The notes under the pieces: model-generated
What the model was told of the DNA's origin: nothing
Databases searched by the model: none
What the model saw: the letters and a program-made list of their open reading frames with translations, nothing else
Assembly (NCBI GenBank): GCA_947627875.1
Contig: CANQXS010000002.1
Location: forward strand, 62,001 to 126,000
Direction: 5' to 3'
Origin: an uncultured Clostridia bacterium
GTDB lineage: Bacteria; Bacillota; Clostridia; Oscillospirales; Ruminococcaceae
Length of the DNA stretch: 64,000 bases
Program-made: the position numbers and the translations under genes
Part shown: positions 1 through 64,000 of the stretch, piece after piece
How the letters are laid out: each line of letters opens with the position of its first letter
How positions within the stretch are numbered: position 1 is the first letter of the stretch

Positions 1-33
1 GTTTTTTATTTTCAAATTTAGCGTTTCCGCTAT

Positions 34-96
34 TGGTCGAGAGGGATGGAGTCGAACCATCAAAAAAAAGCCCTACCCGCAGAGCAGAGCCTCCCG
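34..96 (-). ncRNA. Truncated tRNA-like element 1 (about 63 nt with CCA)
   Basis: On the minus strand a 7-bp acceptor-like stem pairs positions 90-96 with 38-44 (one G-U pair). It is followed on the 3' side by a discriminator A and an encoded CCA (34-36). A perfect 5-bp T stem (45-49 with 57-61) carries a TTCGACT-like loop. Between acceptor and T arm there are only 28 nt: a linker CTCT, one 5-bp hairpin (70-74 with 81-85) and a run of eight T. There is no room for both a D arm and an anticodon arm. A normal tRNA is about 76 nt. It could be a decayed phage tRNA or a real tRNA mimic. The T arm and CCA are firm; function is unknown. Confidence 0.5.
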
Positions 97-445
97 ATAT
101 TTTAAACAATCGTTTGAGCATTTTACTCTCATCGAAACCATTGCCTCAATCGCTACTCAACGCCGAAACACTGTTAGTTGGTTTGCGTTGCCTCACCTCG
201 TCCATATTTACACAATACAGCGCCTCACGATTCAAGCTGGATATGCTCAAACAATCACGGAACTTTTCACTCTTGCGCCAGTGTCGTTGGTCGCATCCGT
301 TCCTCAATAGACAAAGAGTTGCCAATAACAATATTCACAAAGCCGTGTTCGCACCACGCGCTCCGAAGTTCCGAATAAGTTGTAGAGGGAACAAGTCTAA
401 AAGCTAAATTAGCCCATTGGAATCACCCCATTTATTATATATTTT
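97..445. other. Gap between the tRNA-like elements
   Basis: No intact gene of normal size is convincing here. The plus-strand open frames lie over the tRNA-like element and lack ribosome binding sites. The minus strand holds a frameshifted small gene (267-417, listed separately) and very short frames such as a 22-codon one starting with a GAGG-preceded ATG and running into tRNA-like element 1. Confidence 0.5.
267..417 (-). pseudogene. Small phage gene with a +1 frameshift directly after its start
   Basis: An ATG at 417 sits 6 nt after a good ribosome binding site (GGGGTG, minus strand of 424-429), but its frame closes after two codons (ATG GGC TAA). Dropping one G right after the ATG gives a 49-aa frame beginning MANLAFRLVPSTTYS and ending at the stop at 267, with ordinary amino-acid composition. 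The simplest readings are a one-base insertion (mutation or sequencing error) or a programmed shift. The family is not recognised. Confidence 0.35.
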
Positions 446-496
446 TGGCGGGAAAAATCGGGATTGAACCGATACAAGCCTGATACTCATTTTCCC
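446..496 (-). ncRNA. Truncated tRNA-like element 2 (51 nt, acceptor plus T arm plus CCA)
   Basis: On the minus strand GGGAAAA (490-496) pairs perfectly over 7 bp with TTTTCCC (450-456). A discriminator G and encoded CCA (446-448) follow. The T arm is a perfect 5-bp stem (457-461 with 469-473) with loop TTCAATC. Only 16 nt (474-489) separate the 5' acceptor strand from the T arm, so D and anticodon arms are absent. The shape is that of a tRNA minihelix. It lies in the same orientation as element 1, about 350 nt away. It should fold and look like a CCA end and elbow to tRNA enzymes but cannot decode. Role unknown; a decoy, a decay product or part of a larger RNA are all possible. Confidence 0.55.
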
Positions 497-531
497 GTAT
501 GCGCCAAGCGATTACGCTCAGCGCAAGAAGG

Positions 532-648
532 TCAGTAAATCTTGGCATGATACATGTCGATTTCCTTGCCCGCAAGAATGGCATTATAAAGCCTCTTATT
601 CCTTGAGCGGGCAACCGCGAACTTAACCTTTCTGATAAGCTTTTTCAT
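532..648 (-). CDS. Small basic phage protein, 38 aa
   Basis: The ATG at 648 follows a strong ribosome binding site (AGGAGG, 7-9 nt upstream). The product starts MKKLIRKVKFAVARS and is very basic in its first half, then has a polar C-terminus ending AKIY. It is the last gene of a leftward run of tiny genes and overlaps the end of the upstream 70-aa gene by 26 nt. The basic character would suit RNA or DNA binding, but no family is recognised. Confidence 0.55.
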   Translation of the reverse strand: MKKLIRKVKFAVARSRNKRLYNAILAGKEIDMYHAKIY

Positions 649-835
649 TAAGCAACCTCCTCTCCTTGCTTTCTGAATGACGTGAATACTGCGTCATTTG
701 CAATTTTGATTCCCCTGCGTCGTACCAACTTGGTTCTTCAAACATCTGGAATGACTGGTAATCGGATTCTATACAGGCGCGGCGCTGAGATGAGGTGCAA
801 CGGCAGTCGTTTATACAATAATCGCATTTGTTCAT
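623..835 (-). CDS. Cysteine-rich small phage protein, 70 aa
   Basis: The start at 835 has a GAAAGGAC ribosome binding site and overlaps the stop of the upstream gene (832) by 4 nt, a sign of translational coupling. The first 20 residues hold five cysteines (C4, C7, C11, C13, C21: CDYCINDCRC then RRAC), a possible small metal-binding knuckle. The remainder is polar and rich in S, E and R. No family recognised. Accessory early-region protein by position. Confidence 0.55.
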   Translation of the reverse strand: MNKCDYCINDCRCTSSQRRACIESDYQSFQMFEEPSWYDAGESKLQMTQYSRHSESKERRLLNEKAYQKG

Positions 836-1017
836 GATTTACGTCCTTTCCCTGTTATGATGTTAAAGATTTCTTCGGTGGAAACCTCAGAAGAAGAAAC
901 TTCGGCAAGCATTACAGAAAAATCCGTATTGTCGCCAAGAGTAAACAGCTTATTCCTGCGGCAAACGTCCTCGACTGCCTCAGCACTGAATCGCTGCACC
1001 ATAATAATGTTTGGCAT
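832..1017 (-). CDS. Small phage protein, 61 aa
   Basis: I choose the ATG at 1017 because GGAGG lies 8 nt upstream; the alternative TTG six bases earlier overlaps that site. The product (MPNIIMVQRF...) has a predicted alpha/beta pattern and an acidic middle segment (LAEVSSSEVSTEEIF). It sits in a leftward operon of overlapping tiny genes. Function unknown. Confidence 0.5.
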   Translation of the reverse strand: MPNIIMVQRFSAEAVEDVCRRNKLFTLGDNTDFSVMLAEVSSSEVSTEEIFNIITGKGRKS

Positions 1018-1028
1018 AGTCAAACCTC

Positions 1029-1166
1029 CTATATATTTCTAAAGCCGACGAGCGTCAGCTTCTTTGAATACCGAAGTTTTTTGACGAACTTTTCGCCGAG
1101 ATACCTCGACTCAAACAGCTTTGTCACAACCTTGCCTGTTTGTTTTATCAGAAATGTCACTTCCAT
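1029..1166 (-). CDS. Small basic phage protein, 45 aa
   Basis: The ATG at 1166 is preceded by GGAGG with 6 nt spacing. The product begins MEVTFLIKQTGK and has a basic middle (GEKFVKKLRYSKKLTL). It overlaps the 3' end of the upstream membrane-protein gene by about 56 nt in another frame, an extreme overlap even for a phage. No family recognised. Confidence 0.45.
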   Translation of the reverse strand: MEVTFLIKQTGKVVTKLFESRYLGEKFVKKLRYSKKLTLVGFRNI

Positions 1167-1353
1167 TTGAAACCTCCGCAGTCTGCCCGTTCTCTGATAT
1201 GCAAAGAACATTTTCTTTTGAAAAAAGCCCCGACAGATAGAACGGGGCGCAGAAAACCAGTATTGTGAAATCGTGCAGGACAACCGTCGCGATGATACAG
1301 AGGGCAAGCAAAGTCACGCCCAAAATCTTTTGTAAAATCAGAGTTTTATTCAT
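1111..1353 (-). CDS. Small membrane protein, 80 aa
   Basis: The start is taken at the ATG at 1353 (MNKTLILQK), which has GGAGGAG 6 nt upstream; the ATG-proximal sequence overlaps the stop of the upstream gene (1346). Residues of about 4-45 are almost continuously hydrophobic (LGVTLLALCIIATVVL then ILVFCAPFYL), consistent with one long or two short transmembrane helices, followed by a polar tail. It is the third of three consecutive membrane-protein genes. Role unknown; superinfection exclusion or envelope modification are typical roles for such prophage genes. Confidence 0.55.
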   Translation of the reverse strand: MNKTLILQKILGVTLLALCIIATVVLHDFTILVFCAPFYLSGLFSKENVLCISENGQTAEVSNGSDISDKTNRQGCDKAV

Positions 1354-1648
1354 CGGAATCTCCTCCGTCATGACGCTCAACCTCGCTTTCATTATCCTTG
1401 TTTTCCTCGCCGTACATATAATCCTGAGCCAATTTTGTTTTTGTAAAATTCAGCAGGATAACCGCGGGCGAAGCAGCTACAAACAGAATCAGCGCGGACA
1501 GAAAAGCCCTGTAAAAATCGCCCTCTAATAAACCGAGGATAAAGGTAATAACCCAATATCCAGTAGAAACGACGCTGATAAACACGGTGTAGATAATCAC
1601 TCCGGCTACCACGAGTGCCGCCTTTTCATTCTTGTTAAGTTTACGCAC
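1346..1648 (-). CDS. Small membrane protein, 100 aa
   Basis: A GTG start at 1648 lies 6-8 nt after AAGGAGGG, and immediately follows the stop of the upstream gene (1649). A basic N-terminus (MRKLNKNEK) leads into two hydrophobic segments, about residues 10-40 (ALVVAGVIIYTVFISVV...) and 48-66, then a charged, acidic tail rich in E, D and N. This is a two-helix membrane protein with a soluble acidic C-terminus. Likely co-translated with its neighbours. Function unknown. Confidence 0.55.
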   Translation of the reverse strand: MRKLNKNEKAALVVAGVIIYTVFISVVSTGYWVITFILGLLEGDFYRAFLSALILFVAASPAVILLNFTKTKLAQDYMYGEENKDNESEVERHDGGDSDE

Positions 1649-1888
1649 TCAATTTCCCTCCTTCCTGCGACGCTCATCCAAATACTCAGCGATTTCCGCC
1701 TCGGAATCGCGGGTAATAAACCTCGCTATCAATGCACTCAGGGCAAGGACTACGAAAGCCACCGCGAAAATCGCAAAAGCACTCAGGAAATCCCCCGCGA
1801 AAAGGAAAAGCAGAAATTCCACAAGACCGAAACAAATCGCCACCAAACCGAAAAAGAAAACCGCGATGGCTAAAAACAAAGCTACCAT
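1649..1888 (-). CDS. Small membrane protein, 79 aa
   Basis: The ATG at 1888 has AGGAGG upstream. Residues of about 1-58 are nearly all hydrophobic (VALFLAIAVFFFGLVAICFG and so on), giving two transmembrane helices. A short charged tail ends with YLDERRRKEGN. First gene of the three-gene membrane cluster, which runs head to tail with no spacing. No homologue recognised. Confidence 0.55.
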   Translation of the reverse strand: MVALFLAIAVFFFGLVAICFGLVEFLLFLFAGDFLSAFAIFAVAFVVLALSALIARFITRDSEAEIAEYLDERRRKEGN

Positions 1889-1957
1889 TTTTAAAAACCT
1901 CCTATTATAAATTATTATTGTTTTTTGGAAAATCGGCTCAAAACCGTGAACTCATAT

Positions 1958-1982
1958 CAAAACCCGCTTCCGAAGAAACGGG
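1958..1982 (-). terminator. Leftward rho-independent terminator with UUCG loop
   Basis: On the minus strand an 8-bp stem (1975-1982 with 1963-1970, one G-U pair) closes a TTCG tetraloop and is followed by TTTT. It ends transcription arriving from the right, before the membrane cluster. The sequence just past it (GCGGGTTTTGATATGAGTT) recurs after the terminator at 3536-3564 with one mismatch. Confidence 0.75.
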
Positions 1983-2053
1983 CTCGGCATATAAGCTCAC
2001 AGACCAAACTATTGCCTGATCCCAACCATATGCGCGAATGTGGAAAAATCAAG

Positions 2054-2257
2054 TTAAATAACTGCCAAAGCCTTATGACCTGACCCCCATCTCACCTCAA
2101 CACGCTTGCAAGATGAATTTCCGAGGATTTTGCACATTCCGTGACAAACCGCCATATATTTGCCGCTGTCAGCGTCCGCCGAAAAACTGACTTTAATGTT
2201 GCCGCCAGCCCTTCTGACTAAGTTGTTTACCCGATTCTGGAAAACCTGATAGCTCAT
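2054..2257 (-). CDS. Small phage protein, 67 aa
   Basis: The ATG at 2257 (MSYQVFQNRVNNL) has GGAGG 8 nt upstream; the GTG at 2266 overlaps that site and is less likely. The product is a small mixed protein with three cysteines in the second half (CHGMCKILGNSSC) and a basic end. Last gene before the terminator at 1958-1982. Family not recognised. Confidence 0.5.
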   Translation of the reverse strand: MSYQVFQNRVNNLVRRAGGNIKVSFSADADSGKYMAVCHGMCKILGNSSCKRVEVRWGSGHKALAVI

Positions 2258-2402
2258 TAACTGCACCTCCGTTCATTTCAATTTTAAAAACCCTCTTCTG
2301 CGTTTCTGCGGGCTTAGAACCGCTCGATGAAAAACCATCAAGCCGCATTAGGGCAGGGAGCAAAGTATCTACAAAATCACCCTTAAGGGGAAATATCTGC
2401 AT
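2193..2402 (-). CDS. Possible small phage protein, 69 aa
   Basis: An open frame starting MQIFPLKGDFVDTLLPAL has a believable composition in the part that does not overlap its neighbour (2258-2402). The ribosome binding site is poor: GGGAG abuts the ATG, and a better GGGGAGG is 16 nt away. It overlaps the 67-aa gene by 65 nt. Could be spurious. Confidence 0.3.
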   Translation of the reverse strand: MQIFPLKGDFVDTLLPALMRLDGFSSSGSKPAETQKRVFKIEMNGGAVNELSGFPESGKQLSQKGWRQH

Positions 2403-2677
2403 GCTCCCTATTGCAGAATACCTCCCCTGCAAAAGGGCTCTGGGCTTTAAGATTCACCCGCCTCGGGAATAGTCGTGGCAAGGTTGCCGAAAAATCGGAT
2501 TAGCCCTTCGACTCAGATGCATTTGTGAAAAGAAACCCCTTTGAGAAACCGCGCATCCGACGGTAAATCACGCTCTCATTAAAGCGGGGTATCAGGATCG
2601 TTAATCATAGAAAACCTCCCGAATCAGAAAAACCGCCAGAAAAATCCGACGGTTTATTGACTCTGAAAAATTGCCGA
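2403..2677. other. Gap without a clear gene
   Basis: I see no gene of normal size. On the minus strand a GGGAGG-preceded ATG near 2610 opens a frame of only nine codons (MINDPDTPL). Further left lie other very short frames. It may be a leader, a decayed gene or untranslated RNA. Confidence 0.4.
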
Positions 2678-3487
2678 TTACTTAGCCTTAGCCTCTCTGA
2701 AGCTCACGCCGTAAGTCCTCTCGCCATTAACCTTATCGCCTCTGCTGATGATAACATTCAGCATATCGAGGAAAATCCCGTGAAGGGTGGCGGTTTTAAC
2801 AGTCTGAATCGTGTTGACGTTTTTGCCGTCAAGCTTGGTAAAGGCATTCAGGAGATACTTGATGTCGGAGGCAAAAACCCTATAAACATTCTGCCCGTTG
2901 CCGTTATCGGCATAAAGGATGGTGTCGATAACCTTCTGTATCATTTTGGTAAGGGCGGTTTTGCTCATCGGAGTCTCGCCCAAGTCGATCTGACGGGAAA
3001 TGTCCTTCATGAAGAATGTTGTCTTAATCCGATCAACAACCTCCTTCTTAACGGTCATATCCTGAGCTGTCTTAATCGTGAGAAGTTGATTGCAACGCTC
3101 AACAGTGTGAGCCCATTCGGTGGATAATCCCGCACTCTGGCAAAAAGCCACGAGGTCGATACGCTTGATGCGAGAATCCTCAACTACGCCGATCGGAATG
3201 CCGTCTTTGCGGTTGACTTTGTGGGAAACCACAGAATAGTAATGCTTTTCGATCGCCGCCTTAAGCGGATCGGGAGAAGCCTTGCACTCGGCAAAAACCT
3301 TCGCTTGCATGTCAATCGCGTACTGCTTTTCAGCTTTTTTCAAAGCGTCCAAGTCCTTTTCAGCTTGGTGAAGATCGTTGCCTCGGATGGAGATGTCGTA
3401 AGCCTGACGGGCAGCCTCAAAAGCCGCGTAAGCCTTATTTACGGCATCAGTCGGGGTGGAGGTGGTCTTGGTAATGTTTTCGGTCAT
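2678..3487 (-). CDS. Phage protein of unknown function, 269 aa
   Basis: The ATG at 3487 (MTENITKTTSTP) has AAAGGAG upstream, so the 15 extra residues of the longest frame are untranslated. Residues of about 15-70 are alanine- and lysine-rich and look like a coiled coil (AYAAFEAARQAYD...AEKDLDALKKAEKQYAID). The rest is a mixed alpha-helical domain. There is no signal peptide and no recognisable catalytic motif. It is the only mid-sized gene in the leftward accessory region and lies just downstream of the terminator that ends the candidate ncRNA. I do not recognise the family. Confidence 0.7.
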   Translation of the reverse strand: MTENITKTTSTPTDAVNKAYAAFEAARQAYDISIRGNDLHQAEKDLDALKKAEKQYAIDMQAKVFAECKASPDPLKAAIEKHYYSVVSHKVNRKDGIPIGVVEDSRIKRIDLVAFCQSAGLSTEWAHTVERCNQLLTIKTAQDMTVKKEVVDRIKTTFFMKDISRQIDLGETPMSKTALTKMIQKVIDTILYADNGNGQNVYRVFASDIKYLLNAFTKLDGKNVNTIQTVKTATLHGIFLDMLNVIISRGDKVNGERTYGVSFREAKAK

Positions 3488-3535
3488 GATAATGACTCCT
3501 TTCAAGTGATACTCTGAGTAATATAAACTCATATT
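3488..3535 (-). promoter_or_regulatory. Leader of the 269-aa gene
   Basis: This short stretch separates the terminator at 3536-3564 from the ribosome binding site of the 269-aa gene. It starts with the repeated post-terminator sequence (3526-3544 on the plus strand matches 1949-1967 at 18 of 19 positions). A promoter in or overlapping it is inferred from the upstream terminator; no consensus -35/-10 pair is obvious. Confidence 0.3.
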
Positions 3536-3564
3536 AAAACCCGCACATCAAAAAGGTGTGCGGG
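3536..3564 (-). terminator. Leftward terminator ending the candidate ncRNA
   Basis: Minus-strand stem CCCGCACA (3557-3564) pairs over 8 bp with TGTGCGGG (3540-3547) and is followed by TTTT. No gene lies between it and the next leftward terminator at 4066-4096, so whatever it terminates is noncoding. Confidence 0.75.
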
Positions 3565-3990
3565 CTTGATATATAAATTTATACTAAGTCGAAAAGTCGG
3601 CTCAGAATAAACCAAATTCCAAACAAAACCACGCTTTTATAAATACTTCAAAACCTTTTTCAGACAACAAGTCTACTAATATCTACTGATACCTTCAACC
3701 TCAGACAATTTGAAAAATCTGAATCCTATCTACTGATAGGAAATTTTTCAAAAACTCAGCAGCCCTCAAAAGAGTAAATCCATATTTACTCGGGCGTTTA
3801 GCCTAAGGATACGCGCTCAGGCTAATTTCGCGACCTCATTTCACATCTAACTCGGTTTAACTCTGAGGGTTTTCACTATCCGAAACCGCGGGCTTAATTC
3901 CCGCGCACTCAGCGACGGCTGAATTTATCAGCTAATTTTGAGTTTAAAGCCTTCAAAATGGGCTCAGATACAGTCGCGCCGTATACCACG
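3565..3990 (-). ncRNA. Candidate structured noncoding RNA, about 430-450 nt
   Basis: This stretch has no open frame of size, lies between two leftward terminators, and holds at least six hairpins visible by eye: 3935-3959 (7 bp), 3918-3932 (5 bp), 3887-3905 (6 bp, GC), 3798-3825 (7 bp), 3772-3791 (8 bp), and 3709-3752, where a 10-bp outer stem encloses a perfect 7-bp hairpin. The pentamer CTCAG/CTGAG recurs eight times between 3600 and 4020. Two copies of the 19-nt motif shared with the DGR template leader stand at its start. Large phage ncRNAs such as GOLLD and ROOL lie near tRNAs in phages; I cannot assign this one to either. A replication origin is the main alternative. Confidence 0.5.
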
Positions 3991-4001
3991 CGAGCGCGGC
4001 G
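3972..4001 (-). repeat. 30-bp direct repeat, copy 1, holding the 19-nt motif
   Basis: Identical over 30 bp to 4029-4058; start-to-start distance 57 bp. On the minus strand it contains CGTGGTATACGGCGCGACT (3972-3990), found also at 44937-44955 before the DGR template repeat. It is oriented toward the candidate ncRNA. Probable promoter or regulatory site (inference). Confidence 0.7.
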
Positions 4002-4028
4002 GGCTTGACTGCTACCTTCTGAGGGTGT

Positions 4029-4058
4029 AGTCGCGCCGTATACCACGCGAGCGCGGCG
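4029..4058 (-). repeat. 30-bp direct repeat, copy 2, holding the 19-nt motif
   Basis: Second identical 30-bp copy, with the 19-nt motif at 4029-4047 on the minus strand. It lies between the terminator of the sigma-like gene and copy 1, that is, where a promoter for the candidate ncRNA would be expected. Confidence 0.7.
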
Positions 4059-4065
4059 CGGCAAA

Positions 4066-4096
4066 TAAAAAAGCCCGCCGAAGGCGGGCGGGCTTT
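4066..4096 (-). terminator. Leftward terminator of the sigma-like gene
   Basis: On the minus strand a 9-bp GC-rich stem (4087-4095 with 4071-4079) with a 7-nt loop is followed by TTTTATTTG. It closes the transcription unit of the GC-rich gene at 4111-5571. Confidence 0.8.
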
Positions 4097-4110
4097 AATT
4101 TGTTAATTTG

Positions 4111-5571
4111 TTAATTTATCGCGATCGGCGCGGAAAATTGCCAAACGTGCAAAGGGGCGGCGGCAGTCGCGGCGTATTTTGTAGCGGGCGCGGGGGCAGC
4201 TTTAGCGGCTTTTTTCGCCCTCTTTGCCATTTCCGCTTTAGTCATCTTTAATTTATCATATTGATTATACAAATCTTGCTTGACGTGTAGCAAGTCGCGA
4301 AGGCGGGCGGCGGCGCGGCAGATCGGGAGGGAGGCGGCTATTATAGCGCGGGCGCGATCCTTGCAAGCCCCCGACAAATTGCCAAAGGATAAAACACGAT
4401 GGGCGCGGGCGATCTGCAAATCTGATACACCCGATGCGGCGCGGACGGCGGCGAGATCGGCGCGGGCGGCGGCTATATCCTCCGCGATTTTTTCGATGGC
4501 ATCTGATAACTTAGCGGCGGCGATCTGATAATTAACATCACTAATCATATAATATTTGCCGTATGTATAGCGGGCGGAATCAAGCGCGGCGCGGTAATTT
4601 TCACCTTCGCCGCCATCGTTAGTTGCGGCATCCTTGATATATTCCGCCCGCGCTTTTTCGGCGGCGGCGTTAGCATCTTTGCCGTGTTTTTGCGCGGTTA
4701 ATTTTGCGCCGATCGTTACAATGTCGAGCGCGTTTACATAGTCAAGCGCGGCGGGGCAATTTTCTTTTAGATACTTGATTAAATTAGCGCGGGCGAGTGT
4801 TAGTTGATTAGATACATTAACTTTTGATGTCTTTAAACGATCGGCGGCTTGCGATAGGCTACAACCTCCCGCGAGCGCGTGGATGATCTCGCGCTGACGG
4901 GGCGCGAGTGTCGCGGCGGCGGCAAAGATTGCGGCATCAAGATCCTCCCCTTCGGGGGCGGGATCGTCGGCGATCGCATCGGGGAGGGGCGCATCGTCAA
5001 TCAGGTTTAAGATCTCCGCCGTATACTTATCCGTCGGAATTAACTCCCCTTCGGCATCCATCGTGTAGTCTGTTGTCAATTCTTTAATGTGTTTACGCTT
5101 TTCGGCCGTTAGCCATCCATTAACCGACATATAACCGGAGGAGTAGATCGCGGAGTTATCGTCCGCGCCATCGTGGATCGCCTTCCATACACCTTCAAGC
5201 GCGAAGGCGTAAATGTCGTTTGCCTCTTGACTATATTCGCGGATCAACTTCATGATCAGCGGCGCGCCTTCGCCCTCCCCGCGATCCGTGCTAACAATGA
5301 CTTGTAACAATGATAACTCTTTGCCGCATCTTTGGATCGTCGGATCGCCGTCAACCGTTTTTGCGGCGCGGGCGGCGATATGCAAGGCGGCGCGGCAGAT
5401 CGCGAGATCGTCAACCTTCCCCGCCTGATTGATGGCGATCTGTACTCTGATTTGATCGCCTTCGGCGGCGGCGGCGCGGGCGGCGGCGTACGCTGAAAAG
5501 ATCGACGGAGCGTCAAGTGTTTTTGTCATGGTGTTGCCATTTTTGTTGGTGATGGTGATGATGTTCAACAT
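4111..5571 (-). CDS. Alanine-rich sigma-70-like protein, GC-rich gene
   Basis: Start at the ATG at 5571 (MLNIITITNKNGN), with GGAAGGA upstream; 486 aa. A segment at about residues 110-150 (SQEANDIYAFALEGVWKAI) resembles the start of sigma region 2. Residues of about 218-260 read as a sigma region 4 helix-turn-helix (LAPRQREIIHALAGGCSL...LKTSKVNVSNQLTLARANL). The C-terminal half is alanine-rich, helical and ends with a lysine/alanine tail. It would bind DNA and perhaps RNA polymerase. Base composition is unlike every neighbour: much more GC, many GCG/GCC codons and very frequent GATC. This suggests separate acquisition. A consensus-like promoter lies at 5671-5699. A sigma-like regulator is likely; its target promoters are unknown. 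Confidence 0.65.
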   Translation of the reverse strand: MLNIITITNKNGNTMTKTLDAPSIFSAYAAARAAAAEGDQIRVQIAINQAGKVDDLAICRAALHIAARAAKTVDGDPTIQRCGKELSLLQVIVSTDRGEGEGAPLIMKLIREYSQEANDIYAFALEGVWKAIHDGADDNSAIYSSGYMSVNGWLTAEKRKHIKELTTDYTMDAEGELIPTDKYTAEILNLIDDAPLPDAIADDPAPEGEDLDAAIFAAAATLAPRQREIIHALAGGCSLSQAADRLKTSKVNVSNQLTLARANLIKYLKENCPAALDYVNALDIVTIGAKLTAQKHGKDANAAAEKARAEYIKDAATNDGGEGENYRAALDSARYTYGKYYMISDVNYQIAAAKLSDAIEKIAEDIAAARADLAAVRAASGVSDLQIARAHRVLSFGNLSGACKDRARAIIAASLPICRAAARLRDLLHVKQDLYNQYDKLKMTKAEMAKRAKKAAKAAPAPATKYAATAAAPLHVWQFSAPIAIN

Positions 5572-5670
5572 AATTAGATCCTTCCCGATCCCCGAAGGGG
5601 GATCCGACGCGCTATTTTTTGCGGGCGCGTCAACCGTATATTTTAGCGGGCGGGGATGCCGCCCGTATAT

Positions 5671-5699
5671 AAAATACACCTTTGCGGCGGGGCAGTCAA
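5671..5699 (-). promoter_or_regulatory. Leftward promoter of the sigma-like gene
   Basis: On the minus strand TTGACT (5694-5699), a 17-nt spacer and TATTTT (5671-5676). It lies about 100 nt upstream of the ATG at 5571. Confidence 0.55.
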
Positions 5700-5746
5700 C
5701 CCAAAAACAGAAAATTTACAATTTGTTAATAAAAAGTTTACATTTG

Positions 5747-5757
5747 CGTGGTATACG
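5747..5757 (+). promoter_or_regulatory. Partial copy of the 19-nt phage motif
   Basis: CGTGGTATACG, the first 11 bases of the 19-nt motif found at 3972, 4029 and 44937. It is oriented rightward into the purine-rich tract. The 3' half differs, so it may be a weak or decayed site. Confidence 0.35.
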
Positions 5758-5770
5758 CTAAAAATTTGCC

Positions 5771-5938
5771 AAAAAAAGAAAAGAGGATCGGCAGAAGATC
5801 GGCGCGAAGGGGCAAAGAGGAAAAAGAGGAAAAAGCAAAGAGGAGGAGAGGAGGGAGGGAAGGGCAGATCGGCGGCGGGGATCGGGGCGGGCAGTCGAGC
5901 GCGGCGGGGATCGGGGCGGGAGGATCGGGGCGCGGGCG
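5771..5938 (+). other. Purine-rich, G-rich tract with GATCGGGG repeats
   Basis: A stretch of about 170 nt that is mostly A and G on the plus strand. The first half is A/G mixed (runs such as AGAGGAAAAAGAGG). The second half has closely spaced G runs (GGGAGGGAAGGG, then three GATCGGGG units) that could form G-quadruplexes on the plus strand. Open frames across it are low-complexity and lack ribosome binding sites. It lies between the divergent sigma-like gene and recombinase gene. Confidence 0.5.
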
Positions 5939-6196
5939 GCTATGTTACATTTTAGCACTTTGCAACATAGGGGGGTGTTTTCGATATTTTGAGGGGGCGT
6001 ATTTTTACATTTTTATATAAGTCGCTTCATCTCTCCCCCTCGATCCAGAATTTTTCCTTCGACAACCGTATCGTCAAATCATTTTTCTTAACTGTTGACA
6101 AATAACTGCGAATAAACCTTATGTTATAAAGGTTTAGGTAAAATCATTGCCAGCACAGAATACGAAAATTTTCTTAAAAAATTTTCAAATTAGGTA
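5939..6196. other. Intergenic region before the recombinase
   Basis: Contains GC-poor sequence, a possible weak promoter (TTGACA at 6094-6099 with a TATGTT 19 nt away) and the inverted A/T-rich stretch near 6170-6190. No gene seen. Confidence 0.4.
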
Positions 6197-6225
6197 TTGA
6201 CAAAGTAACGATTATATGTTATAAT
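6197..6225 (+). promoter_or_regulatory. Consensus sigma-A promoter of the recombinase
   Basis: Perfect TTGACA (6197-6202), 17-nt spacer, perfect TATAAT (6220-6225). The start codon at 6269 follows about 43 nt later. This is the best housekeeping promoter in the phage part and implies expression by host RNA polymerase in the lysogen or early in infection. Confidence 0.9.
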
Positions 6226-6268
6226 CTATGTGTAAACTAAATTATACGAGATGAAAGGAGCCACCCAA

Positions 6269-7084
6269 ATGGCGAACATAATTCAGATAGATTCTCTTAG
6301 ACCTGGAACTTCCGAAAAGAAGTTCATAGACTTCTCCTCTCTTACTAAATCGAAGAGACAGTTACCAGAAGGACTGATAGCACCGGCTATCGAAGAAACT
6401 CCCAAAGAGCTTGCAGTTGAACATGCGGCAGAACCTATCAAAAGTCTTGAGGACATAAACAGAATATCTACCTACCTTCTGGCAAAAGAGAGATACAGAG
6501 ATTATATGCTCTTTATAGTAGGTATTAACTTCGGACTGAGGGTAAGCGATTTGCTCCAACTCAGATTCTCAGATTTGATTAACCCAGACCTATCTTTTAA
6601 AACTACATTCCCCATTCTGGAAAAGAAAACTAAAACAACCAGAAAGGTTCAGAAGAACAGATATATATCTATCAACGACGCGGTTATGGAGGCAGTTACC
6701 CTGTATCTCCAACACAACCAGTGCAATCTGAACGATTATCTGTTCAGAAGTGAAAGTAACAGAACTGCGGGAGACGACAAACCTATGAGCAGGGTTTCAG
6801 TAGACAGAATACTCAAAGAGATAGGAGCGGATCTCCACTTAAACATTCGTATCTCCACTCACTCTCTCAGAAAGACATTCGGGTACCACCAAATGCTCAT
6901 GTCGAATAACGATCCACGAAAGCTCTTATTACTACAGAAAATATTCGGTCACTCCTCTTCCACCCAGACATTAGACTATATAGGGATTACAGAGGAAGAA
7001 GTAGAGGACGCATATCTCAAGCTGAATCTGGGTAGCAGAAAGCACTACCTCATAGACAGCTCAATCGGAGAAGCTGCGATCTGA
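6269..7084 (+). CDS. Tyrosine recombinase (first of three)
   Basis: 271 aa from the ATG at 6269 (MANIIQID), which has AAAGGAG 8 nt upstream; an ATG at 6251 overlaps that site. The catalytic set is complete: R in GLRVSDLLQL (about residue 91), K in the beta-hairpin region (KNRYISI), HSLRKTF, FGHSS, and Y in LDYIG near residue 244. The N-terminal core-binding domain is very short, about 70 residues, which is less than in classical integrases. It stands alone behind a consensus promoter beside the GC-rich sigma-like gene and far from the tRNA-Thr att site, so it is probably not the main integrase. Inversion, resolution or mobility of the 4-7 kb segment are possible roles. Confidence 0.85.
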   Translation: MANIIQIDSLRPGTSEKKFIDFSSLTKSKRQLPEGLIAPAIEETPKELAVEHAAEPIKSLEDINRISTYLLAKERYRDYMLFIVGINFGLRVSDLLQLRFSDLINPDLSFKTTFPILEKKTKTTRKVQKNRYISINDAVMEAVTLYLQHNQCNLNDYLFRSESNRTAGDDKPMSRVSVDRILKEIGADLHLNIRISTHSLRKTFGYHQMLMSNNDPRKLLLLQKIFGHSSSTQTLDYIGITEEEVEDAYLKLNLGSRKHYLIDSSIGEAAI

Positions 7085-7437
7085 AGCAGAGTTTACAATA
7101 GGTGTTTACCAAGCAAGTAGCTTGTTAACATAGATATGGTAGCTTGAAAATTGAATATAGAAACTCTCTGGTGATTAGATGGTTAGGTAGACAATGAAAA
7201 GGACATTAGCTTTCGGAGATGCTAATGTCGAAGACAATGTTTCTTTCCAGTGGGGATCAAGTAGCTTCCTAAGAAAGATGATTCCTAAAATTTTTTCTTA
7301 TCTTTATTATTAGGGAACGATTTTCGCAAAGTGCCTATTATCGCGCTTTTACAAGCCTAAAATTTCAATTTTAGGAGGCTGGGGTTCCTAAATTTATTTC
7401 TCAGATATTTCTCACGAAAGGTTCAAGACAGCAATTT
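7085..7437. other. Intergenic region with two perfect hairpins
   Basis: No gene seen. One 9-bp perfect hairpin lies at 7202-7229 (GACATTAGC / GCTAATGTC). Another 9-bp hairpin at 7356-7375 (CCTAAAATT / AATTTTAGG) has a 2-nt loop, within a larger AGCCT...AGGCT frame. They may terminate recombinase transcription or be recombination or replication sites. The helicase gene follows with a GAAAGG binding site. Confidence 0.55.
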
Positions 7438-8754
7438 ATGATCAAGGTTTGCGATGCAATCATGGGTTCTGGCAAATCTTCTGCTGCCATAACGTATATA
7501 AACGAGCATAAGGATTTGAAATTCATTTATATAACGCCGTACTTGAACGAAGCAGAACGGATTGTCAACGCCTGTTCCGAACTGGAGTTTGTGCAACCAA
7601 GCAACAAGTATGCTGAGTTCGGACATCAAAAATATCAGCACACGCTATCACTAATTAACGAAGGCAAGAATATTGCCACCACACACGCCATGTTTCTGAG
7701 ATATTCGGAAACAATGATTGAGGCTATTAAGAAGAATGGTTATACGCTCATAATAGATGAGTCGGTCAACGTCATTCAGGACATGGACGTTCCTGAAGTT
7801 TTCATTTCGCTTTTAAAGGACGCTGGGTGGATTACCCAGACGGACACTGATATATATAATCTCTCACTTCCCTCTTCGATTACGTCGAACAGGGAGGGAT
7901 TCGGAAAAGGACATTGCGGTTTCGACATAATAGACAGAATCTCCCATCTTGCAGAAAGCAAACGAATCGTCGGAATACAGGACGGCGACGGAAAGGTATT
8001 CTACTGTATATACTCTAAGAAGATACTGGACGCGTTTAAAGACGTGTTTATACTCACCTATTTATTTGAAGCCTCGTCAATGAAATACTACTTTGACATT
8101 GAAAACATATCCTATCAGACGATAGGAATATCTAAGACTGACGGCATATACCGTTTCAGCGATACTGAAATGTATATCCCGCCTTACACCGAATCATTAT
8201 CTTCAATGATTCACATTTTCGACAACGACAAACTTAACGACATCGGAAAGCCTAAGACGGCACTGTCCTTCTCGTGGCTTTCAAACAAATCTTCTGAATA
8301 TAAAGCTAAGCAGAATCAGCTCAGACGGAACACCTCAAATTATTTTAAGAACTACTTTAAGGGCGTTGCGTCTGAAGATAAGCTCTGGTCAACATATAAA
8401 AGCGGCCGCGAAAAGGTCGTGTCAAACGGCTATGCCAGCCGTTTCCTATCCTATAACTGTAGAGCAACAAACGAATATAGAAACTGCTATGTACTCGCCT
8501 ACTGCGTGAATATATTTATGCGACCTTGCGAAAAGAATTTTTATCTGTCTCGCGGGGTGGACGTTCACGAAGATGAAGCCGCGCTATCGACTATGATACA
8601 GTGGATATGGCGATCGGCTATTCGCGACGGCAAAGAAATCTGGATATACATTCCAAGCAAAAGGATGCGGGAATTATTGACAGATTGGATTAGCAGCGTG
8701 GAACAACGATACAAAGACTACAAGGAGAATCAACATAATGATAAAAATGAATAA
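7438..8754 (+). CDS. Phage SF2-type helicase/ATPase
   Basis: 438 aa. The Walker A loop is at residues 8-15 (MGSGKSS), a motif Ia-like stretch follows (FIYITPYLNEAER), Walker B is at about residues 104-109 (TLIIDES, DExx type). Near the C-terminus SRGVDV and QWIWRSAIRDGKE look like SF2 motifs V and VI. Such proteins unwind DNA or load replication machinery in phages. The gene begins the rightward early operon and overlaps the following sigma gene by 17 nt. No DNA polymerase or primase is present in the window, so replication probably relies on the host or on genes further left. Origin-binding helicase is one possibility. Confidence 0.7.
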   Translation: MIKVCDAIMGSGKSSAAITYINEHKDLKFIYITPYLNEAERIVNACSELEFVQPSNKYAEFGHQKYQHTLSLINEGKNIATTHAMFLRYSETMIEAIKKNGYTLIIDESVNVIQDMDVPEVFISLLKDAGWITQTDTDIYNLSLPSSITSNREGFGKGHCGFDIIDRISHLAESKRIVGIQDGDGKVFYCIYSKKILDAFKDVFILTYLFEASSMKYYFDIENISYQTIGISKTDGIYRFSDTEMYIPPYTESLSSMIHIFDNDKLNDIGKPKTALSFSWLSNKSSEYKAKQNQLRRNTSNYFKNYFKGVASEDKLWSTYKSGREKVVSNGYASRFLSYNCRATNEYRNCYVLAYCVNIFMRPCEKNFYLSRGVDVHEDEAALSTMIQWIWRSAIRDGKEIWIYIPSKRMRELLTDWISSVEQRYKDYKENQHNDKNE

Positions 8755-9280
8755 TACCCAGAGAAAGCTTGTGGAGGATAACCACAAGCTTATTTATTCG
8801 TTTCTTCAGCGCCACAACTTACCATTAGACGCTGAGGAAGATTGGTATGGCACTGCGGCACTTGGGCTGTGCAGGGCGGCTGTACTTTATAACCCCGACA
8901 AGGGGGCGTTCAGCACTTATGCCTACCAAGCTATGCTGATGTCAGTGCGAGAGGTCGTGAGAAGCAAGAATAAGGACATTCAAGCCACATATTACCTTGA
9001 CTCCCCCATTCCCTTCACTGATATGTTCTTGCTTGATATAATCCCCGATAACGACGACGTAACTAAATATGTAGACACATTGTCGATTGTTCAGAAAACG
9101 TATGACAAAATGTCTGCCAGAAACAAGGAAGTGATAGCCTTAGCCATAGGCAAAGGTATGAAATATAATGCCATCGGCGCAAGACTCGGGATAACCCGAC
9201 AGGGCGTCTCGCGTATTGTTAATAGGTTCAGAAAGAGAGTTGCTGCTGCATTGTCTGCTGGCAACTCTTTTAATTTATAA
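8738..9280 (+). CDS. Sigma-70-family factor
   Basis: 180 aa; start ATG at 8738, 9 nt after AAGGAG inside the end of the helicase gene. Residues of about 10-80 match sigma region 2 (NHKLIYSFLQRHNL, GLCRAAVLYNPDKGAFSTYAYQ, where FSTYA is the typical core). Residues of about 125-170 match region 4 with a helix-turn-helix (KYNAIGARLGITRQGVSRI). It is short, with regions 2 and 4 only, as in ECF or phage sigma factors. It sits directly before the RNAP-like gene, which suggests that the two act together or that it redirects host RNA polymerase to late genes. Confidence 0.85.
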   Translation: MIKMNNTQRKLVEDNHKLIYSFLQRHNLPLDAEEDWYGTAALGLCRAAVLYNPDKGAFSTYAYQAMLMSVREVVRSKNKDIQATYYLDSPIPFTDMFLLDIIPDNDDVTKYVDTLSIVQKTYDKMSARNKEVIALAIGKGMKYNAIGARLGITRQGVSRIVNRFRKRVAAALSAGNSFNL

Positions 9281-9309
9281 GCCGAAACCGTTTAACAATA
9301 TGAAAGGAT

Positions 9310-12081
9310 GTGGTATGTATTTCTAAACAGCTAACAGCTCAGAAGTACATTCTGAAGCTTCACAGTACAAGATTAAAAAGAGCCAGATGGAATTTGACTC
9401 TTCCTTTATCAGAAGCGAGAAGTAATGACGAAGTTATTTCAATCGGAGACAGCCAGCAGCTTAGATGGATTGACGAAATAAATGATATCAAAGACGCTGA
9501 TATTACTGCAAAAAACATCAAAAAACAAATCAAATCGTTAAAGAAATTACCAAATTCTATAGCAAACAGAAAGGAAATCAGGACATTATATAAATGCTTG
9601 GACAGTGTTCAATATAAGCCCGACTATGTTTGCATAATCATGGATACCGTTGGCGACTACCATAGAGCTTGCAAAGGGTTCGCTATCAACGGCGTGAAGT
9701 ATACAAGGCTGCTGGGAACGAACGGCGGCGTTAAGAATTCGACCATAGTGTTTGTCAGCGAGCGGGTCGCCCCGATACTGAGGGAACGGATCAATAACGG
9801 CAGAAACGAAAGTATTGAGCTTGTACCCGCTAAGTTTGAAGCATATCGCGCTTTGACGTGCAGTGGGTCTACGCCCGTATCAATGCCAAAGGGAATATTG
9901 GTAGTTAAAGATTGTGAGACTACATTCACAGAAGACGTTATCACGCTGAGTGACGAGAAAGGCAATGAGCCTGCTATGAAGTACCAGAAAGACGTTCAGA
10001 TTACGCTCAACGAATCTGACGGGTATGGTTTGATACTGCCCTCTTTGGCACGGCGGTGGTCGGACGAATTAGGACTTGACTATCTGGCAAGCGGATTCAA
10101 TACACGCTTTTCCTGGGAAAAGGGAATGGTGTTCTGTTTCGACTTTATTGAGTTTGCCGACCAAGTTGCACACAAGCATATAGTTAAAGACGCGTGGGGC
10201 AACGAGGTGGATATCGCTCAGGTTGAACTTGTTCTCACAACTTCAATGCTTAAGCTATGGAGCAGCTATGACAGCATAGAACATTACCTAAGTATGTGTG
10301 AGAAGAATCACTACTCTTTTGGCGTAACTAAGGTATGCCCTAAGGCCCTTGAGAATCAGCGCGACTTAAACTACCAGTTTATTCAAAGCTATAAACTCTC
10401 AGACGAGGATATTGACAGGCTGATTAAACCTACAGTCAGCACGATTCACGACATTCTTTCCGACGATTACAGAAAGGCCATACTGTTTTTGGCCGGTACT
10501 CATATCGACGGCAAGAACGCCATGCGGACAGAGAACGACTTTGCGAGAGCAATTATGGCTGATAAGCGAGTATTTGATGACCCGTTTGTAAAACGCAAGA
10601 TATTTGAACTTATACGCAAGAAGATTGACGACGCTAAGATTGGGGTGATACAGGTACACGGCAACTACTCTATCGTATCTGGCGATCCTTATTCCTTATG
10701 CCAAAGTATATTTGAACTCCCTGTCACTGGCTTACTTAAAAAGGGCGAGCTGTTTAACCGATATTGGGTGGATTCGGGTGCCGACAAGGTTGCGTGCTTC
10801 AGGGCTCCTATGACGTGTCATAACAATATACGCTTAATGACGATAGCGAGGCGCGAAGAGCTGTTGCATTGGTATCGGTATATGAATACCTGTTCTATCT
10901 TCAACTCGTGGGATACGTCGGCACACGCTCTTAACGGCATGGATAAAGACGGAGACTTGGTATTGCTGACAGACAACGAGGTGCTGATTAGAAATCACGT
11001 TCAGCTGCCTACGATAATGTGCGAACAGAGAAATGCCGCGAAAACTTTGGTGGACGAAGAAAAGCTGATTCGCGCAAACATTGACAGTTTCGGAGACGAT
11101 ATTGGCAAAATAACAAATCGCGTCACTACTATGTATGACGTTCAGGCACAGTTTGAACCTGACAACGAAGAATATCAGACGCTTGACTATCGGATTAAGT
11201 GCGGACAGTTGTTCCAGCAGAATTCGATTGATAAGGCAAAGGGTATAGTCGCTAAGCCAATGCCGAAGGAATGGTATAATAGAGGTTCGTGCAGAATCAA
11301 ACCTGAAGATGAAGAATTTTTGTCGGACGATGAGCTTGACCGCAGACGGTTTAATCAAGTGGTGCTTGCGGACAAGAAGCCGTACTTTATGCGCTATATC
11401 TATCCCGACCTAATGGAGCAATACAGGACTTACCTTAAGAACACGGATAAAAAGTGTATCCGTAAATACAGAAAAACAATAGACGAATTGCTAAACACCG
11501 AGAATCTTTCCGAAGATGAATCGGTGTTTATTTCTTATTATTTCAGAAGAATGCCAGTGGGCGTTCACCAGTGCGTGATGAATAAGATATGCAAGAGGTT
11601 TGAAGAAGAGTTTGACGGGTTTATACTCAAGACTGGTTCGGACAGCGAATATGACTACTCGTATCTTAAGAGCGGTCAGGAGTATACGGAATCGCAGTAC
11701 TATGCGGTATACTCACTTTACAAACAGTATTTACAGCGGCTGGCAGATTTTTCTCAGGCTGCAAAAAGACAGCGGTTAGACAAAGACGAATGTGTGTGTA
11801 AGAAGAAGATTTTAATTGATGAGTTTCAGGAGAAGTGCGACAGGATTTGCTCAAACTCGGCACTGCTGACTGATATCATCTTAGATATATGTTATAAGAA
11901 AAACGGAACGAAACAGTTTGCGTGGGATCTGTGTGCTAATCAAATCATAGATAATTTACTCAAGGCAAATGAGGGCAGATACTGCTACCCTACTGAGTGT
12001 GAGGACGGCGACATAGGATTCTGCGGTAAGAGGTTTAGAATCGAAACGGGGTGTGTATATGAAGGAAATAGTAACGAATGA
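9310..12081 (+). CDS. Single-chain RNA polymerase-like protein (DxDGD, YonO/QDE-1 type)
   Basis: About 923 aa. The key motif is GMDKDGDLVLL (D545, D547, D549), the DxDGD metal-binding signature of double-psi beta-barrel RNA polymerases. Forty-seven residues before it, FRAPMTCHN (R498) resembles the conserved RAPTLHR of the RNAP beta-prime subunit, which has the same order and similar spacing. Family knowledge: YonO of phage SPbeta and crAss-like phage RNAPs are one-chain enzymes of this superfamily. It would transcribe phage genes. The start is unclear: GTG at 9310 almost touches the ribosome binding site AAAGGA, while the well-spaced ATG at 9315 is one frame off and closes after three codons. 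The next gene begins inside its 3' end. Confidence 0.75.
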   Translation: MVCISKQLTAQKYILKLHSTRLKRARWNLTLPLSEARSNDEVISIGDSQQLRWIDEINDIKDADITAKNIKKQIKSLKKLPNSIANRKEIRTLYKCLDSVQYKPDYVCIIMDTVGDYHRACKGFAINGVKYTRLLGTNGGVKNSTIVFVSERVAPILRERINNGRNESIELVPAKFEAYRALTCSGSTPVSMPKGILVVKDCETTFTEDVITLSDEKGNEPAMKYQKDVQITLNESDGYGLILPSLARRWSDELGLDYLASGFNTRFSWEKGMVFCFDFIEFADQVAHKHIVKDAWGNEVDIAQVELVLTTSMLKLWSSYDSIEHYLSMCEKNHYSFGVTKVCPKALENQRDLNYQFIQSYKLSDEDIDRLIKPTVSTIHDILSDDYRKAILFLAGTHIDGKNAMRTENDFARAIMADKRVFDDPFVKRKIFELIRKKIDDAKIGVIQVHGNYSIVSGDPYSLCQSIFELPVTGLLKKGELFNRYWVDSGADKVACFRAPMTCHNNIRLMTIARREELLHWYRYMNTCSIFNSWDTSAHALNGMDKDGDLVLLTDNEVLIRNHVQLPTIMCEQRNAAKTLVDEEKLIRANIDSFGDDIGKITNRVTTMYDVQAQFEPDNEEYQTLDYRIKCGQLFQQNSIDKAKGIVAKPMPKEWYNRGSCRIKPEDEEFLSDDELDRRRFNQVVLADKKPYFMRYIYPDLMEQYRTYLKNTDKKCIRKYRKTIDELLNTENLSEDESVFISYYFRRMPVGVHQCVMNKICKRFEEEFDGFILKTGSDSEYDYSYLKSGQEYTESQYYAVYSLYKQYLQRLADFSQAAKRQRLDKDECVCKKKILIDEFQEKCDRICSNSALLTDIILDICYKKNGTKQFAWDLCANQIIDNLLKANEGRYCYPTECEDGDIGFCGKRFRIETGCVYEGNSNE

Positions 12082-12793
12082 AAGAGCATATGTTGAACAA
12101 ATATTAAACTGTCCTAAGATTGGTTCGAAGCCGATGGAATCGTTGAGCCGCATTGCACGTTATTACTATAGCGAGGGGTATGCCAAAGACGAGATACATA
12201 AACTTCTTGAAGAGTATCTTCTTAAGTGTGACCCGACGTTTAACCTTGTCAAGTGGCAGACTTCGATAGATATGGTAGTCGGGAGTGCAAGCAAGTACCC
12301 CCTGATAGATATTCAGGGAGTACCGATAACTCGCTCAGAATTGAAAAAGATCAGTAAGCTGCGGAGTAAAATGCTCCGCAAGCTTATGTTCACACTCCTG
12401 TGCTTGGCTAAGTATTGCAATGCGGTTAATCCCTCAAATAACAACTGGGTCAACTTCAAAGACAAGGACATATTCAGTTTGGCAAATATAGTTATTGCCA
12501 CCAAGCGCCAATCTTTATTGATAAACGACCTGTGGAGCATGGGATATATCGGGTACAGCAAAATGGTTGACAACACAAATCTCAACGTTAAGATTGTTGA
12601 CGAGGATAGCCCTGTCGATTTGGTGGTTTTAGATTATAGGAATCTCGGCAATCAGTATTTGCGTTACTGCGGAGAGAGTTATATAGAGTGCCAGATATGC
12701 GGGAAAGTTATTGCAAAGCGCAGTAACAGGCAGCTTTATTGCTCTGAATGTTCTGCTAAAAGAGCGGGCAGGGCTGTAGCAAAAAGTAGCTAA
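12059..12793 (+). CDS. Phage protein with C-terminal zinc ribbon
   Basis: Start at the ATG at 12059 inside the end of the RNAP-like gene (23-nt overlap), so translation is probably coupled; 244 aa. The N-terminal two thirds are helical and basic. Near the C-terminus CQICGKVIAKRSNRQLYCSEC is a clear CxxC-x16-CxxC zinc ribbon followed by a basic tail. The coupling with the RNAP-like gene suggests a partner or regulator in transcription, but this is inference. No family name recognised. Confidence 0.65.
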   Translation: MKEIVTNERAYVEQILNCPKIGSKPMESLSRIARYYYSEGYAKDEIHKLLEEYLLKCDPTFNLVKWQTSIDMVVGSASKYPLIDIQGVPITRSELKKISKLRSKMLRKLMFTLLCLAKYCNAVNPSNNNWVNFKDKDIFSLANIVIATKRQSLLINDLWSMGYIGYSKMVDNTNLNVKIVDEDSPVDLVVLDYRNLGNQYLRYCGESYIECQICGKVIAKRSNRQLYCSECSAKRAGRAVAKSS

Positions 12794-12824
12794 TACTGTA
12801 ATTTTTCAAAAACAGTGCATTTAG

Positions 12825-12868
12825 AGACCCCCAGAACGGCGCGTAGTTTCGTACCGTTCGAGGGGTCT
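12825..12868 (+). terminator. Long hairpin after the transcription operon
   Basis: AGACCCC (12825-12831) pairs with GGGGTCT (12862-12868), and inside it GAACGG (12834-12839) with CCGTTC (12854-12859). It is followed by a T-rich stretch. Probable terminator or attenuator between the early operon and the next genes. Confidence 0.6.
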
Positions 12869-12936
12869 GTCAGTTTGTCTTTTAATGAGAGATAAGTATC
12901 TCTTTTATCTTTATCTTAGAATGAAAGGAAATGGCT

Positions 12937-13086
12937 ATGGTTGAGATTACAAGATCAGAAGCTGCTCTGATTCGTAAGCGTTTTCCAGACGCTCATATCC
13001 GACGCACGGTACATAAGTATTGTGTAGAGGAAACGCGCAGAGTAATGGAGTTTCTGAAAAGTATAAGACTAAATTTTAAGGAGTGA
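12937..13086 (+). CDS. Small phage protein, 49 aa
   Basis: The ATG at 12937 (MVEITRSEAALIRKRF) has AAAGGA 7 nt upstream; the ATG at 12931 is too close to that site. The product is basic, helical and has the look of a small DNA-binding protein (RKRFPDAHIRRTVHKY). It ends 4 nt before the GTG of the metallophosphoesterase gene. Family not recognised. Confidence 0.55.
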   Translation: MVEITRSEAALIRKRFPDAHIRRTVHKYCVEETRRVMEFLKSIRLNFKE

Positions 13087-13090
13087 TTCG

Positions 13091-14317
13091 GTGAATAGCA
13101 AGATTGACTTGAAAAAGTCCGAAAGCGAAAATGAGCTTCAATACATTTGGAGAATATGTCTTGCCAAAGATTCTGGAGTCCTCGATGCAACGTGGGAAGA
13201 TGTCGCTGATATCTTGAATAAGGAACTGATTGACGACGATTGCAAATATCTGAATGAGAGCGTTTATCGCAAGAAGTTCCAACAGGCAAAGGCGTTCTAT
13301 GAAAATGTATTTTCTAAAATGCGTTCGGACGAATATCAAGATCAGATTACTTCACATCGTCGTGAACTCCAAAAAGAACGCTATAAGCTCCAGACTGAAA
13401 AGCTGGAATATAATAGGTGGCTTAGGGAAGACGCAAGAGACGAACTCTTTGAGCAAAAGGTCTGTGAGGCCATTGAAAAATATGCGCCCAAGAGTCAGCC
13501 TCCTGTAAGAATTGAAAACAGTCACGGCAAACGTGCGGGTATCTTGTGCCTCGCCGATTGTCACTTTGGTAAAGAATTTAAAATTTATGGATTGTTCAAC
13601 GAGGTTATCAATGAATACAGCCCTGAAATCTTCTATGAGAGAATGACACGGGTGTATTCGGAAGTTATAGACCTTATAGAAAAGGAAGGTCTGACAGAAC
13701 TTCATGTGTATAATCTCGGCGACAGCATTGACGGTTTCTTAAGACATTCTCAATTATGGAGCCTGAGGTATGGTGCTATTGATTCGGCAGTGATTTACGG
13801 CAATTATATGGGCGATTGGCTTCGCAGTCTTTCAGAACATGTGTGCGTTGTATATCACCAGTCGGACGGTAATCACGACGAGATGAGGCTTCTTGACGGC
13901 AGGAAGGGTCAACATTTAAACGAATCCGTCGGCAAGATAATCAAGAACTGCATAGCGATTAAGAATGAATCAAATCCGAACTTCAGCCTTGTTGAAAATA
14001 AGACGGGGCTGATATTTGATACGGTTTGTGGGTTTAACATTCTTGGTATCCACGGCGAGGTTAAGGACTTGAGACGTTCAATTATGGAGTTTGAAAATAT
14101 CTATGACACTAAAATTTCTTACCTTATCGCTGGTCATAAACATCACGGAGAGTTTAGCGAATGTGGGGTCAGAAAGGGTTGCATAGGTGTTGGCTCAATA
14201 ATAGGCAGTGATGATTTTTCAATGTCGATTCGCCAAGTTGCGGACGCTTCGGCAACATTTTTAATATTTGAACAAGGCAAGGGCAAGGTGGACGAGCATA
14301 CTATCGTCCTTAATTAG
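13091..14317 (+). CDS. Calcineurin-like metallophosphoesterase
   Basis: 408 aa from a GTG start with AAGGAG 7 nt upstream. The N-terminal 145 residues contain a helical and coiled-coil segment (RRELQKERYKLQTEKLEYNRW). The catalytic domain carries the family motifs in order: ADCHFG (D156, H158), NLGDSIDG, DGNHDE, GIHGE and GHKHHG, the ligands for the two-metal site. Known members act on phosphodiesters or phosphomonoesters; in phages such proteins are often nucleases similar to SbcD/Mre11. Placement between transcription and packaging genes suits a DNA-processing role. The exact substrate cannot be read from sequence. Confidence 0.85.
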   Translation: MNSKIDLKKSESENELQYIWRICLAKDSGVLDATWEDVADILNKELIDDDCKYLNESVYRKKFQQAKAFYENVFSKMRSDEYQDQITSHRRELQKERYKLQTEKLEYNRWLREDARDELFEQKVCEAIEKYAPKSQPPVRIENSHGKRAGILCLADCHFGKEFKIYGLFNEVINEYSPEIFYERMTRVYSEVIDLIEKEGLTELHVYNLGDSIDGFLRHSQLWSLRYGAIDSAVIYGNYMGDWLRSLSEHVCVVYHQSDGNHDEMRLLDGRKGQHLNESVGKIIKNCIAIKNESNPNFSLVENKTGLIFDTVCGFNILGIHGEVKDLRRSIMEFENIYDTKISYLIAGHKHHGEFSECGVRKGCIGVGSIIGSDDFSMSIRQVADASATFLIFEQGKGKVDEHTIVLN

Positions 14318-14337
14318 TTAAGAGGTGGCAATCCGAT

Positions 14338-15366
14338 ATGTCGAGAAAAACTAAGATGAATAGCTTAACAAGTGCAGACTTGCTTGCAAAGGTTAATCCT
14401 GAGAATCTGAGGCTTATCAACGACTACACGGATTACCTTAGATCAATTCAGCACAGCGAATCTACGATAAACGTTTACACAAACGACTTGCAGATTGCAT
14501 TTGTGTGGGCGTTGAATCACAATAACAATAAGTTTTTTGTGAACTGGTCTAAACGCGACATTGTTGCTTTTCAAAATTGGCTCGTCAACGAGAACGGCAA
14601 CAGTCCTGCAAGGGTCAGAAGAATCAAAGCAACGTTGTCCAGTCTTTCAAACTATATTGAATCGGTTATGGACGATGAATATCCTGAGTTCCGCAACATT
14701 ATAAACAAGATTAAGAATCCTGTGAATCAGCCTGTCCGTGAGAAGACGATTCTTTCAGACGAGCAGATTGACGAGTTACTGAAACACTTAGTTGAGCATG
14801 AGCAGTTTGATAAAGCTTGTTTGGTTGCTCTCGCTGTTTGTTCGGGCAGACGTAAGGCGGAATTGCTTAGATTTAAGGTTGAATATTTTGACGACGCAAA
14901 TCTTATTTGCGACGGTGCTTTATATAAGACCAGCGAGAAGATTAAGACAAAGGGTCGCGGGATAAACGGCAAGCAGATTTATTGCTATACTCTTGCCAAA
15001 CGGTTCAAGCCATATTTTGATTTATGGATGGACTATCGCAAAAAAAACGGAATAGAGAGTGTTTGGCTGTTTCCTACAAAGGAGAATCCCGACGAACATA
15101 TTAAAATCAGTACGCTGAATAGCTGGGCAAGCAGCTTTAGCAAAATTCTGGGCGTTGACTTTTATATGCACTCACTGCGGCATAGTTGGACAACTGGCTT
15201 AATAAGAGCTGGATTACCCGAAACGGTTGTTCAGCAATTAGCACAGTGGTCTAACCTTGATATGGTAGCGGTGTATAATGACTGTGACGCCGAAGAGCAA
15301 TTTGCAAATTACTTTAAAGACGGAGACATAAGCGCTCCGCAAAGAAAAACTATAAATGAAATATAA
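14338..15366 (+). CDS. Tyrosine recombinase (second), XerC/D-like
   Basis: 342 aa. The N-terminal SAM-like core-binding domain is at about residues 20-115 (DYLRSIQHSESTINVYTNDLQ). The catalytic domain has R in SGRRKAELLRF, K in the TSEKIKTKGRG hairpin, HSLRHSWTTG, W instead of the third histidine (QLAQWSN), and Y in VYNDCD. The H-to-W change occurs in some active members of the family. It lies between the metallophosphoesterase and HU/terminase genes, so resolution of concatemers or dimers, or site-specific inversion, is more likely than integration at the tRNA. Ribosome binding site GAGGTGG. Confidence 0.85.
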   Translation: MSRKTKMNSLTSADLLAKVNPENLRLINDYTDYLRSIQHSESTINVYTNDLQIAFVWALNHNNNKFFVNWSKRDIVAFQNWLVNENGNSPARVRRIKATLSSLSNYIESVMDDEYPEFRNIINKIKNPVNQPVREKTILSDEQIDELLKHLVEHEQFDKACLVALAVCSGRRKAELLRFKVEYFDDANLICDGALYKTSEKIKTKGRGINGKQIYCYTLAKRFKPYFDLWMDYRKKNGIESVWLFPTKENPDEHIKISTLNSWASSFSKILGVDFYMHSLRHSWTTGLIRAGLPETVVQQLAQWSNLDMVAVYNDCDAEEQFANYFKDGDISAPQRKTINEI

Positions 15367-15371
15367 CTTCT

Positions 15372-15407
15372 CCCCCAGGCTTCTGCTTATGCATGCACAC
15401 TTGGGGG
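15372..15407 (+). terminator. Hairpin after the second recombinase
   Basis: CCCCCA (15372-15377) pairs with TGGGGG (15402-15407) across a 24-nt loop. It is followed by CGTTCTGTTAAAAAAA. Weak terminator or processing hairpin. Confidence 0.4.
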
Positions 15408-15448
15408 CGTTCTGTTAAAAAAATACTTTGAATGAGAGGAAATAGAAA

Positions 15449-15739
15449 ATGTTACAAAGAGCAGAAATTATTGATAAACTTTGCGAAAAGGGATATACGA
15501 AGAAGGACGCCGGTGTGGTCATTGACGATATCGTCAGTATTATTACTTCCGCGCTTGTGAACGGCGAGGAGGTTATGCTGCACGGATTCGGCAAGTTCTC
15601 GGTCAAGGAACATATACCGAAACAGGTTACTGACCCGAAGACCAAGACAACCGTCACCGTGCCGAGGCACCTGTCTCCGAAGTTTACCCCTGGCAAGCTC
15701 CTTAAGAGAGCTGTCCGCGAGGGGTTCATTAGAGAATAA
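15449..15739 (+). CDS. HU/IHF-family DNA-binding protein
   Basis: 96 aa, the usual HU length. The N-terminal helices (LQRAEIIDKLCEKGYTKKDA) and the beta-arm region (LHGFGKFSVKEHIPKQ) match the family signature GFGxF. The proline of the arm is displaced or replaced (TTVTVPRHLSPKFTPGK retains the end of the domain). It bends DNA. Directly before the terminase genes, it may help packaging or recombination, or compact phage DNA. Confidence 0.85.
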   Translation: MLQRAEIIDKLCEKGYTKKDAGVVIDDIVSIITSALVNGEEVMLHGFGKFSVKEHIPKQVTDPKTKTTVTVPRHLSPKFTPGKLLKRAVREGFIRE

Positions 15740-15753
15740 GGCGGTGGTTTGTA

Positions 15754-16776
15754 ATGCCTAAGACAAGCAAGATACATTCCACTTCCTCAAGACCCAAAGA
15801 GGTTACTCGCTCGGATAACGAGAACTTGGTATATGTCTGTTGCAGATGTTCGAAGCATTACAAGCGCCAGAAGAATAACTTTCCCGCCTCTCAAAGCCCT
15901 ATATATAAAGGCAACGGCGGGTATCTACCGATTTGTAATGAATGTTTGGAAGAGCTTCTGACTCATTATAAATCGGTACTTGGTAATGAAAAGGCCGCTA
16001 TGAAGCGTATTTGCATGAAGTTTGATATATATTGGAATACTGAAATATACGCAATGCTCGGCAATGAGTATACGAACGCTTCAAGAATCCGCGGCTATAT
16101 CAGTAAGACTAATCTGATTAAATATGTCGGTAAGACTTACGATGATACTTTAGACGAAGAGAAACTCACGTTTGTGGATTCTGGCCTGACCGATTCGGAA
16201 TCAGCAGAAGGCAGCAACGAAAAGGACAAAACCCCGATTGACGAGAGCGTGATTAGGTATTGGGGTCTTGGATATCCGCCAGAAATGTACCGTGCATTAG
16301 AGGCACGACGCGCATATTGGATGTCCTTATATCCTGAGGGAACGGTTTTATCAACGGGCGAAGACGCTATTTTGCGACAGATTTGCAACCTTGAGATTAA
16401 AATCAATAAGGATATGGCTGCCGATAATCCGATTGAGAAGAGTGTCAATTCACTCAATAATCTTTTGGGTAGTATGAATATCAAGCCGTCTCAGCAGAGA
16501 GATTTGGATGATAACTACATACCATTCGGCGTTGAAATCGGAAAGTTTGAAGATGACTATCCGATAGAGCCCGACCCCGATTTTGAGGACGTAGACGGAA
16601 TACACCATAATATTATGGCGTGGTTCTTAGGCCCTCTGTGCAAAACATCGGGCATTAAGAATATGTATAGCGACCTCTTTGAAGAGGAGCTGAAAAAGTA
16701 TACTGTGCAGCGTCCTAAGTATGAGGACGACGAGGTCGCCGAGGATTCGGATGATGAAACGGCTGGTGATCTTTAA
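15754..16776 (+). CDS. Probable terminase small subunit with zinc finger
   Basis: 340 aa. It starts 14 nt after HU, with GGCGGTGG upstream, and overlaps the terminase large subunit start by 1 nt (TAATG). An N-terminal zinc finger (CCRCSKHYKRQ...CNEC, about residues 29-66) is followed by a helical body and an acidic C-terminus (YEDDEVAEDSDDETAGDL). The position before terL and the coupled start support the small subunit, which recognises phage DNA and regulates the motor. It is longer than classical TerS (about 150-200 aa), so the assignment rests on synteny. Confidence 0.65.
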   Translation: MPKTSKIHSTSSRPKEVTRSDNENLVYVCCRCSKHYKRQKNNFPASQSPIYKGNGGYLPICNECLEELLTHYKSVLGNEKAAMKRICMKFDIYWNTEIYAMLGNEYTNASRIRGYISKTNLIKYVGKTYDDTLDEEKLTFVDSGLTDSESAEGSNEKDKTPIDESVIRYWGLGYPPEMYRALEARRAYWMSLYPEGTVLSTGEDAILRQICNLEIKINKDMAADNPIEKSVNSLNNLLGSMNIKPSQQRDLDDNYIPFGVEIGKFEDDYPIEPDPDFEDVDGIHHNIMAWFLGPLCKTSGIKNMYSDLFEEELKKYTVQRPKYEDDEVAEDSDDETAGDL

Positions 16777-18536
16777 TGGCTAAGTATACACACCAGCAAG
16801 CTGTTGCGCGAGCGGCGGCATTTTATAGGGAGAATCCGCATAGGTTCGTTGCGGATTTTTTACACATTTCTTTACGATGGTTTCAGAAAATTGTCATATA
16901 CGCTATGAATCTCAATCCAGCGTTTTGTATGATAGCAAGCCGTGGGTTGGGCAAGACATTTCTTATTGCAATATTCTGCTGTGTCAGATGTATCTTGTAT
17001 CCTGGTACTAAAATATGTATCGCTTCGGGTACAAGAGGACAGGCAGTTAATGTGCTTGAAAAGATTCGCACCGACTTGCTTCCGAGATCGGCTGAGCTGA
17101 AAAAGGAACTGGTCAATGGCGAAATCAAAATCTCAAACGCAGAAGCGATTGCTTGGTTTAAGAACGGCTCGTATATCAAAGTCGTTACTGCGGGAGATTC
17201 GGCGCGTGGTAACAGAGCGAATATCTTAATACTTGATGAGTTTAGGCTGATTGATCAGGAAACAATCGACACGGTTCTGACAAAGTTCCTTACTGATTCA
17301 AGACAACCTGGATATTTAAGCAAGCCCGAATATAAGCACTTGGCTTCGCAGGAACGCAACAGACAGATTTACCTTTCCAGTGCGTATTTCCAAGAACACT
17401 GGTCTTACAAGAAAGTACAGTCGTTTGTGAAAAATATGCGTAATCCGAAGTTAGCGTGGTTTATATGTTCGTTCCCCTACCAGATTGCAATTAAGGAAAA
17501 ACTTTTTAATGTTGACGACGTAACAGATATGATGCTCGACGAAGATTTCAATGAAATCAAGTGGAGTATGGAAATGCTCGCGGAGTTTTATGGCGACTCT
17601 GAGGGCTCTTTCTTTAATTATGAACCTATTGCAAATACGCGCAAGATACAGCTGCCTATGTTGCCTAACTCAATTTGTCAAAAGTTGCCTAAGGCCACAC
17701 AGCTGCGGATTCAGCCAAAACAGCCTGGAGAGAAAAGGCTGTTATCAGCGGATATTGCGCTTATGGCAAGTAATAAGCATAACAACGACGCCTCCGCTTT
17801 GTTTGTAAATCAGCTTTTGCCTACGAAGTCTGGAAGATATATTAACAATATTATCTATACAGAATCTATGGAAGGTATGAGGACGGACGAACAGGCGTTG
17901 AGTATCAGAAAATTATATGAAGAATACGCGTGTGATTATATAGTCTTGGACTGTAACGGAGTGGGCTTGGGCGTATTCGACGCATTGGCGACCGACATTG
18001 TGGATGTTGAAACAGGCGAAATATATCCCGCCCTGTCCTGTTATAACAACCCTGAGCTTGCGGCGCGTTGCACAAACAGAGAGGCACCGAAGGTCATATG
18101 GAGCATTAACGGATCGCCAAAGTTCAACTCTGACTGTGCAGTGTTGCTCAGAGAGGGATTCAAGAGCGGCAAGATACGACTCTTAGAGAATGAGTATGAG
18201 GGGGAAATGCAGTTAAAGAATTTGACTGGTTATGACGCCCTACCCGTTTCTGAGAAGATGTATTTCAAGCTCCCCTATATAAACACCACTCTTTTGATTA
18301 AGGAACTGATCAGTTTGAAAATGGAAGAATCCAGCGGATTGATTAGGCTGTCAGAGAAGAGTGGTATGCGTAAGGATAGATATTCAAGTCTTAGCTATAA
18401 CTATTGGGTATCAACAAAGCTTGAACGCGGTTTAAGGCGAAAGTCAGAAGACGAAGACGAAATCGTGAACACGTTCTGCTTTAGAGCGCCCAAGATAAAA
18501 CACGGTAATAGTAGTCCGTTTGAGAGGAGGCGGTAA
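16776..18536 (+). CDS. terL: Terminase large subunit
   Basis: 586 aa. The ATPase domain has Walker A at residues 54-61 (SRGLGKT) and Walker B near residue 150 (NILILDEF). The C-terminal nuclease domain carries SADIAL with a catalytic aspartate, then YIVLDCNGVGLGVFD with the second acidic site (RNase H-like fold). It powers DNA entry through the portal and cuts the concatemer. It is adjacent to terS and portal. Length is within the family range. Confidence 0.95.
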   Translation: MAKYTHQQAVARAAAFYRENPHRFVADFLHISLRWFQKIVIYAMNLNPAFCMIASRGLGKTFLIAIFCCVRCILYPGTKICIASGTRGQAVNVLEKIRTDLLPRSAELKKELVNGEIKISNAEAIAWFKNGSYIKVVTAGDSARGNRANILILDEFRLIDQETIDTVLTKFLTDSRQPGYLSKPEYKHLASQERNRQIYLSSAYFQEHWSYKKVQSFVKNMRNPKLAWFICSFPYQIAIKEKLFNVDDVTDMMLDEDFNEIKWSMEMLAEFYGDSEGSFFNYEPIANTRKIQLPMLPNSICQKLPKATQLRIQPKQPGEKRLLSADIALMASNKHNNDASALFVNQLLPTKSGRYINNIIYTESMEGMRTDEQALSIRKLYEEYACDYIVLDCNGVGLGVFDALATDIVDVETGEIYPALSCYNNPELAARCTNREAPKVIWSINGSPKFNSDCAVLLREGFKSGKIRLLENEYEGEMQLKNLTGYDALPVSEKMYFKLPYINTTLLIKELISLKMEESSGLIRLSEKSGMRKDRYSSLSYNYWVSTKLERGLRRKSEDEDEIVNTFCFRAPKIKHGNSSPFERRR

Positions 18537-18542
18537 TGAGAA

Positions 18543-20048
18543 GTGGGTAACAGAAAAGTTAAGACAGTAAAAGATGAAGTAGTGACAAACTCGCGGAAAG
18601 CAAATGCGACAGAGTTTGATTTTGCTAAAACGATGAAACTGCCGGCAAGATTTGCCGAACTTTCAAGAATTGTTTTAAGAGACTTGAACCAGTCCTCTGC
18701 CTCCCCCACCTTTTCGTTATATAACAAAGACAGGATTAACACGTTTTTACAGAATCCTGCCGCTAATGAGAAGAATTTAAGAGACGCAGTTATATACATC
18801 TACGGTGCAAGCTCGCACTTTAGAAGATTGATTCAGTATTTTGCAAGCCTGTCGGATTTGGCATATGTGGTATCTCCCACTAAAATAGATACTTCAACCG
18901 CCAAACCGAATTCAATCAAGAGAAATTACAGGAAGGTTTTAAACCTTCTCACTTCGATGGATATTAAGAATCAGTTTGCAAAAGTGCTGACTGTTTGCTT
19001 AAGAGAAGATGTTTTCTACGGCACACTCTGGATATCTGCCGACAGTGTTATTATTCAGCAGTTGCCGTCTGATTATTGCAAGATTGCGGTTATAGAAGAT
19101 AATGTACCGAATGTTTCGTTCGACTTTTCTTATTTTGATTCTAATAGTGAGTATCTTGATATGTATCCTGTGGAGTTTTCCACCAAGTACAAGCTTTATC
19201 AGAATAGTCGTAATATGAGGTGGCAGGAACTGGATTCCCCTACCTCATTTGCAATTAAGTGCAATAATGACGTACTGACATATGCTATACCCCCGTTTGC
19301 TGGATTGCTCAGAGAAATTTATGACATTGAAGATTACAAGCAACTTAAGCTTACGAAAACGGAGCTGGAGAATTATGCAATCCTTGTTATGAAACTCGGT
19401 ATCAACAAAGACGGCGAATGGGAAATGGATCTTAAAAAGGCTGAACAGTTCTGGCGAAACCTTGAAGCAGTATTGCCTGAAGAGGTAGGTACGATCTTGT
19501 CGCCGATGGCGATTGAGAAGATTAGCTTTGAGAAATCCAATACTGGAGACACCGACAGAGTAGCAGAGGCCGAGCAGAACCTTTACTCGGCAGCTGGAGC
19601 TTCCAGTTTGCTGTTTAATAATGCAAAGGCGGCCGCAAGTGCATTGCTACTTTCTATTAAAGTTGATCAAGCTATGACATACGGCATAGTCAAGAGTATT
19701 GAAAGTGTGCTGAATCGTTTGATTCGCGCTCAGTCATACGGGAAAAACTTTAAGGTTACTTTCTTGGATTGCAGTCCTTTTAATAGAAAAGAAGTTGGTG
19801 ACGCATATCTCAAGGCGTGTCAATTAGGTATACCTATGGTTTCCTATTATTGCGCCTCGCAGGGATTAGGTCAGGAAGAAATGGATTGCATGAACTTCTT
19901 AGAGGACGATGTTCTCGGAATCAAGGGCAGATTCATTCCCCTTCAAAGTTCGTCAACGCAATCGGCTACAAGCCAGAGCGCGGGGCGGCCTCAGTCCGAT
20001 GCCGACGATTTGACGGAGATAGGTGAACAGACAAGAGACAGTAATTAA
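18543..20048 (+). CDS. Portal protein
   Basis: 501 aa, directly after terL. It shows the portal-like pattern: N-terminal helices, a middle beta-rich wing (SADSVIIQQLPSDYCKIAVI), a long helical stretch with NTGDTDRVAEAEQNLYSAAGAS and a polar C-terminus. Start: GTG at 18543 lies 12 nt after GGAGG, while the better-spaced ATG at 18536, overlapping the terL stop, is one frame off and closes after four codons (MRSG). This resembles the start arrangement of the RNAP-like gene. The portal forms the dodecameric DNA channel of the capsid vertex. Confidence 0.85.
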   Translation: MGNRKVKTVKDEVVTNSRKANATEFDFAKTMKLPARFAELSRIVLRDLNQSSASPTFSLYNKDRINTFLQNPAANEKNLRDAVIYIYGASSHFRRLIQYFASLSDLAYVVSPTKIDTSTAKPNSIKRNYRKVLNLLTSMDIKNQFAKVLTVCLREDVFYGTLWISADSVIIQQLPSDYCKIAVIEDNVPNVSFDFSYFDSNSEYLDMYPVEFSTKYKLYQNSRNMRWQELDSPTSFAIKCNNDVLTYAIPPFAGLLREIYDIEDYKQLKLTKTELENYAILVMKLGINKDGEWEMDLKKAEQFWRNLEAVLPEEVGTILSPMAIEKISFEKSNTGDTDRVAEAEQNLYSAAGASSLLFNNAKAAASALLLSIKVDQAMTYGIVKSIESVLNRLIRAQSYGKNFKVTFLDCSPFNRKEVGDAYLKACQLGIPMVSYYCASQGLGQEEMDCMNFLEDDVLGIKGRFIPLQSSSTQSATSQSAGRPQSDADDLTEIGEQTRDSN

Positions 20049-20067
20049 GTGCTAAAGGGAGATTGAA

Positions 20068-20238
20068 ATGTTTATTTATGTTACGAAACGTGAGGACGCG
20101 GATACACTCGTTGCGAAAGGATTTAAATTGCTTAAAGCAGATGAGAAAAATAATTTGTGGATTTTTGCAAACGACGCCAAATTGAATTTTGATTCTGACG
20201 GTATGAAGGTAGTAGTATCTGACACACTCACATTCTGA
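20068..20238 (+). CDS. Small phage protein, 56 aa
   Basis: The ATG at 20068 has GGGAG 6 nt upstream. The product (MFIYVTKREDADTLVAKGF...) has an alpha/beta pattern with FANDAKLNF near the end. Genes of this size and pattern often stand between portal and protease in siphophages of Bacillota. Function unknown. Confidence 0.65.
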   Translation: MFIYVTKREDADTLVAKGFKLLKADEKNNLWIFANDAKLNFDSDGMKVVVSDTLTF

Positions 20239-20255
20239 TTTTTAACGAGGCGGTG

Positions 20256-21845
20256 ATGGCTATTAACGATATTCGTTTGAGTATCGTCTTTGAATCTGGA
20301 GTAGATAAGCTGACCGAAGTTAATTCTTCCTTTGACAGAGGTGTGCTTAAGGTGGCATACCACGGGAGGAATCGAAATGGTTCTTACATAAGTAAAGAGG
20401 CGTTTGAACAAAGCCTCCCGACAATATTTAATTGTCCAGTTGTTTGTAACTATCAACGTGAAACTGATTCGATAGGATCACATGATGTGGAGCTGGTTAA
20501 GACGTCCAGCGGTATGAAGATAGTAAATATCACTCAGCCCGTTGGTGTGGTGCCTGAATCCGCAAAATGTTGGTGGTCTGTTGAAGAAGAAAACGGTCAG
20601 ACGCACGAATACCTTTGCACAGATGTAATCATCTGGAAAAGGCAAGAAGCTTACGAAAAGATAAAGACGAATAAGATTACTGACGAATCTATGGAGATAA
20701 CGGTCAAGAGCGGCAAAATGGTCGATGGCTGTTATCACATAGATTCTTTTGAATTTACGGCATTTTGTTTGTTAGAAAGTGCCGAACCCTGTTTTGAATC
20801 GGCGAGCTTAGAACTCTTCTCGCTTGATACGTTCCGTAGCGAGTATGAGAAAATGATTGCCGAATTCAAGGAACAGTTTGCTCAGGTCAATACCTCTTCG
20901 GAGGATGACATAGACACTGCGGGTGTCAACGATTCTCTTTTGAAAGGAGGAACTTCATTGAATAGATTAGAACTTTTAGCAGAATATGGTCTGACTGTTG
21001 AAGAGCTTGATTTCAATATCGACGACTATGAGCTTGATGAGCTTCGAACAAAATTTGAGGCTGTTAAGAGTGCTAAAGAGGCAAGTGCGAGTGCCAGTTC
21101 CGATGCGGGTACACAAACCGAGGGCGGCGTTGGTACTCAAACTGAGAACCCCGATTCTGGAAATGCGGATAATCATTATGCTTTAGCCGAGCAGTTCCTT
21201 AATGAGTTGCTCGACCAGCTTAGAAGCGTAACTTATTCGGATCCCTATTGGGGTGAAATGTGCAGATATTGGTATGTTGATTATGACGCTGAACTGTCCG
21301 AAGTCTATTGCTATGACTGCGCGGAAGATTACAAGCTGTTTGGCTTTGCCTATTCTATGAATGGCGACAATGTCGTTATTGATTTCAATAGTAAAACGCG
21401 CAAAAAGTTTGCAATCGTGTCCTTTGATGAAGGAAGTGCGGATATAAATTATTCCCTGTTATTCAATGCGTTCGGTAAGGCTGTTACGGCCAAGAAGGAT
21501 TCCGAATTGCAGTCGGCGCAGGAGGAGCTTAAGACGCTTCGTCAGTTTAAGGAATCAAGAGATCGCGAGACCAGAAAGGCTGATGAGGATTCTATCTTTG
21601 AGAAGTTTAGCGACTTAAGCGGCGTTGCCGAATTTGAAGCTTTGAAGGATAACTGCTCTGAAATGACATTGGCGGAAATTGAGGGCAAGTGCTATGAGCT
21701 TCGCGGTCGTAATGTAGACGTTGCTAACTTTGCACTTGATAAAACTAAATCGACTACCAGGCTCCCTATTGATCAGCATAAGGGAGGCAATGACAACGAA
21801 CCTTATGGCGGGCTTTTCTTACAGTTCGCCGCAGACCATAACTAA
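20256..21845 (+). CDS. Capsid maturation protease fused to scaffold
   Basis: About 530 aa. Residues of about 1-200 look like a prohead protease domain (RGVLKVAYHGRNRNGSYISKEAF, NCPVVCNYQRETDSIGSHDVELV, then ESMEITV and FTAFCLLESAEPCFESA). The C-terminal 300 residues are acidic with a coiled coil (DSELQSAQEELKTLRQFKESR), typical of scaffold. An internal ribosome binding site and in-frame TTG at 20958 would express the scaffold alone, as Nu3 within gene C of phage lambda. The position between portal and capsid genes fits. The catalytic residues cannot be assigned with confidence. Confidence 0.75.
   Translation: MAINDIRLSIVFESGVDKLTEVNSSFDRGVLKVAYHGRNRNGSYISKEAFEQSLPTIFNCPVVCNYQRETDSIGSHDVELVKTSSGMKIVNITQPVGVVPESAKCWWSVEEENGQTHEYLCTDVIIWKRQEAYEKIKTNKITDESMEITVKSGKMVDGCYHIDSFEFTAFCLLESAEPCFESASLELFSLDTFRSEYEKMIAEFKEQFAQVNTSSEDDIDTAGVNDSLLKGGTSLNRLELLAEYGLTVEELDFNIDDYELDELRTKFEAVKSAKEASASASSDAGTQTEGGVGTQTENPDSGNADNHYALAEQFLNELLDQLRSVTYSDPYWGEMCRYWYVDYDAELSEVYCYDCAEDYKLFGFAYSMNGDNVVIDFNSKTRKKFAIVSFDEGSADINYSLLFNAFGKAVTAKKDSELQSAQEELKTLRQFKESRDRETRKADEDSIFEKFSDLSGVAEFEALKDNCSEMTLAEIEGKCYELRGRNVDVANFALDKTKSTTRLPIDQHKGGNDNEPYGGLFLQFAADHN
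20958..21845 (+). CDS. Nested in-frame scaffold protein (internal start)
   Basis: AAAGGAGG at 20943-20950 is a near-perfect ribosome binding site inside the protease gene. It is followed after 7 nt by an in-frame TTG (20958), giving a 295-aa product starting MNRLELLAEYG. It covers the linker, an acidic region and the coiled coil. This is the arrangement known for lambda C/Nu3. The product would be a scaffold that nucleates the capsid and is later degraded. Inference from sequence only. Confidence 0.55.
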   Translation: MNRLELLAEYGLTVEELDFNIDDYELDELRTKFEAVKSAKEASASASSDAGTQTEGGVGTQTENPDSGNADNHYALAEQFLNELLDQLRSVTYSDPYWGEMCRYWYVDYDAELSEVYCYDCAEDYKLFGFAYSMNGDNVVIDFNSKTRKKFAIVSFDEGSADINYSLLFNAFGKAVTAKKDSELQSAQEELKTLRQFKESRDRETRKADEDSIFEKFSDLSGVAEFEALKDNCSEMTLAEIEGKCYELRGRNVDVANFALDKTKSTTRLPIDQHKGGNDNEPYGGLFLQFAADHN

Positions 21846-21859
21846 TATAGGAGGTTAAT

Positions 21860-22342
21860 ATGGCTTATACAGTTATTAGAACTGATCTTTTATCCGGCAC
21901 TGACGTCGGAGCCGATCTCGTTTCTCTTCGCGTCCTTAAGTCTGAAGAGCCTGTAGAGGTTGAGAACGGTACCATTGTTGAGCTTGAGAAGCTTGAGAAG
22001 GATAACCGTGAAGTTTGGCAGGCTAAGGTCGCTACTGCTGAGAGCGATGTATCGAAGTGTGCTATCGTCGCTTCTGTTGAAACTATGTACGACGAGCGCA
22101 AGAAAAATCTGGACGAGTTCATCAATGAAAAGGGTGCTGTTTGCAGAGGTTATATCCCCCGCAGCAGAAATATCTACAGCGTTACTAAGGAAGGTTTCGT
22201 TGGCGGTACTGCGCCCGCGGTTGATGGTAAAGTAGGTATTGGCGAGGGCGGCAAGCTTGACACTGGCTCTACTGGCTGGGGTACTTGTATCGCTATCGAA
22301 GTCGCTGGTCGCTATACATACTATGTCATCCAGTTAGCTTAA
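21860..22342 (+). CDS. Probable head decoration protein
   Basis: 160 aa, beta-rich, no cysteine cluster, starts MAYTVIRTDLL after AGGAGG. It contains a glycine-rich segment (GGTAPAVDGKVGIGEGGKLD) and ends in beta strands (YTYYVIQLA). Genes of this size immediately before the major capsid gene commonly encode head decoration or stabilising proteins. Codon choice is strongly biased to frequent codons, as in the following capsid gene, which suggests high expression. Confidence 0.65.
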   Translation: MAYTVIRTDLLSGTDVGADLVSLRVLKSEEPVEVENGTIVELEKLEKDNREVWQAKVATAESDVSKCAIVASVETMYDERKKNLDEFINEKGAVCRGYIPRSRNIYSVTKEGFVGGTAPAVDGKVGIGEGGKLDTGSTGWGTCIAIEVAGRYTYYVIQLA

Positions 22343-22361
22343 TACAGTAAGGAGGTTTAAT

Positions 22362-23375
22362 ATGGCTAATTATTCCGATATTGTTAGACTGGCTGTAGAT
22401 GCTTATCATGGCAAGCCTGAGAAGTATTCTGTTGAACAGTCTATGGATGTGCTGCGTCAGGCTCTTGTTGAGGCTAACAATGGCAGCACTTCCCTGAATT
22501 ATAAGGATATCCGCGATGGTAAGTGCAATGGCGTCTTCACTATCGTTGAGACCATCCTTTCCAAAGTTATCGTTGAGGGCTTCCAGGGCGACGAGTATTT
22601 CAATGCTCTTGTTGACTTCCGCAATGTTGCTCTTGGCGACAGGAATGAGTTCACCGTCGAGGATAGCACTCTGTTTGTCGTTTCCGATGCTGCTGAGGGT
22701 ACTCAGGGTATCAGACGTCAGAGACTCAGCGGTTCTGAGACTATCGCGATTCCTACTTCGTTCAAGGTTATAAAGATTTACGAAGAGCTGAACAGGGTTC
22801 TCTCTGGTCAGGTTGACTTCAATGTCTTTATCAGAAGAGTAAGTGAGTCGTTCCGCAAGGCTCTTCTGGACGATATCTATGCTCTTTGGAATGGTGTAAC
22901 TGCCGATCAGCTCGGTGGCGAGGTATACTTCCCCGTTGCTGGTAGCTATGACAGAGATACCCTTCTTGACACTATCGCCCATGTTGAGGCCGCTGCTGGT
23001 GGCAAGCCCGCTACTATCATAGGCACTAAGAAGGCTGTCAGGGTGCTTGCTCCCGAAATCGAGGGCAACGATTCCAAGAACGATCTTTACAACCTGGGTT
23101 ACTATGGCAAGTTCTATGGTACTCCTGTTGTTGTAACTCCTCAGCGTCACAAGGTTGGCTCGACCGACTTCGTCTTTGAGGATAATGTTCTCACTATCGT
23201 TGCTGGCGAGGACAAGCCCATCAAGTGTGTCTATGAGGGTCAGTCTACTATTCTTCTCGGCAATCCCGCCGATCGCAAGGATCTCACTCAGGAGTATCTC
23301 TATGGTGAGAGATACGGTCTTGGTATCGTACTTGCTGGCGGCAACGCCGGTATCGGTAGATACGAGACTACCTAA
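22362..23375 (+). CDS. Major capsid protein
   Basis: 337 aa, HK97-type by position and size. Codon use is strongly biased as for a very abundant protein. The ribosome binding site is AAGGAGG. The sequence shows the expected N-arm helix (YSVEQSMDVLRQALVEANNG), a central region with FQGDEYFNALVDFRNVALGD, and C-terminal core strands (GKFYGTPVVVTPQRHKVGS...EDKPIKCVYEGQSTILLG). A hairpin follows the gene at 23395-23414. Forms the icosahedral shell. Confidence 0.85.
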   Translation: MANYSDIVRLAVDAYHGKPEKYSVEQSMDVLRQALVEANNGSTSLNYKDIRDGKCNGVFTIVETILSKVIVEGFQGDEYFNALVDFRNVALGDRNEFTVEDSTLFVVSDAAEGTQGIRRQRLSGSETIAIPTSFKVIKIYEELNRVLSGQVDFNVFIRRVSESFRKALLDDIYALWNGVTADQLGGEVYFPVAGSYDRDTLLDTIAHVEAAAGGKPATIIGTKKAVRVLAPEIEGNDSKNDLYNLGYYGKFYGTPVVVTPQRHKVGSTDFVFEDNVLTIVAGEDKPIKCVYEGQSTILLGNPADRKDLTQEYLYGERYGLGIVLAGGNAGIGRYETT

Positions 23376-23394
23376 TCAATAAGCTTATAACGCA

Positions 23395-23414
23395 GGGGCG
23401 GCATTGACCGCCCC
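23395..23414 (+). terminator. Hairpin after the capsid gene
   Basis: GGGGCGG (23395-23401) and CCGCCCC (23408-23414) form a perfect 7-bp stem with a 6-nt loop. No strong T run follows, so it may be a partial terminator or an mRNA-stabilising hairpin that lets the capsid message accumulate. Confidence 0.55.
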
Positions 23415-23442
23415 TTAACTAAATTGAATTAAAGGAGATATT

Positions 23443-23967
23443 ATGGCTAATACAAAAATTGAAAATACAGTTGAAGAGACTGCCGTAAATGCGGCGGAAC
23501 CTAAGAAGCAGTATAAGGTCAAGTCAAATCTTGACCCAAATACCATTATAACCGTTAAAAACGGTTTCCACGGTCAGCTTGTTTATAAGAGCAAGAAAAC
23601 CTCTGAGACCTTTATCTGGGAAGGATTCGGTGACGAGCAGGATATGGAGTTGCAGGAGCTTAAGAACGCTCGCAATTCTGCGAGAGCTTTCTTTGAGAAC
23701 AACTGGTTCCTGATAGATGATCCTGAAGTTCTTGATTATCTTGGCGTTACTCAGTATTACAAGAACGCCCTTACTTATGAAACCTTTGACGAACTCTTTA
23801 AGAAGAAACCGTCTGAGGTCAAAGCTATTCTTGCAAAGCTTTCTAAGGGTCAGCGTAATTCTGTGGCCTATAGAGCGCGTCAACTTATTGCAGATGGTCT
23901 CCTTGATTCTTTAAAGGTTATAGACACACTGGAAGAGTGCTTGGGAATTGAACTGATTGAGAGATAA
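23443..23967 (+). CDS. Phage head protein of unknown function, 174 aa
   Basis: Starts MANTKIENTVEE after AAAGGAG. The N-terminal 30 residues are disordered and acidic, then a beta-rich part (NTIITVKNGFHGQLVYKSKK) and a helical C-terminal half. Placed between capsid and connector genes. It resembles in layout small proteins linked to head completion. No family recognised. Confidence 0.6.
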   Translation: MANTKIENTVEETAVNAAEPKKQYKVKSNLDPNTIITVKNGFHGQLVYKSKKTSETFIWEGFGDEQDMELQELKNARNSARAFFENNWFLIDDPEVLDYLGVTQYYKNALTYETFDELFKKKPSEVKAILAKLSKGQRNSVAYRARQLIADGLLDSLKVIDTLEECLGIELIER

Positions 23968-23978
23968 GGGAGGTCAAT

Positions 23979-24428
23979 ATGAACATTAGTTTTGATATGT
24001 TTATAAACGCCTTTCTTATGAAGATATCGGAATTCGAGCTTCTATCTCTGGAGATCCCAGATCGCACTGCCATCGTTGATGAATATCTGAAACGGGCTAT
24101 TGCTGACTTTCGACATGTTTGTCAATATGATTTTGTGACTACGCGAAACGACGAAACGAGACAGTTTGATGTTGAAGTAGAACCAGAAGACGTTGACGAA
24201 CTGGTGGGAATTATTTCAGAGGGAATGGTCGTCCAGTGGCTAAAGCCATATGTGAATAAGCAGGAATTGTTAGAAAACATTCTCAACACAAGAGACTTTA
24301 CTACCTACTCTCCTGCTGAACTTTTGTATCGTGTTAGAGATACATATGAGAAAGCCCGTAGGGAATATACGAATATGATTAGGGAGTATTCGTATAACCA
24401 CGGCGACTTGACGAATTTGCACATATGA
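23979..24428 (+). CDS. Probable head-tail connector (adaptor) protein
   Basis: 149 aa, mostly helical, with a ribosome binding site GGGAGG. The helical bundle pattern (VDEYLKRAIADFRHVCQYDF...VDELVGIISEGMVVQWLKPYV) and its place as an early gene after the capsid suggest the adaptor that binds the portal (gp15/gp6-like). It overlaps the next start by 4 nt. Assignment is by synteny and secondary structure only. Confidence 0.55.
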   Translation: MNISFDMFINAFLMKISEFELLSLEIPDRTAIVDEYLKRAIADFRHVCQYDFVTTRNDETRQFDVEVEPEDVDELVGIISEGMVVQWLKPYVNKQELLENILNTRDFTTYSPAELLYRVRDTYEKARREYTNMIREYSYNHGDLTNLHI

Positions 24429-24766
24429 TATACGAAACAAGAACGGGGCTGAGCGTTCAGTCCGAACTGTTGGAGAAATATTTCCAGTATCTCGTGAATC
24501 AGTTCTTTAAGATTCTCCCTATACGAGAAGATGAGGAAAAGACATTTTCAACATATGTGCAGAGCTTGCAAGCCGAGCTTGTGGGCTGCAAAGAGTTTGT
24601 GGATTTATTTAATACCGACTCTCGTTTTTTAACTCTGATATCTATTTTGCAGTATTTTATCAGCAATCCGAAGTGCGAGGTGGCAGTGGTGAGACGCGAA
24701 GTCTTTAAGGCAATCTCAATCTGTAACAAGCTAAAAGATAAGTTTGTGTCGGAGGTTGTGAAATGA
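24425..24766 (+). CDS. Phage head-tail joining region protein, 113 aa
   Basis: A helical protein (SELLEKYFQYLVNQFFKILPIREDEEKTFSTYVQSLQ) whose start overlaps the previous stop (ATGATA) and whose stop overlaps the next start (ATGAGT). Strict coupling suggests assembly with the neighbouring connector proteins. Family not recognised. Confidence 0.6.
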   Translation: MIYETRTGLSVQSELLEKYFQYLVNQFFKILPIREDEEKTFSTYVQSLQAELVGCKEFVDLFNTDSRFLTLISILQYFISNPKCEVAVVRREVFKAISICNKLKDKFVSEVVK

Positions 24767-25530
24767 GTGTATGGGATTTATATGATAAGCAATCCGAGGT
24801 TCGAGGCAGCAGCAAACGAGAGGCTGTATTAGCTCGCGAGGAGCGAATGTTAACAAGGAAGCTCAAGGACAGTCTGTCTTATCATAAGGTCTTGATTGAC
24901 GGTGTTGAGCAGAAAGTTGCCATTATCAATTCTGACAACCTTAACGAAAAGAGTATCTTCTCTTTACCTAAGGAAGATATTACTCTTGGTGGGCTGGTTA
25001 GTTGGATGGATAATAAATGGCTTGTGACCGAACGTGACGCCAATACCGAAGTATATACAAAGGCTAAGATGATTCAGTGCAACCACTTATTAAAGTGGAT
25101 TGACAGTAACGGCGTGATACAGCAGCAGTGGTGCGTGATTGAGGACGGCACGAAATATCTTACGGGTGAGCTGGAGGATAGGAACCTTGTCGTTACTCGC
25201 GGTGACTCTCGTATTGCAATGACTATCGCAAGAAATGAGAAAACCTTGTTGTTCGACAGAACGACACGTTTTCTTATTGACGATCCGCTTACAAGACATA
25301 AGCTCGCTTATGCTTTGACAAAGCCGCTGCATGTTGGCTGGACTTATAATGATCATGGCGTGTTCAGCTTTGTTTTACAGGAAGTGACTGCCACCGATGA
25401 TGATAACCACGAATTAGGAATTGCGGATTATTATAAATACCATCCTAAAGATGTTACTAACTTGCCCGATTCGGATACGGTTATTAACCCCGAAAACAAA
25501 AACGATGTTGGAAGGGAGGTATGGCTGTGA
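24763..25530 (+). CDS. Probable head closure protein
   Basis: 255 aa. After a helical N-terminus, residues of about 45-240 are beta-rich (LVSWMDNKWLVTERDANTEVYTKAKMIQCNHLLKWID...). This pattern and the position after the adaptor gene resemble the stopper/head closure proteins that plug the portal before tail joining. It overlaps both neighbours. Inference by position. Confidence 0.55.
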   Translation: MSVWDLYDKQSEVRGSSKREAVLAREERMLTRKLKDSLSYHKVLIDGVEQKVAIINSDNLNEKSIFSLPKEDITLGGLVSWMDNKWLVTERDANTEVYTKAKMIQCNHLLKWIDSNGVIQQQWCVIEDGTKYLTGELEDRNLVVTRGDSRIAMTIARNEKTLLFDRTTRFLIDDPLTRHKLAYALTKPLHVGWTYNDHGVFSFVLQEVTATDDDNHELGIADYYKYHPKDVTNLPDSDTVINPENKNDVGREVWL

Positions 25531-26042
25531 GTCAAAACCAAAAACAGCTTGAGCCATTTTTTAATTACAAGTCGCAGCTTATGAAGGACTTATTGACAAA
25601 CGAGTCTATAGTGAAATTGATTGACGATGAGCTACCCTTTGAACACGCGCTAAGTCTTGAATATTCTCAGGTATTTCCGTATGAGTTTGTTCCTGAAACG
25701 GCAGTACACGGATATACCTACATATGTTGCGAGGTTGATATTCAAAAGGCGTTAAACAAAACATACCTTCTACCTACGCTTTATATATGGGTGTTTGCAC
25801 ATAAGAGCAAATTGAGGCTTCCGCAGGGCGGGCTTCGGGTGGACAACCTTTGCAGTGAGATTGCCGAGGCAATTAACGGCAGTAGGTTTTATGGGCTTGG
25901 AGAATTAGATCTTTATTCCGTCAAGCGCTATGCACCCATGACAGATTATCAGGGCAAAGTAATGACCTTTACGGCTACTGACTACAATCATTTGCACGAT
26001 CCTAATAAGGCTATGCCGAGCAATCGCAGGGTTGGTGCATAA
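25527..26042 (+). CDS. Probable tail terminator/joining protein
   Basis: About 171 aa. I prefer the GTG at 25527, which is 7 nt after GGGAGG; the ATG at 25521 touches that site. The alpha/beta pattern (PFEHALSLEYSQVFPYEFVP...LPTLYIWVFAHKSKLRLPQGGLRVDNLCSEIAEAING) matches tail completion proteins. Position between head closure and tail tube genes supports this. Low sequence evidence. Confidence 0.5.
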   Translation: MSQNQKQLEPFFNYKSQLMKDLLTNESIVKLIDDELPFEHALSLEYSQVFPYEFVPETAVHGYTYICCEVDIQKALNKTYLLPTLYIWVFAHKSKLRLPQGGLRVDNLCSEIAEAINGSRFYGLGELDLYSVKRYAPMTDYQGKVMTFTATDYNHLHDPNKAMPSNRRVGA

Positions 26043-26767
26043 TGGCTACTATAAACATTTTGTTTAAAAACAGATATGCGATCAATGACGATATCGGAAT
26101 ATGTATTCCGACTGTAGAAGAAGTTCTCGACAATGAGGATTCTTATTACGGATTGGTTGCAGCGTTGACGGCTATGCCTATGGACTTAATGGTGCAGCTC
26201 GATGACGCTGGAATTGATTTCACGACTATTGATGAGTATGAGCTTTTTTTAATGCTTTTTAAGGATATCCAAAGACAAGGGCTTGATACCCACTTGATCT
26301 TTGGGGATCTTGATATATCGAAATTTGAAATCATGGTTAATTCCAAGACGAATCAGGTTGTTTTGTATGACCGCCAAAATGATATTGTCATTGACAGACT
26401 GATTCAAAATCAAATCGCCAACACACTGCGTAAGATTCATAATCTTGAAAAGAATGATCGTCGTCCAGGAAATGAGGAGGGAAAGATATACTTGCTTGAT
26501 CTTGCCCGCAGAAAGATGAAGCGGCACCGTCGTTCCCAAGAATCGCAGCTGGAACAGATAATTATTTCGATGGTTAATACCGAACAGTATAAGTATAATT
26601 ATGAATCCACGAAGCAGTTGACCATATACCAGTTTAACGAAAGCGTGAAACAAGTTATCAGAAAAATCAATTATGACAACAGGATGCATGGCGTATATTC
26701 TGGTACGATAAACACAAAAGATTTGAGCCAGGATGATTTCAACTGGCTCGCACATTCAGACAAATAA
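26042..26767 (+). CDS. Phage tail-region protein of unknown function, 241 aa
   Basis: Starts MATINILFKNRY with the TAATG overlap to the previous gene. The middle is mixed alpha/beta. Around residues 133-190 it has a strongly basic helical stretch (ARRKMKRHRRSQESQ), and the end is NWLAHSDK. It lies directly before the tail tube gene. No family recognised. The basic segment suggests interaction with nucleic acid or acidic partners. Confidence 0.6.
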   Translation: MATINILFKNRYAINDDIGICIPTVEEVLDNEDSYYGLVAALTAMPMDLMVQLDDAGIDFTTIDEYELFLMLFKDIQRQGLDTHLIFGDLDISKFEIMVNSKTNQVVLYDRQNDIVIDRLIQNQIANTLRKIHNLEKNDRRPGNEEGKIYLLDLARRKMKRHRRSQESQLEQIIISMVNTEQYKYNYESTKQLTIYQFNESVKQVIRKINYDNRMHGVYSGTINTKDLSQDDFNWLAHSDK

Positions 26768-26784
26768 AAGAAGGAGAAATAGAT

Positions 26785-27612
26785 ATGAGATTCAATATCA
26801 ATGACCTCACTATTACAACTCTTGATAGCATTATCGCCTTTGATATTATCGACGGTTCGTGGCTCTTTACTCTTGACGAGTTGCAGAATGCCACCATTGC
26901 GAATACCGAAGATAAGTTAGATATCACGGGTAAGGGCGGTCGTAAGCTCACTTCTATCAAGAGAAACAAGGCTGTTACCATTTCTGGTGCTAACGGTCTT
27001 ATCTCTGGTGGACTGCTTGCTACTCAGGTTGGCAGCGAGTTTGAAGCCAAAGACAGTACTCCCGTTAGGTGGTACGACTATCTTACCATTCAATCCGATA
27101 AGGCTACTACCAATTATAAGGCTGTAGGCACTGTTGGTAACGAGATTGGCAAGGCTTATATCAAGAACACCAACGGCACTATTAAGGAAGTTGTTACTCA
27201 GAACACTGAGGCTGGCGAACAGCAGTTTGCTTACAATCCTACAAGCAAGGAACTCACCTTCAACACTGGAACGTATCCTGACGGCACCCAGGTTGTAGTT
27301 TACTACACTCGTAATATTGCCGGCAGCGTTCTTAAGAACATTTCCGATCACTACTCCACTAAGGCTATGCTTTATATTGACGCTACTGGCGAAGACAAGT
27401 GCGGTAATCTTTATCACATTCAGTTCTTCATTCCTAAGGCTGACTTCAGCGGTACGTTCAATATTGAGTTCGGAGACAATCAGGCCGTACATAACTTCGA
27501 GGCGGAGTCTCTCGCGTCCTCTGGTCTGTGCGGCGGTGCGTCGTCTGACGGATCGGATAACTTCTGGACTTATACCGTCTTCGGTGTCAACGCCGAGGAC
27601 GTCGAGGATTAA
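26785..27612 (+). CDS. Major tail tube protein
   Basis: 275 aa, beta-rich, with biased codon use as expected of an abundant protein and an AAGGAG binding site. The sequence includes a typical tail-tube core (GKGGRKLTSIKRNKAVTISG...LISGGLLATQVGSEF) and ends in a small beta domain (FSGTFNIEFGDNQAVHNFEAESL). It lies before the chaperone and tape-measure genes. Polymerises into the flexible siphophage tail tube. Confidence 0.8.
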   Translation: MRFNINDLTITTLDSIIAFDIIDGSWLFTLDELQNATIANTEDKLDITGKGGRKLTSIKRNKAVTISGANGLISGGLLATQVGSEFEAKDSTPVRWYDYLTIQSDKATTNYKAVGTVGNEIGKAYIKNTNGTIKEVVTQNTEAGEQQFAYNPTSKELTFNTGTYPDGTQVVVYYTRNIAGSVLKNISDHYSTKAMLYIDATGEDKCGNLYHIQFFIPKADFSGTFNIEFGDNQAVHNFEAESLASSGLCGGASSDGSDNFWTYTVFGVNAEDVED

Positions 27613-27614
27613 GT

Positions 27615-27935
27615 ATGGCACAAATTATGAAAACATGTAGGAACTGCGGTAAGCAATACGAAGCTTGCCGCACTCCTAATCCTATGGGTATCCCGAGGTG
27701 GAGGGATGTTGCTTGCTCTCCTCGGTGCTATCAAGCTTATGTTTCCAAAGTAATGGCCAAGCGTGAGGAAGAGCTGAGGGTTGCTGACAGCACTCCCGAC
27801 TTGCCTCAAGAGCCGATTACCACAGAGATAGATAACGGCGTGGTTGAAGCTGACGAGGCGGAATCCGCGCAGGAAGAGACAGAACCGACTGTCTCAAAAA
27901 AGAAAAAGAAAGTTCCTTCAGAAGAAGTGGTATAA
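27615..27935 (+). CDS. Small zinc-finger protein, 106 aa
   Basis: The N-terminus has CRNCGKQY and ACSPRCYQAY, giving a CxxC...CxxxC zinc site in the first 45 residues. The rest is acidic and disordered, ending in a lysine run (SKKKKKVPSE). It starts 2 nt after the tail tube gene stop. It may be a nucleic-acid-binding or assembly factor. A hairpin terminator follows. Function unknown. Confidence 0.65.
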   Translation: MAQIMKTCRNCGKQYEACRTPNPMGIPRWRDVACSPRCYQAYVSKVMAKREEELRVADSTPDLPQEPITTEIDNGVVEADEAESAQEETEPTVSKKKKKVPSEEVV

Positions 27936-27945
27936 TTCCGACCGA

Positions 27946-27985
27946 AGCCCCACATGTCTTTAAGCAGTGCTTAAACTGTGGGGCT
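27946..27985 (+). terminator. Terminator after the tail tube unit
   Basis: AGCCCCACA (27946-27954) pairs perfectly over 9 bp with TGTGGGGCT (27977-27985), with an inner TTTAAGC/GCTTAAA stem. ATATTTAAT follows. Probable terminator between abundant tube and less abundant tail genes. Confidence 0.7.
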
Positions 27986-28005
27986 ATATTTAATAGGAGA
28001 AATTT

Positions 28006-28446
28006 ATGGAGCAAATACGTTTAATCATAGATAACGACGTACTACAGCGATATAATCAATACTACTTCTCCATTCATACACGCGCATCTATTCCCCCTAT
28101 AAAGCGTCCGTATCACGAAAGTATAAACGCTTGGATGATACTTAAACGCTATGCGATGAACGCCTTAAAACAAAAATGGAAAGACTTTATTAAATGGTTC
28201 GTTATCGAACAAGGTTATGATAACCTGCACATTCAACATTGTGAAATAAGTCAAACCATTTATTACCCCGACAATCGCCGCCATGACACGGACAACAGCG
28301 TACCAAAATTCATTTTGGACGGTCTTGTTGAAAGCGGAATGATTGTTGACGATGATTCAAATCACATTGAGAAACTTACGCTTTTGTGCAAGCGCGATAT
28401 GAACCATCCTCGAACAGAGATATTGATAAAAATTAAATCGGAATAA
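28006..28446 (+). CDS. RusA-like Holliday junction resolvase
   Basis: 146 aa. The stretch RRHDTDNSVPKFILDGLVES followed by GMIVDDD is the RusA signature (DxDN, the K before ILDGL, and the final DD of the active site). RusA dimers cut four-way junctions and help resolve branched DNA before packaging. It is unusual that this DNA enzyme lies inside the tail module, between tail tube and tape-measure genes, preceded by its own terminator. Confidence 0.85.
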   Translation: MEQIRLIIDNDVLQRYNQYYFSIHTRASIPPIKRPYHESINAWMILKRYAMNALKQKWKDFIKWFVIEQGYDNLHIQHCEISQTIYYPDNRRHDTDNSVPKFILDGLVESGMIVDDDSNHIEKLTLLCKRDMNHPRTEILIKIKSE

Positions 28447-28461
28447 AAGGAGGTTTGCTAT

Positions 28462-29103
28462 ATGGCAGACAAGATTAAAAGAATTTCAGTAAACGCATTT
28501 GATAAGGTTCTGCACGAATCCCCCGCGAATCAGGTAGCAATAGATTGGCACGGCAACGAGCTGGTGATTACTCCAACACTGTCACTTGAGGACATGCTAC
28601 AGTTTGTCACCAGTGTTGTGAAGAGCTGCTACGATCAGGAGACAGGCAGTTATACGCCTGAGAATAAGTATTTTGCAATATACGGCTGTGTGCTGGCATT
28701 ATATGCTAATTTCACACTGCCTAAGAATTTGAGCCATAGGTATGATTTGATATATCGCACTGACGCAGTGGGAACTGTGTTATGTCATATCAACATTGAT
28801 CAATATAATGAAATTTGTTCTGCAATAAACGCTACATTAGACCACATGTCTCAGATTCAGATTGAGAGTGCTAACAAACAGGTTGCTGCATTATATTCCT
28901 CTCTTGAAAACATTGAGAGTACAATGAGCGAGTTGTTTAAGAACGTAACTCCCGAATCGTTTAACGGCATTATGGGGGCGCTGGCGGGCGGCAAGATTGA
29001 CGAGGGTAAGATTATGCAAGCCTATCTTGACAGCAAGCGAGAGAGCGCGAACGGCGTTAGTCAGGACGCTACTCCCCCGATAGAGATGACTACAAAAGAG
29101 TAA
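28462..29103 (+). CDS. Probable tail assembly chaperone
   Basis: 213 aa, AAAGGAGG upstream. The N-terminus is beta-like (VAIDWHGNELVITPTLSLEDMLQFV), the rest is helical, and the C-terminus is disordered. Position between tail tube and tape measure suits the gpG-type chaperone that coats the tape measure. I see no convincing slippery site at its end, and the next frame is separated by 7 nt, so no -1 frameshift product is proposed. Confidence 0.55.
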   Translation: MADKIKRISVNAFDKVLHESPANQVAIDWHGNELVITPTLSLEDMLQFVTSVVKSCYDQETGSYTPENKYFAIYGCVLALYANFTLPKNLSHRYDLIYRTDAVGTVLCHINIDQYNEICSAINATLDHMSQIQIESANKQVAALYSSLENIESTMSELFKNVTPESFNGIMGALAGGKIDEGKIMQAYLDSKRESANGVSQDATPPIEMTTKE

Positions 29104-29110
29104 TTTTATT

Positions 29111-29668
29111 ATGATATATATGAGATCAATACAGGCAAAGGCGAACAAGTGTTTGAAGAGTGGAGAATGGAAAAAGAGGATTGAGCAACGCATAGACCAG
29201 GAAATGCTTAGCAGAGGCGGCAAGAAAATAGGTCGCGCTAATATGCGCGATATGGCTGAAAGGTTTATTGAAGTTATGCAGGATTCTCTTTCCAATGTTG
29301 AAGGAAACTCGTTTGCAAGCGGGCAACTCGGCAGCGAGATTGTCGCGGAGTTAAAGAATCTCACATATTCAGAACCAATCAGACTTGGTAAAAATCGTTA
29401 TTCCATTTCGATTTACTTCAATGGAGAGCTTAGTCGCGAGTCGTTACAGCCCGCGATATATGAAGGTATAAGTAACATTGCCGCGCTTCTCAATAAAGGC
29501 TACGACGCAGGACACGCTATCTCTGGTATGTGGCACGGACAGCCCACAGAGAGCTTGCCTGAGCGTCAGGGGGCTCACTTTATTGAGGACGCAGTCAGGT
29601 ATTTTTTCCAATGCTATGCACAAGATTACGGAATCGTTGACATTAAGCTTAACGAAATATACAACTAA
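29111..29668 (+). CDS. Tail assembly protein of unknown function, 185 aa
   Basis: Starts MIYMRSIQAKANKCLKS; a second ATG at 29120 is possible and the binding site is weak. Helical basic N-terminus, then an amphipathic domain with FNGELSRESLQPAIYEG and a glycine/histidine stretch (GYDAGHAISGMWHGQ). Placed directly before the tape-measure gene, which is the usual place of the second chaperone component or a minor tail protein. Confidence 0.55.
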   Translation: MIYMRSIQAKANKCLKSGEWKKRIEQRIDQEMLSRGGKKIGRANMRDMAERFIEVMQDSLSNVEGNSFASGQLGSEIVAELKNLTYSEPIRLGKNRYSISIYFNGELSRESLQPAIYEGISNIAALLNKGYDAGHAISGMWHGQPTESLPERQGAHFIEDAVRYFFQCYAQDYGIVDIKLNEIYN

Positions 29669-29683
29669 CAATTAACCATAAGA

Positions 29684-29715
29684 AAGGATTGGATTAAAGC
29701 CAATCCTTATTTTTA
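29684..29715 (+). terminator. Terminator before the tape-measure gene
   Basis: AAGGATTGG (29684-29692) pairs over 9 bp with CCAATCCTT (29700-29708) and is followed by ATTTTTATT. Good rho-independent terminator, though phage transcription clearly has to continue through or restart. Confidence 0.75.
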
Positions 29716-29736
29716 TTCACAAAGGACGGTGGTGAA

Positions 29737-32700
29737 ATGGCTGGGAAAGGTAATAGAGACTTTGAACTCGTTGTTGGTTTAAATCCGTCACTGAGTTTAA
29801 AAGAAATGCAATCAGACATCTCTTCGCTGATTACTGATTTAAATGCTAAAAACTTCAAAATTAAAGTCGGTGTTATCGTTAACACAGCCGATCTGAAGCA
29901 GCAAGTAGAAGCTGCGCTGAGTGATACTGTCGCCACGCCCAAAAATGGTGGCGGCGGCGGAGGCGGGTCGCAGAGCAAAGAAGCTCAAAAGCTCACCAAA
30001 GATATGCAAGCTTATGGCTCCGCCTTATCTCAAGTCAGTAAACTTCTTACGGAACTTCGCACAAAGCAGACAGGTTGGTCTGCGTCTGCGAACACACCTC
30101 AGGGAGAAGCACTGACAAATTATATCTCTCAGTTAGAAACCTTAAGGACACGCTTGGAGCAGGGTGAACTGACCTCTAAGGAATTTGCGACGCAGTTTAC
30201 CTTGATACGCGGTGAAGCTGCAAATACGGCTGATGAAATGCAGAGACTGGGTTTAGCGCAAGCCGCAGCTAATCCCAACTATATAAAAGACCAGACTAAG
30301 GAATACGCGAAGAGCTTACAGACGTTAAACGATTTACTCGGTCGCGTCACCGACCACCAAAATAAATGGACGGCGGCTAAGAATGGGAGTACAAGCGGCG
30401 AATATGAGAGGCTGCAAGATTATGCCGATACTATTTCTACGCTAATATCGCGTCTTAACTCTGGTACATTAACACAAGAAGAGTTTAACACAAGCGTCGC
30501 TAAGCTTAAGCAAGAGATTGGTGCTTCTGAAACCGCAATAAAAGGTGCGGGCGAGGCTACCAAGAGCTGGTCTGATAGAATCGGCGGGTTAATGCAGAAG
30601 TTCTCTGAGTGGTTTAGCCTAACTCGTGTTATAATGGCGGTCTATCGTGCGATTCGGCAGATGATATCTGCGTCTATCGAATTGGACGACGCTATGACAC
30701 AGTTAAAGATAGTTACTAAGGATACCGATGACGTATATGCAAGATTCGGCGATAACATTGCCAATACTGCCAAGAAGATCGGCTCGTCTATTACGGACTT
30801 ACTTAGTTCTACTACAACGTTCGCAAGGTTAGGATATTCGCTTGACGAATCATCTGCACTTGCTGAATATACTGCCATGCTCCAGAACGTCGGCGATATC
30901 GACGTTTCGGCGGCGCAGGACGCTATTACTGCGATTATTAAAGCGTTTGACGTTGACGTAAACGACATTGAGTCCATTATGGACAAACTGGTCGTTACTG
31001 GTAACAACTTCCCAATTTCAGTTGCACAGATTGCCGAAGGTATGAACAATGCTTCATCGGCGTTAGCTGCTGCTGGAAACACATTTGAACAGCCGGTGGC
31101 TCTTTTAACGGCCGCCAATGTGACGGTGCAAAATGCCGCAAAATCTTCAACAGGTTTGAGAACTATTGCGGCTCGTATCCGTAATACTAAGACCGAGCTT
31201 GATGACCTGGGCGAGGAAATGTCGGAGGCTTCTTACGAGGAGCTTGTTCAGCAGCTTACAGATTTCAACGTAGCGTTGACCACAGCTAATGGAGAATACA
31301 GAAGTACATACGATATCATGGCTGACATTGCAAAGCAGTGGGGCAAAATGACAAGTATGGAACAGGCGGCTCTTGCAACAGCCATGTCTGGTACAAGACA
31401 GCAAGCGGTATTCTATTCAATTATTGAACAGTTCCAAGAAGCTGAAGGCGCAATGCAGTCTATGGCTGGCAGCGCAGGAGAACTTCAAAAGTCATATGAC
31501 ATTTATCTCGAAAGTGTAACAGCACACATCAATGAATTTAAGGCTGCGTTCCAAGAACTTGGCTCTAATACATTTGAAAGCGATTTCTTGAAACAGCTTG
31601 TAGATTTAGGCACAGATTTAGTCGAGGCTCTCAACTGGCTGGTCGAAATTATCGACGCAGTCGGCGGGCTTAATACTGTTCTTAAAACGACGATTATTCT
31701 GCTTGCAACATTGAATGGTGCAAAGATAGTAGCCTCACTATCAAAGGTGGGTACGTCGATAGCAAATATCGGTGCAGACTTAACAAGGCTGGGCGGTAAA
31801 CTGTCATTCGTTATTGAGAATGGCGGTGGACTTTCTGAGATATTCCGCACACTTGGCACGTCTGCTTATGCCGCTAATGTAGCGGTCGGTGCTGTAACGG
31901 CGGCCATTATTGTGGCTATATCGTTGTATAAGTCATACAAAGAACACCTTGAACAGGTTGCAAAGCAAGCAGAACAGGCGGCAGAAACTTCTCGCAATAA
32001 TGTCAGAGCCCTTGAGGAACTCCGCACCCAGTTAGAGAGCGGGAGCGAATCAGTAGACACCCTTACTGAGGCGTTTAAGAATCAGCTCAAGACTATGGGC
32101 TACACTGAGGAACAGATTCAGTCGCTGACAAATAGATACACCAATCTTGCCTCGGCGATAGACGCTGCCAGCGAACAGGCGTTAAAACAATCGTATGCTG
32201 ACAGTCGTGCTAATGTTGACGCGCAATTTAATTCGTCTCGCGGCTTGTGGGGCAATACATTCTCCAAAGACCTGGGGCCTGAGGTCGGTTCAGGAAATAT
32301 GCGTGTTTGGATAACCGATCTCGAAGAGTATAAGTCTTCTGTTAAAGAACTCAACCAGTTAATGTCGCAGGTTGATAGCAAGACAGGAGAGGGGTTATAC
32401 GAATACTATAATAGGTTGAAAGCGCTGCGCGAGGAACTCGCTGAAGGCGCGCTCAACGATAATAGTTTATACGATTCATATCTTTATGAGAACGTTTCCA
32501 AATATCTCGGTCTTTTAGAAGATGATTTTGGAGACTTCTTCAGTGCAGTTGAAAATGCTAATAATGCGACTCAGGATTATCTGACAACATGGTCTGAATC
32601 TCAAGATTTCTATAAGGTTCTTCCCGATGACGCTGCGGAACAGTTTAATCAGAATGTCAGCAAGGTTGTAGACGGCTACATGACGCTTGATGAGGCACAG

Positions 32701-35700
32701 CAAGCCGCGGCTGATTTAGCCAGACGGCTTAATGAGCTGTATTCTTCTGATTATATTAAGAATATTAACGAATATGCTCAAGGCGTTAATAGCGGCGCGA
32801 TGTCAATCGAGGCATATCAAAAGCATGTCGCCGCATTGCAAAATGATTATGGATTGTCCGTTGATATTTGGGATGCGATTATTGCTGCACTCAATCAGTT
32901 ACCCGATAAGATTCAAACGGTTGAGGAAAGTACAAAGTCTGCTGCTGACGCAATGGCAGAGTGGACAGCTCGTGATCAGGATATTCCTGAAATTGTTGAG
33001 GAAGTCGATAAGTGGGCTGACGTTGCGGCTAAAGCGGCTGTGGAGATGGCTGAGAACGGTGAAATCTCTAATGAAACCGTTAAGGCATTATCCGAACTGG
33101 TTGACGAAGGTGAAGATTGGCTGCAATATCTCACTCTGGAAAACGGCGAGTTAAAGCTTAATGTAGAGCTTCTTAAAGAAAGAGCCTTACAGGATTCGAC
33201 TGAGCGAATTCAGACCTTAGAAGATGAGCTTGCAGTCATGAAGGATCAGAGTACGGAGTTGCTTACCCAAATTGCGTTGCAGGAGCAGCTTAAGCAACAA
33301 GATTCTGAGAACCTTGCAAGCGCACAGGCCGCATATGACGAAATGATGGCTAACTTCCCCGCTAACCCGACTTCGTATGATTTAGGCAGAAAGAGCGCAT
33401 TAGAGAATTATCTGAATCACTATGATGTAATGATTAGCGGTTATCAGTTTAGTCTTAATAAAGTTGAGGCCAAGATAACTGAATGGCAGAAGAAGATAGA
33501 GGTTCTTCGCAATACTGGCAGAAGTTATGACAAGACTGTGGCTGACGCTCTTGATAAGTCATCTAATTCGAGTAAGGCTGACGAGGAGACTCTTAAGACC
33601 TTTAACTGGATTGAGGCTATGCTTGATAGAATCCAGCGCAAGGTCAATGAGTTCAGTCGCGTTGTCGGTTCAAAATTCAAATCTTTGTCCACCCGCAATG
33701 AGGCTGCTAAGAAAGAGATTGAAGCCATTACTGAAGAAATTGAACTTCAGGAAAAGGCTTATCAGAAATATATTGAGCTTTGTGAATCTATCAATCTGTC
33801 TGACGAAATCAAGAAGACTATTGAGAACGGTGCGATTGATATCAGCGATTACGACGAGGAAACCGCGGAGCTTATCTCTCAATATCAGGAATGGTATGAG
33901 GCGGCTCTTGATACTAAAGAGGCTGTAGACGAGTTGCACGAAAGCCTCGCCTCTCTGTATGACGATGAGTTCAACCGTATTCAGACAGACTTTGAAAACA
34001 GAATTTCTCTCTTAGAATATCTGTCGAATATGTATAACACGGGAATCAGTCAGCTTGAGACCGAAGGATATATGGCAAGCGCTGCGTTCTACGAATCCTT
34101 GACTGAGGCCACGAAACATAACATTGAGTTGCTCAAGGAAGAGCTGGACAGTCTTGAGGGCGCTTTGCAGGCGGCTTTGGATTCTGGCGAAATTGAAATG
34201 TATTCTGAGGCTTGGTATGGCTATATAACCACAATGAACGGAGTTAAAGAAGCCATTGCCGACGCCAATCTCTCTTTAGCTGAGTTTGCGAAGACAATGC
34301 AGGAGATTGATTGGGAGTACTTCGATTATCTTCAGGAGTGTATCTCAAACATTACTGACGAATCTGAGTTCCTGCTCGACTTGCTTGGAGAGGACAATAT
34401 CTTCAAGGACGGCAAGCTTACGGCTGAGGGATTATCGGCGCTTGGGCTGAGAGCTATGGATTATAACGTCTATATGGCTCAGGCAGATAAGTATGCTCAG
34501 GAGATTGCCGAAATTGAACAGCAGCTCGCAAACGACCCGAACAACAGGACTCTGCTCGACCGCAGAGAGGAACTCTTAGAGCTTCAGCGTCAATCTATTC
34601 TCGCCGCCAAGGACGAGAAAGACGCGATACTTGACTTGGTACAAACTGCTATTGAGGAAGAACTTGATTCTATCAAGGAACTCATAGAGGCTTATAAGGA
34701 CGCCCTTGACGCCGCTAAAGACCTTTATGACTACAGAAATAAGATTGCTGATGAGACTTCCGAAATCGCTTCGTTACAGAAACAGCTATCCGCGTATTCT
34801 GGTGATAATTCCGAAGAGGCTCGCGCAACAATTCAGCAACTTAAAGACCAGCTTATCAAGGCTCAAAAAGAACTCGAAGAAACTGAATATGACAAGTATA
34901 TCAGCGACCAAAAGAAACTTCTCGATAACCTGTACGCCGAATATGAGCTTCTTCTAAATCGGCGTATGGACAATACAGACGCGTTATTGGCTGACGTTAT
35001 AGCAATGGTCAATCAAAACGCAAACATAATAAGCGATACGCTGCATATGACGGCTGACAGCGTGGGATACACGCTGACCGATAGTATGCAGACAATTTGG
35101 GGTACTTCTTTCAATTCGTTGCAAAACGTTGTTACGATGTATGGAGAAGGATTCCTGTCGCAACTCACTACCACAAATCAAGCTATCAATAATATAGCAA
35201 ACCTCGTTTCAAATATGCAGTCCTTCAGTAATTCTTGGGCAAACAACTGGATAGGTGGCGTGAATAGCTCGTACACTCCAGATATCAGCGGTTGGACGCC
35301 TGGAGGAAATACTGGTGGAGGCTATGACGATTGGGAAACTGAGATTGTTGATGACGGCGACACAGGCGGGGGGAACACTGGTTACACTCCTCCCACACCG
35401 ACCAAACAAATTCAGGTAGGCGGTTTGATTAACGCTGGCAGTGCGCCGATTTATGATTATGCTGGAGATACAAGTGGTGAGCGTCAGTATTACAGAAACG
35501 ATCCTATCTATCGTGTTCTTAGCGAAAAGAACGGGTACCTGTTGACGCGCTGGTATAAGCTCTCGGACGGATACACGGGATGGTTCAAGCGTTCTGACGT
35601 TAAGGCGTATAAACGTGGCGGCTTGGTTGATGAAACTGGCTTAATGTGGTTGGACGGAACAAAGCAGAATCCCGAAGCCGTTCTTAATTCTGAACAAACT

Positions 35701-36018
35701 GAAAGGTTTATCGGGCTAAGCAGGGCTATGGAGAAACTGGCAAAAAACGGAATTGACTTCTCGGAGCAGTCTGGTATTTCTGCTGGTGTAATCGGCAAAC
35801 TCATCGGGGGTCGTGCCGAGATTACTCCTATCGGCGGTTCGTATGGCGGATATACACAAGACGTTCAAATCACTATACCGATTGACCATGTCTTTGACTA
35901 TAACGACTTTATTTCTCAGCTTGTCAAAGATAAAGACGGCAGACGTATTATTCAAGCATTGGCACTCGACGCGGTTGCTGGTAAGAATAATCTGTCAGTT
36001 AATAGATTCATCAAATAG
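29737..36018 (+). CDS. Tape measure protein
   Basis: 2,093 aa, the longest gene of the window. A glycine linker lies near residues 68-74. Heptad-rich helices run through most of the length. Hydrophobic stretches lie near residues 288-310 (WFSLTRVIMAVYRAIRQMI) and 640-735 (TTIILLATLNGAKIV, AAIIVAISLYKSY), as is usual for the membrane-active part. At the C-terminus residues of about 1,890-1,965 resemble an SH3-like module (YDYAGDTSGERQYYR...TGWFKRSDVKAY). It sets tail length (about 300 nm if the usual 1.5 angstrom per residue applies) and takes part in DNA entry. Confidence 0.95.
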   Translation: MAGKGNRDFELVVGLNPSLSLKEMQSDISSLITDLNAKNFKIKVGVIVNTADLKQQVEAALSDTVATPKNGGGGGGGSQSKEAQKLTKDMQAYGSALSQVSKLLTELRTKQTGWSASANTPQGEALTNYISQLETLRTRLEQGELTSKEFATQFTLIRGEAANTADEMQRLGLAQAAANPNYIKDQTKEYAKSLQTLNDLLGRVTDHQNKWTAAKNGSTSGEYERLQDYADTISTLISRLNSGTLTQEEFNTSVAKLKQEIGASETAIKGAGEATKSWSDRIGGLMQKFSEWFSLTRVIMAVYRAIRQMISASIELDDAMTQLKIVTKDTDDVYARFGDNIANTAKKIGSSITDLLSSTTTFARLGYSLDESSALAEYTAMLQNVGDIDVSAAQDAITAIIKAFDVDVNDIESIMDKLVVTGNNFPISVAQIAEGMNNASSALAAAGNTFEQPVALLTAANVTVQNAAKSSTGLRTIAARIRNTKTELDDLGEEMSEASYEELVQQLTDFNVALTTANGEYRSTYDIMADIAKQWGKMTSMEQAALATAMSGTRQQAVFYSIIEQFQEAEGAMQSMAGSAGELQKSYDIYLESVTAHINEFKAAFQELGSNTFESDFLKQLVDLGTDLVEALNWLVEIIDAVGGLNTVLKTTIILLATLNGAKIVASLSKVGTSIANIGADLTRLGGKLSFVIENGGGLSEIFRTLGTSAYAANVAVGAVTAAIIVAISLYKSYKEHLEQVAKQAEQAAETSRNNVRALEELRTQLESGSESVDTLTEAFKNQLKTMGYTEEQIQSLTNRYTNLASAIDAASEQALKQSYADSRANVDAQFNSSRGLWGNTFSKDLGPEVGSGNMRVWITDLEEYKSSVKELNQLMSQVDSKTGEGLYEYYNRLKALREELAEGALNDNSLYDSYLYENVSKYLGLLEDDFGDFFSAVENANNATQDYLTTWSESQDFYKVLPDDAAEQFNQNVSKVVDGYMTLDEAQQAAADLARRLNELYSSDYIKNINEYAQGVNSGAMSIEAYQKHVAALQNDYGLSVDIWDAIIAALNQLPDKIQTVEESTKSAADAMAEWTARDQDIPEIVEEVDKWADVAAKAAVEMAENGEISNETVKALSELVDEGEDWLQYLTLENGELKLNVELLKERALQDSTERIQTLEDELAVMKDQSTELLTQIALQEQLKQQDSENLASAQAAYDEMMANFPANPTSYDLGRKSALENYLNHYDVMISGYQFSLNKVEAKITEWQKKIEVLRNTGRSYDKTVADALDKSSNSSKADEETLKTFNWIEAMLDRIQRKVNEFSRVVGSKFKSLSTRNEAAKKEIEAITEEIELQEKAYQKYIELCESINLSDEIKKTIENGAIDISDYDEETAELISQYQEWYEAALDTKEAVDELHESLASLYDDEFNRIQTDFENRISLLEYLSNMYNTGISQLETEGYMASAAFYESLTEATKHNIELLKEELDSLEGALQAALDSGEIEMYSEAWYGYITTMNGVKEAIADANLSLAEFAKTMQEIDWEYFDYLQECISNITDESEFLLDLLGEDNIFKDGKLTAEGLSALGLRAMDYNVYMAQADKYAQEIAEIEQQLANDPNNRTLLDRREELLELQRQSILAAKDEKDAILDLVQTAIEEELDSIKELIEAYKDALDAAKDLYDYRNKIADETSEIASLQKQLSAYSGDNSEEARATIQQLKDQLIKAQKELEETEYDKYISDQKKLLDNLYAEYELLLNRRMDNTDALLADVIAMVNQNANIISDTLHMTADSVGYTLTDSMQTIWGTSFNSLQNVVTMYGEGFLSQLTTTNQAINNIANLVSNMQSFSNSWANNWIGGVNSSYTPDISGWTPGGNTGGGYDDWETEIVDDGDTGGGNTGYTPPTPTKQIQVGGLINAGSAPIYDYAGDTSGERQYYRNDPIYRVLSEKNGYLLTRWYKLSDGYTGWFKRSDVKAYKRGGLVDETGLMWLDGTKQNPEAVLNSEQTERFIGLSRAMEKLAKNGIDFSEQSGISAGVIGKLIGGRAEITPIGGSYGGYTQDVQITIPIDHVFDYNDFISQLVKDKDGRRIIQALALDAVAGKNNLSVNRFIK

Positions 36019-36025
36019 CAAATCA

Positions 36026-36056
36026 GTGGCGGGCAATCAAATGGTTGACCCGCCAC
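36026..36056 (+). terminator. Hairpin after the tape-measure gene
   Basis: GTGGCGGG (36026-36033) pairs over 8 bp with CCCGCCAC (36049-36056). No T run follows, so termination is doubtful; it may protect the 3' end of mRNA. Confidence 0.5.
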
Positions 36057-36080
36057 ATATAACGAAAAAGAGGATTATCT

Positions 36081-36428
36081 ATGAAGAATAAACTGTATAA
36101 AGACAGAAAGACAGAACTTGCACTGCAATATTATCAGAACAGGTGCAAGGAGCTTGAAAAAGAAAATGAGGAGAGCCGAAAGGCAAAGGCTCAGTTGGCT
36201 AACGAAAACGAAATTCTGAAAAAGAGAGTTACAGAGCTTGAAAGCAAAATCGACGATTTGTCGAACAAGGCTGATAAAGTAGTATCGACTTTAAGAGAGA
36301 CTATTATTAAACTGAAAGAATATCAAGATAAGTATAACACGCTCATAAAAGAAACACGAATTGTCATGAGCAGGCAGACACAGGAGCATGAAGCTTTGAA
36401 AAAGATGATTGAAAAAACGTCAACATAG
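36081..36428 (+). CDS. Coiled-coil tail protein, 115 aa
   Basis: Starts MKNKLYKDRKTELAL. Nearly the entire protein is a charged coiled coil (CKELEKENEESRKAKAQLAN...LKKRVTELESKIDDL). It lies between the tape measure and Dit genes, where small structural or assembly proteins occur. No catalytic motif. Confidence 0.65.
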   Translation: MKNKLYKDRKTELALQYYQNRCKELEKENEESRKAKAQLANENEILKKRVTELESKIDDLSNKADKVVSTLRETIIKLKEYQDKYNTLIKETRIVMSRQTQEHEALKKMIEKTST

Positions 36429-36444
36429 AGAGGTGAACTTATAA

Positions 36445-37257
36445 ATGTATGCAGAAGATTTTATTTATGACGGCAGACTGCTTAGCGATTATGGTTGTAT
36501 GATTTGTTCTTTCGGTACTTCTTCTGGAATGGAGACGGTGGGAACTGGCGCTCAGATTGCTCTCACCACAGTTACTATGCATAACGGAACCCGCAGAAGT
36601 ATTGTCGGTGCTAAATATTCTGAGTTTATAAAATCTACTTTTTATATTTGTAAGAATCCTTGCACATACGAAGATATCACTATGTCGCCCACGGAATACA
36701 GGGAACTGGTGAAATGGTTGAACCGCAGACGGTTTCTACCATTGAGATTTATTTCTACGATTATGCCCTCACCTGATCCTTGTTATTATAACGCTATGTT
36801 CAATATTCAGAAGATTACGGCTGGCGATAAGATTATTGGCGCGGAGCTGACTATGGAAACCGACAGCCCGTTCGGTCATGGTGAAGAAAGAGTTGAAACG
36901 GTAATGCCTGGATATGACGGGCAGGACTATATTGACTATGTTTCTGATGAAGTCGGGTTTATATATCCTAAGGTCAGAATCGCCCTCATGGGCGTGGGGA
37001 ACCTGACTATCCATAACAGCATGGACGAGGAAGAGATGGTTATTACCAGCTGTTCCAACGGAGAGGTTATTGTTATGGACGGCGAGAGACAGACACTGCA
37101 AAGTAACTTCTCGGCACATGATATATATGACTGCTTTAACTACAACTTCATTAAGTTGGTTAGTCATCTTGAAACGGGCAGGAATACGTTTACTTCGTCA
37201 GTACCCTGCTCAATTCAGATTACATACAGTCCTATCATAAGAGATTTGCCACTATAA
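36445..37257 (+). CDS. Distal tail protein (Dit-like)
   Basis: 270 aa after the tape-measure gene. The N-terminus (MYAEDFIYDGRLLSDYGCMIC) and the beta pattern through GARRSIVGAKYSEF-like residues, TYEDITMSPTEYRELVKWLN and a C-terminal galectin-like half match Dit proteins, which form the ring linking tail tube and baseplate. Synteny with the following Tal gene supports this. Confidence 0.75.
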   Translation: MYAEDFIYDGRLLSDYGCMICSFGTSSGMETVGTGAQIALTTVTMHNGTRRSIVGAKYSEFIKSTFYICKNPCTYEDITMSPTEYRELVKWLNRRRFLPLRFISTIMPSPDPCYYNAMFNIQKITAGDKIIGAELTMETDSPFGHGEERVETVMPGYDGQDYIDYVSDEVGFIYPKVRIALMGVGNLTIHNSMDEEEMVITSCSNGEVIVMDGERQTLQSNFSAHDIYDCFNYNFIKLVSHLETGRNTFTSSVPCSIQITYSPIIRDLPL

Positions 37258-37272
37258 AGGAGCGTGACGGAT

Positions 37273-40200
37273 ATGGCAATTAAAATTAAGTTTGACAATG
37301 AACAGCGCGCCTTGCCACCTACGCTCGTTCTGGCTACACGTTCTGGGCATAAATTAGGGTGTATACCCGCGCAGCACATTGTATTCCACGGGTCGCTCGC
37401 GAACGGATATGAGCTTTCTTGCTCGGTTAGTAAGTATGACAACTGGGAAAAGATTGACTTGTGGGATACACTTGAGGACTTCAAGCTTGCTTGGTCTCCA
37501 GAATGGGATGTATGGTTTGAGCTGGACGTTACGACGAACGAGGCAGACGATACGGTCAAAAACATTACTGCCACTTCTATCGGAGAGGCGGAACTTTCTC
37601 AGGTTATGCTTTATAACATTGAGATAAATACGGAAACAGATATAGCAAGGGAAGATTACAAGCCGACCATTATATATAATCCAAACGATTATACTGCAAG
37701 TTTGCTCGACAGGATTATGGAGAAAACACCTCATTATAAAATACGCCACGTTGATTCTTCAATCGCAAAATTGCAGCGCACATTTACATTCGACGGGAAG
37801 TCTTTGAGAGACGCGCTGTTGGAAATATGCGAAGAGGTCAACGCCTTGCTTATTATCCATTCTGGTACTGACGCAAACGGCAAGATAGAGAGGGCGTATT
37901 CGATATATGACCTTGAAGAACACTGCCCTAACTGCGGTTATCGCGGCGAACAGGTCAACGGACACTGCCCTGAGTGCGGAAGAGCGGAATGGTCTTTCGG
38001 CTATGGAGACGATACTGGTATATTCGTTTCAAGAGAAAACTTAGCCGATGACATTACATACGAGACTGCAAAGGATTCAGTTAAGAACTGTTTCAGGCTT
38101 GTTGCGGGCGACGACCTTATGACCGCTGCGGTAGCAGCGGCAAACCCGAACGGCACACCATATCTGTGGTATATTTCGGATAAGGTCAGAGAGGATATGA
38201 GCCCAGCCCTTAGGAACAGGCTTAAGGAATATGACGATTTATATAAAGCTACTCAGGATAGCTCATTCTCGTTTACAAGCACAGCTATCAGGAATTATAA
38301 CGCGCTTGCGGCAAAATACGGAAAGAATCAGATAGGAACAGTTGAGAAATTTGCTGGAGTACTGGATGCCTATTATGATACGATTGACTTTGAACTTTAT
38401 CTTGAACACGGGTTATTGCCTGATGTAGACCCGCCATTAACAAGCGCGGCAGACGAACTCAGAAAGTTAATTGCAAATCTCTCTCCTGTTTCGGTACGCT
38501 CTCTTTCGACTCTTTCCTCTACTACTGCCTCAAGCTACGTTACACAGGCGGCGCGTTCTATAATTGATCCGAGATATTCAGTCACTACGCAGAACGAAAC
38601 ATTAAACGGAAACTTATGGAGCGGTTCATTTATCATTACAAGATATTCGGGCGAAGAAGATACCGCAACAAGCGCAGTCATTTCAGTGTCTTTAGATGAG
38701 AACTACGAAAATTATATTCGCAGACAAATCGAAAGAGTACTGAATACTACGGAGTTTGAGGACTTAGATATTGTTGAACTGTTTAAGAAAAGCGGAACAG
38801 CGTTTGCTTCGGCTATCAAACAATATTCGCTTGCTATGCTTGAATCGTTTTATGACGCTTGTCAAGCGTGTCTGAACGTTTTGGTAGAGCATAATTCAGC
38901 TAATGAATCCATCTGGGCAGAGATTTATCACGACCTTTACGAGCCATACTATGCAAAGCTTGGATATTTACAGGCTGAAATTTCTCTCAGAGAATCTGAA
39001 ATCGGAACGATTCAAATGGCGCAAGCCGAAATCGAGAGTGTTATAACCTCAACGCAGAAGAAGCTTGATTTTGAAAAGTTTATGGGCGAAGAACTCTGGC
39101 TTGAGTTTGCGACATATCGGAGAGAGGATACATATCAGAATGATAATTATATATCCGACGGTCTTGATAATGCAGCCCTCGTTGAAAACGCTCGCGATTT
39201 TCTTAAGACGGCGCAAGAGGACATTGAGCGGTCAGCTACATTACAACACTCAATTTCGGCTAATCTTAGCAACCTCTTAGTTATGGAAGAGTTTCAGGGA
39301 ATGACCGATAACTTCGAGCTTGGTAACTGGTTAAGAATCAGGGTTGATGATACAGTATATATCTTAAGACTTATTGACTATGAGATAGACTTCGATAACC
39401 TTGAAACATTAACTGTTGAATATTCTGACGTGGTCATATCTCCGAGTAGCGTTAACGATATTAAGAGCGTATTAAATTCAGCAAATTCAATGGCTTCGTC
39501 TTACGGCTCAGTGTCAAGACAGGCGAAGCACGGCGATAACTCACAGCGTCAGTTAGACAACTGGGTTACTGAGGGGCTTGAAGCCACTAAGGTTAGATTC
39601 TTAAGTGACGCTCAGAATCAGAATATCACTTGGGATGAGAACGGTATGTTATTCCGCAAATGGGATGACATTACTGAATCTTATGAACCTACACAGTTAA
39701 GAATTATTAACTCCACAATCGCAGTGACAGACGATAACTGGAAAACGGTAAAGACTGCGGTTGGCGGATTTGATTATAAAGACCCCGTTACGGGTGAAGT
39801 TAAGCACGGTTATGGTATCAATGCCGAGCTGTTAGTAGGCAAACTCATTTTAGGCGAAGAGCTTGGACTTTACAACGCGAACAACTCGCTTACATTCGAT
39901 AGGAATGGTCTTACCATTACTAATGGTGATAACTCATTTATGGTAAGTCCTGACGGAACTAACCTGTTTGTGGTTGAGTGTGGAGAGGGCAATAAGGTAA
40001 TGTGGGTCGATGAAAACGGCGGATTACATTTAAGACCTACTTCATTTGAGTTGTCCAGTGGACAAACAATACAAGACATTACCGATGATGCTTTGGAGAA
40101 GTTTAAGGAAACTATTTTTGATCCGGCGTATGAAGATTTGGTTGACTCCAAAATCGAAACTTGGTATCAATCCACCGACCCTCGAACCGATCCCGCCTCT

Positions 40201-42003
40201 CACTGGCAAAACGAAGGCGAAAGTTCTGCCGAAGCCGATAAGAGACATATCGGAGATATTTGGTATGATTCTGACGCGGCTGACGGTAACGGTATGTCCT
40301 ATATGTGGGATGGCTCTAACTGGAAAGAAACTCGCACGAAACCGCCTGAGGGATTGGTTGACAAATGGGATGGCAAAAAAGTCGTATTCTATTACGTTCC
40401 GCCTGAACACCCCACACCCCCGTATGACTTAAACGACTTGTGGGTGCAGGGTGAAAGCGGTGAAATCAAACGTTGTCAAAATGCAAAGGCGGCTGGTGAA
40501 TCCTATGCGGAAACCGACTGGGGTAAGGCTGACGGATACGCAGACGACGCTGCAATCAGAAACTTTATTAACGACGAATTAACGGCAATTCAGACACAGG
40601 TTGACTCCAAAATCGAAACTTGGTATCAATCCACCGACCCTCGAACCGATCCCGCCTCTCACTGGCAAAACGAAGGCGAAAGTTCTGCCGAAGCCGATAA
40701 GAGACATATCGGAGATATTTGGTATGATACGAGCGACGGTTCTTGTGAGCGTTGGGATGGTGGGCATTGGACAGAGGTAACAACCAAGCCACCTCAAGCA
40801 GTATTCGATAGGATAGACGGGAAGGCACAAATCTTTGTCGGAGAAAATGCGCCAGCTACGCCTTATCACGAAGGAGATTTGTGGTTTAAGTCAGAATCGG
40901 ATCCGATTTATGTATCTACTAACGACCGCCTAAGCGGTGCGTGTGTACTTTCTGATTGGGTTAAGAAAGACCAATATATAGACAGCAGTGATGTTGGAGA
41001 TATAATTGATAACACTTTAACTCAGGAAGATGTTTTTAATCGGCTGACAGGCGGCGGCAAAAATGAGGGTATTTACCTTGAAAACGGGCATTTATATGTC
41101 AATGCGTCGTACATCAAGAGCGGAACGCTTAGCGCAGACTTTATCAGCGGCGGTCATATAAGTGCCGACCTCATACAGGGCGGTCACATTAGTGCTGATT
41201 TGATACAAGGCGGTCATATAAGTGCCGATCTCATACAGGGTGGTCATGTAAGCGCAGACATTATTCAGGGCGGTACGCTGATATTGGGTGGCTCGGGAAA
41301 TATGTTCGGCTCGTTACTTGTTAAAGATCCGTGGGGAAATACCATTGGAGAATGGAACATGGGCGGAATTTCTATCACCCGAGGTTCACTTGATTCAAGT
41401 CTTATCACTGGTAACGTACTTGCAACGGCTTATTGGCAAATTGGATTTTTGGGCTTACAGTATGACTATTCTGGCAATTACGGTGAGAGCGGGTGGAGCA
41501 ATGTTCTTACACAAAACTATGCATTCCCATACGAGAACGTAATTGATGCTTACTTGGGAAGAGTACATTGTCTGCAAAGAGTTTTAACAGTGGGTGGTTA
41601 TTATACTTCGTCTTATACGGCTGGGTGGTTTTTACAATCTCAATCTGCTCTTTATGCCGACCTTGGAGTTTTGGGTGCCTCTTCATCGAGATATAAGGAT
41701 ATAGACAGAGAACTCGTTAGAGACGAATTAAATGATTTATATGATATCCCTGTTGTGTGGGCTAAGTACAAAGACGGCTATTTAGCCGAAGCCGATGAAA
41801 GATGTGGCAAAGAAATGCCAATGTTCATAGCCGAAGATATTGAAAAGGTATTCCCTCTTGCAGTTGACCATTTGAGTGACGGGCAACCAGAAAACTGGAA
41901 TTATAGGATAATGATACCACTTATGTTCCAAATGATTAAAGACCAAAAGAGCCAGCTTGATGAACTGAAGTCAGAGTTGGCGGAATTGAAGAAAGGAAAT
42001 TGA
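37273..42003 (+). CDS. Tail-tip/fibre protein with S74-type C-terminal chaperone
   Basis: About 1,577 aa, from the ATG at 37273 (AAGGAG 10 nt upstream). The N-terminal 400 residues resemble the Tal/gp27-like hub and carry a zinc-ribbon insertion at about residue 218 (CPNCGYRG...CPEC). A helical middle follows. From about residue 950 there are two copies of a tryptophan-rich domain (WYQSTDPRTDPASHW), then five copies of the decapeptide HISADLIQGG (one as HVSADIIQGG), then a beta-rich head. The last 110 residues (SSRYKDIDRELVRDELNDLY...) are a peptidase S74 intramolecular chaperone ending in a coiled coil. This is a trimeric fibre that attaches to the host surface. Confidence 0.8.
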   Translation: MAIKIKFDNEQRALPPTLVLATRSGHKLGCIPAQHIVFHGSLANGYELSCSVSKYDNWEKIDLWDTLEDFKLAWSPEWDVWFELDVTTNEADDTVKNITATSIGEAELSQVMLYNIEINTETDIAREDYKPTIIYNPNDYTASLLDRIMEKTPHYKIRHVDSSIAKLQRTFTFDGKSLRDALLEICEEVNALLIIHSGTDANGKIERAYSIYDLEEHCPNCGYRGEQVNGHCPECGRAEWSFGYGDDTGIFVSRENLADDITYETAKDSVKNCFRLVAGDDLMTAAVAAANPNGTPYLWYISDKVREDMSPALRNRLKEYDDLYKATQDSSFSFTSTAIRNYNALAAKYGKNQIGTVEKFAGVLDAYYDTIDFELYLEHGLLPDVDPPLTSAADELRKLIANLSPVSVRSLSTLSSTTASSYVTQAARSIIDPRYSVTTQNETLNGNLWSGSFIITRYSGEEDTATSAVISVSLDENYENYIRRQIERVLNTTEFEDLDIVELFKKSGTAFASAIKQYSLAMLESFYDACQACLNVLVEHNSANESIWAEIYHDLYEPYYAKLGYLQAEISLRESEIGTIQMAQAEIESVITSTQKKLDFEKFMGEELWLEFATYRREDTYQNDNYISDGLDNAALVENARDFLKTAQEDIERSATLQHSISANLSNLLVMEEFQGMTDNFELGNWLRIRVDDTVYILRLIDYEIDFDNLETLTVEYSDVVISPSSVNDIKSVLNSANSMASSYGSVSRQAKHGDNSQRQLDNWVTEGLEATKVRFLSDAQNQNITWDENGMLFRKWDDITESYEPTQLRIINSTIAVTDDNWKTVKTAVGGFDYKDPVTGEVKHGYGINAELLVGKLILGEELGLYNANNSLTFDRNGLTITNGDNSFMVSPDGTNLFVVECGEGNKVMWVDENGGLHLRPTSFELSSGQTIQDITDDALEKFKETIFDPAYEDLVDSKIETWYQSTDPRTDPASHWQNEGESSAEADKRHIGDIWYDSDAADGNGMSYMWDGSNWKETRTKPPEGLVDKWDGKKVVFYYVPPEHPTPPYDLNDLWVQGESGEIKRCQNAKAAGESYAETDWGKADGYADDAAIRNFINDELTAIQTQVDSKIETWYQSTDPRTDPASHWQNEGESSAEADKRHIGDIWYDTSDGSCERWDGGHWTEVTTKPPQAVFDRIDGKAQIFVGENAPATPYHEGDLWFKSESDPIYVSTNDRLSGACVLSDWVKKDQYIDSSDVGDIIDNTLTQEDVFNRLTGGGKNEGIYLENGHLYVNASYIKSGTLSADFISGGHISADLIQGGHISADLIQGGHISADLIQGGHVSADIIQGGTLILGGSGNMFGSLLVKDPWGNTIGEWNMGGISITRGSLDSSLITGNVLATAYWQIGFLGLQYDYSGNYGESGWSNVLTQNYAFPYENVIDAYLGRVHCLQRVLTVGGYYTSSYTAGWFLQSQSALYADLGVLGASSSRYKDIDRELVRDELNDLYDIPVVWAKYKDGYLAEADERCGKEMPMFIAEDIEKVFPLAVDHLSDGQPENWNYRIMIPLMFQMIKDQKSQLDELKSELAELKKGN
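40140..40269 (+). repeat. 130-bp perfect direct repeat, copy 1
   Basis: Identical at every base to 40599-40728 inside the tail-fibre gene and in the same reading frame. It encodes the tryptophan-rich DSKIETWYQSTDP unit. Such identity between coding repeats points to a recent duplication or gene conversion. Confidence 0.9.
40599..40728 (+). repeat. 130-bp perfect direct repeat, copy 2
   Basis: Second identical copy, 459 bp after the first. Recombination between the copies would delete exactly 153 codons in frame. Confidence 0.9.
41150..41280 (+). repeat. 30-bp tandem repeats encoding GGHISADLIQ
   Basis: Five successive units of about 30 bp (GGCGGTCATATAAGTGCCGA-like) with silent differences between units. 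This beta-repeat is common in phage fibre shafts. Confidence 0.8.
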
Positions 42004-42004
42004 A

Positions 42005-42253
42005 ATGAATCAGAATAAACCTATATCTCTTATCAGAGATGAACTTATGAAGGAAGTTGTTGCGGCCATCAACAAATCGAACCTGTCTTATTTCCTGCTG
42101 GAGTATATCTTTAAGGATATACTTACCGAGATACATAACGGGGCAATTAAACAGGCTCAATCAGAACAGGCAGATTATCTTAAGGCTCTTAAAGCTGAGG
42201 AGGATAAGGCCAAGAACCCTCAGGAAGATAGAGCTGAGAACCCCGAAGCATAA
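42005..42253 (+). CDS. Small phage protein, 82 aa
   Basis: Begins MNQNKPISLIRDELMKEV after GAAAGGA. It is helical and acidic to the end (KALKAEEDKAKNPQEDRAENPEA). It starts 1 nt after the fibre gene stop. Small proteins in this place may be tail-fibre assembly factors. No family recognised. Confidence 0.65.
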   Translation: MNQNKPISLIRDELMKEVVAAINKSNLSYFLLEYIFKDILTEIHNGAIKQAQSEQADYLKALKAEEDKAKNPQEDRAENPEA

Positions 42254-42280
42254 CGCTTTAAGCAATAATTAAATACAGTT

Positions 42281-42310
42281 CAAATGCGGGGCTCACTACC
42301 CCGCATTTTG
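42281..42310 (+). terminator. Terminator after the tail-fibre unit
   Basis: CAAATGCGGGG (42281-42291) and CCCCGCATTTTG (42299-42310) form a stem of 10-11 bp with a 7-nt loop, followed by AATAAAATC. Bidirectional terminator is possible. Confidence 0.65.
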
Positions 42311-42344
42311 AATAAAATCGACATTTTAAAAGGAGGTATGGCTA

Positions 42345-43193
42345 TTGAAGGATATTCTTGTGTATAACGCTGCGGGCGATAGGCTGGTCAGAGTAGCGCA
42401 ATGGGATAGAGATATTACCGTTACGATTGAAGATCCAGATATTGCTACGGCTTATCCCGTTCACTTCTTTAACAAAAACAGCGACCAAGCATATGTAGTT
42501 ATGTCTACGTTCGAGGGCGGTAAGTTAAAAGCGAAGATTCCCGACAGGCTTCTGAGAGAGCCTTATACGGTTTGCGGCTATGTTCAGAGAAATGACGGCG
42601 ACGAAGAGCGGCGAAGCGATTTCAGATTTGTAATCGGTGTTATTCCTAAGCCTCAACCTACGGACTATATTCTGCGTACCGACCCTGACTATATTGAGGT
42701 CGAGTCGCTTAAAGAGGAATATAAGGCACTCCAGAAAGAGGCCGACCAAGCGCTTAAAGAGGCTAAGGAGGCAAACACCACTGCAACAAGTTTGCTGAAT
42801 GAAACAAGGCAAGCGATAAAAGATGCGAACACCGCAAAAGACAATGCAAACACGGCGGCGAACGCTGCCAATACGGCAAAGACGCAAGCTGACGCGGCAA
42901 GAGACAGAGCTAACGAAGCCGCCGAGGGCGCGGAGACTGCCAAGACCGAAACCGAAAAAGCTACGGCGGGGGCGAACAACGCTGCGAACAGGGCGACATC
43001 GGCTACGGATTCGGCGAACAAGGCAGCGGCTGACGCTGGACAAGTTGCAGACGAAGCAAAGACTCTGGTAGACGAGGCAGTTCAGGCGCTTAAGGACGCT
43101 CAGGCCGTTATCAGCGAGGCAAAAGACATAGCGTTCTTTATTGATGAAAATGACTTTGGACTTAATGCAAGGATTTTAAAGGAGGGCTTTTAA
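42345..43193 (+). CDS. Baseplate/receptor protein with helical stalk (BppU-like)
   Basis: 282 aa, TTG start at 42345, 8 nt after AAGGAGG; an ATG at 42338 touches that site and is out of frame. Residues 1-110 form a beta domain (AAGDRLVRVAQWDRDITVTI...YTVCGYVQRND) like the N-terminal domain of upper baseplate proteins. Residues of about 125-265 are a long alanine-rich coiled coil (KEANTTATSLLNETRQAIKD and on). It ends 1 nt before the DGR target gene and probably forms the stalk or adaptor that carries the variable protein. Confidence 0.7.
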   Translation: MKDILVYNAAGDRLVRVAQWDRDITVTIEDPDIATAYPVHFFNKNSDQAYVVMSTFEGGKLKAKIPDRLLREPYTVCGYVQRNDGDEERRSDFRFVIGVIPKPQPTDYILRTDPDYIEVESLKEEYKALQKEADQALKEAKEANTTATSLLNETRQAIKDANTAKDNANTAANAANTAKTQADAARDRANEAAEGAETAKTETEKATAGANNAANRATSATDSANKAAADAGQVADEAKTLVDEAVQALKDAQAVISEAKDIAFFIDENDFGLNARILKEGF

Positions 43194-44867
43194 ATGGCAC
43201 AACAGGTAAACTTTCCCCGCGATACGACACTTCACGAAATCGCGGATGTATTGAGAAATAAGTATCAGGAATTTGACGGCACTGCCGCCACTTACAATAA
43301 GATTATGAGGGCGTGGTTCGTCGCACAGGGCGTGAATGTTATGACCCCCGCAGGGCTTACCGAACTGTGCGACAGGTGGTATTCGATTACCCGCGTTCCG
43401 TGGCACGGCTGGGTATCGTTCTCTAAATCTACTGCCGTTTCTACAGGCACAAAGGGCGGCGACAATGAGCATATGACTTGCGCAGCTTCTACAGACACCG
43501 TTGCGGGTAAGGACGACTACGCGGGCAATCCCCTCTTCGCTTGCGTGGACTGCAACTTTGTGGTTGACCCCGAAACCTTAGAGCCGCAGATTACAGCTAT
43601 CTCGGGTATCACCGATAACTTCCAGAGATACAGCCCCAACCACTTTGTGGGCGTTTTACAGATGTCGGCATACTACGCCGTGGTCGATTACGACGATAGG
43701 TATGAGGAGCATTACTCCTCGACCGAAAACGTTCCCGTCAAGGGTATTGCGCCGCTTGACGAGGCGGTAAGACCCAACAGCAATAACGTTCGTCCGTGGG
43801 TAGTTCACTCGAAGTATTTCAACCACACCGTAAACAATAAGATGACTTCGTATGCGGGCGTTATTCCCACGGCTTACAGTATTTCTCATAACACGCTTCA
43901 TACTTTGGCGGCTGCTACGGGAACAGGCTACAGCGGCGGCACTACTGCTGACGACGCTTTCCTCAAGATTATGCTCCATATTAAATATGCCTCGCTCACC
44001 GGCGACGGAATTATTCAGGGCTGCTGTAACTGCAATAAGCAGTCTGTCGCTAAGGTTTCTGAGACTAATGTTAAGCGCGTTATTCTCAGCGAGGCCGACG
44101 GCGCATACTTCGAGCCCGGTATGGGTGTTCTGATCGGCACCAACGCAAGTACTGATAGACAGGCAGCTACTACCTATAACGTTACTGGTCAAGCTGGTGC
44201 TGTTGTTACGAGCGTTGAAAAGGTCAGCATTTCCGATACGAATTACATTGCCGTTTATGTCAATACCGACGCAGTGTTTGATACCACGGCTGATACTACG
44301 TTAATATCTACATTCCATTGGGCTAACGGTACTACCGACTGCGTTCTCGGAAACGACGGATCGCCGAAAGACAATACGAGCGGTAAGTATCCTGGCAAGA
44401 TTCAGGGTATTGAATTCATGCAGGGAGCATATGAAGCGTTTGCGGACGTTATTCTTAAGCTCTATAAAGAAGACGACGGTACATACTGGTATGAACCCTA
44501 TGTATGCCGTCAGACTGCTAAGTTTGCTACTTCGATCACTACCGACTATCAGGCAAGCGGCATTAAACTGCCTCAGCCCGCGTCAAGTAACTGGTATTAC
44601 ATCAAACGTATGGGCTACAAGAAAGGCGTTTACTTCCCGATTGATGTCACCGATGCTTCAAGCTCGACATACGTCAGAGACGCTTTCTACCTGTTAGCAG
44701 CCACCGAGGGTATCCGAGAGTGGCTTGCCCGTTGCGACCTGTTCGACGGGGTTGCTCGCGCGGGCGGTGCGGGTGCGGGCTACGGCGACCGCGATGTCGG
44801 GGACGCGTACTGGTACATCGTCGGTCGGCTTTCGCCTAACGGCAACAGGGGTGAATGGGCGGCGTAA
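43194..44867 (+). CDS. DGR target: variable receptor-binding protein
   Basis: 557 aa. The N-terminus (MAQQVNFPRDTTLHEIADVL) resembles phage tail attachment modules. The last 50 residues are encoded by the variable repeat: EWLARCDLFDG...YGDRDVGDAYWYIVGR, then a fixed tail LSPNGNRGEWAA. The ten residues encoded by template AAC codons are the exposed diversified sites, as in C-type-lectin-like DGR targets such as Mtd. By context it is a tail-tip receptor-binding protein whose ligand specificity is changed by the retroelement. The gene is GC-richer than neighbours at its 3' end. The fold of the central part is not recognised from sequence. Confidence 0.85.
   Translation: MAQQVNFPRDTTLHEIADVLRNKYQEFDGTAATYNKIMRAWFVAQGVNVMTPAGLTELCDRWYSITRVPWHGWVSFSKSTAVSTGTKGGDNEHMTCAASTDTVAGKDDYAGNPLFACVDCNFVVDPETLEPQITAISGITDNFQRYSPNHFVGVLQMSAYYAVVDYDDRYEEHYSSTENVPVKGIAPLDEAVRPNSNNVRPWVVHSKYFNHTVNNKMTSYAGVIPTAYSISHNTLHTLAAATGTGYSGGTTADDAFLKIMLHIKYASLTGDGIIQGCCNCNKQSVAKVSETNVKRVILSEADGAYFEPGMGVLIGTNASTDRQAATTYNVTGQAGAVVTSVEKVSISDTNYIAVYVNTDAVFDTTADTTLISTFHWANGTTDCVLGNDGSPKDNTSGKYPGKIQGIEFMQGAYEAFADVILKLYKEDDGTYWYEPYVCRQTAKFATSITTDYQASGIKLPQPASSNWYYIKRMGYKKGVYFPIDVTDASSSTYVRDAFYLLAATEGIREWLARCDLFDGVARAGGAGAGYGDRDVGDAYWYIVGRLSPNGNRGEWAA
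44720..44828 (+). repeat. DGR variable repeat (VR), 109 bp
   Basis: Aligned without gaps to the template repeat at 45017-45125. It differs at 14 positions: 13 are adenines in the template, falling in all ten template AAC codons (now GAC, TTC, GAC, CGC, TAC, GAC, CGC, GAC, TAC, TAC), and one is a T-to-G change. The final 12 bp ATCGTCGGTCGG are identical and would contain the initiation site of mutagenic homing. Confidence 0.95.
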
Positions 44868-44874
44868 GCTGCCC

Positions 44875-44892
44875 AGAGGGGTCTTCCCCTCT
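44875..44892 (+). other. DGR hairpin downstream of the variable repeat
   Basis: AGAGGGG (44875-44881), loop TCTT, CCCCTCT (44886-44892): a perfect 7-bp GC-rich stem with a 4-nt loop, 46 nt past VR and just after the target stop codon. Hairpin/cruciform structures of this kind and place are needed for target recognition in studied DGRs. Confidence 0.8.
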
Positions 44893-45016
44893 AACGACAG
44901 AAGCACAGAAAAACAATTTTATTTAAACAACAATGCCGTGGTATACGGCGCGACTATAACAGTAGGCGCATGACACAACCGTGCGCCTACAAAGGGGTCG
45001 TATAATGCGCTTGCCT
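44893..45016 (+). promoter_or_regulatory. Leader region of the template RNA
   Basis: Noncoding. It holds the 19-nt phage motif (44937-44955), a perfect 9-bp hairpin GTAGGCGCA/TGCGCCTAC at 44962-44990, and a TATAAT at 45001-45006 without a good -35 element. The template RNA most likely begins here. Confidence 0.6.
44937..44955 (+). promoter_or_regulatory. 19-nt phage motif before the DGR template
   Basis: CGTGGTATACGGCGCGACT, identical to the sites at 3972-3990 and 4029-4047 (minus strand). It is oriented toward the template repeat, which starts 61 nt later. A promoter role is inferred from its orientation and repeated noncoding location. Confidence 0.6.
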
Positions 45017-45125
45017 GTGGCTTGCCCGTTGCAACCTGAACAACGGGGTTGCTAACGCGGGCGTTGCGGGTGCGGGCAACGGCAACAACGATGTCGGGAA
45101 CGCGAACTGGAACATCGTCGGTCGG
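45017..45125 (+). repeat. DGR template repeat (TR), 109 bp
   Basis: Matches VR except at 13 adenines plus one T/G site. It holds ten AAC codons in the frame of the target. AAC templates can produce many amino acids but no stop codon. The distance from VR end to TR start is 188 bp, and RT1 starts 238 bp after the TR end. Confidence 0.95.
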
Positions 45126-45363
45126 AATTCTGGAAGTATATTTTCAGCATTATACGGCGGTCACTATTTTAAGGGTGACAGATGTGCTTAGGCACATTCC
45201 CTCCCTGCGGGGAAAATTGAGCAGAAAAAGCCTTAGGGTTAGTAGGAGGTCTGCAAGGAATATCTTATCGCGTTAGATTTGTATGACTGAGCGAAAGCCC
45301 TAAACTGTTCCAGAAAGCACTCACAAGTATCGGAACTTGAGGTGAAAAGAAAGAAAGGTGGCA
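45126..45363 (+). other. Region between TR and RT1
   Basis: Probably the 3' part of the template RNA, which in studied DGRs is needed for priming. A small hairpin TGTGC/GCACA lies near 45182-45195. No convincing gene. The RT1 ribosome binding site AAAGG is near 45353. Confidence 0.5.
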
Positions 45364-46599
45364 ATGAAACGAGATTGTAAAAGAGTAGATATTGAAAATC
45401 CAGATGTGATATTTCCCTGGGTTTGCGATTGTATCTCAAGACACAAGCGGAAGAAAGATTTTAAAAAGCTGTTATTCCGTGTCGGCAAAATGGACAAGCG
45501 CGAGTATTACGAAGCGATAAGGAACAAGAATATCGAACCCTTTGAGCGAGCGTCTGTACTCATCGCAAAAGAAGCGGCCAGACGAATTAAGGCAAGGCGG
45601 CTGAGACTTCCGTTAGTGAGAATCAGGGATATGGTCGATAAGTCCTCTGGCAAGAAAAGGCAAATCGGAAAGGAATCTGCTATGCAGCAGATATTCGATT
45701 ATATTGCCAAGTTTTCCTGCGAGAGCATTTGGCAGCGGAGAATCACTCCGCAACAGGTATCAAGCATTAAAGGCAAAGGACAAACATTCGGCGTGAATAT
45801 GATTCAGCGTTGGATTGAGAAAGACAATTCCGCGCTTAGGTGGGCTATGAAGAATAACCAGCGATATTATCGCAAATGTAAGTATTATGTCAAACTTGAT
45901 ATCAAGAAATGTTTCCCGTCAATGAGACTTGAAACGTTTATGAAATTTTTCAGAAGAGATTGCGGCAACCAAGCCATACTTTGGCTATGGGAGCGGCTGT
46001 TATCTTCACACCGAGTTCAAGATTATAAAGGATTTATGATCGGCGCGCTGCCGTCGGAATCTGCGGCACAATATCTTTTGTCGTTTCTGTATCGGTATGC
46101 GACAGGACTTCATAAAGAAAGGCGCGGCAAACAAGTCAAACTTATTTCACACGCGCTTTATTTTATGGACGACCAAGTATATTTCGGTTCGAACCGCAAG
46201 GATTTGAAGATGGCGGTCAGACAGATTATTAAATTCGCTAAGGACGAGCTTGGTATTGAAATGAAAGAAAATTGGCAGATATGCGATATAGACCAAACGC
46301 CGCTCGATACAATGGCTTATGTCATTCATTCGGACGCAAGTGTCACTATCAGGCCAAGAGTATTTATAAGAGCAAGGAGGACTATCCTTCGATATTTGCG
46401 TACTGGCAAAATGCCTATTTCGCGAGCGCGAAGATTATGCTCTTATAAAGGTTATTTCTGTCCGAATCCAAGGAAATCACGACGACGACATATCTATCTC
46501 AATTTACATACAAGAAAACTTGAGCGAAGGCTGCACTTAACCGAAGTGTTTGCTATCGCTGCCAAAGTTGTAAGCAACTATGAAAGGAGCCACAAATGA
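45364..46599 (+). CDS. DGR-type reverse transcriptase 1
   Basis: 411 aa; ATG at 45364 preferred over GTG at 45358, because AAAGG then has 6-nt spacing. The N-terminal 165 residues are basic and contain SSIKGKGQTFGVN (RT motif region 0-2). Motif A is YYVKLDIKKCFPSM (D179), the template-handling stretch is MIGALPSESAAQYL, and motif C is YFMDDQVYF (D269-D270). The thumb-like end includes CSYKGYF. All catalytic aspartates are present. Directly downstream of TR, it is the best candidate for copying the template RNA with adenine errors. The stop overlaps the next gene by 4 nt. Confidence 0.85.
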   Translation: MKRDCKRVDIENPDVIFPWVCDCISRHKRKKDFKKLLFRVGKMDKREYYEAIRNKNIEPFERASVLIAKEAARRIKARRLRLPLVRIRDMVDKSSGKKRQIGKESAMQQIFDYIAKFSCESIWQRRITPQQVSSIKGKGQTFGVNMIQRWIEKDNSALRWAMKNNQRYYRKCKYYVKLDIKKCFPSMRLETFMKFFRRDCGNQAILWLWERLLSSHRVQDYKGFMIGALPSESAAQYLLSFLYRYATGLHKERRGKQVKLISHALYFMDDQVYFGSNRKDLKMAVRQIIKFAKDELGIEMKENWQICDIDQTPLDTMAYVIHSDASVTIRPRVFIRARRTILRYLRTGKMPISRARRLCSYKGYFCPNPRKSRRRHIYLNLHTRKLERRLHLTEVFAIAAKVVSNYERSHK

Positions 46600-46910
46600 A
46601 GGTTGAATTTACAAATAAGCCGTTGGCAATTATGTATATGAAGCTTCCTGACGGCGGAGCCGATGTTTGGCTCAGAAAAAATATAGAACAAATCAGCGTC
46701 GAAAATCCTATGGGCGAACCCTCGGAAATGTATCAGGCTGACGAGGTCTATTTCCGCACTAACGAATCCGAAGAGTATGTTTCAGAACACTTTGAGGATC
46801 TCTTTGAGGGGAATATTCCCGTTCCGCCTATTCCTGAAATCACACTGGAAGAAAGAGTTGCCGCAACGGAAGCGGCTATTCTCGAATTCATTATGGGAGG
46901 TGCCGAATAA
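46596..46910 (+). CDS. Phage tail-region protein, 104 aa
   Basis: ATG overlaps the RT1 stop (ATGA), with AAAGGAG upstream inside RT1. The product (MKVEFTNKPLAIMYMKLPDGG) has a beta-rich N-terminal half and an acidic helical C-terminal half. Such proteins accompany XkdX-like genes near tail fibres in phages of Bacillota, which agrees with the next gene. Function unknown. Confidence 0.65.
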   Translation: MKVEFTNKPLAIMYMKLPDGGADVWLRKNIEQISVENPMGEPSEMYQADEVYFRTNESEEYVSEHFEDLFEGNIPVPPIPEITLEERVAATEAAILEFIMGGAE

Positions 46911-47026
46911 TGGTTAAGTTTTTAGCTTTACAGGTACTTATGGGGAATATCACTATTGATGAAGTTCCCGAGAAATGGCGCGAGGCAGTCAAGAAAGAAT
47001 TGGAGAAAATGAATGCCAACGCCTAA
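46910..47026 (+). CDS. XkdX-like small phage protein, 38 aa
   Basis: Begins MVKFLALQVLMGNITIDEVP and continues EKWREAVKKELEKM, the typical XkdX-type pattern (short hydrophobic start, G-x-I-T-x-x-x-V-P, W, basic/acidic helix). The start overlaps the previous stop (TAATG), and the end overlaps the Avd-like gene by 14 nt. Function in tails is not known. Confidence 0.7.
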   Translation: MVKFLALQVLMGNITIDEVPEKWREAVKKELEKMNANA

Positions 47027-47423
47027 GTCTCAAAGAACAGACGGTCAGCTGACTGTTATTGAGCAGTCGAAAGAGCTGGCTGAATATACTATCAAGATTT
47101 GTTCAAATGAGAAAGTCTTTCCCAAAAGATATAGGTGGTGTCTAACCTCTAAACTCGTTGACAGCGCTATTGAAGTTTGCAGCAAAACTAAAATGGCTAA
47201 CTCTGTATTTGTTAAAGACCGCGCAGACTACACTTTACGCAAAGGCTATCAGACAGAAGCTATTGCTTCTGCATCTTCGCTTTTGTCTTTAATCGAAGTT
47301 TCTGCGTCGGTCTTTGGTATAGATATGGATAGGGTAAGATATTGGACAAAGCTTGTTGTGAATGTCAAGAACTCTCTCCAGGGTTGGAGAGAGTCTGACG
47401 CAAAGAGATATGACAATAAATAA
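47013..47423 (+). CDS. avd: DGR accessory variability determinant (Avd-like)
   Basis: 136 aa, basic and nearly all helical: about four helices (VIEQSKELAEYTIKIC, PKRYRWCLTSKLVDSAIEV, TEAIASASSLLSLIEVSASVF, MDRVRYWTKLVVNVKNSLQGW). Size, basic charge and four-helix pattern match Avd, which forms a barrel-like pentamer that binds the RT and template RNA. It lies between two RT genes, 414 nt after RT1 and 278 nt before RT2. In Bordetella phage the order is avd, TR, RT, so the partner could be either RT. Confidence 0.75.
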   Translation: MPTPKSQRTDGQLTVIEQSKELAEYTIKICSNEKVFPKRYRWCLTSKLVDSAIEVCSKTKMANSVFVKDRADYTLRKGYQTEAIASASSLLSLIEVSASVFGIDMDRVRYWTKLVVNVKNSLQGWRESDAKRYDNK

Positions 47424-47701
47424 TTGTTATGGGGTAATAATTGTATGTCCAGTCGGTCGGGCGGTCTCGCGATGCGGAAGTGGTCGGCTGGGCGAAGTGG
47501 CGTGAACTGAACTGCGACTATGCGTGGTACAGTCACGGCGTCGCTCCAGATTGTGAGAAATGCTCGCTTAAAGTAATCGGTATTTCGACGAAATCAATGC
47601 ACTCACGCAAGGAATTATTATCCCGACCTTAAAGGTGAAACAAGGAATGCTGATGCAATTTACTCTTGGAGTAAGCATTGCTGTAAACGGCAGAAAGAAT
47701 T
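47424..47701 (+). other. Region between Avd and RT2
   Basis: GC-rich in its first part. An open frame at 47441-47632 starts with TTG and encodes a tryptophan- and cysteine-containing peptide (VGWAKWRELNCDYAWYSHG, later DCEKCS). The NNC/NNT codons in that segment resemble mutated AAC codons, but I see no partner template in the window. A hairpin-rich stretch follows near 47648-47690. It may be a noncoding RNA used by RT2, a relic variable repeat, or a small gene. Confidence 0.4.
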
Positions 47702-48760
47702 ATGACGGAATCTAAATCTAATGTTAAGGATTGCGTCGGAAGTTTTGAAAATCTATATGAGGCGATGAAAAAGTGCAAGTCTGGAGCGTCGCATAAGGAT
47801 TCGGCTTGCAGATTCACCGCAGACGGTTTGGCAAATTGCTTAAAGCTTAGTGAGCAAATTGAAAACGACACATATAATCTTGGCAAGCAACACACATTTT
47901 ATATTACAGAACCTAAACTTCGCAAAATAACAAGCTATACGTTTAAAGACAGGGTGGTTCAGAGGAGTCTGTGTGATAATTATCTGACCGAGCGACTTAG
48001 TCGGTCATTTGTGTATGACAATGCCGCCTGTCAGATTGGTAAAGGCACTGATTTCTTTAGACGCAGACTCAAGGCTCATATGCAGAGATTCTTTCGCAAG
48101 CACGGGTCGTTCGGATATGTTTATAAGTTTGACATAGCCAACTATTTCGGCAGTACACGTCACGATATTGCTTATCAAACTGTTGCGGAGAGGGTCGATG
48201 ATGAGTGGGCTTTGTCTTTAATCTCGAAGATGATACAAAGTTATAACTATGAAGATATACTCGGTGTAGGTTTAAGCTTGGGGTCACAGGTCACTCAGAT
48301 TATTCAACTTGCTGTTCTGGACGACTTAGACCATTTCATTAAAGAGAAACTGCATATCAAATATTATGTGCGATATATGGACGATTTCATACTAATTCAT
48401 GAGGACAAGGAATATCTGAAGGAGTGCAGAAAACAGATTGAGGGGAAGTTATCTGAACTTGGACTTAGGCTTAACGCGAAGAAATCACAGCTTGCCCCGT
48501 TATCTCAACCTGTCAAGGCATTAGGTTTTTCATTCAGACTCACTGATACTGGCAAAGTAATTATGCGAGTATTGCCAGAGAAGATTTCAAAACAACGGCG
48601 CAAACTTAGAAAGCTTGTTAGACTATCAAGGGAGGGCAAGATTCCGCGAAGCGAGGTTGACGACAGCTTTCGCAGCTGGATATCTCATCTTGAACACGGG
48701 AACTGCTACAACCTTATCAAGTCAATGAGAGAATATTATATTGGTCTATGGGAGGATTAG
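47702..48760 (+). CDS. Reverse transcriptase 2 (DGR/phage RT clade)
   Basis: 352 aa. N-terminal region KLRKITSYTFKDRVVQRSL and NAACQIGKGTDFF, motif A YKFDIANYF (D144), then LSLGSQVTQIIQLAVLDDLDHF, motif C RYMDDFILI (D227-D228), LRLNAKKSQL, and a thumb ending SWISHLEHGNCYNLI. The set matches the DGR-related phage RT clade more than retrons (no NAxxH, no VTG). All catalytic residues are intact. Sequence and motif details differ from RT1, so it is not a recent duplicate. Role: second mutagenic RT, a partner of Avd, or an unrelated RT that uses a different RNA. Confidence 0.8.
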   Translation: MTESKSNVKDCVGSFENLYEAMKKCKSGASHKDSACRFTADGLANCLKLSEQIENDTYNLGKQHTFYITEPKLRKITSYTFKDRVVQRSLCDNYLTERLSRSFVYDNAACQIGKGTDFFRRRLKAHMQRFFRKHGSFGYVYKFDIANYFGSTRHDIAYQTVAERVDDEWALSLISKMIQSYNYEDILGVGLSLGSQVTQIIQLAVLDDLDHFIKEKLHIKYYVRYMDDFILIHEDKEYLKECRKQIEGKLSELGLRLNAKKSQLAPLSQPVKALGFSFRLTDTGKVIMRVLPEKISKQRRKLRKLVRLSREGKIPRSEVDDSFRSWISHLEHGNCYNLIKSMREYYIGLWED

Positions 48761-48763
48761 CAT

Positions 48764-49132
48764 ATGACGCCGATCTACATAGCCGCAATTATCGGTTTGG
48801 TTATCTTAAATATTGCGTTAGTAATATGTATCATATTTAAGTTTAAACGACAAAAGTCGGACAAGCCAAAGCGGTTTAATATCATCAAATTTTCAAAAGG
48901 CATAGTGGTAACGATATTCTCACTATTGATTCTATACGTTATTACTGTGCTGATCATATTCATATGTACGAATTGCGAACCTGTCACTCTGACGGAGAAT
49001 CTGTTTGGATTCTTTAAAGCAGAGGGCGGGTTCCTTGCAATTATAAAGGTCGCCGAAAACACCGTAGAGCGTTTTATGGCGCGAAAAGACAAACAAAATT
49101 CAGACAATGAAATTGAGGAGGATTCATTATGA
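48764..49132 (+). CDS. Small membrane protein of the lysis region, 122 aa
   Basis: Two transmembrane helices: residues of about 4-26 (YIAAIIGLVILNIALVICII) and 46-70 (GIVVTIFSLLILYVITVLII), with a basic loop between them and a soluble C-terminal half. The stop overlaps the holin start (ATGA). It may be a second holin, an antiholin or an anchor. Ribosome binding site GGGAGG. Confidence 0.65.
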   Translation: MTPIYIAAIIGLVILNIALVICIIFKFKRQKSDKPKRFNIIKFSKGIVVTIFSLLILYVITVLIIFICTNCEPVTLTENLFGFFKAEGGFLAIIKVAENTVERFMARKDKQNSDNEIEEDSL

Positions 49133-49467
49133 CTTTTGATTTAACACCCGTTCTCGGAGCAGTTATCACTCTGGTTATCACAATTATGACCGCTATCGTT
49201 ATTCCCTATATCAAGAAAAAGATTGGGGATGAAAAGTATGCCGAGATTGAGCGCTGGGTAGGCGTTGCCGTTCAGGCGGCTGAGCAGCTCTTTGCTGGTT
49301 CTGGCAGAGGTGCTGAAAAGCTTGCGTTTGTTGAGGAGTTCCTTGCGAGTAAGGGCTTTAAGATAGACGCTATGTCACTCAGAAATTTGATTGAGGCTGC
49401 GGTGTATAACCTCACCAATCTTGAGGTCAGCCTTGAGGGTGAGGAGATAAAAGACGAGGAGGCTTAA
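49129..49467 (+). CDS. Holin, phi-LL-H-like
   Basis: 112 aa. One N-terminal transmembrane helix (LGAVITLVITIMTAIVIPYI), followed by KKKIGDEKYAEIERWVGVAVQAAEQLF and GRGAEKLAFVEEFLASKGF, the signature of LL-H-type phage holins. It forms membrane lesions that release the amidase encoded 2 nt downstream. Confidence 0.85.
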   Translation: MTFDLTPVLGAVITLVITIMTAIVIPYIKKKIGDEKYAEIERWVGVAVQAAEQLFAGSGRGAEKLAFVEEFLASKGFKIDAMSLRNLIEAAVYNLTNLEVSLEGEEIKDEEA

Positions 49468-49469
49468 TT

Positions 49470-50357
49470 ATGGCTACCTTTTTGAAACCCGATAAAGTTG
49501 TTAAGGTTAAAATCGGTCAGTATGAGCTGACTATCAACCAGAAAATAATTCCTGACAGTTTGGTCGCTACTAAAAACGTTGCAAGCTATGTCCAGAAAGG
49601 TGACAAGATGAAACCCTGTGCTAAGCTGAACAATGGCACGGGTAAGCCGAAAGGTATCACCGTTCACAACACAAATGATATTAAAGTATCTTCGGGTACT
49701 AATGCAGCTGAGCAGTATACCCGTGCTACATACAACGGTAATATGAGCGGCGTAGTCGTCCACTTCTATGTATGGCATAACGACATTTGGCAGAACCTTA
49801 ACGAAGATGAGAGGGGCTGGCATGCCGCCGACGGCTCTTCTCGCAGAAAAGACCATAGAGGCAATCAGACTGGCGGCAACCTTGACACGATTGCGATTGA
49901 GACTATCGGCGCGGACACCGAGACCGAAACTACCGTTGAGAAGCTTGTTGCGTATCTGTGCAAGAAATATGGGCTTGACCCCAAATATGACGTATATACG
50001 CATAACTATTGGATGTACGGCAAGGACGCTTATGTCTCTGGCGCAAGGAAAAATTGCCCCACTTACATTCTTCCTCATTGGGATAAGTTCTTGGTGCATG
50101 TCAATAATTATTATTCGTCTGAGGCTGTGACTAAAAAAACCTTGTATAAGGTTCAGTGCGGGGCTTTCTCGGTAAAGTCCAATGCCTCTAATCTAAAGAC
50201 CAAATTGATTAAAGAGGGATTCACGGATGCCTATATTGTATCAATCAATGGTCTTTATAAGGTTCAGGTCGGTGCCTTTGCAGTCAAGGATAATGCGGTT
50301 AAGCTTCAGGAGAAGCTTAAAGACAAGGGGTATAAGACATTCATAGTTCAGCAGTAA
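49470..50357 (+). CDS. Endolysin: N-acetylmuramoyl-L-alanine amidase with SPOR repeats
   Basis: 295 aa. The amidase_2/PGRP domain spans about residues 45-205 with zinc ligands visible in GITVHNTND, WHAADGS and NCPTYILPHW, and the GNLDTIAIETI strand. Two SPOR-type repeats follow (LYKVQCGAFSVKSNASNLKTK and LYKVQVGAFAVKDNAVKLQEK), which bind glycan. It cleaves the peptidoglycan stem from muramic acid at lysis. Directly after the holin. Confidence 0.95.
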   Translation: MATFLKPDKVVKVKIGQYELTINQKIIPDSLVATKNVASYVQKGDKMKPCAKLNNGTGKPKGITVHNTNDIKVSSGTNAAEQYTRATYNGNMSGVVVHFYVWHNDIWQNLNEDERGWHAADGSSRRKDHRGNQTGGNLDTIAIETIGADTETETTVEKLVAYLCKKYGLDPKYDVYTHNYWMYGKDAYVSGARKNCPTYILPHWDKFLVHVNNYYSSEAVTKKTLYKVQCGAFSVKSNASNLKTKLIKEGFTDAYIVSINGLYKVQVGAFAVKDNAVKLQEKLKDKGYKTFIVQQ

Positions 50358-50366
50358 GGAGGTATT

Positions 50367-50801
50367 ATGGACAGAGTTGAGCTGTTTAAACTTATCGGCT
50401 GCTCTTTTGGATATATTGTATCCTTTTGTGCTGTTGCCACTATGGTTGTGAAATATATCCGTAAAAAGGCTGGCGGATTTGTAAGAAGCGAAACTAATGC
50501 TCAGGACGTTGACGAACGACTGAGCAGAATCGAGGAAATGCTGCAAGCTCAGAATGAAGAAGACAACAAGTTCAGAACGGACGTTCTAAGCATGTTGAAA
50601 AAGCAGGGGCATGCAAGTAAGCAGTCTTTAGCGTTTATTATTGAGAGTACATACACTCAAAAGAAAAATGTCAAGGAACTTACGCCTCTGGAACTGAAAC
50701 GCATAACGAGTGCGTATTCTGTATATCACGACGAGCTTGAGGGCAATTCATATATCACTGAGCTTTATACAGAAATGATGAACGAGTGGGAGCATATCTA
50801 A
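50367..50801 (+). CDS. Membrane-anchored phage protein, 144 aa
   Basis: One N-terminal transmembrane helix (LIGCSFGYIVSFCAVATMVV), then a polar helical domain with a coiled coil (VDERLSRIEEMLQAQNEEDN). The family is common near phage lysis genes and often annotated as hypothetical or holin-like. Start ATG at 50367 after AAGGAGG. A GGGAGC/GCTCCC hairpin follows the stop. Confidence 0.65.
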   Translation: MDRVELFKLIGCSFGYIVSFCAVATMVVKYIRKKAGGFVRSETNAQDVDERLSRIEEMLQAQNEEDNKFRTDVLSMLKKQGHASKQSLAFIIESTYTQKKNVKELTPLELKRITSAYSVYHDELEGNSYITELYTEMMNEWEHI

Positions 50802-50839
50802 AGCTCCCACTACGCGAATTTGTAATGGGAGGCAATTAA

Positions 50840-51358
50840 ATGGCTGAATATAAGAAAATATATGGGTATGACGAGGTGCTGGTTTCCGACGAGCTTATTC
50901 AAAAGAGCGACGCGGAAATTGACGCTGCAATACCAGATGTGAGGTCAGGAATGATTATTTATAATGCCGGATACAGAATGGTCAAGCAGAGAGGTTTGGA
51001 CGGAAAGTGGTCATTAGTACCCGCCACTGGAGCCCCTGGTGCTGACGGTAAGGACGGCAAAGATGGGCAAGACGGTAAGAGCGCTTACGATATCGCCAAA
51101 GAAAATAACCCCGATGTCGGTTCTGAGGAGGAATGGCTTGCCTCACTGAAAGGCAAGGACGGTACTAACGGAACGAACGGCAAAGACGGTGCGCCAGGTG
51201 CTGCCGGTAAAGACGGTGCTGCTGGAGCCCCCGGTAAAGACGGCAACAGCGTTAAGTCTATTACTTTGATTGTTGACGCTGATGGCAAAGTTACCGGCGG
51301 TTCGGCTACGCTCACTGACGAGAGCGTTGTGCAGATTACTGTACAGGAGCAGGAATAA
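50840..51358 (+). CDS. Collagen-like phage protein, 172 aa
   Basis: The N-terminal 60 residues are a small domain (YGYDEVLVSDELIQKSDAEID). Then come G-X-Y repeats in two blocks (GADGKDGKDGQDGKSAYD and GTNGTNGKDGAPGAAGKDG...), split by a segment NPDVGSEEEWLASLKG typical of phage collagen-like fibres. A beta-rich C-terminus ends QITVQEQE. It is likely a trimeric surface fibre or capsid/tail decoration. It is the last gene before the integrase, closed by a terminator. Confidence 0.8.
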   Translation: MAEYKKIYGYDEVLVSDELIQKSDAEIDAAIPDVRSGMIIYNAGYRMVKQRGLDGKWSLVPATGAPGADGKDGKDGQDGKSAYDIAKENNPDVGSEEEWLASLKGKDGTNGTNGKDGAPGAAGKDGAAGAPGKDGNSVKSITLIVDADGKVTGGSATLTDESVVQITVQEQE

Positions 51359-51367
51359 TATAAAAAA

Positions 51368-51402
51368 ATAAGGGCTGCCTATGCGGTAGCCCTTATGGTT
51401 TT
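51368..51402 (+). terminator. Terminator of the late operon
   Basis: ATAAGGGCT (51368-51376) and AGCCCTTAT (51388-51396) form a 9-bp stem, followed by GGTTTTG. It separates the late genes from the integrase. Confidence 0.8.
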
Positions 51403-51555
51403 GAAAGTGAGGTAGTTTGTACGAACCAAGAAAATAATAGTTGCAAAGTAGATGAAAATATGTTATTATTAAGGCAGTCATTATATGACTCGTTGGGATA
51501 CCTTAATAAATGCATAAATCAGGAATATGGTACACCTCAAGAAGGAGTTGACCAT

Positions 51556-52590
51556 ATGCCAAAAATCAACCGAACCATAATGCTGAATGGACGCCGATTG
51601 TGGATTCATGCAGAAAATGAGCAGGAGTACGCTGAAAAGCTGATCAAGCTTTATGATGAGGAAACCGCGTCGCGCAGAACTGATAAGCATAATTTCAGAG
51701 AATATGCCTTAATGTGGTATAATGTCTACGCCAAGCCCAACATTGAAACAGCCACTGCTGAAACGTATATGAGGCAGATATCGCTGTATCTCATTCCTGC
51801 CTTTGGGGATATGGATATAGAAGATATCGCTACCGAAGACGTGCAGATACTGTTCAACAATATGTCTGGAGCAAAGGCGACAAAGGCGAAAACAAAGATG
51901 GTGTTGAATATGATTTTCAACACGGCTGTTGAGGACGATATTATCAAGAGAAATCCTCTCAGCTCTAAGCGCCTTAAAATTACAGGTAAGACAAGCAAGA
52001 CCACAAAGAAATACAGCGTGGAACAAATGCGGTATCTGATTCAGAATCTTGACAGGGTAAAGCTACCGTCAGACAGAACGTATCTGGCAATTCAAGCCTT
52101 ACACCCCTTGCGTCTTGAAGAAGTCCTCGGGCTAAAGTGGGCGGACATCGACACGGAGAATATGCTGCTACATATTAGACGTGCTGTCACACACCCCACA
52201 AGGAATCAGCCTGAGATTAAAGCGACCAAGACAGAGGCAAGTGCCAGGGATATTGGATTATCAAAAATCGTTCTTAAATATCTCAAACCTGGCGATAGGG
52301 ATGATTTTGTGTTTGGCGGGGATAGACCTCTCTCATATTCGCAAGTTCGTAGAATGTGTAATCGCATAAAGAAGGATACTGAATTTGAGGATAACATTAC
52401 TCCTATCAGATTCAGGACTACGGTGCTTACTGACATCTACGATCAGACGCATGACATCAAACAGGCTCAAGCTGCCGCCGGTCACACAACTTCCGCTATG
52501 ACATTGAAATATTATGTCAAGGGGAGAACCTCGCAGTCGGAATCTGCGAGTGTTATTGAGAATGTGTACTGCCAGCCAGCAGCGGGTTAA
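51556..52590 (+). CDS. int: Phage integrase, tyrosine recombinase (third)
   Basis: 344 aa from the ATG at 51556, with AAGGAG 8 nt upstream; the longer frame from 51460 lacks a binding site. An N-terminal arm-binding segment is followed by a SAM-like domain (YALMWYNVYAKPNIETATAETYMRQI) and the catalytic domain: R in HPLRLEEVLGLKW, K in EIKATKTEASARDI, R in TPIRFRTTV (the usual H of HxxR is not there), GHTTSA, and Y in LKYYVKG. It ends 200 nt from the tRNA-Thr gene, the usual layout for integration into a tRNA 3' end. It is the likely enzyme for phage integration and excision. Confidence 0.9.
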   Translation: MPKINRTIMLNGRRLWIHAENEQEYAEKLIKLYDEETASRRTDKHNFREYALMWYNVYAKPNIETATAETYMRQISLYLIPAFGDMDIEDIATEDVQILFNNMSGAKATKAKTKMVLNMIFNTAVEDDIIKRNPLSSKRLKITGKTSKTTKKYSVEQMRYLIQNLDRVKLPSDRTYLAIQALHPLRLEEVLGLKWADIDTENMLLHIRRAVTHPTRNQPEIKATKTEASARDIGLSKIVLKYLKPGDRDDFVFGGDRPLSYSQVRRMCNRIKKDTEFEDNITPIRFRTTVLTDIYDQTHDIKQAQAAAGHTTSAMTLKYYVKGRTSQSESASVIENVYCQPAAG

Positions 52591-52789
52591 TTTGCAAAAA
52601 ATTTGCAAACCACAACACCCCGCAAACGCCCTGATGATGCGGGTTTGAGAGGCGAAAATTTTCTGAAAATTTGCAGAATTTTTGCAAAAAACCACTACTT
52701 TTGTCCACGAGATGCTTATGGTAATATCAGTAAAACACAGAAAGTATGAAAAAAGCACCCAAAAACGGCCGTTTTTGAGTACTTTTCTC
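52591..52789. other. Phage right end with probable attachment region
   Basis: A/T-rich with repeated TTTGCA-type sequence (TTTGCAAAAAATTTGCAAA and TTTGCAGAATTTTTGCAAAA), possibly integrase arm sites. A symmetric terminator AAAAACGGCCGTTTTT lies at 52761-52776 and serves the leftward tRNA. No left-end partner is in the window, so the core of the attachment site cannot be fixed. Confidence 0.5.
52761..52776 (-). terminator. Terminator of tRNA-Thr
   Basis: A perfect 16-nt palindrome AAAAACGGCCGTTTTT, within a longer partly paired frame, just past the CCA end of the tRNA on the leftward strand. It could serve both directions. Confidence 0.7.
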
Positions 52790-52865
<76 letters not shown>

Positions 52866-52900
52866 GCCTCAGGCACGATTTATCCGTGCCACGATTTGAT

Positions 52901-52929
52901 ATTATAGACTATAAAGCGGAGTTTGTCAA
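52901..52929 (-). promoter_or_regulatory. Promoter of tRNA-Thr
   Basis: On the minus strand TTGACA (52924-52929), 17-nt spacer, TATAAT (52901-52906): perfect housekeeping consensus, 36 nt before the tRNA 5' end. Confidence 0.9.
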
Positions 52930-52980
52930 TAGGTTTTTGAAAAATTTTTGATAAAAAAGTTTTGCACGTTTTTGGAAGTT

Positions 52981-53697
52981 TTAATCAAATCTCACATAGT
53001 CCTTTATTCTGCGGTAGATTTCGGCAGTCATTCCGTCGCAGAAGCCGTAGAGCTCCTGAACGGTCGATATTTTATGTATCCTTTCGCGCAGGGCGACTAT
53101 CTCCTCGGCGAGCTCGGGCTCTATCAAAAGCGCGTCGGCGATCTCTTCGGCGCTTGCTTCGTTTACGTTTACCTCGCGCATCACGCGCTCTTCGGTGACT
53201 GTCTTGGGAGGAATCTCGGGCTCGTCGGGCTCTGTAGAGACGGTAGCTTTGGCGGTCTTGCGGGGCTCATCGGTTGCTTTTTCGGGAGCGGTCGCCTCGG
53301 GAGATGTAACTTGGACTTCCGAGACTGCCGCTGCGGAGGTTTCGGCATGAGCCGTCAGGTAAAAATAGTCGATTATCCGCCGGAACAGCGAGTCGCTGAT
53401 GCCGCTGACGTCTTTTAACTGAGCAGCGCTCTTAAAGCCGCCTATGGCGTCGCGGTAAGCGATTATATCCCCCGCCTTGACCTCGCCTATCCCGCTGATT
53501 TGCATAAAGTCGGCGGCTGTCGCGGAGTTGAGGACCGAGACATCATATTCCGAGTAAGCGTCGTACTCGGTCCCGGGTTCGACGTAAAGCGGGCTTTCTT
53601 CTGCCCTTGAGCGGGAGATGTAAACCGCGGCGACCGATACCGCAGCTGCGGCAAGGCAAATAAGGATAAACGCCGCTTCTGAGGGCTTGAGCTTCAT
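52981..53697 (-). CDS. ComEA-like helix-hairpin-helix protein
   Basis: 238 aa. An N-terminal transmembrane or signal-anchor helix ([20 protein letters not shown]) is followed by a first HhH module ([29 protein letters not shown]...[10 protein letters not shown]), a proline/threonine/glutamate-rich linker (about residues 125-170) and a second HhH-like module ([19 protein letters not shown]). ComEA binds DNA outside the membrane during uptake; two modules in one chain is less usual. The start overlaps the metK stop (ATGA), so it is co-translated with metK. Confidence 0.75.
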
Positions 53698-54863
53698 TTT
53701 ACGGCGTCGAGGAGCGCTTCGACCTTATCGGTCTTTTCCCAGGAAACGCCGAGGTCTTCTCTGCCCATATGACCGTATGCCGAGAGCGGGAGATATTTCA
53801 TATTTCTTAAGCTCAAAAGCTCGATTATCGCCGCAGGGCGGAGGTCGAACACCCTGCCGACAGCCCGGGCGAGCTTTTCGTCGCTAACCTTTCCTGTCCC
53901 GAAGGTATCTACCATAAGCGAAACCGGCTTTGCAACTCCGATGGCATAGGCAATCTGGAGCTCGCATTTGCTTGCAAGACCCGCAGCAACGATGTTTTTA
54001 GCGGCATAGCGCGCGGCATAGGCTGCCGAGCGGTCGACCTTGGTGGGGTCCTTGCCGCTGAAGGCACCGCCGCCATGGCGGGAATATCCGCCGTAGGTAT
54101 CTACAATTATTTTCCTGCCGGTAAGACCACAGTCGCCCTGGGGTCCGCCGATTACGAATCTGCCCGTCGGATTTACATAGAAAACTGTGTCGTTATCAAG
54201 AAGCCCCGAAGGTATAACTTCGCGGATAACTCTTTCGATAACGTCGCGCCGGATTACTTCCTGCGAAACGTCGGGGTCATGCTGAGCAGAGATAACAACG
54301 CTGTCTATCCTTACGGGCTTGGAGCCGTCGTATTCAACGGTTACCTGGCTCTTTCCGTCGGGGCGAAGATAACTAAGCTCGCCGCTCTTTCTGAGGTCGG
54401 CAAGGCGCTTTGCAAGCCTGTGGGCATATAAAATGGGCATAGGCATAAGCTCGGGGGTCTCGTCGCAGGCGAAGCCGAACATCATTCCCTGGTCCCCTGC
54501 GCCGATATCGAATCTTCCCGAACCGCGGCTCTCATAAGCATCGTCGACGCCCTGAGCGATGTCGGGCGACTGGCGGTGAATAGAGCTGAGAACCGAGCAG
54601 GTGTCGCAGTCGAGACCGTATTTTGCGCGGTCGTAGCCTATATCCCTGACGGCGCCGCGGACGATTTCGGGGATATCGAGCTTCGCGTTTGAGGTTATTT
54701 CTCCGCAGCACATGACCATTCCGGTGGCGGCAAAGGTCTCGCAGGCGACCCGCGACATTTTGTCCTGCGCGAGGCATTCGTCGAGAATCGCCTCGGAAAC
54801 GCGGTCGCAGAGCTTATCGGGATGACCTTCTGTTACTGATTCCGATGTAAAAAGCTTTTTCAT
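53694..54863 (-). CDS. metK: S-adenosylmethionine synthetase
   Basis: 389 aa. Signature motifs: [13 protein letters not shown] at the start, [10 protein letters not shown] (ATP/methionine site) and [19 protein letters not shown] (phosphate-binding loop). It makes S-adenosylmethionine from methionine and ATP in the cytosol. A SAM-I riboswitch with terminator precedes it, so the product represses its own synthesis. Full length. Confidence 0.98.
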
Positions 54864-54894
54864 TTACTGTCCTCCGTTTTGACTTTACAAAAAA

Positions 54895-54914
54895 CGCGCC
54901 CCGAAAGGAGCGCG
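54895..54914 (-). terminator. Riboswitch terminator before metK
   Basis: On the minus strand an 8-bp stem CGCGCTCC/GGGGCGCG (one G-U pair) with loop TTTC, then TTTTTTG. It is the expression platform of the SAM riboswitch. Confidence 0.9.
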
Positions 54915-54919
54915 AAAAA

Positions 54920-55019
54920 TTCAATCGTCCTCATCTTTCGGTAAAACCGCAGGATTTAGCACCTTTTAAAGGTTGCCGGGCTTCATGGGGCCTGTTCCCT
55001 CCGCCGCTCTTGATAAGGC
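54920..55019 (-). promoter_or_regulatory. SAM-I (S-box) riboswitch
   Basis: On the minus strand the conserved S-box blocks occur in order: CTTATCAAGAGCGGCGGAGG, GCCC...TGAAGCCCGGCAACC, GGTGCTAAATCCTGC and AGATGAGGA. High SAM favours the terminator at 54895-54914 and switches metK and the ComEA-like gene off. Confidence 0.97.
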
Positions 55020-55035
55020 TTATTCGGTTTAATGT

Positions 55036-55064
55036 ATTATACTTCCTTGCGCGGAAAATGTCAA
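55036..55064 (-). promoter_or_regulatory. Promoter of the SAM riboswitch/metK unit
   Basis: On the minus strand TTGACA (55059-55064), 17-nt spacer, TATAAT (55036-55041). Confidence 0.9.
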
Positions 55065-55092
55065 TAGGAAATCGGCAATTATATGAAAAACA

Positions 55093-55767
55093 TCAGCCTT
55101 TTATCTTCGATACTATCAGCGCAACTATCGCCGCCGCGAGCAGAAGCAGGCACACGGCGTTGGCAACGACCGGCAGTGCGCTCTTTTTGCTCTCGCAGCC
55201 CTCCCTTTTCGGGAGAAGATTCGCCTTTCTTAAAACCGTCATGATCGGCTTATAGAGCAGGAAGGTTATGCAGGCGTTGATCAGCGACTTAACGAGGTTA
55301 AAGGGCAGAAATCCCGGGAGCAGAAGCTCGGTTATTGCCTCCCGCGAGATACCCATATAAAGCGGAGAGATAAGATAGTTCCAAAGGAGCATTACCGCGG
55401 TTTCGCATATAACCGACAGCGAAAGCCCTATCATAGCGCCGTTTAAGCTCCTGCGGTATTTATAGATGATACCTACCGGCAGCACGAAAGCCATTGAGGA
55501 CAAAAAGTTCATAACTGCGCCGATTATCCCCGTGTCGCTTATGGTCACCATCTCGATAAGCGAAATGACGAGCGAGCTGAGAGCCGAAGGCAGCGGACCT
55601 ATAATAAGCGCTTCGAGCGCTAAAACCGCGTCTTTAGCCTCATATTTAAGGAACCCGACCACGGGAACAAAGGGTATCCTGAGAATGAATACTGTCAGAT
55701 ATGCGAGCGCGGAAAAGAGCGCCGCAAGGACAAGAGTTACTGTTTTTGAGGTTGATTTTGTCTGCAT
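55093..55767 (-). CDS. ribU: Riboflavin ECF transporter S component
   Basis: 224 aa from the ATG at 55767 (MQTKSTSKTVTLV); the ATG at 55776 touches the ribosome binding site. Six hydrophobic segments. The FLKYEAKDAVLALEALIIGP stretch is the RibU substrate-binding signature. It binds riboflavin and works with a shared energising module encoded elsewhere. An FMN riboswitch directly upstream confirms the substrate. The C-terminal 40 residues carry an extra hydrophobic helix after a charged loop. Confidence 0.93.
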   Translation of the reverse strand: MQTKSTSKTVTLVLAALFSALAYLTVFILRIPFVPVVGFLKYEAKDAVLALEALIIGPLPSALSSLVISLIEMVTISDTGIIGAVMNFLSSMAFVLPVGIIYKYRRSLNGAMIGLSLSVICETAVMLLWNYLISPLYMGISREAITELLLPGFLPFNLVKSLINACITFLLYKPIMTVLRKANLLPKREGCESKKSALPVVANAVCLLLLAAAIVALIVSKIKG

Positions 55768-55792
55768 AAAAAACATCTCCTGAAAATATTAA

Positions 55793-55818
55793 AAACCCGC
55801 GAAAAAATCCGCGGGTTT
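55793..55818 (-). terminator. Expression-platform terminator before ribU
   Basis: On the minus strand AAACCCGCG and CGCGGGTTT form a 9-bp stem, followed by TTAATATT. It lies between the FMN aptamer and the ribU start. Confidence 0.88.
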
Positions 55819-55833
55819 TCGGTCAATGCCGAT

Positions 55834-55967
55834 GATCTTCTCTCATCCGGACTCCGCGCCTTTTCGCGCGTTACCGTCGGTACCGGAATTTCACCGGTTC
55901 CTGCGCGCCTTGCGGCGCTGCTCGCGGACTTTACCGCCGATTGGGATTCTCACCCTACCCCGAAGAT
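55834..55967 (-). promoter_or_regulatory. FMN riboswitch (RFN element)
   Basis: On the minus strand ATCTTCGGGGTAGGGTGAGA, then GGCGGTAAAGTCCGCGAGC, GGTGAAATTCCGGTACCGAC and AGTCCGGATGAGAGAAGAT: the full RFN consensus with the closing ATCTTC/GAAGAT stem. FMN binding would stop ribU transcription. Confidence 0.97.
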
Positions 55968-55992
55968 ATCAATATTAAGTTTTTTGGCGGGA

Positions 55993-56430
55993 TTATTCCC
56001 CGTCCTCTTCCTCTCCTTCTTCGACTTCGTCGACGTCGAATTCAAGAAGCTCGCCGCAGTTGGGACATTCGACCGAGCCGTCCTCGAGCATGAGGTCGTT
56101 GAGCTCGATAGTGTCGCCGCAGGTCGGGCAGACTACTTCATATTCGCAGTCGTCATCGTCGCAGCAATCGCAGTCGTCGCAATCACATTCGTCGCAGTCG
56201 CACTCGTCTTCGTCGCCGAATACGGCGTCTTCAACGTCGGAGAGGTCCTGATCGACGGTGTCGCAGAACTCGACGATATCGTCGACGTCGGCGTCGATAG
56301 TGTCTACGGTCTCGCAGATCTCGCTTATCACGTCGTAAAGAGCAAGCAGAACCTTGCCCTCCTTTGTGGAACCGTCGATTTCAAGACCGTCAAGAAGACC
56401 TTTAAGATAGGCAGCCTTTTCGGAAAGCAT
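55993..56430 (-). CDS. CD1247-type zinc-ribbon protein
   Basis: 145 aa. The N-terminal helical part (MLSEKAAYLKGLLDGLEID) and the acidic middle with many D, E and C residues (DECDCDECDCDDCDCCDDDD) are followed by a zinc ribbon (CPTCG...CPNCG) and an acidic tail. This is the clostridial family named after CD1247 of Clostridioides difficile; its function is not known. The aspartate/cysteine run could bind metals. Confidence 0.85.
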   Translation of the reverse strand: MLSEKAAYLKGLLDGLEIDGSTKEGKVLLALYDVISEICETVDTIDADVDDIVEFCDTVDQDLSDVEDAVFGDEDECDCDECDCDDCDCCDDDDCEYEVVCPTCGDTIELNDLMLEDGSVECPNCGELLEFDVDEVEEGEEEDGE

Positions 56431-56470
56431 AGAAATTCTCCTTTCAAATCGTTAAAATACTTCGGCGGGA

Positions 56471-57028
56471 TTATGCTCTTTGCATATACTCGCCGGTGCG
56501 GGTGTCGACGCGGATAACATCGCCCTCATTGATGAAGAGCGGAACCTTTATCTCTGCGCCGGTCTCAAGAGTTGCGGGCTTGGTGGCGTTGGTAGCGGTG
56601 TCGCCTTTAAAGCCCGGGTCGGTCTGGGTGACGACGAGGTCTACGAAGAACGGGGGCTCAACGCCGAATACCTTGCCCTTGTAGGACAGGATCGTGCAGA
56701 CCATATTTTCCTTTACGAAGCGGAAGCTGTCGCCAACGTCGTTAGGGCTGACGGGAACCTGCTCGTAGGTCTCGGAATCCATGAAGTAATAAAGCTCGCC
56801 GTCGGAATAAGAGTATTCCATATCCTTTCTCTCGATATATGCCGTCGGGAACTTGGCGGTGGGGTTGTACGACTTTTCGACAACCGCACCCGTAAGAACA
56901 TTTTTGGTCTTGGTTCTCACAAAAGCAGCGCCCTTGCCCGGCTTGACATGCTGGAATTCGATTACCTGCATGACGTTGCCGTCTTCTTCAAATGTTACAC
57001 CGTTTCTGAAATCACCTGCTGTGATCAT
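56471..57028 (-). CDS. efp: Elongation factor P
   Basis: 185 aa, the standard length. The N-terminal KOW-like domain has the tip lysine in [16 protein letters not shown]. Two OB domains follow and it ends with [16 protein letters not shown], the EF-P C-terminal signature. It frees ribosomes stalled on polyproline stretches. It lies directly downstream of the peptidase gene, as in most Bacillota. Confidence 0.97.
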
Positions 57029-57116
57029 ATGAGTGTCCTCACTTTCTTATGTCTTTTTTCTTATGCCGTAGAGTACAATATATTGTAACCTATCTTTTCA
57101 AATAATGCAAGTGTTT

Positions 57117-58181
57117 TTACAAAGAAATCAGATTTTTCTTTGCCAGAGTCATATTTTCGCAGCCGTTTTCCTTTATTATGACAAAATCTTCTATCCTTAC
57201 TCCGAATTCGTCGGGAAGATATATTCCCGGCTCGACGGTAACTATCATATTCTCCTTGAAGATATGCTTAGAAGAAGGAGACGCGTTCGGGGTCTCGTGG
57301 ATATTCATTCCCACGCCATGCCCCAAGGAATGACCGAAGGCTTCGCCATAGCCGGCTTCGGTTATTACGTCGCGCGCTATTTTATCTATATCCGCGCCGC
57401 GGACGCCCGCCTTTATTTCTGCAAGAGCCTTTAGCTGAGCGTCGAGAACAATGGCGTAAACCTTTTCCATCTTCTCGGTGGGCTTGCCGACGCAAACCGT
57501 TCTCGTCATATCGCTGTGGTAGCCTTCGTAAGTCGCGCCGTAGTCCATAAGGACAAATTCGCCCGACTTAACCGGTCTGTCGGTAGGAACGCCGTGGCAC
57601 ATTGACGTGTTGGGACCCGAGACGGCGATGGTGTCAAAGCTCAAAGCCTCAGCGCCGTGAAGGAGCATGTAATAATCAAGGTGCAGACCTATCTCCCGCT
57701 CGGTAACACCGGGCTTGATGAAGTTCAAAGCGTCGTCAAAAGCTGCCTCGGCTATCCTCTGAGCCTTGATTATCTTGTCGATCTCGTCCTGAGTTTTGAC
57801 TATTCTCAGCGCGTCGATAGCGTCGGAGAGCGCGGAAGTATCGACGATTTCGACATTTATCTTGCTCTTCATATCATTTAACTGCGCGACGGTGACGGAC
57901 CGGCTCTCTATCGCCAAATTCTTGCAGCCGTGCTTTGCAAGAAGCTCGTTGATCTGGCTGCTGGCTTTATCCTGCATAATAACTTCCGCGTCGCGGACGG
58001 TCTTTCTCGCCTTTTCGATGTAGCGGAAGTCGATGATAAGATAAGCCTTCTCGCGGGTAACCAAAACCGTTCCCGCGGACGACTTCATTCCAGTGAAATA
58101 CCGCCTGTTTACGTCTTCTGTGACGAGCGCCGCGTCAACGGTTGAAGGCAGCTCGTTCATAAGTCTTTCATATTTTGTCAT
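57117..58181 (-). CDS. Xaa-Pro aminopeptidase, M24 family
   Basis: 354 aa. The N-terminal creatinase-like domain is residues 1-125. The catalytic pita-bread domain has the five metal ligands: D in LMDYGATYEGYHSD (two aspartates), H in GHSLGHGVG, E in VEPGIYLP and E in VRIEDFVI. It removes the N-terminal residue before proline. It is part of the leftward gene set with efp. Confidence 0.93.
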   Translation of the reverse strand: MTKYERLMNELPSTVDAALVTEDVNRRYFTGMKSSAGTVLVTREKAYLIIDFRYIEKARKTVRDAEVIMQDKASSQINELLAKHGCKNLAIESRSVTVAQLNDMKSKINVEIVDTSALSDAIDALRIVKTQDEIDKIIKAQRIAEAAFDDALNFIKPGVTEREIGLHLDYYMLLHGAEALSFDTIAVSGPNTSMCHGVPTDRPVKSGEFVLMDYGATYEGYHSDMTRTVCVGKPTEKMEKVYAIVLDAQLKALAEIKAGVRGADIDKIARDVITEAGYGEAFGHSLGHGVGMNIHETPNASPSSKHIFKENMIVTVEPGIYLPDEFGVRIEDFVIIKENGCENMTLAKKNLISL

Positions 58182-58183
58182 AA

Positions 58184-59050
58184 TTATCCTCCCTGTTTGT
58201 TAAGTTCGTCGGTATAGTATTTTTTCATCGCTAAAGCGTCGATATCCTGGGTTCCGGCGCTTTCGCAGATAAATGTCGGGCTGAGATTTTTCTTTGCGAC
58301 AAGCTCCATCAGCGGCTCGAAATTCGGACCGTAGAGCAAATCTTCAAACGTAAGGTGCCGCTTTTCGCCTCCGCCCTCGGTATACTCGATTTTCGAGAAA
58401 TGAGAGTGGAATCGCCTGAGCCTGTCGCTGCCGAGGCGGTTTTCGATGCTGTCGAGGATACCTGCAAAAGCTTCTTTTGAATTGACCTTGCCGATGGTGC
58501 GGGCGTTTAAATGACCGAAATCGACGGTCGGCAAAAAACTGTCGTCGAGGCGGCAAAGCTCCAAGACTTCCTCAAGGTTCCCGAGCTGGTTAAATTTTCC
58601 CATAGTTTCGGGGCAGAATATGATATCCTCAAATCCGGCTTCAACGGCGGCTTTGCGAGCTTTAGAAAGAGTGTCCTTCGCGAGAGATAAAGCCTCCTCG
58701 CGGGATATCTTCGAGCAGGAGCCGGAGTGAATGACTATCCTCTCGGCGCCGATTTTTTTAGCCGCGGCGGCGCTCTGGAGTATGTAGTCGATGGATTTGT
58801 CACGCTTTTCGGGCTCTACGCTCGAAAGCGAAATGAAATAGGGAGCATGGAGCGAGAGGGTTATGCCGTATTTTTCGGCGTTGGCTTTCAGAGCGGCGCC
58901 GACGGCGTCTGACACCCTTACTCCCTGACCGCACTGATACTCAAAGGCGTCGAGCCCGAGCTCGCTCAGATATTTCGGCATATCCGCCGATGATTTATAG
59001 AGCTTTGAAAAATTCTCCGCACTGCCGGCGGGTCCGAATATTGCTGACAT
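58184..59050 (-). CDS. Endonuclease IV-like TIM-barrel protein
   Basis: 288 aa. The barrel shows the metal-binding pattern of AP endonuclease family 2: HAPYF, VIHSG, CPETMGK, VDFGHLNA, FHSHFSK and the final CESAG. It would cleave DNA at abasic sites with three zinc ions. It is divergent from classical Nfo, so another member of the same fold remains possible. It starts 3 nt from yqeG and ends just before the peptidase gene. Confidence 0.8.
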   Translation of the reverse strand: MSAIFGPAGSAENFSKLYKSSADMPKYLSELGLDAFEYQCGQGVRVSDAVGAALKANAEKYGITLSLHAPYFISLSSVEPEKRDKSIDYILQSAAAAKKIGAERIVIHSGSCSKISREEALSLAKDTLSKARKAAVEAGFEDIIFCPETMGKFNQLGNLEEVLELCRLDDSFLPTVDFGHLNARTIGKVNSKEAFAGILDSIENRLGSDRLRRFHSHFSKIEYTEGGGEKRHLTFEDLLYGPNFEPLMELVAKKNLSPTFICESAGTQDIDALAMKKYYTDELNKQGG

Positions 59051-59052
59051 TT

Positions 59053-59547
59053 TTACCCTCCTCTATTAGGTCTATTCGGCAAAAGCGGCTTTTCGAGCGT
59101 GCGCTTTACCCTGAACCAGAAACCGGTCTCGTATTCTATCGGAAAGACGAATACCGAGCGTATTCCAGCGGCTTTGCAGCCCATAACGTCGGTGAAGATC
59201 TGATCCCCTACGGCGGCTATCTTCTTTTTCGGTATTCCGAGCCGCCTGCAGGCTTCGTTATAGCCCCGCGGCAGAGGCTTTCTGCCGTCGGGAACGAAGT
59301 CGAGCCCCAAAAACTCGGCGAAGGGCTTTACCCGCTCGGGGTGGTTGTTTGAGACTATTATCATCTTAAGCCCGCGCGACTTCATATCTTCAAACCATTT
59401 CAGCCTCACGGCGTCGGGAACGGGGTTGTTATGGGTAGTCAGGGTGTTGTCGAGGTCTAAGATAAGCGCCTCTATGCCCTCTTTTTCAAAGAAGGCGGGC
59501 GAAATATCGGCTATAGAATCAAAAACATAGTCCGGCTTATGAAGCAA
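59053..59547 (-). CDS. yqeG: YqeG-family HAD phosphatase
   Basis: 164 aa. HAD motif I is ALILDLDNTLTTH (DxDxT), motif II is IVSNN, motif III is K in KPLPRGYNEAC, and motif IV is AVGDQIFTDVMG. Subfamily IIIA. YqeG occurs widely in Bacillota; its substrate is uncertain. Full length. Confidence 0.93.
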   Translation of the reverse strand: MLHKPDYVFDSIADISPAFFEKEGIEALILDLDNTLTTHNNPVPDAVRLKWFEDMKSRGLKMIIVSNNHPERVKPFAEFLGLDFVPDGRKPLPRGYNEACRRLGIPKKKIAAVGDQIFTDVMGCKAAGIRSVFVFPIEYETGFWFRVKRTLEKPLLPNRPNRGG

Positions 59548-59628
59548 AATACCGCCTCCGTTACCGCAATAAAAACCGAAGCGAACAGAGATACTCTGCC
59601 CGCTTTCGTTTTATATTGCACTTTTAAA

Positions 59629-59802
59629 TCAGTACTTGCGCTTACGAGCAGCTTCCGACTTTTTCTTGCGCCTTACCGAAGGCTTTTCGTACTGCTCGCG
59701 CTTGCGAACTTCGGCTATGATGCCGTCTCTGGCGCAGGATCTCTTAAAACGCTTAAGAGCCGTATCCAAAGACTCATTTTTGCCGACACGAACTTCTGCC
59801 AT
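59629..59802 (-). CDS. rpsU: Ribosomal protein bS21
   Basis: 57 aa, start at 59802 with GGGAACAG upstream. The sequence starts [20 protein letters not shown] and ends [12 protein letters not shown], the standard bS21 pattern. Small-subunit protein near the mRNA 3'-end binding site. Confidence 0.97.
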
Positions 59803-59925
59803 TTACTGTTCCCTCCCTTTGCCGCCTGAGGGCGAAGGTATTTTACATCACATCACAATGTACTGTATAATTATAATCCTTTATGCCCGATAAGTCAATA
59901 CCCAAAAGCAAAATTCTTGCGTTTT

Positions 59926-62331
59926 TTACTTCACGACAATATTGACGAGCCTTCCCTTGACGTAAATCGCCTTTACTATCTGCTTTCCGGCGATTTCCGA
60001 GGCTATTCTTTCGAGCGATTTTGCGGCTTCGACGACCTCGTCCTGAGAGGCGTCGGCGCTTACGGTGAGCTTCTCCCTGATCTTTCCGTTGACCTGTACG
60101 GCTACCTCAACTTCGTCTTCGCGGCAGAGAGCGTCGTCGTATTTAGCCCACTCGGCGTTATGGAGATATCCGCCGAAGCGCTGAGCCTCGTAGATCTCTT
60201 CGGTAATATGGGGCGCAAACGGATAGAGAAGTATGCAGAAGTCTCTGAGCTCCGCGCGGGTTACGCTTCCGCTCGCATAGAAATCGTTGATAAGAGTCAT
60301 AAGCGCGGCGATGGCGGTGTTATACTTCATCGAGTCGATATCGAGAGTTACCTTCTTTATCGCCTTGTGCATCTTAGAGACGAACTCGGGGCGGTAATTC
60401 TCGCCGTCGGTCATAATGTCCTGAAGACCCCAGACCCTTTCGAGGAAGCGCTTGCAGCCCGTAACGCCGGATTCCGACCAGGGCGCAGCCTTTTCGTAGT
60501 CGCCCATAAAGAGGACGTAAACCCTGAGAACGTCGGCGCCGTAGACATTTATAACGTCGAGCGGGTCGACGACGTTGCCCTTCGATTTCGACATCTTATC
60601 GCCGTCGGGACCGAGTATGAGCCCCTGGCAGGTGCGCTTCATATAGGGCTCGGGAGTGGGGACCTCGCCGATGTCGTAGAGGAAGCGGTGCCAGAATCTC
60701 GAATAGATCATATGGCGGGTGACGTGCTCGTTGCCGCCGTTATACCAGTCTACGGGGAGCCAGTATTCCATAGCCTCTTTTGAGGCGAACACCTCGGAAT
60801 TGTGCGGGTCTACATACCTAAGATAATACCACGAAGAACCCGCCCACTGAGGCATGGTATCGGTCTCGCGCTTGGCGTCGCCGCCGCATTTCGGGCATTT
60901 GCAGTTTACAAAGCTCTCTATTCTTGCGAGCGGGCTCTGACCGTCGGTGCCGGGCTCGAAGTTTTCGACGTCGGGCAGCCTGAGCGGAAGCTCGTCGTAA
61001 GGAACGGCGACCATTCCGCAGTGAGGACAGTGGACGATTGGGATAGGCTCGCCCCAGTAGCGTTGGCGGTTGAAAGCCCAGTCCTTCATCTTATACTGAA
61101 CGCCCTTTTCGCCTATCCCCTTTTCGGTGAGGAAGCCGAGCATCTTTTCGATGGAGTCCTTTTTATTTGTAAGACCGTTGAGAACGCCGGAGTTGACCAT
61201 TTCGCCGTCGCCGGTATAGGCTTCCTTCTCGATGTCTCCGCCCTTGATGACCTCGATTATGTCGATTCCGAATTTCTTTGCAAATTCCCAGTCGCGCTGG
61301 TCGTGCGCGGGAACGGCCATAATCGCGCCGGTGCCGTAGCCCATCATAACGTAGTCCGAAATATAAATCGGGATCTCCTTGCCGTTTACTGGGTTTACGG
61401 CGCTTAAGCCGTCGAGCTTAACGCCGGTCTTGTCCTTAACGAGCTGAGTGCGCTCAAATTCGGTCTTCTTGGCGCATTCCGCCCTATAAGCCTTTACCTC
61501 GTCAAGGTTCTTTATAACGCCTGCGCTGCGGTCGATTATCGGGTGCTCGGGAGCGATTACCATAAAGGTGACGCCGTAAAGAGTGTCTGGGCGGGTGGTA
61601 TATATTCTGAGCTTTTCGCTTGAACCCTTGAGCTCGAAGTTTACGAAAGCGCCTGTTGATTTTCCTATCCAGTTTTCCTGCTGAGCCTTTACATAGGGAA
61701 GATAATCAACCTCGTTGAGCCCTTCGAGGAGCTTATCGCAATATTCGGTTATCCTTAAGTACCAAACCTCTTTCGACATCTGAACGATGTCGCTGTGGCA
61801 AACATCGCACTTGCCGCCCTGAGAATCCTCGTTTGAAAGGACGACCTTGCAGCTCGGGCAGTAGTTGACGAGCGCGGTATCCCTGAATACGAGACCGTTC
61901 TCGAACATCTTCAGGAATATCCACTGAGTCCATTTATAGTAGTTTTCGTCGGAGGTGTCGACCACGCGGGACCAGTCGAAGCTGTAGCCCACCTTTTTCA
62001 TCTGCTCAGAGAAGTGAGCGATGTTGCGGTCGGTTGAGACGCGGGGGTGTACGCCGGTTTTTATGGCGTAGTTTTCTGCGGGAAGACCGAACGCGTCGAA
62101 GCCCATCGGGAAGAGGACGTTATAGCCCTCAAGGCGCTTCTTGCGCGAGAGCGCCTCAAGACCGGTATAAGCCTTTATATGCCCGACGTGCATACCCGCG
62201 CCCGAGGGGTAGGGAAATTCCACCAAAGCGTAATACTTCGGCTTTGTGCGGTCTATCTCTACCTCAAATGTCTTGTTTTCCTCCCAGTATTTCTGCCATT
62301 TTGCTTCAACGGCGGAAAAATCGTATTTCAT
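59926..62331 (-). CDS. leuS: Leucyl-tRNA synthetase
   Basis: 801 aa from the ATG at 62331 (MKYDFSAVEAKWQ); the ATG at 62340 touches the binding site AAAGGA. HIGH motif as MHVGHIKAYT, KMSKS motif as GDKMSKSKGN, a CPSC/CDVC zinc finger near residue 160, a second zinc-like cluster (CPHCG...CPKCG) and the CP1 editing domain with TTRPDTLYGVTFMV. It charges tRNA-Leu. Full length. Confidence 0.98.
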   Translation of the reverse strand: MKYDFSAVEAKWQKYWEENKTFEVEIDRTKPKYYALVEFPYPSGAGMHVGHIKAYTGLEALSRKKRLEGYNVLFPMGFDAFGLPAENYAIKTGVHPRVSTDRNIAHFSEQMKKVGYSFDWSRVVDTSDENYYKWTQWIFLKMFENGLVFRDTALVNYCPSCKVVLSNEDSQGGKCDVCHSDIVQMSKEVWYLRITEYCDKLLEGLNEVDYLPYVKAQQENWIGKSTGAFVNFELKGSSEKLRIYTTRPDTLYGVTFMVIAPEHPIIDRSAGVIKNLDEVKAYRAECAKKTEFERTQLVKDKTGVKLDGLSAVNPVNGKEIPIYISDYVMMGYGTGAIMAVPAHDQRDWEFAKKFGIDIIEVIKGGDIEKEAYTGDGEMVNSGVLNGLTNKKDSIEKMLGFLTEKGIGEKGVQYKMKDWAFNRQRYWGEPIPIVHCPHCGMVAVPYDELPLRLPDVENFEPGTDGQSPLARIESFVNCKCPKCGGDAKRETDTMPQWAGSSWYYLRYVDPHNSEVFASKEAMEYWLPVDWYNGGNEHVTRHMIYSRFWHRFLYDIGEVPTPEPYMKRTCQGLILGPDGDKMSKSKGNVVDPLDVINVYGADVLRVYVLFMGDYEKAAPWSESGVTGCKRFLERVWGLQDIMTDGENYRPEFVSKMHKAIKKVTLDIDSMKYNTAIAALMTLINDFYASGSVTRAELRDFCILLYPFAPHITEEIYEAQRFGGYLHNAEWAKYDDALCREDEVEVAVQVNGKIREKLTVSADASQDEVVEAAKSLERIASEIAGKQIVKAIYVKGRLVNIVVK

Positions 62332-62385
62332 CTGAATCATTCCTTTTTATGAAAAATAGAAATCGGGAAATCGGACAATATTGTA

Positions 62386-62736
62386 TCACAATAAAGTCGC
62401 GATGTCAACCGCTTCTCCGTCGCTCCAGAGCTTTTCGAGGTTATACTGCTCCCTGACGTCGCGGTAGAAGACGTGGACAACTATATCGCCGTAGTCCATA
62501 GCTATCCAGCTCGCGCCGTCTACTCCCTCGATATGGTCGACGTTCACGCCCTTTTCGCCCATTCTGAAATCGACCTCGTCGACAAGACCGCGGGTGTGGG
62601 TCGTCGAGGTGCCGTTGGCGATGACGAAATAGTCGGCAACAATAGTGAGGTCGCCTATCCTTATCACCCTGATGTCCTGCGCGCTCTTTGAATCGAGAGC
62701 CTTTACTATGGTCGACAGCTTTTCGAGTTGTGTCAT
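62386..62736 (-). CDS. rsfS: Ribosome silencing factor RsfS
   Basis: 116 aa, standard length. The DUF143 pattern: KALDSKSAQDIRVIRI, DYFVIANGTSTTHTRGLVDEV and WIAMDYGDIVVHVF. It binds uL14 and keeps ribosomal subunits apart during starvation. Placed between leuS and the LCP-like gene, as usual in Clostridia. Confidence 0.97.
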   Translation of the reverse strand: MTQLEKLSTIVKALDSKSAQDIRVIRIGDLTIVADYFVIANGTSTTHTRGLVDEVDFRMGEKGVNVDHIEGVDGASWIAMDYGDIVVHVFYRDVREQYNLEKLWSDGEAVDIATLL

Positions 62737-62755
62737 ACCGTTTTCCTCCTTTTTG

Positions 62756-63706
62756 TCATTCCAGTATATCCGCTGCCTTTACGGGCAGATTTTCATAAGG
62801 GAACTCCCCTGCCGGCGCCGCGGGGACGCTCAGATTTTCCTTGGGGACTTCTATACCCTTTACGCGAAAGTATTTGTTTAAAAGCTCAGCCATTCCGTCG
62901 GCGCTGAGCGACCATATCCTCGAATCGCCGAACTTCGCCGGATATCCGACTGCGAGCCGAAGATTTATCTTTCTGAGTTTAACGCCGCTGACGGAATTTA
63001 CCGCGGCGATGATTTCGTCCATCGGCATATCGGTATCGAACCGGTTTACGATAAGATTCATCAGCAAAGAGAAGCTTTCAAACGAGCCTCGCCTGCTCAT
63101 TTCGGAAAAGATACCAGCAAGAAGCCTTCGGTAGAGCGCGACAGCCTCTTTGTCTCCGCCGGAATAGCAGAAGCCGTCGAGGGCGATCTTTTTGCCGACA
63201 TCTTCGGTAACTTCAATCTCTCGCGCCCGATAAACGCCCTTCGGGAGCTCAAGCTTAACCTCTAAGAGCTGCGCGATGTCGCCAAAAGTAACGGCGTCAA
63301 AGCTTACCGAGCCGCTTATTTCGAGCCGAAGGGCGGCTTCGGCAATCTGAGTGTAGACTGAGGTCGAAAAAGCGTCGCGGAGCGTCCCAAAATAGCCGTC
63401 GGCGATAACATAAGAGTCGGGCGGGAGCTCGAGGATATCTACAGTATTTTTGTCTTCGTCGACGGTAAAAACGTGGATCCTTACGGGCAGCTCGCCGTCG
63501 GTTACGGTTATCAGATAGTTTTTCTTGCTGCTGACGGTGTCGAACCCGTAGCCCTCGGAGATATATCTGATATAGTCGGGTTCGTTATACTGCGAGGCCA
63601 CCCGAAGCCTTGCGGCTCTTGCGGCGCTGCCGAGAATCGCGAGAGTCGCCGCCGCGCTGACGAGGCAGAAGGTTATAAGCGTGAATGCAAATCCGGTTTT
63701 TTTCAT
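62756..63706 (-). CDS. LytR-CpsA-Psr-like protein (divergent)
   Basis: 316 aa. An N-terminal membrane anchor (GFAFTLITFCLVSAAATLAIL) leads to an extracellular domain with LITVTDGELPVRIHVFTVD, DILELPPDSYV and YRRLLAGIFSEMSRRG, the LCP layout. The usual arginine-rich pocket is weak. LCP enzymes attach polymers to the cell wall. Its position between yqeK and rsfS matches LCP genes in related genomes. Medium certainty. Confidence 0.7.
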   Translation of the reverse strand: MKKTGFAFTLITFCLVSAAATLAILGSAARAARLRVASQYNEPDYIRYISEGYGFDTVSSKKNYLITVTDGELPVRIHVFTVDEDKNTVDILELPPDSYVIADGYFGTLRDAFSTSVYTQIAEAALRLEISGSVSFDAVTFGDIAQLLEVKLELPKGVYRAREIEVTEDVGKKIALDGFCYSGGDKEAVALYRRLLAGIFSEMSRRGSFESFSLLMNLIVNRFDTDMPMDEIIAAVNSVSGVKLRKINLRLAVGYPAKFGDSRIWSLSADGMAELLNKYFRVKGIEVPKENLSVPAAPAGEFPYENLPVKAADILE

Positions 63707-63745
63707 TCGGAAAACCCGACGGGGCGCTGCTTCCCGAATCTCCTG

Positions 63746-64000
63746 TTATCCGTCGCCGAGCCTTGAAATCTCCAAAGCGGTGTATTCGTTGTATGCGTCG
63801 TATGTAGACGGAGGTATAAGCCTGCATTTTTCGAGGTTTTCCTGTATCATCCATTTGAAGGCTTCGTAAAGCCCGCGGTTGAGGTCGGCATAAGTGATTT
63901 TTCTTATTCTCTCGATGTCGCCATAGCTGCGGTCGTCCGAAATAAGGTCAGCCATATAGATTATCTTCTCGTTAAGGGTCATACCGCCCTTTCCGACGGT
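63746..64000 (-). CDS. yqeK: YqeK-like HD-domain hydrolase, 3' part only
   Basis: The gene runs off the window at 64000; only its last 84 codons are visible. The visible part starts TVGKGGMTLNEKIIYMADLI, the typical C-terminal half of YqeK, in which the preceding histidine and the following aspartate bind iron. Family knowledge: it splits diadenosine tetraphosphate. The tail is somewhat extended. Confidence 0.88.
   Translation of the reverse strand, partial: TVGKGGMTLNEKIIYMADLISDDRSYGDIERIRKITYADLNRGLYEAFKWMIQENLEKCRLIPPSTYDAYNEYTALEISRLGDG

What the first reader, a model, noticed from the sequence alone, without database searches (positions are those of the whole stretch)
3972..44955. A 19-nt motif links the ncRNA candidate with the DGR template leader
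CGTGGTATACGGCGCGACT occurs exactly at 3972-3990 and 4029-4047 (minus) and at 44937-44955 (plus). All three are noncoding and 40 kb apart, and each points toward a noncoding RNA (candidate ncRNA or template repeat). An 11-nt partial copy lies at 5747-5757. A match of this length cannot be chance. A phage-specific promoter read by the phage's own RNAP-like enzyme or a sigma-like factor is the most attractive explanation: one switch for both noncoding RNAs.
Basis: partly seen in the sequence, partly recalled or inferred. Interest (0 to 1): 0.85.

Follow-up and report, generated by a model that had tools for sequence, protein, structure and literature searches.

The report
Sites of a fast-evolving phage regulator
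A 19-letter DNA word repeated in a large prophage is most likely the docking site of the phage's own sigma-like regulator, whose gene sits beside a tandem array of it; sister phages keep the same layout with different words, and this phage also carries one in front of its mutation-making retroelement template.

Summary
In detail: three exact 19-nt copies, none expected by chance, none elsewhere in the genome. The element is really 19-23 nt (GTGGTATACGGCGCGACTATATC). The prophage spans 110 kb in a tRNA-Thr gene. Close copies occur in 2 of 31 genomes of the genus, both carrying this phage. The two "ncRNA" copies are a 57-bp tandem duplication between a sigma-like gene (4111-5571, minus) and a RAGATH-16 RNA. 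Sister phages give the key: five other sequence-distinct phages with the same RNA polymerase have a tandem array, each with its own 46-76-bp unit, just downstream of a divergent HTH or sigma-like gene in the same place; in 4 of 6 phages (this one included) a partial unit lies 143-212 nt upstream of that gene. One of two RAGATH-16 relatives also has its own array upstream of the RNA. So the motif most likely is the cognate site of the neighbouring sigma-like protein, autoregulatory and facing the ncRNA, and secondarily present at the DGR template leader. Promoter function is plausible but unproven; a replication or partition array is the main rival. The phage RNA polymerase is real (QDE-1/YonO-type fold), but the relatives examined lack the motif.

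The parts
3972..3990 (-). motif copy 1 (array unit nearest the ncRNA); 23-nt form 3967-3989
4029..4047 (-). motif copy 2 (array unit nearest the sigma-like gene)
3972..4058 (-). tandem array, 57-bp period, two copies in this assembly; contig C4 of the relative G315 starts inside it
44937..44955 (+). motif copy 3 in the interval between the VR-side hairpin and the DGR template repeat
5746..5758 (+). solo half-copy GCGTGGTATACGC, 175 nt upstream of the sigma-like ATG; position comparable to the solo copies of sister phages
4111..5571 (-). sigma-like HTH protein, 486 aa (ORF extends to a GTG at 5679); proposed binder of the motif
   Evidence: TIGR02937 E 7e-8, 32.2 bits, below the curated cutoff 42.9; homolog in L020, 29% over 330 aa
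4070..4096 (-). intrinsic-terminator-like hairpin between the sigma-like gene and the array
3861..3932 (-). RAGATH-16 RNA (RF03047), core of a longer structured ncRNA
   Evidence: 72.4 bits, gathering 65.6; region 3560-3995 folds with z -3.9
2678..3532 (-). 284-aa protein gene downstream of the RNA; homologs lie beside RAGATH-16 in L105 (after it) and L106 (before it)
6251..7084 (+). tyrosine integrase (int1), divergent from the sigma-like gene
8738..9280 (+). second sigma factor, directly upstream of the polymerase gene
   Evidence: TIGR02937 E 3e-18, above cutoff
9310..12081 (+). single-chain two-barrel RNA polymerase, QDE-1/YonO type
   Evidence: invariant D545, D547, D549; fold search
43194..44867 (+). 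DGR target protein ending in the variable repeat; hairpin after it at 44875-44892
   Evidence: read from the sequence; hairpin; no Pfam family
44935..44949 (+). hairpin GCCGUGGUAUACGGC formed by the motif in the DGR leader RNA
   Evidence: five of six pairs with probability 0.98-1.0, the innermost 0.68
45015..45135 (+). template repeat (approximate limits, by eye), enclosed by helix 44997-45008 / 45147-45158
45358..46599 (+). DGR reverse transcriptase
   Evidence: RVT_1 E 1e-6, just below Pfam's cutoff; relatives

Best explanation
The motif is the cognate DNA site of the fast-evolving sigma-like HTH protein encoded at 4111-5571. The protein's gene is flanked by its sites: a solo site upstream (autoregulation) and a tandem array downstream, pointing into the RAGATH-16 ncRNA and the leftward gene arm. 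In this phage lineage one full site also stands in front of the DGR template repeat, so the same protein could act on template RNA. Most likely action: a promoter-type site. The sigma-like protein brings RNA polymerase to the site, the phage-specific GC-rich part giving specificity and the ACTAYA end acting as the melting box, and transcription runs into ncRNA or template RNA. Shown: site identity, array-gene-solo layout, recurrence of the layout with different sequences, and faster divergence of the regulator than of its neighbours. Inferred: binding, and activation rather than repression.
For: Array just downstream of a minus-sense HTH or sigma-like gene in 6 of 6 sequence-distinct phages whose held DNA covers the recognised place: this one (=G315), L020=L030 (46 bp), L022 (51 bp), L025 (76 bp), L026 (61 bp), L035=L038 (49 bp); int1 follows in 5 of 6 (not detected in L026). 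Solo partial copy upstream in 4 of 6, 143-212 nt from the ATG; longest array match in the divergent region against 400 shuffles: L020 21 nt (0), L022 26 nt (0), L026 12 nt (2), G000 13 nt (0), L025 8 nt (252), L035 6 nt (400). L105 has a 62-bp array x2 just upstream of its RAGATH-16 RNA and a homolog of the 284-aa gene after it. G000 versus L020 identity: sigma-like 29%, second sigma 41%, int2 60%, int1 66%, polymerase 67%, as expected if binder and sites co-diverge. The sigma-like gene is in 2 of 396 family genomes (8 of the genus among them) and close motif copies are in the same 2 of 31 genus genomes. ACTAYA lies on the RNA-ward strand of 4 of 7 arrays (1 of 5000 shuffles).
Against: No binding or transcript data. 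Regulator homology to G000 is significant only for L020 (blastp E 8e-23) and L026 (phmmer E 2e-8); L022 and L025 match each other (E 8e-17) and L038 only weakly over the HTH (E 7e-4 with L022), so these three rest on position and HTH or sigma profiles. Profile matches are mostly below curated cutoffs, and the AlphaFold model of this protein is poor (pLDDT 46). ACTAYA was chosen after seeing the arrays, and four exact 6-mers (e.g. ACACCG) are also shared by 4 of 7. In G000 the solo copy is only the 5' half (12 nt) and faces away from the gene; the 13-nt longest match there is another array part, CGAGCGCGGCGGG at 5896. L025 and L035 have neither solo copy nor box. L106, the other RAGATH-16 relative, has no array. 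Between G000 and G315 the DGR copy changed as fast as its flanks (1 of 19 in the motif, 6 of about 150 in the leader, that one included). The G315 contig 43 copy has, by eye, only a terminator downstream. In L020's contig no further exact 18-mer exists. Four more distant polymerase relatives with 10 kb upstream held show at most short repeats (L029 29 bp x2.3, L031 25 bp x2.3, L036 and L039 none), though that program also missed the two-copy arrays of G000 and L022.
Confidence: 0.58

Rival explanations
1. The array is a replication-origin or partition (iteron/centromere-like) locus bound by the neighbouring HTH protein; the DGR and contig-43 copies are secondary sites or relics.
For: Gene for a DNA-binding protein, tandem array and an upstream solo copy are also the plan of iteron and partition loci (general knowledge). 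The array lies where the two gene arms diverge, and the cumulative GC skew of the 110-kb prophage has its minimum in the 1-kb bin starting at window 2681.
Against: GC skew is confounded here because most genes run away from this point. The protein resembles sigma-70 regions 2 and 4, not a Rep or ParB (no such family hit). A copy oriented toward the DGR template is not explained.
Confidence: 0.17
2. The motif is a promoter read by the phage's own QDE-1/YonO-type RNA polymerase, with or without a sigma factor.
For: Polymerase fold supported. YonO of SPbeta transcribes its late genes as one operon from a start upstream of yonK and a noncoding RNA, promoter sequence not yet determined (PMC5467207, passages), so few promoter copies would not be odd.
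Against: Polymerase relatives at 44-67% identity lack the motif in the parts held. No further copy stands before any protein operon of the prophage. The weak likeness to the T7 promoter (117 of 20,000 shuffles as good) has no T7-type polymerase found to go with it (its control found nothing anywhere, so absence is not proven).
Confidence: 0.12
3. A short dispersed repeat copied by recombination into noncoding DNA, without regulatory role outside the array.
For: The DGR copy and the contig-43 copy are absent from the relatives of those loci that I looked at and the DGR copy drifts like its flanks.
Against: Copies keep the same length and the orientation toward an RNA in the two phage contexts; an array recurs at the same position in sister phages.
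Confidence: 0.15
4. An RNA element: in the DGR leader the motif forms a 6-bp hairpin that helps to stop reverse transcription or shape the template RNA.
For: Hairpin pairs mostly at probability 0.98-1.0; the leader folds with z -5.4 and -5.0 in the two phages. The G355, contig-10 and L016 DGRs have different predicted hairpins in that interval. In BPP-1 a motif upstream of TR ends cDNA synthesis (PMC12875486, passages).
Against: The ncRNA copies fold differently; structure alone does not need 19 identical letters. Pairing of the motif with the TR head is no better than chance (556 of 3000 shuffles) and a 12-bp TR-enclosing helix competes.
Confidence: 0.08

Closest known systems
SPbeta repeated element (SPBRE) and its repressor MrpR
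   Same: A short phage-specific element in noncoding regions of a large temperate phage, recognised by a phage-encoded regulator (PMC10516654, passages).
   Different: SPBRE lies in about ten promoter regions and is bound by a recombinase-fold repressor; here there are two loci, one a tandem array, beside a sigma-like gene. The two tyrosine recombinases here look catalytically intact by eye.
Phage-encoded sigma factors and their promoters
   Same: Sigma-70 family resemblance (TIGR02937 match below cutoff) with a phage-specific site.
   Different: The site is one contiguous 19-23-nt block rather than two boxes with a free spacer; sites form a tandem array beside the gene and differ in each of the phages compared.
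YonO late-gene polymerase of SPbeta
   Same: Same polymerase fold class (inferred through QDE-1); a noncoding RNA near the start of a long operon (PMC5467207, passages).
   Different: No evidence that the polymerase reads this motif; the late genes of the right arm have no copy in front.
Bordetella BPP-1 DGR
   Same: VR, hairpin after VR, TR and RT in order (PMC3240598, passages).
   Different: A motif shared with another noncoding RNA of the phage stands before TR; of the DGRs examined only the sister prophage in G315 has it too.
RAGATH-16 RNA
   Same: Rfam match above gathering score; two viral relatives found.
   Different: I know of no function and found no paper naming it. Here it follows a site array; L105 has its own array there, L106 does not.

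Membership tests
sigma-70 family regulator and cognate promoter | protein carries regions 2 and 4 | tested here: inconclusive
   TIGR02937 spans profile 19-165 of 165 at E 7e-8 but below cutoff; among relatives TIGR02937 hit in L025, L026 and L038, only HTH or LuxR-type families in L020 and L022
sigma-70 family regulator and cognate promoter | site is a promoter (RNA 5' end just downstream) | not testable with these tools
   no transcript data; no host sigma-70 consensus at the sites
autoregulated regulator with cognate repeats | repeats flank the regulator gene in relatives too | tested here: met
   array in 6 of 6 distinct phages with the place recognised; solo copy in 4 of 6, with shuffle control
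autoregulated regulator with cognate repeats | regulator and repeats co-vary | tested here: inconclusive
   all six repeat units differ and the regulator is the fastest-diverging gene compared between G000 and L020; homology of the L022, L025 and L038 genes to G000 not significant; no binding test
SPBRE-like dispersed operator system | many copies in promoter regions across the prophage | tested here: not met
   three copies plus one half copy in 110 kb
YonO/QDE-1-type RNA polymerase | two-barrel fold and DxDGD catalytic loop | tested here: met
   Foldseek: 21 hits at E<=0.001, all QDE-1 or RDR2, TM-scores 0.32-0.47; invariant D545, D547, D549 in 12 sequences
DGR | RT, TR and VR with the VR-side hairpin | tested here: met
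RAGATH-16 | covariance-model score above gathering threshold | tested here: met
   72.4 versus 65.6 bits
iteron or partition locus | site acts in replication or segregation | not testable with these tools
   GC-skew minimum nearby, confounded by gene strand
T7-type phage promoter | T7-type RNA polymerase encoded | tested here: inconclusive
   PF00940 not found in G000 or G315, but the control search found none either

The most novel reading that the evidence does not exclude
Phages of this RNA-polymerase family carry a specificity module: a hypervariable sigma-like factor and a private tandem array of its promoters, replaced together from phage to phage. The array fires a RAGATH-16 noncoding RNA and the leftward arm, and in this lineage the same private promoter was placed before a DGR template, so that protein diversification is switched on by the phage's own sigma factor.
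Probability: 0.27. Interest if true: 0.82.

Novelty: new variant of a known kind. Interest (0 to 1): 0.6.

Why it matters
If true, it gives a concrete handle on when a phage turns on template RNA for a diversity-generating retroelement, and on what drives a RAGATH RNA of unknown function. It would also give a natural series of sigma-like proteins paired with their own sites, from which recognition rules could be read. An unresolved array would also explain why contigs of these phages repeatedly end at this place.

Tried and rejected
Mini-CRISPR array: repeats of 30 and a spacer of 27 nt were considered, but the repeat occurs nowhere else in the host genome. Sigma-70 promoter at the motif: not found. 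T7-type promoter: weak likeness, no polymerase found. Coding reading (VVYGAT or WYTARL frames): the two viral 18-mer hits (L107, L108) appear to be coding in the VYGAT frame, but frames and flanks of the phage copies share nothing else. Motif pairing with the TR head, in cis or in trans: no better than shuffles. Foreign GC-rich cassette: dropped once a syntenic homolog of the sigma-like gene was found. Host-type repeat in the DGR interval: a 25-nt piece of the second DGR's interval is single-copy in G000. Prophage junction at the motif: the left arm was not found in the G315 bin except as weak homologs, but the contig start is better explained by an unresolved tandem array. Contig 43 of G315: the two recombinase relatives read (L124, L125) lack the motif.

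Hits set aside: in 396 family genomes 10 had a match with up to 2 mismatches; of the 8 besides G000 and G315 only G148 was read in sequence and the G100 context was printed; the reversed pattern matched in 13 genomes, so these 8 are at background level. Four of 7 genome-contig hits, the 3-mismatch hits in G405 and G406 and those were not examined. The L129 hit looks like chance coding sequence. Of the 25 RT and polymerase relatives, 16 were scanned with Rfam. Of the 21 polymerase loci many end before the place of the array, and L025's array lies at the edge of the held stretch, not at the contig end. Array 11-mers also matched at 4745 and 5896 in G000, 1401 in L020 and 428 in L026.
Full report
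What is there. The 19-nt motif is exact at three places and absent elsewhere in the genome with up to 3 mismatches. The window is part of a 110-kb prophage of lower G+C (0.40-0.50 in 4-kb bins, against 0.52-0.55 on the right-hand host side), bounded by a tRNA-Thr attachment pair at G000:C2 4681-4725 and 114790-114834 (45 bp, 40 identical), i.e. window -57319 to 52834. Genes left of about 5.6 kb run mainly leftward, genes right of 6.2 kb rightward. The divergent region holds, from left to right: 284-aa gene (-), RAGATH-16 RNA (-), two motif copies (-), a terminator, sigma-like gene (-), a half motif, then integrase (+), helicase-like protein, second sigma factor and RNA polymerase. The third motif lies between the hairpin after the DGR variable repeat and the template repeat.

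Distribution. Of 31 genomes of the genus, G000 and G315 carry close copies (up to 1 mismatch over 21 nt); G405 and G406 have a 3-mismatch match. G315 is the MAG Lapin-012 bin74, an uncultured Clostridia bacterium (contig lengths and title). Its contig 4 holds the right arm of the same prophage, mostly over 90% identical in translated comparison with some diverged tail genes, starts inside the array, and has the DGR copy with one change. G315 contig 43, which carries another mobile segment, has a 21-nt exact copy after a serine recombinase gene. The exact 19-mer is in no viral contig scanned.

First tests against the regulatory idea. DGRs related by RT (G355 72%, G000 contig 10 62%, L015/L018 and L016 about 47%) keep the TR/VR arrangement but not the motif. 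The two viral RAGATH-16 relatives lack this sequence. Between G000 and G315 the DGR copy varies like its flanks. At that stage the motif looked lineage-specific.

What changed the picture. A tblastn of the sigma-like protein against the viral loci found a homolog in L020/L030 in the same place, divergent from int1 (full-length 29% over 330 aa, E 8e-23 in a six-sequence comparison). L020 begins inside a tandem array of 46-bp units right downstream of that gene and has a solo copy of about 21 nt upstream of it. The same plan holds for L022, L025, L026 and L035/L038, each with a different unit and a gene with an HTH or sigma-4-like match, or (L025) a weak sigma match. These regulators fall into two significantly linked groups, G000-L020-L026 and L022-L025, with L038 linked only weakly. 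Solo copies occur in G000, L020, L022 and L026 at 175, 212, 143 and 182 nt from the ATG, not in L025 or L035. The matches in L020 and L022 (21 and 26 nt) and L026 (12 nt, same orientation as the array and ending in ACTATA) exceed shuffles (0, 0 and 2 of 400); for G000 the 12-nt half copy is exceeded by a 13-nt match of another array part at 5896, so its value rests on position and on its conservation in G315. L105, a RAGATH-16 contig, begins with two 62-bp units just before the RNA and has a homolog of the 284-aa gene after it, tying an array to the RNA from the other side; L106, the other relative, shows none. Contigs L020, L030, L038, L105 (base 1), L022, L035, L026 (last base) and G315 contig 4 end in the array, as expected of unresolved tandem repeats; true copy numbers are therefore unknown, in G000 too.

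Mechanism. A gene for a DNA-binding protein flanked by an array and a solo copy of one sequence, with the sequence different in each relative, is best read as a regulator with its cognate sites. The regulator diverges faster than its neighbours (29% against 41-67% between G000 and L020). On the strand pointing away from the gene, the units of L020, L022, L026 and G000 contain ACTAYA after a GC-rich phage-specific part. This looks like a melting box with a specificity part, but the box was picked after the fact, other 6-mers are shared as widely, and L025, L035 and L105 lack it. I therefore hold cognate site at about 0.58 and promoter proper at about 0.4. Shown: site identity, layout, divergence. 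Inferred: binding, activation, control of ncRNA and template RNA.

The polymerase. The 923-aa protein aligned with 11 relatives has invariant D545, D547 and D549. Its AlphaFold model (pLDDT 74) matches QDE-1 and RDR2 polymerases (21 hits at E<=0.001, TM-scores 0.32-0.47; further listed hits are chance level). A sequence search of the PDB found nothing. It may transcribe from these sites together with a sigma-like protein, but the polymerase itself does not track the motif.

Rivals. A replication or partition array fits the layout and the GC-skew minimum near 2.7-3.7 kb, which gene direction confounds. RNA-level roles fit the DGR leader fold but not the ncRNA copies. Random copying is possible for the DGR and contig-43 copies.

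Literature. Passages of PMC5467207, PMC10516654, PMC8270828, PMC12875486, PMC3240598 and PMC11534266 were seen through term look-ups, none as a whole text; PMC11061315 (RAGATH-18-derived RNAs as guides of IS607 TnpB) was seen only as a search listing. Searches for RAGATH-16, SPBRE, YonO promoters, DGR template promoters and phage sigma factors with tandem repeats listed no paper whose title or start of abstract describes such a sigma-gene array; several lists were cut to the best 6-20 of up to 212 papers.

Noticed in passing
window 44997-45008 / 45147-45158; L077, L078: The DGR template repeat is enclosed by an 11-12-bp RNA helix (GUCGUAUAAUGC:GCAUUAUACGGC) that is kept with changes on both sides in the G355 and G000-contig-10 DGRs; L015 also has a long pairing between TR head and tail. 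No formal covariation count was made.
   Followed up: partly
G000:C10:70992-72200 (L078): A second, related DGR (RT 62% identical) in the same host genome, without the motif.
   Followed up: partly
window 3560-3935; L105, L106: Conservation of the RAGATH-16 RNA extends past the 72-nt Rfam model (GTTAAACCGAGTTAGATGTGAAA..AGGTCGC) and it sits beside a 284-aa protein family in contigs of 115 and 121 kb as in this 110-kb prophage. RAGATH-16 was found in 1 of 396 family genomes.
   Followed up: partly
L035, L038, L034 (polymerase gene): The RNA polymerase gene match is split at residues 545-547, i.e. at the catalytic DxDGD loop, by about 0.3-1 kb, as by an intron or intein.
   Followed up: no
G000:C2:46978-53911 (L089, L044): The left arm encodes proteins that by eye look like NAD synthase, nicotinamide phosphoribosyltransferase and nicotinamidase (labels recalled, no family search).
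   Followed up: no
window 47453-47508 and -2887 to -2832: An about 50-56-bp inverted pair, by eye part of two paralogous small coding sequences in the two arms.
   Followed up: no
L042 12236-12400: Several degenerate repeats (GGCACACGGCGCGACTATACCATGAGGGTCACAC and variants), one sharing 14 nt with the motif, near the contig end.
   Followed up: partly
window 40140-40269 and 40599-40728: A perfect 130-bp direct repeat inside the 1579-aa tail-region ORF.
   Followed up: no
window 6197-6225: A 12-of-12 sigma-70-type promoter match with TG before the -10 in front of the integrase-polymerase operon, in contrast to the motif sites.
   Followed up: no
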